A DNA stretch of 30,107 nucleotides from a virus. Under the pieces are notes generated by a model, which saw only the letters and a program-made list of their open reading frames with translations, searched no databases and had not been told where the DNA came from. Of the stretch, positions 1 to 30,107 are shown in pieces (position 1 is the first letter of the stretch; every line of letters starts with the position of its first letter). The translations under genes were made by a program, and so were the position numbers. The stretch is from positions 1-30,107 of the IMG/VR virus record IMGVR_UViG_3300017759_000039; one strand, 5' to 3'.

Positions 1-3000
1 GGGTCATTCTCTCTTGGATAAGAGTGGTTTGTAGAATCGCCATCCAGTGTGCAAGTAAATGTTACAAATCCATCTTGTACCTTAATTCTGCTACCATTCT
101 TAAGACCATGCTTCGCAGAAACAATGGTCATAATACCTGTTGCTGGATTATAACCAGCTGCAGTTGGTGTTAGTTGTGAAGGAGCAACAAACTTATGACT
201 GTAGTTACCACCAGTTACAACTTGTGCTCTGGTAATACCATTAGGTGTTGCAGATTCAAATTGATGTAATGTTGTGTTTGTAGATGGGACATTATCAAGT
301 ACTTGGACATCAAATGTGTCATCTGTGCAATTGGAGATTGTTATCCACTTACCACTTACAGGGTCACTACTTCTTGGATAAGAATGAGGACTACCTAAAC
401 TATCTTGTAAACATCTAAATGTTAAAGAGTTATTGTTGATCTTGATGCTCTCCCCATCATGGAATCCATGATTAGGAATTGTCAAGGTCATCATACCTGT
501 AGCTGGTAGATAGTTAGCATCAGTTACAGTATAAGTCTCAGTACCAGGAATGTAGGTATGAGCATACTGACCACCAGCAACTAATGCACCACTTACAGCA
601 CTTTGGAATACATGAGTTGTTGGGTTAGTAATTTGACCATTACCAACATCAAGTGTAACAGTACCAGTCTGATGATGAAGACTATTAGAAGCGAATGATA
701 CGAAGGTATGATCGTATACATCATTAATTGCAGATTTACCTACATGGACAGTTAATGAATTATTAGATACGTCACTAATAGGTAACCACTGTTTATATGT
801 TGGATCAGATCTTCTAGGATAAGCATGGTTAGTAGCGTTATTATCCTTAGTGCAGGTTAATGTAATTGCACCTTCATCAATCATTACAAAATCATTTGCA
901 TGCCATATTGCATTCATGGCAACGTTTGTTATAACATGAGTTGAAGTGTTAGAGATAGGTGCGTCACCATAAAGGTTACCAACTTGTATATCGAATGTAT
1001 TACTACCAATATTAAACGCCTTTCTCCACTTACCAGAAACAGGGTCAGTAGATCTTGGATATAGATGATCAGATGATTGTCCATCTAAATCGCAACGTAC
1101 GGTAAGTGTCTCATCCCTAATAAGGACCATATCCCCATTGTCAACTGGATGACCACTTGAAGTGACTCTTAATACACCTGTAGTAGGATAGAATGTGCAG
1201 TAGTCAGGTGAGATTTGATTCTGACTTGTCCAACCATTGAATATAGTATCGCCAGTAATTGTCATAGTACCAGCAGTAGGATTATAAGTTACTCCAGTTG
1301 GACTACGAGATTCCTTACCTACTTCCCATACAGGAATGTTAGTATCATAGAAATGATCCTTCTTATGAGTTATGCAGTTATTATCACAAGATACGAATGA
1401 ATGTTGAGTAGTATTTGTAGATGGAATAACATCAAGTACTTCAACACTGAATGTGTTAGCAGTAACATCTACAATAGGTACCCACTTTCCACTTATAGGA
1501 TCTGTAGATCTTGGATACTGGTGTCCAGTAGCATCTGCATCTTTCTTACATGTGAAGAGTAGTGAATTATCAGCAATCTTAATATGTGAGAATGGAAGGA
1601 ATCCATGATTGTTAATATAGAAGTTAATACGTCCAATAACAGGATCATAAGAAACGCTAGTTGGTGTATGAGTAGTAACAGCAGCACGAGGATATGAGTG
1701 GTTGCTTGAGTTACCATCAGCAGCACACTTGAATGTTAAACCGTTATCCTTAATTCTTACACTATCACCAGCATGTCTAACACAACCAGTAACAGATGTT
1801 GAGTAAGTATGGTTATAGATTCCACCAGAGATGAATGATGCTCTCTTAACACTGTTAGGATTAGCACTCTTAAATGTGTGTAGAGTTGTGTTACTCTGAG
1901 GAATTGTTGTTAATACTTGGACATCAAAACTCTGCTCAGTTACGTTAGATACTGTTAACCATTTTCCTGATGATGGATCAGATGCTCTAGGGTAAGTATG
2001 ATCAGTTGCATGATTATCCATTGCACATGTAAATGTCAATGCATTATCATCAATCTTAATCTTATCTCCATTCTCGAATCCATGACCATTAATGGTTAGG
2101 TTCATAACACCTGTTGTTGGGTTATAAACGATAGTGCTTGGAGTGTAACCTGGATGTGGGACAAAGATATGATCTGTAGTATCTGAAGATGCACCTACAT
2201 CAAGAGTAATTGTGCCATCCTTCTTAGTGATTCCACCAGTGCTACCCTGCACGAATGTATGAGTAGTAGTGTTAGTTGAAGGAGCGTAACTTAATACTTG
2301 GACATCGAATGTATAGAGACCTACATTAGATACTGTGATCCATCTATTAGCATATGGGTCACCAGATCTAGGATATGCATGGTTTGTACCATTGTTATCT
2401 TCTAAGCAGGTGAATGTTACTGCATTTTCTTTAAACTTAACTTGATCACCATTGCTCATTCCATGAGCAGAATCACAAGCAACAGTCATAATACCTGTTG
2501 TAGGATTATATGAAGTACCTGTAGTTGCAGTTAAAGGTGATCCATCATGTATGATTGGGCATGGCTTGTTATAGAATGGGTCAGCACCACCATTACCAAC
2601 ATAATTTGATCCAGTTGATCTAGGATAAGCATGTGGTGATTGATGAGCATCTAAGAAGCAAGTAAATGTTATTGCTTCTTTTGCTAACATAATATTCTTT
2701 CCAGAAGATAGATTATGATCACCAATGGTTAGTTTTAAATGACCTGTTAGAGGTGCAAACTCACCAGCAGTTGCTAAGAATGGAATTTGTGGAGTACGTC
2801 CAACATATACATCAAACTCATCTTTAGATACATTTCTAATATCCATCCACTTATCACTCATTGGATCTGTGGCTCTTGGATATGCATGGACTGAAGAATT
2901 TTGGTCCATATCACAGGTGAAACTTACTCCACCGTCAGCAACCTTAACGTAATCTCCAGCAGAGAATCCGTGGTTAGTAACCTTCAATCTCATTAATCCA

Positions 3001-4330
3001 GTTTGACCATCAAATGTCGCACCAGCTATACTATGCTCTGAAGATTGACGAAGAGTTGTTTTTCTATCTGTTGTTAATACTAACTTACCATCAGCAGGAG
3101 TAAATGTTGCATTACTTACATTATATTGTTGCTCAGGTGTCTTACCTACGTTAACAACAATTGTTGTATTAGTTACTCCAACAATAGGTGTTGGCTCATT
3201 GTGTATTGGGTCAACGTGACGAGGATATGAATGGATAGATTTGTTATCATCCATGTCACAAGTAAATGATAATGACTGAGATGCAATCTTAATATTAGTA
3301 CCTGTAGTCAGACCATGACCAGATCCAACTGTCAATTCTAATTGACCAGTAGTAGAGTTAAATGATGCAGCAGTTGGATTCCAACCTACAGTTGGAGATA
3401 CTCCAACGTTAACAGTAAACGTACCACCTGGAATATCAGACTCTACAACATCTAACCATTTTTCAGATGCAGGATCAGAAGATCTAGGATATACATGCTC
3501 ACTATAATAGTTGTCCATGGAGCATGTAAATGTCATGGAGTTATCGAAGATCTGAATCTGCTCACCCTTAGTAAGATTATGACCACCAACAGTTAATTTT
3601 AGAAGTCCTTTATCAGCAGTATATTCAGCATGAGATGCAACATGATGTGTAGCACCAACGAAACGATGCTGACCAATTTCCAATTCTAATTCACCATCTG
3701 TCTGGTTGTAATCTGCACCAGATACATCGTACTCGATCTTAGGTGTTTGACCAACGTTAACAGTGAAACTATTTGTAGTTACTTGCTCTACCAACATCCA
3801 AGCATCACCAGCAGGATCCTTCGCTCTAGGATAACCGTGCTTAGTATTATGATTATCTTGTGCACAAGTAAAGATTAGAGATCCATTCTTAATTTGTACT
3901 TGATCACCAGTTTGGAATCCATGTGCAGTAGACTGACATACTAATAATCCAGTATCAGGATCGTAAGTAGCATCAGATATAGTATGCAATGTAGAATCGC
4001 TCATACCATGATTAGGTAGAGTAATTGACATGCTACCATTCTCAGGATTGTATGATGCAGAGTCTATAGTATGTGCAGTAGCACCAACTGCCATAACTTC
4101 TACAGCAGCATTACCAGCTGGGTCACCAGATCTAGGATAAGAATGAGTTGAAGCATTGTTATCTTGATCACATGTGAAGTTTATAGAGTTAGTTGCAAGT
4201 GATAAGAAAGTACCAACAGTATGGTTATGTGACCCTACGGTCATTACCATATCACCATTACTACTATCATAAGCAGCATGTGTTATGTCGTATTCAATCT
4301 TAGGAGCAGGACCAACATTAATTGTGAAAG
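1..4330 (-). repeat. At least 14 tandem YPR repeats, C-terminal part of the giant protein
   Basis: Fourteen in-frame copies of the core [LV]-x-F-[TK]-C-x2-D-(x)n-H-x-YPR, often followed by a DP-x-SGKW tail. The YPR codons lie at 12, 372, 813, 1053, 1509, 1686, 1986, 2367, 2619, 2874, 3219, 3483, 3825 and 4131 (lower coordinate of each 9-bp site). Copies are 59 to 152 codons apart. A typical unit reads HGF-x2-G-x3-KI-x-D-x-SLTFTC, then the YPR core, then a short TFDVQV-like beta stretch. Several units carry an extra insert with an NTT-x-H-x-F motif and GG-x-Y-x-H. The nearly invariant Cys, Asp and His could bind metal or form a structural core; this is inference. The array continues beyond the edge. 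Confidence 0.9.
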
Positions 4331-7300
4331 TATTAATTGAAGCACTCTCACCGTTAACTAAAGATCCACCACCAATCGCATATCCAGCGAAATTAGAAGA
4401 AGCAAATATTCCACCACCACCTGTTAAACCAGTATAGTTAGCACCAGGAGTTGATGCTTCGCCAATAGGTGTGCCGTCAATCCAAAGTTTTACTCTACCA
4501 CTACCAGTAGTAATATTACCACCAATACGAATCTCCCATACTAGCTCGTGATCACCATCATCAAAGTATGCAGATAGACCACTGATTTGTAGGTCAAGCA
4601 TTGCAAGACCATTATCATTATGGTTTGATCCACCACTGTAAGAGTTATTACCATCACCAGCTCTTAATCTTAAATATGTTCCACTATCTCTAATACCTAA
4701 CCAAGAACCAGATGTTGAATCACCTGCTTCAAATAAACAGCAATCTATTGGTGAAGAAGGTAGTTTTGTAACACAACGGAATACTGCATCTTCAGAAGTT
4801 ACAATTCCAGTGCCACTATCAGTTGTAGAAATCTTATCTTCACCAGCAATGAATGATCTAGTTACAAGACTATTAGGTTGTCCAGTAATAATACCAGTAT
4901 CAGCAACAGAATTGAATAGTGAATTGTTAGGTCTTGGGACAGCATCATAGAATCTTTGATCAATATTATGTCCAGCGTTATTTGTAATAACCTGGCCTTT
5001 CATTGCACGAAGAGCAAATTCTTTTGCCTTATTCATGATCCAGATAGTCTCAGCAGACTGAGCAGCAACATGATCTAACGCACCATTATAAGTGGTATAG
5101 AATTCAGCAGAATACTGCATCCAGTTGTTACCACCATACTTAAGGTTAAACGCTAATGATCTTAAGATATCAGTAACGTCATGCACACAGTTAGCAGGGC
5201 CACCTGGGATGAGTAAGTTGGGGAATTGGACTAATCCAGCAGCAACTGCTTGCTCTGCGATATATCTAATATTACCATCAATAGCATCACCACATTTCTG
5301 ATACATTTCCTCACGTGGGTTTTGCTCATATGATTGTACTGGTGTTGTCTGTAGATCAGTACCTTCAATATAATCTCTACCAAATGCATTACGCATTGTC
5401 ATTGTCATGATATCTCTCAATATCTTGACTACTGTGATAGATGCTTCCCACTCACCCTCAATATGCTTAAGAGAGTTATTTTCTGTCTCAACATATAATG
5501 CAGCAGCATCATATGTCTTCTCGTTACAATCAAAGCGAAGGTCATGTACCGCTGCCTCAATCATATCAAGTACGTCATCTTCACAATTGACTGCTCCACC
5601 TGGAATCTGTAGATTCTCAAACTTGGAGAGGTCATTCATTATTGCTACGCATTCCTTAGAAATAATCTTTCTATTATCCCAGATTACATCAGCAGCATCA
5701 AGATATCTGTCATTAGAGTTTCTACCAGTTGGACCTTGAGGATATGCCTCAGTGTCAATTACTATAGTCTCATCTCTATACGAAGATCTTGAAGTATATA
5801 AAGGAGTATGATACTCTTCTTGGACATATGAAGGTGCACTAGCTCCTAACTCAGATGAAGCTTCACCTGGAGATAGTAACAAGTTATTAATTGCCTTGAG
5901 GCAAAGCATCTTACAATGCTCAAATGCATCAAGCATTGGATTTAATTCATTCTCAACGTGAATGATATTCTCCTGAGTATCAAGATACTTATCAATAACT
6001 GCTTCAGTCTGATATGTACCACCTGTAGCAAGGTCAGCAATTATAGCAGGAAGTATGAAGTCTTTAATATCTCTTTCACAATATGGTTGTCCATATCCAG
6101 GCATCTCAAGGAAGTCAAATGTGATACCATCGATATCCTTCTCATACTTATTCTGAATAAATCCAGCAACTTCTTCTGCGATATAATCTCTATTCTTCCA
6201 AAGTTGATAACCACCTTCTCTGAATCTCTGATCCATAGGAGCAACAACCTTAAGTAAGTTAGATCCTAATTCTGTGATCTCATCAGTAGTATTACTTGAA
6301 GCAGGAGATGAGAAGTTATTAGGTATTCTCAATCTAGTGCTATACTCACCACTTAGATCAGTACTTGTTGTTGTAACTACTTCATTAACAATCTTGAATA
6401 CTTCATTCCAAGTATAAAGAGACTGTAGAATCTCAGCAGCGATGTGGTCTAATTTACCACTAGCAGTTAGATAAGTCCTTGCAGTATAGATTGTATGGAA
6501 ATCTCCACCTTCTCTAAGGTCTTTAATTAGAGCACCAAGGATGTAATCTTTAGTATCTCTTACACAAAGGTTAGTACCACCATATATGTTATTACCAGGA
6601 TCATCACCACGAATAGTGAAGTCTGGGAATGCAACCTTCATTCTACCGACTGCTTCTTCTGCAATCCAAGCACCGTTAAGGTCAATTATATCAGCACATC
6701 TCTTCTGCTCTGCCCTACCAGTATCAACGTCTTCTACAATGATATCTCTATCTGCATAATCAATAGACTTAGCAGTTGCAGATGAAGAATTCTGACCACA
6801 GAATGTAGCATAACAATCAGTAGTAGAGGAAACAAATGGTGCTTCACCATCTAGACCAGCAACAATAGTGTCAAGAGTATAATCAATTGTATTAGGTGAA
6901 GTGAAGTTTGCTTGACGATCACCTACTCCTTTCTTAACAACAAAGTTATCAATATGACCATTCCAACCATTTGCTAGGTTAAAGTCTGATCCAACTTTTA
7001 GTCCACCATATAGGTAATCGTTAGTATCAACGTAGTTAGATCCAACTTGTGATCCATTTACGAATGCCTGTGTAACACCACTTGATCTACAGACTGAAAT
7101 ATGATACCAAGTACCAGTAGTCGCAAATACATCTGTACTAAGGATGGTATTGGTCGTGCCGTTATATACCTTTAATTTCTGTCCATCCATCAAGATATTC
7201 AAACCTTGAGCAGCAGATAGTCTTCTAAAGTCTACAAGTACTTGTGTGCCTACATTAGCACCAGGACGGATCCATCCTTCAATTGTGAAGTCTCCAGTGC

Positions 7301-10300
7301 CAAATTCAAAATCTTTACTCTCATTAAAGACTATTTGACCGTTACTTGGAATTAAGATCGATTTATTTCCCTGTAACTCAGCTTTCTTGATTATTACACT
7401 TTGAGAGCAATTTGTGTTTGTAAGAGTGGAATTAGTTAGATATTCGCCATTTTGGAATGTACCAGTAATTGGTCCAGCAAATAACCACTTAAGACCAGAA
7501 TTAACTCCAATTGCACTGAATACAGCACCAGAGGTAATACCCTTAATTTGATCGTTAGTAATGAATAATCCAGTTGACTTATCCTTGAATGCAAGTTTTG
7601 TAGTCCTTACAGTTTCATTAGCAACAAATGTGCCGTCAGAAACAAGTGCAAGGTTATTAATGTTGGTTAAGTTACCAGAAGTCATTGCAGTTGTTGCAAG
7701 ACCAGCTAAAGTGTCAACATAAGATTTAACGTTAGCACAGTTGTTAAGACCCTGATTATTACCAGATGCATAGTTTGCATCGTAAGTTTGAGCAGGAGCA
7801 ACACCACCAGAGTAAGTTGTAGGATCATTAAGGTTATAACCAGCAGTATTGAGTTCCTTCCAATACATCAAGTTATTAATCGCCTGATACATTAATGTCT
7901 TCGCAGAGTTGAATGCAAAGACTGCTTCTGTCTCTTCTCCAACAATACCGTTAGTTAGAGGTACACCAGCAGCATCGAAGAATTTTTTGGTAAATTCAAC
8001 GATATTATAGTTACCACCTTGACCAACGTCTTCAGCAATAGCATCAATCATGTATCCAAGGTCACGACGGCACTTCTCTTGATGAGGTGAATATGATCCT
8101 TCTGATTCATCAGGAAGCTCAGTTAGAGAAGAAATATTCAATGCTTCGTCTATAAACTCCCAAAGTGTTGAAAGTGTAGACTGTACGTCTGAGCAGTTCT
8201 CAGAATCGGTATTGGAGGCATTGGATCCAGCAGTACCGTAAGGATCATTAGGTGAAGGGTCAGCAGTGATTGTAAGGTCTTGATAAGCAACCCAAGAGTC
8301 TCCAGAGTTAACAGCGTTTATTGTACCTGAATAACCGTTAGTAATAGCAACTAAACAACGATCTTTAGCCTTTTCATATGCAAATCGTGTTTCAGCAGCT
8401 TGTGCATTAACATAAGTTAGATTACCGTTAGTATCGAAGAATTGTTGAATAAACTTACGAGAATAGCGGTTTCCACCTGAATATGCGTCAATAGAGATAG
8501 CATCAACAAATAATCCAATATCTCTCTTACATTTGTCATCTGAAGGAATAGAAGACCCAGGATACTGAGTTTTCATGTCATCGAAAGCCATTCCGATGAT
8601 AAGTGCTCTATTCTTCTGAATAAACCTGTAAGCGTCCTTATAACGACTCCAAGAGTTAGTAATAATGTCAGATGGGAAATAGTAGTCTTCAAACTCAACA
8701 GCAATGCTTGCTTCAGCGAAATCGATGATTTCTTGCTTATTATTAGCAATATTGCGTTTTCCATCTAAGAATCTGTTTGCAGCGATTCCATGGAAGGCAG
8801 AAACTGGATTTCCGTAAATAACCTTCTTATTTCTGATAACTTCGCCTTCTGTAAGCACACCACCAGTAAGTTGAGAATATGTAATCTCAGTAGTCCTAAC
8901 TTCTTCAAAATCGAGGAAATCAGCATTAATTCTTTCAGCAGAGTTATTAAGCTCAGTAGGAGTAATGGAAGATTGTGAAATGTCGTCTAGAATGACATTA
9001 GGGTTAGTTAGAGAAACTAAACGCTCAAATAGTAATCCAAAGAAGGTAGATCCTTTGTTAATGATTAATTCATCAACAGGGTCACCAGTTACAGGATCTG
9101 TATAAGGTGCGATGTATGTAATCTGGCCTGCAATCTTAGATGAGGCAGAATAGATGTACTCATTAAGTCTAAGGTCAAATATTCCAGTTTCAAATCTAGG
9201 AGTACCTGAAGTCTTACTTACAACAAGACGGTCAGTAATAACACCTTCAGTAGTGATATTAGTCTCTTCAATATAAGCAGTGTCACCTTCTAGGTTAGTA
9301 ACTGCTTCACCGAATTCAAATATAGTCTCTGAGTTAACTAGGGTAACAGATTCTACTAATGCAGCGAAGATTTCTCCTCTTACAATTTGCTCATTAAGAT
9401 CAAACGTACCACCAACTTGATTAATGACATCTAGATGATTAGTACCTGAATCAATAACTGTAGCAACAACATCTGTAGTTTCACCTTGGATCTGTTGTCC
9501 TATTGATGGGAAAATACCATAGTTTGCAGTACCACCAGATTGGTAAAGTGCAATTCTGTAGATAGGTGTAGGAGTAACTCCTAAGATTCTATAGTTAACT
9601 TTAGAAGGTGGTTTAGGTGGCTCAGCAAATACTATGTTACCACCAACGATTGTGAATGATTCACCAGGAGACTGGATAACACCGTTAAGTGTAATCATCA
9701 ACTGGTCTTGCTTAACGATGACTTGCTCATTCTCAACAGTAACTGGGAATTGCTTATCAATACCATTAAACTGATCTGAGATATCATCTAGTTTCTTAAC
9801 AATAGAAGTTAAGATTTCCTCAGAAGAAGTCAAACGCTTCTTACGGAAGAGAACCTCAGTATTGTTATAATCGGTGTATATTGGTTGTGCAGCACCGAAT
9901 GATGTAATCTGGTTTACATTACTATAGTTTTGTATATTAACTTTCTTCGTAAATTCTGTACCAATCTTACGACCAGATACGTCCTTACCACCAGTCAGTT
10001 GTAACTGACCAAACATGTTGAAACCAGCAGGGTGGTTATTTTCTAATACTTGTGCTTTCCATTCTGTGATAGGAATCTCAGACTTAACAACATATGAGAA
10101 GTTCTGATAGAAGAAACTATCCTGTATCTTCTGTACAATCTCAGAAGGCTTACCAACGTCATCAATAAATCGGCCTGGTGTCTTCGTTAGGGAGCCGATA
10201 TTCAGCACACCACGAGCAATAGAGAAGTTATCGATAATACCAGATGCCTTAGATATCTCACCCTGTACTCTCTCACCTTCTGCCCAGTCACCAGTGTAAT

Positions 10301-13300
10301 CAACGATCTTAAGAATCTTAGGACCAAGTTGCCAACCAGTGTTAGTAGATACCTTACCGATAGCAGTTTGTGTTTCTATTGAAGATCCTTGATATACTGT
10401 CTCTCCTTCTAAGAAACGAGATGTTTCAACAACAGCAGTTGCTCTACCACCAAATACCTCAGTTAAAAGTGTCTGTCTACCAGATCCCTGAGTTAAGAAG
10501 GTAACGTACGATCCACCTTGTGCAGATGCTTTTGTAAGACCGAATCTTAATTGATCAGGCTCAAGACCAGATGCTTCACCAGCAATTGCATAATATGTCT
10601 GTCCAGCAACCAAACTGGTTAAACCTGCGGTACTTGGTTTTGGTAACTCACCAACTGTTGATCCAATATCATCAGATCTAAATTGGACTTCTGCACCAGT
10701 GGTTATACCGTGTGGGAAGTTAAACTGTAGGTAGTTAAGGTCTAAGTTAACAACGTAGTTAAATTCTGATTTAAGAGTAACAGTTGGTTCGGATGAGTAA
10801 CCTGAACCTGGATTCTTAATAGTAATCTCAGAAAGTCTGTTATTCTTGATAATTGCTAATGCCTCAGCACCAGATCCACCACCACCTTCAATTACAACAG
10901 CAGGAGTAGAAGTATATCCAGAACCTGGGTCAGTTATCTTGATCTGACTTAGTATTGAGGTATTAAAGAGTTGTAGGTTAACAGGGAATGTAATCTCTGG
11001 TTTTAAGGTATAGTCATGTGAATAACCGAAACCAAATTCATTATTCTTCAGTCTCTTAATCTTACCAATGTTAGTACCTGTTAAGAATACAGATGCACCA
11101 GATCCTTCTGAAGGAATAACAACAGTTACAGATCCACCAGATCCAGCAAGAGTTGCTCCTAATATTCCAGTTATAGCGTCTATGTCAATAGATGCAGTTG
11201 TATAACCTTTACCTGGGTCAACTACAGAAACACCTGTAATAGTACCTGATCCAATAGTGTCATCAACTTCTACAGTAATAGTTGCCTTACCACCTTCACC
11301 ATCTCCTAAGATAGGGATATCATAGTAGACACCTGGAGCATATTCAGTACCTCCATCATTAACTACAACCTTCTCAATCTGTCTGAAGGATGCAATATCA
11401 TTAATGATAGGTAGTTTCTGATAGAATCCACCTGGAGAAACCAGTTGAATAGTATTGATAGGTCCAACTGCTCTTAGAGAGGTAGTTGAATAGTATGAAT
11501 ATGGTTGATCAAATTCGTCATTTCCAACCTCTGCATTCATCCTTTCAGGCTCTCTATCAAGTTGGAATTTGAAAGAGGTATCTGTTGGTACTTCTGATAT
11601 TCTGAATGTACCATCAAATGGTGTTTTGATTACATCGATAAAGCTATTATCGCCTACTGGTGAGTCCGCCCCAGTACGTGATGGGTCGAAGTAATAGGAA
11701 ATATTCGTCACATCTCCTAATACTGAGAACTTAACGAATGGAGCTGGGGATGTTGGAATACCTGGAGTACCAGATCTCTCGATGTTATTAAAGGAGTATT
11801 CCAGTTTATACTGGTTGTCCTGAGAGAATGATAGGTAATATCCAAAGTTAGAAACATCAGATAGATCAAATACGTACTGATGATTTCTAGTGAAATCTAA
11901 AGTTGGGTGTTTTGCATAGATGTTAACACCAGCAATAGCATTATTATTAAATGCAGGGTCAGAGTCGGCCACTGCCCTGATACCAAACGTAAATTCCCTA
12001 GACCCTATAATCTGATCAATAAAGAATGATCCATTAAACTGAGCAGTACTAAATCCCTCAGTGAAGATAATGTTACCAGCACCGAAGTTATGAGCACTAT
12101 TTGATGTGCAATAAACGTAGTTAGTTCTGACAGTAGATGATCTAATTATATCCTTCTCTAAACGTGCAGTAACACGAATCTTTTTAACTGATTCAAATCC
12201 GACAATTTCAGTGCTCTTCTCATCTTCAGCAAGAACTATATTACCAGAGTTGATAGAAACAACGTCTCCAGGAATATATACAGACCCTGGTTGAACTTCC
12301 ATGATTTGAACCATGTAGTTGTTACCTTGGTCATAATCCATCAATCTAGTGTATACACTGATTGCTTCCTCAGTAGAAACATGAGTCCAAGTTACACCAC
12401 CATCAGTATCATCACCAGTACTATGAATAGGTGCTGTATTTCCACTAACACCGCCTCCACCAACTGCAACTTGATAGATGTTTAACCCATACCAAACTCT
12501 CTGTCCAACGACGTAGAGACGATCTGGTAACCACTCAGGCATATCTAATCCAGTCCACTGAGGTCTAGGATATGGATGCTGAGTTAGATCAATAGTAAAC
12601 TTACCTGCTGCATCAAGGAATGCCCAGTTTATTACACCATCACTCGCTACACCAGCTGTGTGCACTGGTGCAATTGTACCTGAAGTACCAGCACCTTGTG
12701 CTTGATAAATTCTCTTACCATTATAAACGGTATCTCCTAGAGCATATACAGTACCTGCTGCCCATGGATTCTCTTCTTCAATAGTATCGAAGTATGTTCC
12801 TTCAATTTGGTTTACATCTCCAGCAACAGTCCTATAACGATCTGTATTATTGAATGTACCATATATCTTACCAACTTCATACTTATTACCGTATCCAGGG
12901 GCAAGTAATGTGCCTTCTGGGACGTTTACAATAGTACCATATGCTTGAGTAACACCAGCATCATTAAACTGTTGTAAGATAGTGCCCTTAGTCAACTTAA
13001 GATCTTGACTGAAGGTAAACTCCAATACGTTGTCTATCTTCTGATAGAGAGCATCACGCATATAGAACTTACTAATAACATCAGCAGAGATGGTAAGTTT
13101 CTTACCTAATGGTGATGGAATAGTAGAAGTCTTAGTAGCATACTCAGCTTTATTAGTAGTAAATGTATACGTACTTGGGTTTAATGTAGCAATGACCTGG
13201 GACATATCCAGAATCTGCAAACCACCAGCACCAGGAGTCCATGCAGATAGTGCAGAGAGACCTAAATCAGCCCATGTAGTTGTAGTTTCAATATCTGTAA

Positions 13301-16300
13301 ATGCTATATCTGTATACTTGGTAGTATCAGTTAAAGTGTAACTATCTCTCTTAGAATGAAGTCTATCAAACTTAATTAATACGGAATCTGAATTACTTGT
13401 AGTAACAGGAATCTCTTCACCAGGTGCAGAGTATGCAGTATTATAAGGAGCGATATTGTCTATTACAAGATCATCGATATTACCAATGAAACAGTTAGCA
13501 GATGATGATCCACTATACTTACCAGCAACACCTATGTTATTAACACTAATATCTGACGTACTCTGGAAGTTAGCAACTAAGTTACCATTCAAGAATAACT
13601 CATATTGATAAAGACCTAGTGACTCTTCTCTCTTCTGGAAGGTAACATGTACCCACTGAGCACTAGCGAATGTAGTCCAGTTAACAGCAGTAGCAGATGT
13701 TGCTACTTGTACTGAGTTTACATAAAGGACTGCTTTCTCATAGTTTGCACTATTCTGATCACCATCCATTTCAACCTGTATACTATCACCAGCAACAGGA
13801 ATAACATCAAATAGAAGTGGTTTATGGTTTGTAGCATGAGCAGTGGTATTCATTGCCATCCATACTCTGAAACTCCACTCCTTATCGGTCATTCCGTAAG
13901 AAGCAAGTTTAACAGGAGAAGGAGCACTTAACTTAAGTGATCCATTACCAAACTTATAAACTGCATCATCAAAAGTAGAATCAGGTACTGACGAGAACGT
14001 CATTGTTGCTAAATTCTGCTTAGTGAAGTCGTAATCTAGATCATCAGTATCATTGAAACGATATGATGCTATTTGATCAGACTGTTGTCTATCAAGTACT
14101 AGGATCGGGTCACCAGAGTTGTCTAATGTATGTGTCTTAGCTCTAAAACCGATATTTACAGTATCATCAATCTTAGTCTCTTTAATTACTGTGCCGTCAT
14201 ACTTCAGATAATGAATAACTGAGTATCTTTGGTTTTGTGCTTCTATTACATCAGTAACAAGTGAATAGTTACCAAATACATCTACATTAATACCAGCATG
14301 ATTGATTGAATCAATTGCACCACTAACGGTAACTGTCTTCTGCCATTCCCACTGAGTATTAGCGGTTGCAATTGGGAATTTGCTTATTTGTACCCTATCA
14401 TACTTAGAAAGGACACTATTGTAAACATCCCAAACTAAGATGCAATCACCATATTCATCAACAGTGAATTTAGGATTTCTTACATATCCACCTAGAGTTG
14501 GAATCTGTCTAATGTATTCAATTTCAAGGTTTGCACCGTCATACCAGAATACACCAAAGATACAATCATCATTATCATCGTTAACACCAACAAAGAAGAA
14601 TCTGTCATCAGATATCCACTTAATTTGATTGATCATCTCTGAATCATCAGCAGATGCAATCTTTCTCTTCTCTACAAGGTCACCGTCCAGATTACACTGG
14701 ATGATCCACATATCATTAGGATCAGGTGAATTACTGTCTGTATAACCTGCAAGATAGATACGACCTTCCTGGTCTAATGCTAGAGAGGTGATCCAATCTC
14801 TTCTTGTGGTACCACTGATACCAGCAATTGCTTTCTGCCATAGTAAGATACCATCAGGAGCATTGGCATTATTGAATCCAGACTCATACTTACCTAACCA
14901 AATGTCAGGGTTGTAGTTAGCATTATTAGGATCGTACGTTTGACCAACGATATAGATGATGTCATTCTCTGCTGAAGCATCAATATGCATCTTAATAAAT
15001 TCTGCCTTCTTAGTACCTGAGTTAAGAGGTAGTAAGTTTCTCTCCCAAACTTTCTGGCCTAAGTCATCAAATTTGACGATAATTCCTGCTTGGTCACCGT
15101 CAGTCTCAAGGATGCTACCACAAATATAAGTGTAACGCTCTATAGTAGTTACCATGTCATGTATGGTAACGATACCAGCTGCTTCAAGATACTCGGTAAT
15201 CCAATAACGAGTCTTCTTGTATTGCTGAGGATGTGATACCCTTATCTGAGGAGGATTATCAGTATCGTATCCATTACCAGAGTTAATAATATTAACTTTA
15301 TTAATTTGTCCAGTATTCTCAAGTACCAACTGAAGTGAAGCATCCTGACCAGCAGGTGTTATCAATTCAAATGTTGGTGGGATGTCATTGTTATATCCAG
15401 TACCTGCTTGAGTAACTGAAATACTCTCAACACCTGTTACCACCTTAACCTTAAAGGTCTTCTGGGTATTATCGATAACAGGACGTGAGTTTATAATTAT
15501 CTCATCTTGTTGTCTTAATTCATGTCCTATATCTGTAGTAATAACACCATAAGGACGGTCACCAATGATTTCCTTCTGGTAACCAATAATATTCTGTCCT
15601 TTAACAGATTCAATAATAGCAGATGCACCGAATCCACCAGTACCTTCATTATCGAAGAATATAGTGTCATCTACCTGATATGATTCACCTGGGTTCTCAA
15701 TAACGAATCCATCAATCTGTGCATTCTCAAACTGAGTAGTTGTTTCTACTTCAATATCAACTCTAGACTCAGCAGATACTCTTGGGAAGTAATCATAAAT
15801 CTGTAGAGTTGCCTCTTCAGACATCTCTAGTAATTCTTGTTGCTCATTAGCATCAATCAGACCGTCATTGTTACTATCCTGAATTTCAAAGATAATAGGA
15901 TATCCTTCTATCTCAGTAGTGAATATATCAGCAGTCTGGTTTGGTTGACGATCAATATCAATGTCAACATCAGTATATGGATCTCTATAACGGACAACAC
16001 CATCAGGGATATTCTCTTGTGTTGCTGCCTGAGTAAAGTTCCAAGCATCAGGAAGTGAGTTAAACTGTGGTCCTAGAATATAAGGGAATTGTGCAAGACC
16101 TGCATCACTAGCATCAATAGTAATGAAGTATGCATATGTACCACCAGGATACTCAGGTGTCTTACAGAAACGACCATTATACTGGTCTAAGTCACCAGAC
16201 TGGAAGTCATAGAAATAGTCGTCTACAAAAGTACCAGCAGCATATGTTGCTATAGGAGGACCATCTACTCTAGAAGGGTTAGGATTGGTTACTTCATCAT

Positions 16301-19300
16301 ATACAACGTTTTCTTTTTGTTTGTATGACGTACGCATCCTTCTGATACCACTATTCTGATCAGTAGGATCAATGTATCCATAAGGACCATAAATTGGGTT
16401 ACCATCAAACGCCCAACCAATAACAGGTGAGTGCTCGAAGTTAGATGCTAATTCTTGGAATTGCTGAGTGACAGGGTTTAAGAATACATTATCACCAACA
16501 ACATATCTTAATTCTTTAGGATCTGATAGGTGAGCATATTCACCACCAAACTGGTTGTTATATCCAGTGAATACATAACCTCTTGCGAAGTCATATTTGT
16601 TACTCTCTACTCCTAATTCATATTCTAAGTTTCTATTCCACTGATAGACTGTAGGTGCAAATGACGCTAATTGACCCACTGCTTCGAGTCTAACAGTTGT
16701 TAAACCTTGGGTATATCCAATACCCTTGTTGGTAATAGTTACACCTAAAACACGTCCTTTGTCTTCTCCAATAGTTCCGATAGTTGCTTGTGCAATAGCA
16801 CCAAATCCATCACCATTGATGATTACGTTAGGTGCAGTAGTATAGGAATTACCAGAGTTGATAATAGCGATAGAAACGATTCTACCATTCAATACGATTG
16901 GTTGTGCTAGAGCATTCTCACCAGAGTTAACTTTAATTTCTGGAAGTGAAGTATAACCACTACCAAAGTTGGTAACAGTAACACTTTGAATTGGACCACG
17001 GACACTGGCAGTTGCTTCTGCTCCTATTCCTCCACCACCTGTTATAGAAACACTAGGTTGTGAAGTATATCCTGTACCTGGTTGCTCAACTAGAATACGA
17101 GTAACTCGACCACCAGTGATAACTGCTTGTGCAGTAGCACCAATACCACCGCCACCTACGATTGATACTAGAGGTGACTCAGTATATCCAGTACCTTCAG
17201 TTGTAACATTAAAACTATCAAGACTACCATTTACAATAACTTCTGCAGCTGCATTTGATCCTCCACCACCTTCTATCTCTACATTAGGTTTCGCACCAGC
17301 ATCATAACCTTCACCATTGTTAGTTACAGTGATATTAGTTAAAGGACCATACTGTACGTAATCTCTTGACTTGTAAGACCAAATAGAAACACCATTAACC
17401 CAAGATCCAATTGGAGTACCTGGATTGATAGTTTGACGCTCTGATATAGTTTGGACTGTCCTAGGGAATCTTAATAGCTTCCTTTGGTTGCCTGGGATCA
17501 ATGCTGACCCTGTAAATGGACCTATCTTGTAGTTTGGTAATCCAGATGCAGCAACATAGACATATTGGTCATTAAAGAAAGAGTTTTGGATATTAGTCGT
17601 AAATTCACTAATAACCTTGTTAATAGAGGTTACATCTGACTTACCTCTGTTAAGGTCAACCGATAATAGGATATTACCTGCTGGAATGATCTCAGTTGGT
17701 GTATTGATCCTATATGAGAATTCAAACTCGTTAATACGTGATGTAACGGTAAATGTGCCGTTATAGACAACTGGGTTTGCACCGTAGATCGTAACTTGGT
17801 CAGAAACCAATAATCCGTGTGGGTTACCGCAAACTACAGTCGCAGTCTGGTTATTAACACCACCAGGAGTAATACTGGTTACTTGGATGAGTTTTTTAAC
17901 ATTATACAACCAAGATTGCAATCTTAGCTCTTCAGCAGTGGATCCAAGGTTTGCAACCTTCAATTTGTCTCCACCGAGGTAGTAACTACCTGTATTGTTA
18001 AGAACAGTCGTTCCTGCTTCTGCAATACCAAGAACTCTCAGTTTACACTCATTTGCAGTACCAAAGTTGGTATAGATGTAGATATCGGACTGGATTATGG
18101 TACCAGGATCCCAATCTTCAACAATTCCGTTTTTAGACCTAGTACACTCGATGAACTGGTTTAGGGACTTCTCTTTATACTGAACTTGCTCTTGATCATT
18201 GATTCTGATGGTACCATTCCTTTCGGGCCATCCTATCGTCGAGTCAACCGTAATGATTTGCCCAGTTGTCGTAAGAGGCTCAACGAGACGTGTTTTGTAA
18301 GGAATAATGAAATTCCCAACCAATGTTTCTTCCGAGATAGCCAATTCATAGATTGTATCGGTACCTTCGATGATTGTGATGACATTTTCGATTAAAGCTG
18401 ATGCATCCGTTACGCTAGTGTCAACAGCGTCGGCATATTGGTTAATTTGTGCGTCTAATAGGTTTACAGGGTCACCTTCTATCAATTCTGCTCTAAGAAT
18501 GGTGTCTACAACCCAAGTAGCATAAGATGGACTAATAATCTCATCTTTTGGATAATAAAGGTCAACATCTTGTCCAAATAAGATTTTGAAGAGATATTGA
18601 GTCGCTAATTTAGTACCTTTTGAAACATAGAAGTCACTAATGTTTTTAATGACCTGTACAGGGTTAACTTCGCTAAAATCAATGTCAATAGTAGGCAAAT
18701 ACTGCCTTCTAAACTTATCAAAGACTTCCTTGATGAAAAGGGTGTCTAAATTAATAACTGTGCCACCAGCAAGGTGATTTGATTGCCTTAAAGCTGCTTC
18801 TCCAGCATATATCTCATTATGGAGGTTATCATACTCTACAGGACCAGAAACGCCTCTGGAGCACCCTAGGAAGGCACTAGGAGAGTAACCTGATCCTTTC
18901 TCAATGATATCAAAACCAGTAACTTGGTCAAAACCAACATCTACAGATGCTCTAGCAGATCTTGGATCAGCAATGTAGATTTTAGGTGGGAATTCAACAG
19001 AATATCCAGTACCAAAGTTGGTAATGTTGATATCAGTGATTTCACCGTTGAAAATGGTGGCAGCAGCAGTAGCACCAGTACCGCCTATTAGTTCTCCGTA
19101 TCCATCCTTCCTATCATCAACAATATAGACAGATGGAGCATCAGTATAACCACTACCACCTGTTAACATCTCAATATTGGTAACAGATCCAGATGCAACA
19201 GTTACATCAAGGACTTGAGCACCAATTGGGTCAATTATCTTTACTCTAGGTGGAGTTACATAACCCCTACCTCTATTAACTACTTGTACTTCGTATACTT

Positions 19301-20744
19301 GACCATCTTGGTTGATCTTTGTTACTGCCTGTGCATTAATGCCACCAGCAGGTGCAGGATCCATGTATACAATAGGTGGATTGCTATATCCACTACCCAT
19401 TGTAAGTACTTCAATACTTCCTAGGTTAACACGACCCTCTCCATCAATAGTAGGAGCACCATTAGTCGCACCAGCAGGGTTTTTAAAGGATATTGCAGGA
19501 ATGAAGTTATATCCACTACCACTATTAGTGATAGAAAGAGTTTCGACCATTCCAGTCTCATCATTAACTGTCAGTGCCAGTTCTGCTATAGTACCATTGC
19601 TATCATTAGGAACAACGACTACAGGAATAGGTGGGTTGTATGAAGAATAACCCTGACCACCGTCAAGAAGGTTAACATCCTTAATACCACCAATTAATGA
19701 CTTAGCAGTAGCGTTAATACCTTCCTTATGACTAATAGTAACCTTTGGGTTAAAGTCTAGACGATACTTACTACCACCAACTTTAGGAATAAGTGATTGT
19801 ATCTGACCTAGGTCGTCAACCTGAGCAATAGCCTTGGCTCCAGACCCATATGAAGGAGCAACATATTCAACAGACCTAATATGAATAAGATCTGCAGCTC
19901 CGATGGCATTCTTAAAGACAATCTTGTCTTGGAAGACTGTAAAGTCCTCATATGGTACTTGTAACTTGCCATTCTTGTTAATTATTAATCCTATCTCAGA
20001 AGTTGGAGTATATGAAGCTCCATCAATTCTTAATGGGTATATTTTTGTATTCTGCCACTCTTGCCAAGGTATAGTATCTGCAACTTTGATCTCCTGATCA
20101 GCATAACCAACCAAATATGTAACTCTAGTAAATTCTGAATCATCTCCACCAGTTCTGTCACGAGGTGGTTCGTTAAAGACAAGATTTAGACCATTAATAC
20201 TATAATCAGTGCCAGGCACTAACATAGTGTTGTACGTAATGATAACAAGGTGCTCTGCACTAGGAGGTGCTACAGGAGTACCCAAGAAACTCATTGGGAA
20301 GACAGTTTCAACACCATCGAACAGTGGAAATGGGTTTTCTAACTGTTGCTTCTTCTTATTAAACTGCGGAAACGAAATACCTGGAGTAATGATGACATCA
20401 GGACCACGAGTTACATCCTCGTAGTAGATGACTTCATTATCGATCATTATAGATCCATTTTGAGCCTGGAATCCATTAATAGACTCAATTTCGATCTTAG
20501 GATCGCTTACACCAATATCCTTAAGTAAACTCGTTGAACTAGATAACTCTTCTGACGTATAGTTGTCAAGATCTAGGTACCTTAACAGATTGTTAAGGAT
20601 ATCATAAGGTCTACCAGTTTTCTCCTGAGATTTATAATACTCAAACAAGAAGTTGACAAGTTGTCTGTCTTCTTGCCGAATAAAATCAGGTAACTGACTT
20701 TCGACTCTATCAGAGACGTTGATATTCTTTGTTATCGGTGACAT
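1..20744 (-). CDS. Giant multidomain baseplate/tail adhesin-like protein (3' end outside window)
   Basis: One reading frame runs from ATG at 20744 to the left edge with no stop: at least 6914 codons, roughly 760 kDa. The last in-window residues (NHSYPRENDP) are still inside a repeat, so the frame is intact at the edge. It starts 4 nt after the gp6 stop, the position of gp7 in T4 (1032 aa). Approximate domain order by residue: 1-70 tail/baseplate-type N-terminus; 355-630 seven GSGY repeats; 660-735 helical segment with DFYVSKGT and LFKILFGQDV, as in tail-protein-I-like baseplate proteins; 1138-1350 six GSGY repeats; 1390-1535 YHYH-like; 1623-1634 EF-hand loop; 1850-2220 beta-propeller-like; 2225-2435 LamG-like; 2659-2789 two W/Y carbohydrate-binding-like modules; 3125-3325 GSGY repeats; 3990-5255 helical Cys modules enclosing a LamG-like domain (4460-4610); 5295-5460 LamG-like; 5470 onward YPR repeats. 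I infer a baseplate-anchored host-recognition or scaffold protein. Function is not proven. Confidence 0.9.
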   Translation of the reverse strand, partial: MSPITKNINVSDRVESQLPDFIRQEDRQLVNFLFEYYKSQEKTGRPYDILNNLLRYLDLDNYTSEELSSSTSLLKDIGVSDPKIEIESINGFQAQNGSIMIDNEVIYYEDVTRGPDVIITPGISFPQFNKKKQQLENPFPLFDGVETVFPMSFLGTPVAPPSAEHLVIITYNTMLVPGTDYSINGLNLVFNEPPRDRTGGDDSEFTRVTYLVGYADQEIKVADTIPWQEWQNTKIYPLRIDGASYTPTSEIGLIINKNGKLQVPYEDFTVFQDKIVFKNAIGAADLIHIRSVEYVAPSYGSGAKAIAQVDDLGQIQSLIPKVGGSKYRLDFNPKVTISHKEGINATAKSLIGGIKDVNLLDGGQGYSSYNPPIPVVVVPNDSNGTIAELALTVNDETGMVETLSITNSGSGYNFIPAISFKNPAGATNGAPTIDGEGRVNLGSIEVLTMGSGYSNPPIVYMDPAPAGGINAQAVTKINQDGQVYEVQVVNRGRGYVTPPRVKIIDPIGAQVLDVTVASGSVTNIEMLTGGSGYTDAPSVYIVDDRKDGYGELIGGTGATAAATIFNGEITDINITNFGTGYSVEFPPKIYIADPRSARASVDVGFDQVTGFDIIEKGSGYSPSAFLGCSRGVSGPVEYDNLHNEIYAGEAALRQSNHLAGGTVINLDTLFIKEVFDKFRRQYLPTIDIDFSEVNPVQVIKNISDFYVSKGTKLATQYLFKILFGQDVDLYYPKDEIISPSYATWVVDTILRAELIEGDPVNLLDAQINQYADAVDTSVTDASALIENVITIIEGTDTIYELAISEETLVGNFIIPYKTRLVEPLTTTGQIITVDSTIGWPERNGTIRINDQEQVQYKEKSLNQFIECTRSKNGIVEDWDPGTIIQSDIYIYTNFGTANECKLRVLGIAEAGTTVLNNTGSYYLGGDKLKVANLGSTAEELRLQSWLYNVKKLIQVTSITPGGVNNQTATVVCGNPHGLLVSDQVTIYGANPVVYNGTFTVTSRINEFEFSYRINTPTEIIPAGNILLSVDLNRGKSDVTSINKVISEFTTNIQNSFFNDQYVYVAASGLPNYKIGPFTGSALIPGNQRKLLRFPRTVQTISERQTINPGTPIGSWVNGVSIWSYKSRDYVQYGPLTNITVTNNGEGYDAGAKPNVEIEGGGGSNAAAEVIVNGSLDSFNVTTEGTGYTESPLVSIVGGGGIGATAQAVITGGRVTRILVEQPGTGYTSQPSVSITGGGGIGAEATASVRGPIQSVTVTNFGSGYTSLPEIKVNSGENALAQPIVLNGRIVSIAIINSGNSYTTAPNVIINGDGFGAIAQATIGTIGEDKGRVLGVTITNKGIGYTQGLTTVRLEAVGQLASFAPTVYQWNRNLEYELGVESNKYDFARGYVFTGYNNQFGGEYAHLSDPKELRYVVGDNVFLNPVTQQFQELASNFEHSPVIGWAFDGNPIYGPYGYIDPTDQNSGIRRMRTSYKQKENVVYDEVTNPNPSRVDGPPIATYAAGTFVDDYFYDFQSGDLDQYNGRFCKTPEYPGGTYAYFITIDASDAGLAQFPYILGPQFNSLPDAWNFTQAATQENIPDGVVRYRDPYTDVDIDIDRQPNQTADIFTTEIEGYPIIFEIQDSNNDGLIDANEQQELLEMSEEATLQIYDYFPRVSAESRVDIEVETTTQFENAQIDGFVIENPGESYQVDDTIFFDNEGTGGFGASAIIESVKGQNIIGYQKEIIGDRPYGVITTDIGHELRQQDEIIINSRPVIDNTQKTFKVKVVTGVESISVTQAGTGYNNDIPPTFELITPAGQDASLQLVLENTGQINKVNIINSGNGYDTDNPPQIRVSHPQQYKKTRYWITEYLEAAGIVTIHDMVTTIERYTYICGSILETDGDQAGIIVKFDDLGQKVWERNLLPLNSGTKKAEFIKMHIDASAENDIIYIVGQTYDPNNANYNPDIWLGKYESGFNNANAPDGILLWQKAIAGISGTTRRDWITSLALDQEGRIYLAGYTDSNSPDPNDMWIIQCNLDGDLVEKRKIASADDSEMINQIKWISDDRFFFVGVNDDNDDCIFGVFWYDGANLEIEYIRQIPTLGGYVRNPKFTVDEYGDCILVWDVYNSVLSKYDRVQISKFPIATANTQWEWQKTVTVSGAIDSINHAGINVDVFGNYSLVTDVIEAQNQRYSVIHYLKYDGTVIKETKIDDTVNIGFRAKTHTLDNSGDPILVLDRQQSDQIASYRFNDTDDLDYDFTKQNLATMTFSSVPDSTFDDAVYKFGNGSLKLSAPSPVKLASYGMTDKEWSFRVWMAMNTTAHATNHKPLLFDVIPVAGDSIQVEMDGDQNSANYEKAVLYVNSVQVATSATAVNWTTFASAQWVHVTFQKREESLGLYQYELFLNGNLVANFQSTSDISVNNIGVAGKYSGSSSANCFIGNIDDLVIDNIAPYNTAYSAPGEEIPVTTSNSDSVLIKFDRLHSKRDSYTLTDTTKYTDIAFTDIETTTTWADLGLSALSAWTPGAGGLQILDMSQVIATLNPSTYTFTTNKAEYATKTSTIPSPLGKKLTISADVISKFYMRDALYQKIDNVLEFTFSQDLKLTKGTILQQFNDAGVTQAYGTIVNVPEGTLLAPGYGNKYEVGKIYGTFNNTDRYRTVAGDVNQIEGTYFDTIEEENPWAAGTVYALGDTVYNGKRIYQAQGAGTSGTIAPVHTAGVASDGVINWAFLDAAGKFTIDLTQHPYPRPQWTGLDMPEWLPDRLYVVGQRVWYGLNIYQVAVGGGGVSGNTAPIHSTGDDTDGGVTWTHVSTEEAISVYTRLMDYDQGNNYMVQIMEVQPGSVYIPGDVVSINSGNIVLAEDEKSTEIVGFESVKKIRVTARLEKDIIRSSTVRTNYVYCTSNSAHNFGAGNIIFTEGFSTAQFNGSFFIDQIIGSREFTFGIRAVADSDPAFNNNAIAGVNIYAKHPTLDFTRNHQYVFDLSDVSNFGYYLSFSQDNQYKLEYSFNNIERSGTPGIPTSPAPFVKFSVLGDVTNISYYFDPSRTGADSPVGDNSFIDVIKTPFDGTFRISEVPTDTSFKFQLDREPERMNAEVGNDEFDQPYSYYSTTSLRAVGPINTIQLVSPGGFYQKLPIINDIASFRQIEKVVVNDGGTEYAPGVYYDIPILGDGEGGKATITVEVDDTIGSGTITGVSVVDPGKGYTTASIDIDAITGILGATLAGSGGSVTVVIPSEGSGASVFLTGTNIGKIKRLKNNEFGFGYSHDYTLKPEITFPVNLQLFNTSILSQIKITDPGSGYTSTPAVVIEGGGGSGAEALAIIKNNRLSEITIKNPGSGYSSEPTVTLKSEFNYVVNLDLNYLQFNFPHGITTGAEVQFRSDDIGSTVGELPKPSTAGLTSLVAGQTYYAIAGEASGLEPDQLRFGLTKASAQGGSYVTFLTQGSGRQTLLTEVFGGRATAVVETSRFLEGETVYQGSSIETQTAIGKVSTNTGWQLGPKILKIVDYTGDWAEGERVQGEISKASGIIDNFSIARGVLNIGSLTKTPGRFIDDVGKPSEIVQKIQDSFFYQNFSYVVKSEIPITEWKAQVLENNHPAGFNMFGQLQLTGGKDVSGRKIGTEFTKKVNIQNYSNVNQITSFGAAQPIYTDYNNTEVLFRKKRLTSSEEILTSIVKKLDDISDQFNGIDKQFPVTVENEQVIVKQDQLMITLNGVIQSPGESFTIVGGNIVFAEPPKPPSKVNYRILGVTPTPIYRIALYQSGGTANYGIFPSIGQQIQGETTDVVATVIDSGTNHLDVINQVGGTFDLNEQIVRGEIFAALVESVTLVNSETIFEFGEAVTNLEGDTAYIEETNITTEGVITDRLVVSKTSGTPRFETGIFDLRLNEYIYSASSKIAGQITYIAPYTDPVTGDPVDELIINKGSTFFGLLFERLVSLTNPNVILDDISQSSITPTELNNSAERINADFLDFEEVRTTEITYSQLTGGVLTEGEVIRNKKVIYGNPVSAFHGIAANRFLDGKRNIANNKQEIIDFAEASIAVEFEDYYFPSDIITNSWSRYKDAYRFIQKNRALIIGMAFDDMKTQYPGSSIPSDDKCKRDIGLFVDAISIDAYSGGNRYSRKFIQQFFDTNGNLTYVNAQAAETRFAYEKAKDRCLVAITNGYSGTINAVNSGDSWVAYQDLTITADPSPNDPYGTAGSNASNTDSENCSDVQSTLSTLWEFIDEALNISSLTELPDESEGSYSPHQEKCRRDLGYMIDAIAEDVGQGGNYNIVEFTKKFFDAAGVPLTNGIVGEETEAVFAFNSAKTLMYQAINNLMYWKELNTAGYNLNDPTTYSGGVAPAQTYDANYASGNNQGLNNCANVKSYVDTLAGLATTAMTSGNLTNINNLALVSDGTFVANETVRTTKLAFKDKSTGLFITNDQIKGITSGAVFSAIGVNSGLKWLFAGPITGTFQNGEYLTNSTLTNTNCSQSVIIKKAELQGNKSILIPSNGQIVFNESKDFEFGTGDFTIEGWIRPGANVGTQVLVDFRRLSAAQGLNILMDGQKLKVYNGTTNTILSTDVFATTGTWYHISVCRSSGVTQAFVNGSQVGSNYVDTNDYLYGGLKVGSDFNLANGWNGHIDNFVVKKGVGDRQANFTSPNTIDYTLDTIVAGLDGEAPFVSSTTDCYATFCGQNSSSATAKSIDYADRDIIVEDVDTGRAEQKRCADIIDLNGAWIAEEAVGRMKVAFPDFTIRGDDPGNNIYGGTNLCVRDTKDYILGALIKDLREGGDFHTIYTARTYLTASGKLDHIAAEILQSLYTWNEVFKIVNEVVTTTSTDLSGEYSTRLRIPNNFSSPASSNTTDEITELGSNLLKVVAPMDQRFREGGYQLWKNRDYIAEEVAGFIQNKYEKDIDGITFDFLEMPGYGQPYCERDIKDFILPAIIADLATGGTYQTEAVIDKYLDTQENIIHVENELNPMLDAFEHCKMLCLKAINNLLLSPGEASSELGASAPSYVQEEYHTPLYTSRSSYRDETIVIDTEAYPQGPTGRNSNDRYLDAADVIWDNRKIISKECVAIMNDLSKFENLQIPGGAVNCEDDVLDMIEAAVHDLRFDCNEKTYDAAALYVETENNSLKHIEGEWEASITVVKILRDIMTMTMRNAFGRDYIEGTDLQTTPVQSYEQNPREEMYQKCGDAIDGNIRYIAEQAVAAGLVQFPNLLIPGGPANCVHDVTDILRSLAFNLKYGGNNWMQYSAEFYTTYNGALDHVAAQSAETIWIMNKAKEFALRAMKGQVITNNAGHNIDQRFYDAVPRPNNSLFNSVADTGIITGQPNSLVTRSFIAGEDKISTTDSGTGIVTSEDAVFRCVTKLPSSPIDCCLFEAGDSTSGSWLGIRDSGTYLRLRAGDGNNSYSGGSNHNDNGLAMLDLQISGLSAYFDDGDHELVWEIRIGGNITTGSGRVKLWIDGTPIGEASTPGANYTGLTGGGGIFASSNFAGYAIGGGSLVNGESASINTFTINVGPAPKIEYDITHAAYDSSNGDMVMTVGSHNHTVGTFLSLATNSINFTCDQDNNASTHSYPRSGDPAGNAAVEVMAVGATAHTIDSASYNPENGSMSITLPNHGMSDSTLHTISDATYDPDTGLLVCQSTAHGFQTGDQVQIKNGSLIFTCAQDNHNTKHGYPRAKDPAGDAWMLVEQVTTNSFTVNVGQTPKIEYDVSGADYNQTDGELELEIGQHRFVGATHHVASHAEYTADKGLLKLTVGGHNLTKGEQIQIFDNSMTFTCSMDNYYSEHVYPRSSDPASEKWLDVVESDIPGGTFTVNVGVSPTVGWNPTAASFNSTTGQLELTVGSGHGLTTGTNIKIASQSLSFTCDMDDNKSIHSYPRHVDPIHNEPTPIVGVTNTTIVVNVGKTPEQQYNVSNATFTPADGKLVLTTDRKTTLRQSSEHSIAGATFDGQTGLMRLKVTNHGFSAGDYVKVADGGVSFTCDMDQNSSVHAYPRATDPMSDKWMDIRNVSKDEFDVYVGRTPQIPFLATAGEFAPLTGHLKLTIGDHNLSSGKNIMLAKEAITFTCFLDAHQSPHAYPRSTGSNYVGNGGADPFYNKPCPIIHDGSPLTATTGTSYNPTTGIMTVACDSAHGMSNGDQVKFKENAVTFTCLEDNNGTNHAYPRSGDPYANRWITVSNVGLYTFDVQVLSYAPSTNTTTHTFVQGSTGGITKKDGTITLDVGASSDTTDHIFVPHPGYTPSTIVYNPTTGVMNLTINGHGFENGDKIKIDDNALTFTCAMDNHATDHTYPRASDPSSGKWLTVSNVTEQSFDVQVLTTIPQSNTTLHTFKSANPNSVKRASFISGGIYNHTYSTSVTGCVRHAGDSVRIKDNGLTFKCAADGNSSNHSYPRAAVTTHTPTSVSYDPVIGRINFYINNHGFLPFSHIKIADNSLLFTCKKDADATGHQYPRSTDPISGKWVPIVDVTANTFSVEVLDVIPSTNTTQHSFVSCDNNCITHKKDHFYDTNIPVWEVGKESRSPTGVTYNPTAGTMTITGDTIFNGWTSQNQISPDYCTFYPTTGVLRVTSSGHPVDNGDMVLIRDETLTVRCDLDGQSSDHLYPRSTDPVSGKWRKAFNIGSNTFDIQVGNLYGDAPISNTSTHVITNVAMNAIWHANDFVMIDEGAITLTCTKDNNATNHAYPRRSDPTYKQWLPISDVSNNSLTVHVGKSAINDVYDHTFVSFASNSLHHQTGTVTLDVGNGQITNPTTHVFQSAVSGALVAGGQYAHTYIPGTETYTVTDANYLPATGMMTLTIPNHGFHDGESIKINNNSLTFRCLQDSLGSPHSYPRSSDPVSGKWITISNCTDDTFDVQVLDNVPSTNTTLHQFESATPNGITRAQVVTGGNYSHKFVAPSQLTPTAAGYNPATGIMTIVSAKHGLKNGSRIKVQDGFVTFTCTLDGDSTNHSYPREND
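4330..4860 (-). other. LamG-like beta-sandwich domain 3 of the giant protein
   Basis: This segment has the rhythm of a concanavalin/LamG-like sandwich: SWLGIRDSGTYLRLRAGDG, then HELVWEIRIGG, GRVKLWIDG and a glycine-rich closing strand. Such domains commonly bind glycans or serve as beta-sandwich spacers in phage adhesins. It sits between the helical Cys modules and the YPR array. The call is by pattern only and is weaker than for the LamG-like domain at 6915-7365. Confidence 0.5.
4960..8790 (-). repeat. Six helical Cys-containing modules in the giant protein
   Basis: Six copies of a predicted helical motif, C-x2-D-x3-[IL]-x-[AS]-[ILV]-x2-[DN]-[LA]-x2-G-G-[NTD], lie at about 8470-8541 (KCKRDIGLFVDAIS), 8009-8084 (KCRRDLGYMIDAIA), 6501-6569 (CVRDTKDYILGALI), 6018-6083 (CERDIKDFILPAII), 5524-5587 (CEDDVLDMIEAAVH; FDCN replaces GGN) and 5126-5191 (CVHDVTDILRSLAF). 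Four of them are paired with a second helical motif of the type A-D-x-I-x2-N-x3-I-A-E-E-A, at about 6651-6718, 6160-6210, 5630-5715 and 5240-5300, giving composite units of roughly 400-525 bp. I know of no named family for this module, although similar strings occur in T4-like cyanophage structural proteins as far as I recall. Confidence 0.75.
6915..7365 (-). other. LamG-like domain 2 of the giant protein
   Basis: The translation contains the classic Laminin-G-like signature: FEFGTGDFTIEGWIRPG, then GTWYHISVCRSSG, QAFVNGSQVG and a closing strand NGWNGHIDNFVVKKG. This matches the concanavalin-like Laminin_G_3 pattern (fT-x-E-W, W-x-H-[IV], [FY]-[VI]-[ND]-G, G-x-[IL]-D-[ND]-[FLV]). It is inserted between the second and third helical Cys modules. 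A glycan-binding or spacer role is inferred. Confidence 0.75.
10770..11370 (-). repeat. GSGY beta-repeat block 4 of the giant protein
   Basis: This block holds several copies of the short GSGY-type repeat: VVDPGKGYTTASIDI, ITDPGSGYTSTPAVVI, IKNPGSGYSSEPTVTL and a degenerate NDGGTEYAPG. Between them are glycine-rich strings such as EGGGGSGAEA. The unit looks like a repeated beta-strand, turn, beta-strand element that extends a fibrous shaft; this structural reading is inferred. Confidence 0.7.
12378..12770 (-). repeat. Two carbohydrate-binding-like W/Y modules
   Basis: Two related modules of about 50 residues. The first (12615-12770) reads NPWAAGTVYALGDTVYNGK, RIYQAQGAGTSGTIAPVH and DGVINWAF. 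The second (12378-12542) reads PEWLPDRLYVVGQRVWYG, NIYQVA, GNTAPIHSTG and GGVTWTHV. The W-x3-[TR]-x-Y-x2-G-[DQ]-x-V-x-[YN]-G-x2-Y-[QR] spacing resembles ChiC/CBM5/12-type chitin-binding modules and phage tail modules that end in DG-x-V-x-W. A degenerate HPYPRPQW lies between them, reminiscent of the C-terminal YPR motif. Glycan binding is inferred from family resemblance. Confidence 0.6.
13440..14070 (-). other. LamG-like domain 1 of the giant protein
   Basis: The segment begins ASYRFNDTDDL and continues FDDAVYKFGNGSLKLSA, WSFRVWMAMNTT, QWVHVTFQKRE, YELFLNGNLVANF and CFIGNIDDLVID. This order (strand, full-complement strand, W-x-F-x-W, WVHV, NG, G-x-IDD) matches Laminin_G_3-like sandwiches. 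It follows directly after the beta-propeller-like stretch. Confidence 0.7.
14085..15190 (-). other. Beta-propeller-like region of the giant protein
   Basis: Four or more blade-like repeats of the SBBP/Kelch style can be seen: YTYICGSILETDGDQAGIIV, KFDDLGQKVWERNL, IYIVGQTYDPN, LALDQEGRIYLAGYTD, NDMWIIQCNLDGDLVEKRKI, FFFVGVNDDNDDCIFGVFW and FTVDEYGDCILVWD. The pattern of a YLAG or YIVG strand followed by a D-x-W-x3-[KC]-x-[DN]-x-[DL]-G strand is typical of PF06739-like beta-propeller repeats. In phage tails such blades are possible receptor-binding surfaces (inference). Confidence 0.6.
15240..15700 (-). repeat. GSGY beta-repeat block 3 of the giant protein
   Basis: Three copies of the GSGY-type unit, IENPGESYQVDD, VTQAGTGYNNDIPPTFEL and IINSGNGYDTDNPPQIRV, sit between the EF-hand loop and the beta-propeller-like region. 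They are more diverged from one another than the copies in blocks 1 and 2. Confidence 0.65.
15843..15878 (-). other. Canonical EF-hand/dockerin-type calcium loop in the giant protein
   Basis: Residues 1623-1634 read DSNNDGLIDANE. This fits the 12-residue EF-hand loop at every key position: D1, N3, D5, G6, I8, D9 and E12. The residues after it (QQELLEMSEEA) look like an exiting helix. The preceding residues (PIIFEIQ) are strand-like, so this may be an isolated dockerin-like loop and not a full helix-loop-helix. Calcium binding is inferred. Confidence 0.8.
16140..16570 (-). other. YHYH-like domain of the giant protein
   Basis: The core GWAFDGNPIYGPYGY at 16374-16419 is the hallmark DG-x-PIYGPYGY string of the YHYH family (PF14240). 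It is preceded by FEHSPVI and followed by a CKTPEYPGGTYAYFIT segment that I associate with phage versions of the domain. The family has no firmly established biochemical role. Here the domain lies between GSGY block 2 and the EF-hand loop. Confidence 0.75.
16690..17340 (-). repeat. GSGY beta-repeat block 2 of the giant protein
   Basis: Six copies of about 35-40 residues each: VTNNGEGYDAG, VTTEGTGYTESPLVSI, VEQPGTGYTSQPSVSI, VTNFGSGYTSLPEIKV, IINSGNSYTTAPNVII and ITNKGIGYTQGL. Each is joined to the next by a glycine/alanine-rich linker such as GGGGIGAEA. This is the most regular GSGY block in the gene. Confidence 0.8.
18535..18760 (-). other. Tail-protein-like helical segment of the giant protein
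   Basis: The segment reads LFIKEVFDKFRRQYLPTID, VIKNISDFYVSKGTKLATQY and LFKILFGQDVDLYYPKDE. The DFY-x-SKGT, LF-x-LLFG and YYP signature is one I associate with baseplate proteins related to P2 gpI/T4 gp7. With the N-terminus (QLPDFIRQEDRQLVNFLFEY) it suggests that the baseplate-attachment part is split by the first GSGY block. The exact homology is inferred. Confidence 0.55.
18860..19690 (-). repeat. GSGY beta-repeat block 1 of the giant protein
   Basis: Seven copies of the GSGY unit in series: LLDGGQGYSSYNPP, ITNSGSGYNFIPAISF, VLTMGSGYSNPPIVYM, VVNRGRGYVTPPRVKI, MLTGGSGYTDAPSVYI, ITNFGTGYSVEFPPKIYI and IEKGSGYSPSAF. The consensus is [IV]-x-[NDT]-x-G-[ST]-G-Y-x3-P-x-[IV]. The same unit occurs in the 1357-aa protein at 24018-28091. 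Confidence 0.8.
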
Positions 20745-20748
20745 CTAT

Positions 20749-22848
20749 TTAGAAACAGGATTCGCTAACAGGATACGTGAATGTATCAGTTGGATAGTCA
20801 ATGATATTTAGCCCACCAAGATCACCGAAATTATAACCATTGAAATTGTTAGGATCAAAGGCTGGGATTGCGGTATCATTGATTGTATAATCAATTGGAT
20901 TGACTGTTGGGCTAAAGACCGTAGGATCATCGCCAGGTGGGATCAAGATAGATCCACCAGCAGGTAATACTTGGATTGGAAGTCTTTCAGTGTCGTCTGG
21001 AGTGCCTTGGATCGCAATTGGTCCAACACAGACTTGTCCAGTCGCATAATTTACACTTCCTACAGAAGGATTGAGGACTAATTCAGTTTCATCTCTTGTA
21101 GTAACTAGAATTAGGTTTCCTGTACCATCATCTCGGATGTTTACTGGTACTAAGACCTCATTTAGCACATTTGTTGATATACCACTAGATGTTACACCAG
21201 CATTAGTCGATCCATCACTTAGAGTGAGGTTAACTAGGTCTTCTGTGTAACCAGTAGCATAGAATGTACCAGATTTGGCAACTGAGAAGGATGGTTTACA
21301 GGAAACGCCTGTATTATCACCAGTACCTCCATCTGGATTGCCAGAATACTTACTAGGGTCGTAAAGTGGGTTACCAAAATCAAGACACTGGGTGAATACG
21401 TTCCCAAATGTGAATTTATCAAGGTTTTTACCCAAGGTCATCTGTGTTACGTTACCAGATATGGCAGTATCACTGTTATCGACCATCGATCCAAATTTAG
21501 ATCCGTCCAAACGACCACCGAATCTATTGTTTTGACCATTTTTGTTAAATTGGTCAATTGCTTGTAAAATCTTAGTACCAAGTTGTGCTCCAGTAAGTGC
21601 AGTATCGTTTCCGTTGTAGTAAACGTAAGATTTTGGAATAATGTAGAAACTTGTTGGGTCAATGATGACTGGTTCAACAGAAGCAACCGAATATTTCTTT
21701 AAATCGTTTTTGATCTTCTGTTTTGTAGTCGCATTTAACTTATTTCCTGTTTTTGGTCTAATTGCAACATAGACTTTTCCATAAACAGGTGGATTTAACT
21801 TCTCACCTCCATATGCAGTTACAGATGCTGCCTGTGGATAGATCTCTGAGACAATATGCTCATAATCTGTCTCTGTGACTGCCCTGTTTTGGGTTGCATA
21901 CGCTCTAGGTGCTCTAAACTTGACTGAAAGTCCTGTTTCACGGTCTTCACCGTCTTGAGCAGCGTCTTTTGTACTAACTTGTAACGCAGCAGGTGGTATT
22001 ACCCTTCCATCAGAGTCAACTATGTTACCAATGTAGTCAAAATTCTTACATCCGTTAGCTTCAACACCATTTGTGCTTACATAAGTGATAGTAAGGTATT
22101 CACCATCAACTAATTTACGTCCAATTGACCCATCACCGAAGACTAGACGATATCTAAGGTCATCTGTCTCTTCCAAATAGTAAATTCTGGTGTTAGCATC
22201 AGCAGCAGTGACGTTTGCAGCAAGATTATAGGTATCAGTTTCAGAAGATTGAGCATTTGGAGAGATATCTACCACCAAAAGACTCGTATCTACGTTTTCA
22301 CCAGGTATAACGAAGTCCTGACGTGTAGTATAGTCAACTGTATAGTTGTATCTTAGTAAATTACCTTGATATACAAGCACATTATCGAAACTTGCTATAC
22401 CAGTAGCACTATCAACAGCAACTTGGATGTCTTGAGTCAGTGTAAAGGTGAAATTATCGTTATCATTGTTAGCAACAAAGACATCACCCTTCCTTAAAGT
22501 AGCAAATTCTGGATAAGTGGTACCATTTAGACCAATTGTAGTCTGTGCAGCGATTGCTAGACACGCCCTAGATGCTTTAATAGACCTTGGAGTGTAATTT
22601 AACTGCTTTGCTATCCTTACAATGTTGTCTCTAACAGTCGCTGTCTCAAGAAACGCCTCATTTAACGCCATGTTAGCGTTGAATGCAGTATAATATGTGT
22701 TATAAGCAAGTACGTCAATCAAATATGATGATGTAGATCCCTCAAAATCATAGTCCGTGAACTCTTTTCGAGTACGAAGGTACGATTTGATAGATTCTTT
22801 GATCTCAAAGAAGTCTAACGACGTTAATTGTGAAGGAATTGCTGACAT
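20749..22848 (-). CDS. 6: Baseplate wedge protein gp6
   Basis: The product is 699 aa, against 660 aa for T4 gp6. gp6 forms the iris-like ring that joins the six wedges of the contractile-tail baseplate. The N-terminal 100 residues are typical: SLDFFEIKESIKSYLRT, DYDFEGSTSSYLIDVLAYNT, ANMALNEAFLETATVRDNIV and IAKQLNYTPRS. The middle carries the baseplate J-like string (about residues 308-370) RAYATQNRAVTETDYEHIV and PPVYGKVYVAIRPKTG. The C-terminal third is Gly/Asp/Thr-rich and poorly conserved to my eye. It starts one base after the gp25 stop (TAA-A-ATG), with GAGAGA just upstream, so translation is probably coupled to gp25. The giant gene follows after 4 nt. Confidence 0.95.
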   Translation of the reverse strand: MSAIPSQLTSLDFFEIKESIKSYLRTRKEFTDYDFEGSTSSYLIDVLAYNTYYTAFNANMALNEAFLETATVRDNIVRIAKQLNYTPRSIKASRACLAIAAQTTIGLNGTTYPEFATLRKGDVFVANNDNDNFTFTLTQDIQVAVDSATGIASFDNVLVYQGNLLRYNYTVDYTTRQDFVIPGENVDTSLLVVDISPNAQSSETDTYNLAANVTAADANTRIYYLEETDDLRYRLVFGDGSIGRKLVDGEYLTITYVSTNGVEANGCKNFDYIGNIVDSDGRVIPPAALQVSTKDAAQDGEDRETGLSVKFRAPRAYATQNRAVTETDYEHIVSEIYPQAASVTAYGGEKLNPPVYGKVYVAIRPKTGNKLNATTKQKIKNDLKKYSVASVEPVIIDPTSFYIIPKSYVYYNGNDTALTGAQLGTKILQAIDQFNKNGQNNRFGGRLDGSKFGSMVDNSDTAISGNVTQMTLGKNLDKFTFGNVFTQCLDFGNPLYDPSKYSGNPDGGTGDNTGVSCKPSFSVAKSGTFYATGYTEDLVNLTLSDGSTNAGVTSSGISTNVLNEVLVPVNIRDDGTGNLILVTTRDETELVLNPSVGSVNYATGQVCVGPIAIQGTPDDTERLPIQVLPAGGSILIPPGDDPTVFSPTVNPIDYTINDTAIPAFDPNNFNGYNFGDLGGLNIIDYPTDTFTYPVSESCF

Positions 22849-22849
22849 T

Positions 22850-23263
22850 TTATGCTCTCTCTAGGAGAAAATCTACTGACTGTTGGACTTCCTGTCCTAC
22901 TATGGTATACTCTATGGCAACTTGGATAGAATTAATGTCTGAATCGTCTCTTAAATCTATTGAAGTTACCTCAATACGAGGTTCAAGTCTTTGAAGACAG
23001 TTATAAATTTCACCTTTCATGGAATCAACACTAAATGGATCCCATGGTTCAAATAATAGCTCTCTAACACGAGATCCTATCTCATCTTGAAAAGGTCTCT
23101 CACCATACATGGTGCAAATTAGGTTACGTACAGACTGTTTAATCGCATTTTCATTTCTAACCACGCCAAAATCGCCAGTAGAGGGATTGGAGTTAAGCGA
23201 AATCGCCAAATCCTTGAATCCTCTACTGACGTACTTCTCAGATCTGAATCTGTAGCTTGCCAT
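22850..23263 (-). CDS. 25: Baseplate wedge protein gp25
   Basis: The product is 137 aa, close to T4 gp25 (132 aa). gp25 binds gp6 in the wedge core and helps nucleate the sheath; the family (GPW/gp25) is lysozyme-named but structural. The signature is complete: NAIKQSVRNLICTMYGERPF followed by QDEIGSRVRELLFEPWDPF, then the C-terminal strand pair ending VDFLLERA. AGGA lies about 9 nt before the ATG and supports this start. It is preceded by a candidate late promoter and hairpin (23295-23324) and is the first gene of a gp25-gp6-giant gene unit. Confidence 0.96.
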   Translation of the reverse strand: MASYRFRSEKYVSRGFKDLAISLNSNPSTGDFGVVRNENAIKQSVRNLICTMYGERPFQDEIGSRVRELLFEPWDPFSVDSMKGEIYNCLQRLEPRIEVTSIDLRDDSDINSIQVAIEYTIVGQEVQQSVDFLLERA

Positions 23264-23275
23264 TCTTGTCCTAAT

Positions 23276-23293
23276 TTGAGATATTTATCTCAA
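23276..23293. repeat. Perfect 8-bp inverted repeat in the gp25 leader
   Basis: TTGAGATA and TATCTCAA flank a 2-nt centre, 13 bp upstream of the gp25 start codon and next to its Shine-Dalgarno-like AGGA. The minus strand here also reads GATAAATA, one mismatch from the T4 late-promoter consensus. It may be an operator-like palindrome, an mRNA hairpin or chance in AT-rich DNA. Confidence 0.45.
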
Positions 23294-23294
23294 T

Positions 23295-23324
23295 AAACCC
23301 TATTATCTTTTATTTATAGGGTTT
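23295..23324 (-). terminator. Stem-loop between the 45-aa gene and gp25
   Basis: AAACCCTAT (23295-23303) and ATAGGGTTT (23316-23324) form a perfect 9-bp stem with a 12-nt loop, starting 5 bp after the 45-aa gene's stop. It is positioned as a terminator, but the downstream minus-strand sequence (ATTGAGATAA) has no U-run, so it may be a weak terminator or an RNA processing or stability element. The late promoter lies within its loop and one arm. Confidence 0.5.
23311..23318 (-). promoter_or_regulatory. T4-type late promoter TATAAATA upstream of gp25
   Basis: The minus strand reads exactly TATAAATA, the single -10-like element recognised by the T4 gp55 late sigma factor. It lies 48 nt upstream of the gp25 ATG, a normal leader length. 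It would drive gp25, gp6 and the giant gene late in infection. Confidence 0.7.
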
Positions 23325-23329
23325 CCCGA

Positions 23330-23467
23330 CTATTTTCCTTGACCCCTGTATCTTTTCCTTCTTGCATTACGAGAAGTAGCACTCAATTTAGTGTTTTTTG
23401 AGTTTCCTTGCCTCGTTTTCTTCGCTGGAGGAGATTGATAGTCACCGTTGGTGGTGTATAATGCCAT
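23330..23467 (-). CDS. Small basic conserved phage protein, 45 aa
   Basis: The product is 45 aa beginning MALYTTNGDYQSPPAKKTRQ and ending RNARRKRYRGQGK. It is rich in Lys, Arg, Ser and Asn, with no hydrophobic segment and probably disordered. The frame could extend upstream to 23533, but that extension (MFICGCMGACNCAIIIVV) lies mostly inside the PAAR-like gene and is unlike the rest, so I prefer the internal ATG, 17 nt after the PAAR-like stop. I recall similar tails (SKNTK, RGQGR) in marine T4-like phages near the baseplate genes. The function is unknown; nucleic-acid or chaperone-like binding is speculation. Confidence 0.65.
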   Translation of the reverse strand: MALYTTNGDYQSPPAKKTRQGNSKNTKLSATSRNARRKRYRGQGK

Positions 23468-23484
23468 TTTTATTGGATAAACTA

Positions 23485-24018
23485 CTATGATGATAGCACA
23501 GTTGCATGCCCCCATGCAACCACAGATGAACAAGGGTAACTAAACCCTGGCATTCCGACTCCTAGAGGGTCTAGGATACGTGCAATAGGTAATTTCAAAG
23601 CATATACGGTTAAAGTCGTTGCCATAACAATTCTTATATGTCCGATACCTCCTGAATCCTCAATTGTAAGGGTGCTACAAGGGATTGGAGTGGGCGTTGG
23701 ACACATCGCCTTACCACAAGGACACATGTAAACAATTATATTAGTACATGCTGCTATATGTGGTGTGAAGGTATCTCCCAAAAGCATGATGGGGATACGA
23801 TTTACCAGCACAGTTGCCCTTAAAGGGGTAACTGGGAAGATAGGTATCATCGGTGTAGGAGGCCACCAACAGGTAAACTCCTTAATTACAATAGAATATG
23901 GTATCGGTGGACTACCACAAGACTGTACAGAGTGAATTGTAGACGGTAAACATAGTCCATGACCACTACAAGGTAGTCCATTCAATGATGCAACTGGTTT
24001 TAGAAACCCAAATGCCAT
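23485..24018 (-). CDS. PAAR-like baseplate spike-tip protein
   Basis: The product is 177 aa, rich in Cys, His, Pro and Gly. PAAR proteins cap the tail spike with a metal-bound cone (gp5.4 in T4) that is first to touch the host envelope. PAAR-like features are LVNRIPIMLLGDTFTPHIAA (about residues 71-91), ASLNGLPCSGHG near the N-terminus and MCPCGKAMCPTPTPIPCS. The many Cys and His residues fit metal binding at the tip. Its ATG overlaps the stop of the 1357-aa gene as TAATG, and a strong AGGAGAGAGG lies just upstream, so the two are probably co-translated. It is longer than a minimal PAAR domain of about 90-100 aa, so it may carry an extra segment at its C-terminus (AHxRIVMATT-type strand region). 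Confidence 0.75.
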   Translation of the reverse strand: MAFGFLKPVASLNGLPCSGHGLCLPSTIHSVQSCGSPPIPYSIVIKEFTCWWPPTPMIPIFPVTPLRATVLVNRIPIMLLGDTFTPHIAACTNIIVYMCPCGKAMCPTPTPIPCSTLTIEDSGGIGHIRIVMATTLTVYALKLPIARILDPLGVGMPGFSYPCSSVVAWGHATVLSS

Positions 24019-27000
24019 TATTGTATACCTCTCTCCTTCTCATTTACTTCAGTTCCAGCAGTCCATGACTGATCCTGACTACATTCATCGAAATATGGGT
24101 TACCATAATTGCTGATTGCTCTATCTAGAGCCATAATACCACCTGTCAAATAGTTTCTAACAGTCATAACACCGTTATATGCACCTAAGTGCATCACTTT
24201 ACCATCCTTTGTAACACGCATCCTCTTAGGATTTATAGCAATAGAGGCATCCATACACTTATCAAGTGCTGCACAAGAGTCATATAGCTCTGGTGTATTA
24301 CAATAAGTGTTACCTGATAGAGGATTCCCCGCATTATCATAGCCGCAATAGACTTGCAAAGGTCCATCACTTGCCGTCACACCACGCACGTAGGTGTCCC
24401 AACACTCATTCGGGGGTACTCCATTGGTACAACTAGCAACTGTTAGAGCAGTATAGTCAACAGAGTGCGGTGTACCTGCTGGATCCCCTTCTGTAGGGTG
24501 ACCCAACCATGTCTGTACTGCTGCACTACTGGTAATATTCTGACCAGCCCACATTTGTAATTGTTCCAATTCTGTGTAACTAGATCTATTGTAGTCATAG
24601 GTATTCTCATCTAACCCCACTGGTACAAATACAATGTCTGCACTGTTACCAGGGTCACGGTAACATCTACCTTGAATAGATCCACGTCGGCAATTCCATG
24701 TCCTCTTACCAGCATTACCAGGAGGATCTCTCTTTGCCTGTAGGAAAGGTACTGGCATATTCTCTAGGTAGTCCATAAATGCCTGACCCTGACTACCAAT
24801 AGTCTTTCCTTCTACTTCTAGTGATACTCTAAAGGTTGCTTCTTTCTGCTGTGACGCACAATACTTAAATGGTAACCACCCAAATGCCTTCTGATCCTCA
24901 GCATCTTCTTTAAAGTCCTCCTTAACATTACCTACATCTAGGTATGCACACGGCATATCAAACCAACGTTGTATATTGTATAGTCTAGGTTGCGCTACCT
25001 CGATACACTTGTCCTTACCAAACGGACCATATAAGTGTGACATGTTATCACCATAGTCATCTGTCCGACTAGCACCATCATAAGCATACGGCATAACCTC
25101 CTTTTCAAACGCTGCTATACCAGGTGATAAAGATCCAACCAAAGAGAATGCTTCTTCATCTGGTATAGCATCACTAATGAATCCTTTAGCATCAATATCA
25201 ATACAGTTTGCTGGTAGGTTAAAGCACAACTTAGTTACGTCATCATCTATACCGTCATTTGCTGCACGGATGTAACTATCAGGTACCTCTACGTACACAT
25301 TTTGTGGAGAGTTAACCCCCTTTGACGGAAGACCCATAGATGATTCAATGTATCCCATTGTCTCTGGATCAAAATTTGAGGAGATAGTCTGTATATCAGA
25401 ATCTTCAAACTCATGATTCCACGCTTCTCCTAACATCTTGGAAGTCTCATTGATACTAGCTCCATTAGCATCAGGAGAGTTGTACTCAATATGCTCAGGC
25501 TCTACAATCTTAACTACTGGTACGTTTGCTTGGTTATATCCTGCACCACCATCTATGACACGGATAACCTTAATCACACCATAGGGATCTAACTCTGCGA
25601 TCTCTACCTTTGCCTGACGTAATTCAAATTTCTCTTTATTCTTATCTTGCGGTTGTTCTATGATACCACTGTGTGTACCAAACGCTTTAACCGCAGTCCT
25701 AAGATCCTTACGGGTCATACTAGAACTAACGGGTGTACCCAGAGACTCAGACCAATCATCAGAGTTGTTAATACTATCCTCCATTGCTTTAGCAGTGTCA
25801 GTAGCGGAATAGTTATCCATCTCACGAGGATTCATAACATGTATCTGAGGATCAGAGTAACCTCTTCCCCCATTAATAACTACTACCTGCACAACTTGTC
25901 CTAGATCATCTACTACTGCCTCTAACTCTGCCTCATCTAGTGTGCGATGTGGTATCAGTGCTTTAGGGTTAACCTGCACTTTCCAATAAGATATCTTTTT
26001 AGGGAATTCATATACACCACAGAATGCTGCTTTATTAGGTATACCGTATCCTGATAGTATCTCTGCTACTCCACCGTCACTAGATTCGTGCAACTCCTGG
26101 TAAGTAAACGGAGTAGGATCCACAGTCCTATTAATATTCTTAACTCTAGTCTCTAAAGTGTAAGTACCTGGTCCTAATGTCATAGAGAATGTCTCTTGTC
26201 CCATGCCACTAACGTATGTTATCTCTCTATCTACGAGCACTGTGCTACCAGAATCCGTAATCTTCATGTACCCATAGTTATCAGACTCTATTCTTAACTC
26301 ATAGTCACCCGCAGTAGGTATAGTGAATGACGCAGTATGCACTTGCCATACACCAATAAGAGGATCTACTACATCATCAGCAGGTTTCTGAGGGTATATT
26401 CCGTATGACTTCATGTGTGCTGACCACGGCACTGACTGATTAGTAGGGTTACCTATCTCAACCCATGACCCTTTCTGTGCATTTGAGTTAGTTACCTCTG
26501 TGCCACCTGTGCTAGTAATGCGCCATGCCATACAAGCAGGGTTAACGTACCACTTATTATCATTAGTGTTATCCCATGTAAGCTCCATTATACCGCACTT
26601 AAGCTCATCACCAAAGTAGTATACAGAAACTATGTCCCATCCATTAATCTTATCTCCCCTATTAAAGTCACCACCTCGTGTCTGATAGCGGAATAGTATA
26701 GTAGTTGCCTCAGTATCTACACACCAGAATGATTCATTAACACCAACTGAGCTCTGGTCATGTAGGGATAGTTTAGTCTTAGTAGTCTGCCATGAGTCTT
26801 GTTGTACCTCATAGAAATGAGAATGATATGTCCATACAGGAGCACACTGAGGACATCCTTCAGGGTCAGTAGTATTAGGACAGCACTTAGCATTACTAAT
26901 GATATACTGTGAAGAGAATATAGGACCATTCCAAGGATAGGTAGTATCATAAAGGTAAAAATAGAACTGAGACTCATATGAATCCTCAAACCCAAGGAAA

Positions 27001-28091
27001 CGTGGTACAGCACCTTTTACGGCACCACTCAGACCGTAACTCCACTCGAAGAAGGCATCATTAGATAATGCTTCTACATTGTCTGGGTTACCCCAACCAT
27101 TAACAGATGGTGGTCCTTCTGTATTAGCACCGCTAGAATCTCTACCCTGACGATACATGAATTCAGACCAACCTGTCTCAGATTCATCATAATTCTGTTG
27201 AGCATCATCTGAATAGTCATACCAACCAGACTTATTAATACATTGACCAGTTGGACCTATCTTACCAATGTCTACTATAAGGTCTGTAGGACAGTCTAGA
27301 GCACGTGTCTTAAATGCCCACCCTATGATTCCAAGGTAACTGTATTCTTTCTGTCCACTGTCTGCTGGAGCAATAGGACTATTATCAGCTAAGTTAACTT
27401 CACTAGCTGGATCTGTAGTATAGAAATGATCTGGATCTGGGTGAAGATACTCATAGATTGCTACAGGGGTCTCTGTGCCTGTGCACATCGCCTGTGCGTC
27501 TGCTTCTGTAGTATAAACGTACCCAAGTGTATCCACTAATGCATACTTGTTTCTTCCACAACCTACTCCATTTAATCCAGTAGGAACATTTGTCCCTGAA
27601 CAAAGTTGGGTATCGTCGGGCCAATAGGAATAATATGCTTTAAGTGGTACTGTATTAGGTGCCTGTGCTGTCATAACGTAGAACACAGGTTTACCTGATC
27701 TAGGCTCAGGGTTATATGCCCTTGCTGCCTTAGACCAGGATTCATTCTCACATCCTAGATCTTTCTTCTGTAATCTTTCTGTGCGAGTATATTTGTGGTC
27801 GTCTTTTGCTCCTCTATAGAAACGGTAGATCGCTTGTCTCTCGTTTCCTCCATTAGTTACATTAGTAGGATCATCATCACCGATATAGTGTACAAGATCC
27901 TTACCCATAGGCATAGTACCAGGACCACCACCTTCAAAGGTAATAGTATAGTCCTGTGAAGTGCCTACACCAGGATAATCCGAACAGGTGTCATACTCGC
28001 CACTCTGAGGGCGTTTAAATACTCTACTAAAATCTTGACCCTTAATCGGATTGGGGAAGCTCCTCCCTGTCTCCTGTATGTACGCTGCCAT
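24018..28091 (-). CDS. Large virion structural protein with DUF5648-like repeats
   Basis: The product is 1357 aa. Three DUF5648-like (PF18885) repeats lie near residues 87-262: AIYRFYRGAKDDHKYTR, YYSYWPDDT with YVYTTEADAQ, and VAIYEYLHPDPDHFYTTDPA followed by YLGIIGWAFKT. This lectin-like repeat is common in secreted surface-binding proteins. Residues about 580-645 (GDYELRIESDNYGYMKITDS, GPGTYTLE) look like a PA14-type beta domain. GSGY motifs occur near 733-755 (VVINGGRGYSDPQIHV) and 839-864 (VIRVIDGGAGYNQANVPVV), as in the giant protein. The C-terminal third has scattered Cys pairs (NCRRGSIQGRCYRDPG, CAALDKCMDASIAI). Position before the PAAR-like protein suggests a central spike, hub or side fibre. 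The ATG at 28091 lies 50 nt inside the previous gene and lacks a close Shine-Dalgarno, so the start is less certain. Confidence 0.85.
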   Translation of the reverse strand: MAAYIQETGRSFPNPIKGQDFSRVFKRPQSGEYDTCSDYPGVGTSQDYTITFEGGGPGTMPMGKDLVHYIGDDDPTNVTNGGNERQAIYRFYRGAKDDHKYTRTERLQKKDLGCENESWSKAARAYNPEPRSGKPVFYVMTAQAPNTVPLKAYYSYWPDDTQLCSGTNVPTGLNGVGCGRNKYALVDTLGYVYTTEADAQAMCTGTETPVAIYEYLHPDPDHFYTTDPASEVNLADNSPIAPADSGQKEYSYLGIIGWAFKTRALDCPTDLIVDIGKIGPTGQCINKSGWYDYSDDAQQNYDESETGWSEFMYRQGRDSSGANTEGPPSVNGWGNPDNVEALSNDAFFEWSYGLSGAVKGAVPRFLGFEDSYESQFYFYLYDTTYPWNGPIFSSQYIISNAKCCPNTTDPEGCPQCAPVWTYHSHFYEVQQDSWQTTKTKLSLHDQSSVGVNESFWCVDTEATTILFRYQTRGGDFNRGDKINGWDIVSVYYFGDELKCGIMELTWDNTNDNKWYVNPACMAWRITSTGGTEVTNSNAQKGSWVEIGNPTNQSVPWSAHMKSYGIYPQKPADDVVDPLIGVWQVHTASFTIPTAGDYELRIESDNYGYMKITDSGSTVLVDREITYVSGMGQETFSMTLGPGTYTLETRVKNINRTVDPTPFTYQELHESSDGGVAEILSGYGIPNKAAFCGVYEFPKKISYWKVQVNPKALIPHRTLDEAELEAVVDDLGQVVQVVVINGGRGYSDPQIHVMNPREMDNYSATDTAKAMEDSINNSDDWSESLGTPVSSSMTRKDLRTAVKAFGTHSGIIEQPQDKNKEKFELRQAKVEIAELDPYGVIKVIRVIDGGAGYNQANVPVVKIVEPEHIEYNSPDANGASINETSKMLGEAWNHEFEDSDIQTISSNFDPETMGYIESSMGLPSKGVNSPQNVYVEVPDSYIRAANDGIDDDVTKLCFNLPANCIDIDAKGFISDAIPDEEAFSLVGSLSPGIAAFEKEVMPYAYDGASRTDDYGDNMSHLYGPFGKDKCIEVAQPRLYNIQRWFDMPCAYLDVGNVKEDFKEDAEDQKAFGWLPFKYCASQQKEATFRVSLEVEGKTIGSQGQAFMDYLENMPVPFLQAKRDPPGNAGKRTWNCRRGSIQGRCYRDPGNSADIVFVPVGLDENTYDYNRSSYTELEQLQMWAGQNITSSAAVQTWLGHPTEGDPAGTPHSVDYTALTVASCTNGVPPNECWDTYVRGVTASDGPLQVYCGYDNAGNPLSGNTYCNTPELYDSCAALDKCMDASIAINPKRMRVTKDGKVMHLGAYNGVMTVRNYLTGGIMALDRAISNYGNPYFDECSQDQSWTAGTEVNEKERGIQ

Positions 28092-28437
28092 CTAATTTAT
28101 TGATACGCTCCGTCAAAGTATTTAGTGCCTCATAAAGGGACTTCATGTTTTCGGGTTGCATGACCTCTATATGATCTAGTCGTGCAAACAGATTATCAAA
28201 TAATACTAATAGATTAGAGTAATCTTCATGCCCTGGTATCTTATACTTGATCATGTCAGGACCTGGGGGCGGTATTTTTTGTAATGCTTCTTCTATCTTA
28301 TTACATCTCTCATTGAGGTTTTTGATTGCCTCAGATAGATTTTTGAATGCCCACGCCAGAAATTCTCCATCACTCTCAAACTGTGGTACTTGAGGTGTTA
28401 CAGTTTCACTTAAACCATGTACAAATTGATTCGCCAT
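28042..28437 (-). CDS. Small helical/coiled-coil phage protein, 131 aa
   Basis: The product is 131 aa, acidic and mostly helical. Residues about 25-54 (EFLAWAFKNLSEAIKNLNER, then CNKIEEALQKI) and 81-115 (LFARLDHIEVM, SLYEALNTLTERINKL) show heptad spacing, separated by a PPPGPD break. Two short coiled coils joined by a proline hinge suggest a trimeric or dimeric structural or scaffold role. Its last 16 codons overlap the start of the 1357-aa gene in another frame, so the two are probably co-expressed. I do not recognise a named family. Confidence 0.75.
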   Translation of the reverse strand: MANQFVHGLSETVTPQVPQFESDGEFLAWAFKNLSEAIKNLNERCNKIEEALQKIPPPGPDMIKYKIPGHEDYSNLLVLFDNLFARLDHIEVMQPENMKSLYEALNTLTERINKLDGSVHTGDREELPQSD

Positions 28438-28512
28438 TTTTTCAACGCTAATTTTTTATCATGTTGATAATATTAATAATAACCAATATGGTTAACATTA
28501 TCTGATTGTATC
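28438..28512. other. AT-rich gap between the AbrB-like and helical genes
   Basis: About 75 bp, strongly AT-rich. It holds a short inverted repeat, TAACCA-ATA-TGGTTA (28480-28494), and the near-palindromic run TATTATTAATATTATC on the minus strand. I see no TATAAATA and no convincing -35/-10 pair. Its role is unknown. Confidence 0.4.
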
Positions 28513-28680
28513 TCATTCTTCAAGAATCTTCCAAAGGATTACAGACCCATCGGTCTCTTCTTCATATTCTAGCATATCATCTCTCAACCAACCTAATTCA
28601 TCTAATAGGTCTTGAGGGATCTTTATGAAGGCATCTCCCTCATAATCCTCTTCGATCTGTAAGGTATATCTCTTACTCAT
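28513..28680 (-). CDS. AbrB/SpoVT-like small protein, 55 aa
   Basis: A 55-codon gene beginning MSKRYTLQIEEDYEGDAFIK and continuing IPQDLLDELGWLRDDMLEYE, then EETDGSVILWKILEE. The pattern IP-x-[ED]-L-[LI]-[DE]-E-L-G-W-x2-[GD]-D is that of AbrB/MazE/SpoVT swapped-hairpin domains. The usual Gly before the Asp is Asp here (RDD), so DNA binding is less sure. It lies between the NlpC/P60-like gene (24 nt upstream) and the 131-aa gene. Such small genes recur in marine T4-like phages as far as I recall. It may regulate transcription or act as an antitoxin-like fragment; neither is shown. Confidence 0.75.
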   Translation of the reverse strand: MSKRYTLQIEEDYEGDAFIKIPQDLLDELGWLRDDMLEYEEETDGSVILWKILEE

Positions 28681-28704
28681 GTCATATACTAATTGGTATC
28701 TGAC

Positions 28705-29187
28705 TTATGTAGTGTTTTCCCTAACTACACCTACACAACTGTGCTGATATAGGTATGCATTCTTATTATACAAGTCTACTATATTCGATGGTTGCTGCCA
28801 GACCTGATGAAGTATAAACCCATCACCAAGATAAACTGCACCGTGGTTGGGAGACCGATCCTCCATCTTCGCTGAGTAACCACCTCCCAACTCGGTTGTG
28901 TAAATCTTATAAAGAAGGAGATCATTCTTCTGTATTAGATTAAAGTCTAGATCCTCTCCCCATACTGGTTTGGTTATCCACAACCCATTCTCCTCTGCCA
29001 CTGCCTCATCTTTGAAACTTGTATATAACCCTCTGAAACTTTTTAACTCCCTCCCCAACTCACGCTTTGCGTACAGTTGAATGACCTCGTAGCACCCAGG
29101 ATACCTTCTACCAGGCCATGGGCGACCAACGAGGTCTGCGAATTCTTCTTCTAATGCTTTCTTCTTAAGTTGTCTCTCGTTTAACAT
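28705..29187 (-). CDS. NlpC/P60-like cysteine peptidase
   Basis: The product is 160 aa. NlpC/P60 enzymes cleave peptidoglycan stem peptides; phage versions sit at the tail tip or aid tail assembly. The fold is visible as a nucleophile Cys32 at the start of a helix (PGCYEVIQLYAKRELG), then His115 in SPNHGAVYLGDG and a further His127 in FILHQVW. The usual DCSGL is replaced by YPGCYE, so it belongs to a divergent phage branch. The N-terminus (ERQLKKKALEEEFADLVGRP) is charged, and there is no signal peptide. A weak AGGG precedes the ATG. Its place ahead of baseplate genes fits a role in penetration of the cell wall during infection; this is inferred. Confidence 0.8.
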   Translation of the reverse strand: MLNERQLKKKALEEEFADLVGRPWPGRRYPGCYEVIQLYAKRELGRELKSFRGLYTSFKDEAVAEENGLWITKPVWGEDLDFNLIQKNDLLLYKIYTTELGGGYSAKMEDRSPNHGAVYLGDGFILHQVWQQPSNIVDLYNKNAYLYQHSCVGVVRENTT

Positions 29188-29319
29188 GCGACCCTACTGG
29201 AGGAATTTTTATACCCTGAAATTTTTTTCACACACTAGGATACTGTTGTAGGTTAGTGATAGGGATGTTTTTAATATACGTGCACTATGTGTTAATAACT
29301 GTGCACGTACTATGTAATA
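29188..29319. other. Non-coding gap before the NlpC/P60-like gene
   Basis: About 130 bp without a supported gene. It contains the hairpin at 29277-29309 and, on the minus strand at 29213-29206, TATAAAAA, one mismatch from the T4 late-promoter consensus and 19 nt before the NlpC/P60-like start. TATAAAAA is a weak candidate only. Confidence 0.45.
29277..29309 (-). terminator. 9-bp hairpin after the small gene cluster
   Basis: TACGTGCAC (29277-29285) and GTGCACGTA (29301-29309) form a perfect 9-bp stem with a 15-nt loop. It lies 11 bp past the stop of the 65-aa gene, where a terminator is expected. The sequence after the stem on the minus strand (TATTAAAAA) has no U-run, so it may instead be a processing site or operator; each arm also contains the palindrome GTGCAC. 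Confidence 0.5.
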
Positions 29320-29517
29320 CTATCTATCCCCTAATACTACCTCATAACATATACCCTCAGCGATGTAATAATCACATAGTTGTTGATACTGTGTGAGGTC
29401 ATTGTGTAGGTCACAATCTATTAAGAACTGTACCATCTCTATTTGTAAATCAGGGGGTAAATTACCTGTGTCGTAAGCATCAAGTAATAACTGCAATTTG
29501 GTTGGGATTGTTGACAT
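29320..29517 (-). CDS. Small hypothetical phage protein, 65 aa (DUF7417-like)
   Basis: The product is 65 aa: KLQLLLDAYDTGNLPPDLQI, EMVQFLIDCDLHNDL, and the C-terminal QYQQLCDYYIAEGICYEV. The plan (helix ending in Y-x2-G-x-L, helix ending LID, then a short helix ending AEGICY) resembles the small phage proteins that end in LIEAGYC (DUF7417 type). The ATG overlaps the previous stop as TAATG, a strong sign of translational coupling. The function is unknown; the early-type promoter at 29900-29928 suggests early expression. Confidence 0.75.
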   Translation of the reverse strand: MSTIPTKLQLLLDAYDTGNLPPDLQIEMVQFLIDCDLHNDLTQYQQLCDYYIAEGICYEVVLGDR

Positions 29518-29684
29518 TAATTGGATGAGTAATTGGTTGCGTCGAGTAATGCTAACTCCTCAGATTTAAACGGTCCATACTTACTACAATTGGGGTAATT
29601 ATACGCCCAAAAGTATCTCCTACCCTTTTCCCATAGTTTAACATCTACAGGGGGATTAGTGCTAATTGTTGTTACTTTAGGCAT
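29517..29684 (-). CDS. Small hypothetical phage protein, 55 aa
   Basis: The product is 55 aa beginning MPKVTTISTNPPVDVKLWEK and containing GRRYFWAYNYPNCSKYGPF, then KSEELALLDATNYSSN. The pattern [YF]-W-[AV]-x-N-x2-G-[PY]-[FY]-x-[ST]-x2-E-A resembles short phage domains in which an aromatic strand is followed by a GPF-x-S-x-EEAL helix; I know no function. An upstream in-frame ATG at 29777 exists, but that stretch lies inside the preceding gene and is Pro/Leu-rich and unlike it, so I take the internal start. Its stop overlaps the next ATG (TAATG). Confidence 0.65.
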   Translation of the reverse strand: MPKVTTISTNPPVDVKLWEKGRRYFWAYNYPNCSKYGPFKSEELALLDATNYSSN

Positions 29685-29706
29685 GGCAATAAGGGGCAAA
29701 AAAGTG

Positions 29707-29877
29707 TTAGGCGGAAGGGGGCAAATCAGTGCGGGGTTTGTTATACTTTTCCACAGTACTTGTGGAATCATTAACATTTTCTCGCTTGTACTTTGTCCGT
29801 GATTGTTGTCTCTTTTCTCTCAAAGATTTGGGTCTATTTGATGAATAGAGGTCATTACGTTTGTGTGTCCTACCCAT
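29707..29877 (-). CDS. Small basic hypothetical phage protein, 56 aa
   Basis: The product is 56 aa beginning MGRTHKRNDLYSSNRPKSLR and continuing EKRQQSRTKYKRENVNDS. It is very rich in Arg, Lys, Asn and Ser and is probably disordered or RNA/DNA-binding. I recall similar short GRTHKRND-type proteins in marine T4-like phages. The ATG at 29877 is preferred to the in-frame ATG at 29928, because 29928 lies on the -35 box and upstream of the predicted transcription start. Confidence 0.6.
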   Translation of the reverse strand: MGRTHKRNDLYSSNRPKSLREKRQQSRTKYKRENVNDSTSTVEKYNKPRTDLPPSA

Positions 29878-30107
29878 GGGGATTGTGCTTACATTGTTAA
29901 TAATAACCGAAAACGATTGCAATGTCAAGGGTTATACTGAGATTGACATAATCCTTAGCAATTGTTGACAAAAAAATCTCGCTATGTTACGCTCTTAGAT
30001 AACACTAACTAGAGTCAAATAAGGGCAAAGTAAATAACACGTACCTATGTTTAATTAACCCTTTTAAATATACACTTGTTTTCCACAATATGTCCGCTAA
30101 GTGTGGA
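29878..30107. other. Non-coding region upstream of the small gene cluster
   Basis: About 230 bp with no minus-strand gene. It holds the minus-strand promoter at 29900-29928 and two plus-strand TTGACA hexamers (29943-29948, 29965-29970), neither with a good -10. A plus-strand ATG at 30090 (MSAKCG) runs into the edge and could begin a divergent gene, but it has no ribosome binding site and too few codons to judge. Confidence 0.5.
29900..29928 (-). promoter_or_regulatory. Sigma70-type promoter for the small gene cluster
   Basis: On the minus strand TTGACA (29928-29923) is followed by a 17-bp spacer and TATTAT (29905-29900). The -35 is perfect and the -10 matches five of six positions of TATAAT. 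It lies just upstream of the 56-aa gene and would give a leader of about 15-20 nt. It is typical of a phage early promoter used by unmodified host polymerase. Confidence 0.75.

Follow-up and report, generated by a model that had tools for sequence, protein, structure and literature searches.

A giant gene at the gp7 position of T4-like marine cyanophages and its variable array of YPR repeats

Introduction

What is encoded by a phage reading frame that opens directly after the baseplate gene gp6 and runs for more than 20 kb to the edge of its contig? The question is raised by a 30,107-nucleotide stretch of viral DNA (IMG/VR record IMGVR_UViG_3300017759_000039, positions 1 to 30,107), here called the window. 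The gene belongs to an already known family of giant gp7-position Kyanoviridae proteins that is functionally unstudied; our literature searches returned nothing on it beyond annotation and proteomics tables. Here we describe its extent, relatives, modules and repeats, and consider what the protein may do.

Results

A single coding frame follows gp6

The two genes ahead of the giant frame lie on the minus strand and encode baseplate components. The wedge subunit gene gp25 (22850..23263; PHROG 261, E 2e-48) precedes that of the wedge subunit gp6 (20749..22848; PHROG 219, E 1e-202, with Pfam Gp6 domains), and the giant frame opens 4 nt after gp6 on the same strand. Two late-promoter-like NATAAATA boxes (TATAAATA and GATAAATA) are located just upstream of gp25 at 23282..23318 (minus strand). 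Their motif is like the one that PMC2984593 gives for late promoters of cyanophages, and the name is used here by likeness only.

The giant gp7-position structural gene occupies 3..20744 (minus strand), where the open reading frame listing and translation give 6,914 amino acids from an ATG with no stop. The window edge cuts the gene, whose total length we estimate at ~9,920 codons. In comparison with three relatives, no 500-codon bin has a dN/dS outside the range 0.04 to 0.47, and the frame is therefore coding throughout. The longest exact direct repeat measures 21 nt in the window part of the gene, which makes repeat-driven collapse or chimerism unlikely; for two complete orthologues the maxima are 25 and 28 nt. 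The original prediction of one phage frame of at least 6,914 codons directly after gp6 is borne out by the listing, the lack of stops, dN/dS and the orthologues described below.

Elsewhere in the window, a 1,357-aa gene (24018-28091, minus strand) lies upstream of a PAAR gene. Its first 506 aa match PHROG 22792 (no known function), its C-terminal part shows a weak likeness to the baseplate-wedge PHROG 719, and related cyanophages have a gene of 800-1,400 aa at its place. A 131-aa frame at 28042-28437 (minus strand; PHROG 699, unknown) overlaps the start of this gene by 50 nt.

The complete gene in related contigs

The IMG/VR contig IMGVR_UViG_3300012953_000046 (G001) is 97.45% identical in nucleotide sequence across the 30.1 kb of the window and contains the complete giant gene at contig positions 10346-40114, encoding 9,922 aa (1,075 kDa). 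The end of the frame, originally described as still unseen, is indeed missing from the window copy and is now located through this contig; judging from so close a relative, the last ~3,000 codons are presumably present in the phage of the window as well. The protein had also been put at over six times the size of T4 gp7, which is right in direction and too low in ratio: the G001 orthologue is 9.6 times as long.

The complete gene is present in 14 IMG/VR contigs, namely G001, twelve with 9,458-9,914 aa and one with 7,476 aa, some of which resemble near-copies (G002/G008 and G004/G009 are equal in length and repeat positions). One further contig holds 9,400 aa of the gene, cut at the contig end. 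No complete orthologue has a broken frame. The gene, the largest that we found, makes up 15% of the 199-kb contig G002. The order gp25, gp6, giant gene, YHYH protein, gp9/10-like gene, X, gp8, long gene is common to phage P-TIM40, G001 and G002, and places the giant gene between gp6 and gp8-type genes, the position of gp7 in T4.

Giant proteins at the gp7 position of isolated cyanophages

Orthologues follow gp6 in the isolates P-RSM6 (8,573 aa), P-TIM40 (7,351 aa), S-WAM1 (6,737 aa) and S-SZBM1 (6,619 aa). The S-SZBM1 protein (S-SZBM1_208, 'baseplate wedge initiator', YP_010656691.1) has the same position and is collinear with window residues 8-5265 at 54% identity in blastp, while those of S-WAM1, P-TIM40 and P-RSM6 are 57-61% identical from residue 8 to 3800-4372. 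More distant genes after gp6, of the kind named gp7 or virion structural protein in other Kyanoviridae, occur in P-SSM4 (7,312 aa, annotated gp7), P-SSM7 (7,124 aa), ACG-2014d (6,817 aa), P-RSM4 (6,603 aa), S-RIM8 (6,395 aa), S-RIM14 (6,198 aa) and P-HM2 (4,454 aa). The first six of these are 49-51% identical in the N-terminal 1,300 aa; all seven are shorter than the gene described here and have fewer units of the YPR repeat, which occupies a handful of places per record in those listed. Proteins of 6,198-8,573 aa are thus encoded at the gp7 position in 10 of the 11 isolated cyanophages sampled, P-HM2 being the exception, and the first 700 aa of the giant match 300 cyanophage records. Such size is found in this cyanophage group at large and is no peculiarity of the window contig, contrary to the rarity implied originally.

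The two halves of the giant match PHROG 701 with 4,353 and 2,091 bits. The label of this family, 'head and packaging', clashes with the baseplate operon position and with the gp7-like segment described below, and for these reasons we judge it misleading. VrlC, which replaces gp7 according to PMC7029224, was considered as an identity for the giant and rejected: in P-HM2 it has a gene of its own, located after gp8. Besides the gene after gp6, another P-HM2 gene bears the annotation gp7 (PHM2_094, locus L310, 29739-32294).

S-SZBM1_208 was detected in CsCl-purified virions (PMC9146016), where Table 1 gives 724.20 kDa, 6,619 aa, 71 peptides and 13.5% coverage. With an orthologue found in purified virions, the giant is of a kind already known. 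S-SZBM1 appears without long tail fibres in TEM, and long tail fibres or their genes are reported absent in S-SZBM1, S-WAM1, P-RSM6 and P-TIM40 (PMC9146016).

The N-terminal region is gp7-like in a short segment

An AlphaFold2 model of residues 1-945 (mean pLDDT 77.5) comprises helices at 10-56 (20577..20717; low pLDDT), a beta-rich module at 70-650, helices at 666-722 and a beta domain at 748-909 (18018..18503), all encoded on the minus strand. The beta-rich module (18795..20537) lies between the two helical segments, contains GxGY motifs and is conserved, with pLDDT mostly near 90. The second helical segment, residues 666-730 (18555..18749, minus strand), carries the motif DFYxSKGT...YLFKILFGxxV, which is like DFYSTKG...LFK.L...EV in residues 711-759 of T4 gp7 (1,032 aa), a protein that also follows gp6. 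In hhalign, residues 703-730 match residues 731-759 of the T4 gp7 family over 29 columns (probability 90.9%, E 1.2e-6); against T4 alone the E-value is 3e-5. The N-terminal part of the giant and T4 gp7 both match PHROGs 26741, 17744 and 2885. The match at 703-730 fits anchoring in the wedge.

This was the one gp7 match that profile comparison gave in the N-terminal part, and most of T4 gp7 is unrecognisable in the giant, to which it compares at about one tenth of the size. The N-terminal helices are at the right place for the T4 gp7 helical domain, but the alignment of residues 14-54 with T4 gp7 650-691 is not significant (hhalign, E 0.48), and we rejected this assignment. The beta domain at 748-909 stands at the place of gp7 domain V by order only. 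The Pfam domains Gp7_helical, Gp7_5th and Gp7_6th (domains V and VI for the latter two) are all found in T4 gp7 and none in the giant. A Foldseek search of the PDB with the 1-945 model gave as best match 9f4a, the gp7 chain of a Klebsiella T4-like phage (E 2.7e-4, TM 0.07, probability 0.15), and the T4 gp7 entries 5iv5 and 5hx2 were within the top 14 with low superposition scores. Because the helices align non-significantly, superposition is low and the Pfam gp7 domains are absent, we call the giant gp7-like for its location and for one short core segment, and do not regard it as a demonstrated gp7 homologue along its whole length. The succession of modules in the model resembles that of gp7, where a helical domain is followed by a helix and domain V, except that a large beta module is inserted.

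Modules of the body

Four modules were recognized further along the chain, all on the minus strand: a YHYH-family module at residues 1400-1545 (16110..16547; PF14240, E 4.2e-27), a beta-propeller (SBBP) repeat at 1978-2005 (14730..14813; PF06739, E 1.3e-4, above the cut-off), a module like a cyanophage tailspike receptor-binding domain and CBM 5/12 at 2657-2710 (12615..12776; PDB 7eea, E 1.8e-7; PF02839, E 0.0016, below the cut-off) and a concanavalin/LamG-like module at 4478-4603 (6936..7313; PF13385, E 9.4e-13). The likeness to 7eea, from the tailspike of a short-tailed cyanophage, extends over this 54-residue stretch, and nothing else is common to the two proteins. NCBIfam and Rfam searches gave no matches. 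The mosaic with glycan-binding-like modules that had been proposed is thereby recovered as the LamG/concanavalin and tailspike-RBD/CBM-like modules and a YHYH module minus its histidines.

The YHYH domain is a predicted Zn hydrolase (PMC7824862). Despite the PF14240 match, the motif reads YAYF in every giant orthologue in which it was located, and because the histidines are lost an active hydrolase is unlikely. Directly after the giant gene, G001 encodes a 530-aa YHYH-family protein (locus L121, 6123-7712, plus strand) that keeps the YHYH motif. A division of labour between the two proteins is possible.

Protein length tracks the number of tandem YPR repeats

From residue 5485 onward, a domain of ~95 aa recurs about every 108 aa. 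The window contains the first 14 units (3..4292, minus strand) and G001 all 30 (residues 5485-8657). Among 436 units, a Cys and the YPR motif are invariant, two Asp are conserved at 0.99 and a His at 0.89. Units within one protein share only ~36% mean identity, against 53-84% when the units of G001 and G002 are compared position by position; the array therefore predates the split of these two lineages.

The number of units differs between relatives, with none in S-SZBM1 and S-WAM1, five in P-TIM40, 18 in P-RSM6 and about 30 in the form described here. Over 19 sequences with 0-30 copies, many of them related and equivalent to about six independent points, protein length equals 6,708 + 108 x the number of units (r 0.998). 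In this clade size correlates with YPR copy number, consistent with lineages altering length by gaining and losing repeats, and the 30-unit form of 9,922 aa and >1 MDa is the longest among those found. The 7,476-aa protein (contig G015, loci L137 and L138) has only seven units, at two sites (residues ~4391 and ~5788).

Among phage records the YPR repeat is cyanophage-specific: 325 contain it, and each of these is named cyanophage, Synechococcus or Prochlorococcus phage, or marine virus. It is found mostly in structural genes of the giant type and also in annotated tail-fibre genes. A model of two units (pLDDT 87) matched no PDB structure at E <= 0.001, and its best named matches among predicted viral structures were cyanophage proteins. 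A weak PDB match, 7onc, pointed to a designed beta-propeller, which the structure search did not support.

At the DNA level, most of the giant gene differs between the window and G001 by 0.2-4%, as against 11% at residues 4801-5000 and 12-20% at 6401-6914. The latter region (window 3-1544) lies inside the array of two phages that are 96-99% alike elsewhere. Its divergence suggests local recombination; the pattern fits local exchange within the peripheral part, and is alone no proof of receptor selection.

Discussion

We propose that the giant is probably the baseplate wedge protein that occupies the gp7 position in this T4-like marine cyanophage (Kyanoviridae), drawn out into a long repeat-built arm. 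The conserved N-terminal region with its gp7-like helical segment would tie the chain into the wedge beside gp6, as the short homologous segment, its place in the operon and the detection of an orthologue in virions suggest. The remainder, a conserved multi-module body of ~5,300 residues, the tandem array of ~108-aa YPR units and a conserved C-terminus of ~1,280 aa, would most likely form an arm at the periphery, equipped with sugar-binding-type modules, that helps in host contact. Some of the tasks of long tail fibres, which the four closest isolates are reported to lack, may have passed to this arm. If the protein were present in six copies, as for T4 gp7, it alone would contribute ~6.5 MDa per virion. 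The giant had originally been pictured as a very long, baseplate-anchored adhesin. Its length is confirmed and its anchoring is supported by operon position, the short gp7 segment and proteomics of the orthologue; the adhesin role is our best inference, drawn from the resemblance of modules to LamG, tailspike receptor-binding and CBM domains.

A frame of this size in a metagenomic contig that is cut by its own edge could in principle be an artefact, with several genes fused through chimerism or a missed stop. We consider this extremely improbable, since single collinear frames occur in isolates and in 14 complete contigs, dN/dS is below 0.5 throughout and the longest exact repeat is 21 nt. The chimeric join or in-frame stop for which a check had been advised is rejected on the same grounds, and for the family an artefact is effectively refuted. 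The gene might also be translated as one chain that is then cut into several mature proteins, as its size, its modular architecture and the peptide coverage of just 13.5% for the S-SZBM1 orthologue would allow. Cleavage seems unlikely to us: no protease-site evidence was found, 71 peptides were assigned to the orthologue as one entry of 724 kDa, and the frame is intact in every complete orthologue.

The most serious competitor to a host-contacting arm is a structural role, in which the chain would be the scaffold for a baseplate of enlarged, for example double-layered, build and its repeats would be spacers or stabilisers that bind no host. A double-layered baseplate has been proposed for these phages (PMC7029224), and an invariant Cys/Asp/YPR/Asp core is common to the YPR units, which are under purifying selection. 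Against it stand the LamG and tailspike-RBD-like modules, the presence of the YPR repeat in genes annotated as tail fibres as well, and the finding that near-identical phages diverge most in the array and at residues 4801-5000. We therefore hold the scaffold to be rather doubtful and prefer the wedge protein with a peripheral arm. A further-reaching idea is that YPR is a beta module peculiar to cyanophages, with a fold new relative to the PDB and a conserved Cys-Asp-His-YPR-Asp site, and that up to ~30 copies in series give a >1 MDa wedge protein an arm of adjustable length, this protein taking the place of long tail fibres in recognising the host. This we put forward tentatively, as a possibility.

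T4-like cyanophages are widespread in the ocean, and in the literature searched their giant gene is without a studied function. The defined repeat and the size relation, in which every unit adds 108 aa to a 6,708-aa core, provide a concrete handle on it, through short constructs and through comparison of copy number with host range.

Follow-up and report, generated by a model that had tools for sequence, protein, structure and literature searches.

The virus record analysed here (the window, 30,107 bases), which ends at a contig edge inside a giant gene, encodes a repeat that is absent from the described, named families searched; what is new is a variant of the small endosialidase/FCCH-type barrel, so classed on its predicted fold, in an unusually long array. 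The protein that carries it is probably a giant wedge protein of the gp7 type, from the baseplate of a T4-like marine cyanophage, an assignment that rests mainly on gene order. We put at about 0.5 the probability of the whole reading, namely that some 30 barrels of the endosialidase/FCCH kind, with hairpin arms, belong to a gp7-type protein and provide multivalent contact with polysaccharide. Each repeat would then form one small β-barrel domain of ~85 residues, and its FTC-D-H-YPR arm (unit positions 33-57) would lie between two barrel strands that pair directly with each other, in the place of the short sialic-acid-binding loop of the endosialidase barrel, and would not be a metal site. About 30 such barrels, with a further module (HTF) between some of them, would make up the long internal arm of a gp7-type baseplate protein of roughly 9,900 residues, and the baseplate may use the arm and neighbouring loops to touch host surface polysaccharide weakly at many points. 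The features of the window are as follows.

22850-23263, minus strand: gp25 baseplate wedge gene
20749-22848, minus strand: gp6 baseplate wedge gene
3-20744, minus strand: giant baseplate gene at the gp7 position, 6,914 codons in the window, with an ATG start and open at the contig edge
3-4286, minus strand: in-window part of the array of predicted FTC-D-H-YPR β-barrel units
4020-4286, minus strand: unit 1, core 4131-4178
3714-3980, minus strand: unit 2, core 3825-3872
3372-3638, minus strand: unit 3, core 3483-3530
3108-3374, minus strand: unit 4, core 3219-3266
2763-3029, minus strand: unit 5, core 2874-2921
2508-2774, minus strand: unit 6, core 2619-2666, insert after YPR
2256-2522, minus strand: unit 7, core 2367-2414
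1875-2141, minus strand: unit 8, core 1986-2033, the canonical unit and the basis of the single-unit model
1575-1841, minus strand: unit 9, core 1686-1733, second half truncated
1398-1664, minus strand: unit 10, core 1509-1556
942-1208, minus strand: unit 11, core 1053-1100
702-968, minus strand: unit 12, core 813-860
261-527, minus strand: unit 13, core 372-419
3-167, minus strand: unit 14, core 12-59, truncated at the contig edge

The core, [FVL][TKR]C-x2-D-x5-H-x-YPR, occurs exactly 14 times between positions 12 and 4178 on the minus strand, all in a single open frame and confined to its last 1,427 codons within the window, as against 0.0 cores expected when these 1,424 residues are shuffled. 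Neighbouring cores lie 59 to 152 codons apart; a preliminary description of this DNA, which had counted at least 14 copies at that spacing, was right on both points. Its account of the core, with Cys, Asp, His and YPR conserved and DP frequent, agrees with what we found in the window, where none of Cys, Asp, His, Tyr, Pro and Arg varies among the 14 cores and Asp-Pro follows in nearly all of them. A complete unit of ~85 residues starts with Y-x-P-x-TG-x-L-x-LT-x2-HG(F/L)-x2-GD-x-(I/V) and ends with WLxIxxVTxxTFxVNVG. Much of the variation in spacing is accounted for by the second conserved module, HTF (H-x-F-x-S-A...), which was found between units 698 times versus 50 in shuffles; the median unit spacing is 85, 114, 129 and 152 codons with 0, 1, 2 and 3 HTF modules, respectively. 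For every one of the 14 window units, the best match is the collinear counterpart in another virus (L032), at 52-79% identity and with a bit score above that of the best paralogue. The array is thus an old one, inherited unit by unit and not homogenised.

AlphaFold2, supplied with an alignment of 118 units, models the single unit with seven strands at a mean pLDDT of 86. Three adjacent window units were predicted at a mean pLDDT of 84, with uncertain orientation between units (pTM 0.56). The closest PDB neighbours of the single-unit model are the endosialidases of K1F/NF and phi92 (Z 5.6-6.0, rmsd 2.2-2.6 over 58-62 residues), followed by E1 FCCH (Z ~4.3, and 5.2-5.9 with the triple model); riboflavin synthase is also near. 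These matches are modest (Z <8; Foldseek E about 0.06-0.1) and could reflect a common small-barrel arrangement. Profile comparison by hhalign with the endosialidase barrel family scored 31.9, at a probability of 81%, whereas none of 60 column-shuffled controls exceeded 15.2; the alignment pairs the final two strands as well as HG(L/F)-x2-GD, while a gap drops most of the FTC...YPR segment. In direct coupling analysis of 943 units, strand 27-32 pairs with 58-63 (D32-S58 being the strongest pair), and 36/38 pair with 47/49, so that positions 33-57 form a hairpin of their own; the best coupled pairs score above the permuted maximum of 2.6. Since the two strands pair directly around a self-contained hairpin, the FTC-D-H-YPR motif is best read as an extra hairpin arm, of 25 residues, on a barrel whose kind is known. 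AlphaFold2, coupling and profile comparison thus agree in predicting a small β-barrel similar in kind to that of the endosialidases or of E1-FCCH, which bears out the β repeat proposed in the preliminary description. A PDB match to iota-carbonic anhydrase, consisting of three weak pieces in the first half of the unit only, was judged to be due to chance.

The continuation of the giant gene is found in a related contig (G001; loci L005, L084 and L085), which brings it to 9,922 codons in total. Over its first 655 bases the gene is 98.9% identical between the two; over the 8,139 overlapping bases, raw base-by-base identity is 86%, a value that is low because the register is lost beyond a three-codon shift at core 11. 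The G001 protein has 30 cores by regular expression (residues 5,523-8,625) and 32 units by profile. As ~1,250 residues of other sequence follow the array, it is internal and does not lie at the far end of the protein, where it had been placed from the window alone; it is internal too in P-RSM6, P-SSM4, S-TIM4, ACG-2014d, S-RIM8 and MED4-213. The final stretch of the G001 protein looks Ig-like to the eye and received no Pfam name.

Directly upstream of the giant gene in the window are gp25 and gp6, and a gp9-family gene (PF07880) lies downstream of it in the related contig. Named cyanophages have the order gp25-gp6-[giant]-gp9-...-gp8, with the giant gene labelled gp7 or 'virion structural protein', and the order gp25-gp6-gp7 with gp9/gp8 nearby is thus found across the window, the related contig and the named phages. 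With a profile built from seven N-termini, T4 gp7 heads the list of PDB matches, weakly (E 0.0027 over 32 residues) and in the collinear place; phmmer found no PDB relatives of the first 1,000 residues of the giant protein.

Several other elements were seen in or near this gene. The N-terminal half of the window frame (3-20744) contains a second repeat, GSGYTxxPxVxIxGGGGxGAxA, in at least 13 copies (residues 363-3313). A YHYH domain (PF14240) was matched in the part of the giant protein encoded at 12003-20744, minus strand, and also in a separate downstream gene (L085, 5124-6716). The same part of the window matches an SBBP β-propeller repeat at about residues 1978-2005, and a Laminin_G_3/concanavalin-like lectin domain is encoded at 4332-12002, minus strand (Pfam E 6e-13). 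The gp9-like protein of the related contig (L085, 6741-8222) has a terminal stretch with YQCTLHPAMVG that resembles a plastocyanin-type copper site and has no Pfam name.

A search with a single unit found it in 297 of 50,697 phage records, all of them named Synechococcus, Prochlorococcus, cyanophage or marine virus, and at 348 candidate places in marine viral contigs; none of the plasmids searched carries it. Four contigs of marine MAGs matched the unit, and the three examined carry cyanophage tail or structural genes, one of them with a CpeT-like gene as well; we read all four as phage contigs in the wrong bin. Annotated unit-bearing proteins of cyanophages are baseplate, tail-fibre, structural or hypothetical proteins, and units also occur outside the gp7-type gene, in 'tail fibre' and 'short tail fibre' proteins. 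By profile, S-RIM8 has 1 copy, ACG-2014d and P-HM2 have 3 each, S-TIM4 has 6, P-SSM4 has 11, P-RSM6 has 18 and Syn30 has 9 in a partial sequence. No unit was found in four large tail genes of S-PM2. The very large S-PM2d genes S-PM2d081 and S-PM2d088, both of which were mutated in a coevolution experiment (PMC9910659), lack it. S-PM2d081 (LN828717), without the unit, is the S-PM2 gene at the gp7 position. One virus record (G007, the L029 contig) has units in two separate giant genes, with open frames of 5,916 and 3,849 aa.

Going beyond the computed repeat, family, position, predicted fold and substitutions, we would place the array in the baseplate of the virion, where it may bind a ligand and take part in adsorption. 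The most likely role is to give the baseplate multivalent contact with host surface polysaccharide, a proposal drawn from where the gene lies, the association of the units with tail and baseplate, and the distant relative that binds sugar. The receptor-binding function suggested earlier is plausible on the same grounds, although not in the far-end location that had been part of the suggestion. Given a single unit in S-RIM8 and none in the S-PM2 tail genes examined, the domain is not essential for adsorption. The main rival gives the barrels a purely structural part, as spacer or scaffold, so that the length and stiffness of the gp7 arm matter and the units have no ligand site of their own. This would fit the strong divergence of units at many positions, a copy number that ranges from 0 or 1 to ~30 among phages with otherwise similar baseplates, and the internal position of the array; however, a 25-residue arm with an invariant Cys and YPR in almost every unit exceeds what a spacer needs, and the position and identity of units are kept from virus to virus, so we consider a plain spacer rather unlikely. 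A more specific proposal, that the receptor is read by the FTC...YPR arm, that the ~30 distinct, vertically inherited barrels turn each gp7 arm into a multi-site reader of polysaccharide and that copy number and unit identity thereby tune cyanophage host range, is speculative and in our view doubtful.

Among 1,574 aligned units Cys is present in all and YPR in >99%, whereas Asp is found in 93% (absent in 7%, with Gly or Asn in about 6%), the His position is His in 78% and Lys in 20% (316 of ~1,560 units), and in ~8% of units the ten-residue segment from Cys to YPR is replaced by loops of 6-13 residues. The universal Cys might be taken to form disulfides or thioesters, from unit to unit or with the host surface, but each unit has only one conserved Cys, which has no conserved partner and whose place at a strand end beside Phe37 fits a buried core residue, and the resemblance to E1 FCCH is limited to the barrel fold; such bonds are very unlikely. 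Metal binding by the Cys-Asp-His triad of each unit, which the preliminary description had taken as a hint from the fixed residues, is consistent with the invariance of all three in the window and with the placing of Cys39, Phe37, His48 and Tyr50 on one hairpin face by coupling parity, but is extremely improbable given that His gives way to Lys and Asp to Gly or Asn while Cys and YPR stay, that some units exchange the D-H segment altogether, and that D42 and H48 couple at 1.93, short of the permuted maximum. Couplings of the near-invariant columns fall within the permuted range. Because His is replaced by Lys in 20% and Asp is lost in 7%, a Cys-Asp-His metal site is not a general property of the family.

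T4-like cyanophages abound in the sea, yet they lack recognised counterparts of several tail-fibre genes of T4 (PMC2984593). The barrel, a defined domain that can be aligned, whose fold is predicted and which has distant sugar-binding kin, is a testable candidate for how the baseplates of these phages touch the host, and naming it would let annotators label thousands of residues that are now 'structural protein'.

Among known families, the unit reaches no cut-off in Pfam or NCBIfam. The endosialidase β-barrel (PF12195) and E1_FCCH (PF16190) are among its commonest weak Pfam matches; the former was matched by 17 of 118 units (best E 0.0019), and the whole window array piece scored 13.8 bits against a gathering cut-off of 35 for PF12195 and 28.7 bits against 29.5 for PF16190. 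A match to CoaZ_rpt_PGGG (NCBIfam) was also under the cut-off. Four PHROGs of cyanophage structural proteins (1276, 5342, 701 and 18802) were each matched by 114-118 of 118 diverse units and hold this very unit, but they are clusters of whole proteins in which the domain is unnamed, phrog_1276 being listed as 'unknown function'. The earlier label 'undescribed' therefore stands for Pfam and NCBIfam and has to be qualified elsewhere, as the unit is present, unnamed, in PHROGs and in hundreds of cyanophage records and has distant kin in PF12195. T4 gp7 shares with the giant protein the position following gp25-gp6 and gives the weak, short collinear profile match, but at 1,032 residues it has no repeat array, and most of the window protein is without a T4 counterpart. 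E1 FCCH has the barrel arrangement predicted for the unit but belongs to ubiquitin-activating enzymes and lacks both a repeat array and the FTC/YPR arm. The named domain to which the unit appears distantly related is PF12195 (K1F, phi92), with which it shares the HGL-x2-GD turn, the final xFTV strand and, as predicted, a small β-barrel. K1F has three polysialic-acid sites, of which this barrel is one; the loops of the barrel are hotspots of host discrimination, and a mutational study placed S460 and S468 in a sialic-acid site (PMC12632334). By the hhalign alignment, the arm would sit at the K1F loop that carries these two serines. The endosialidase barrel, however, occurs singly in a trimeric tailspike, and its counterpart of the 25-residue FTC...YPR arm is a short loop.
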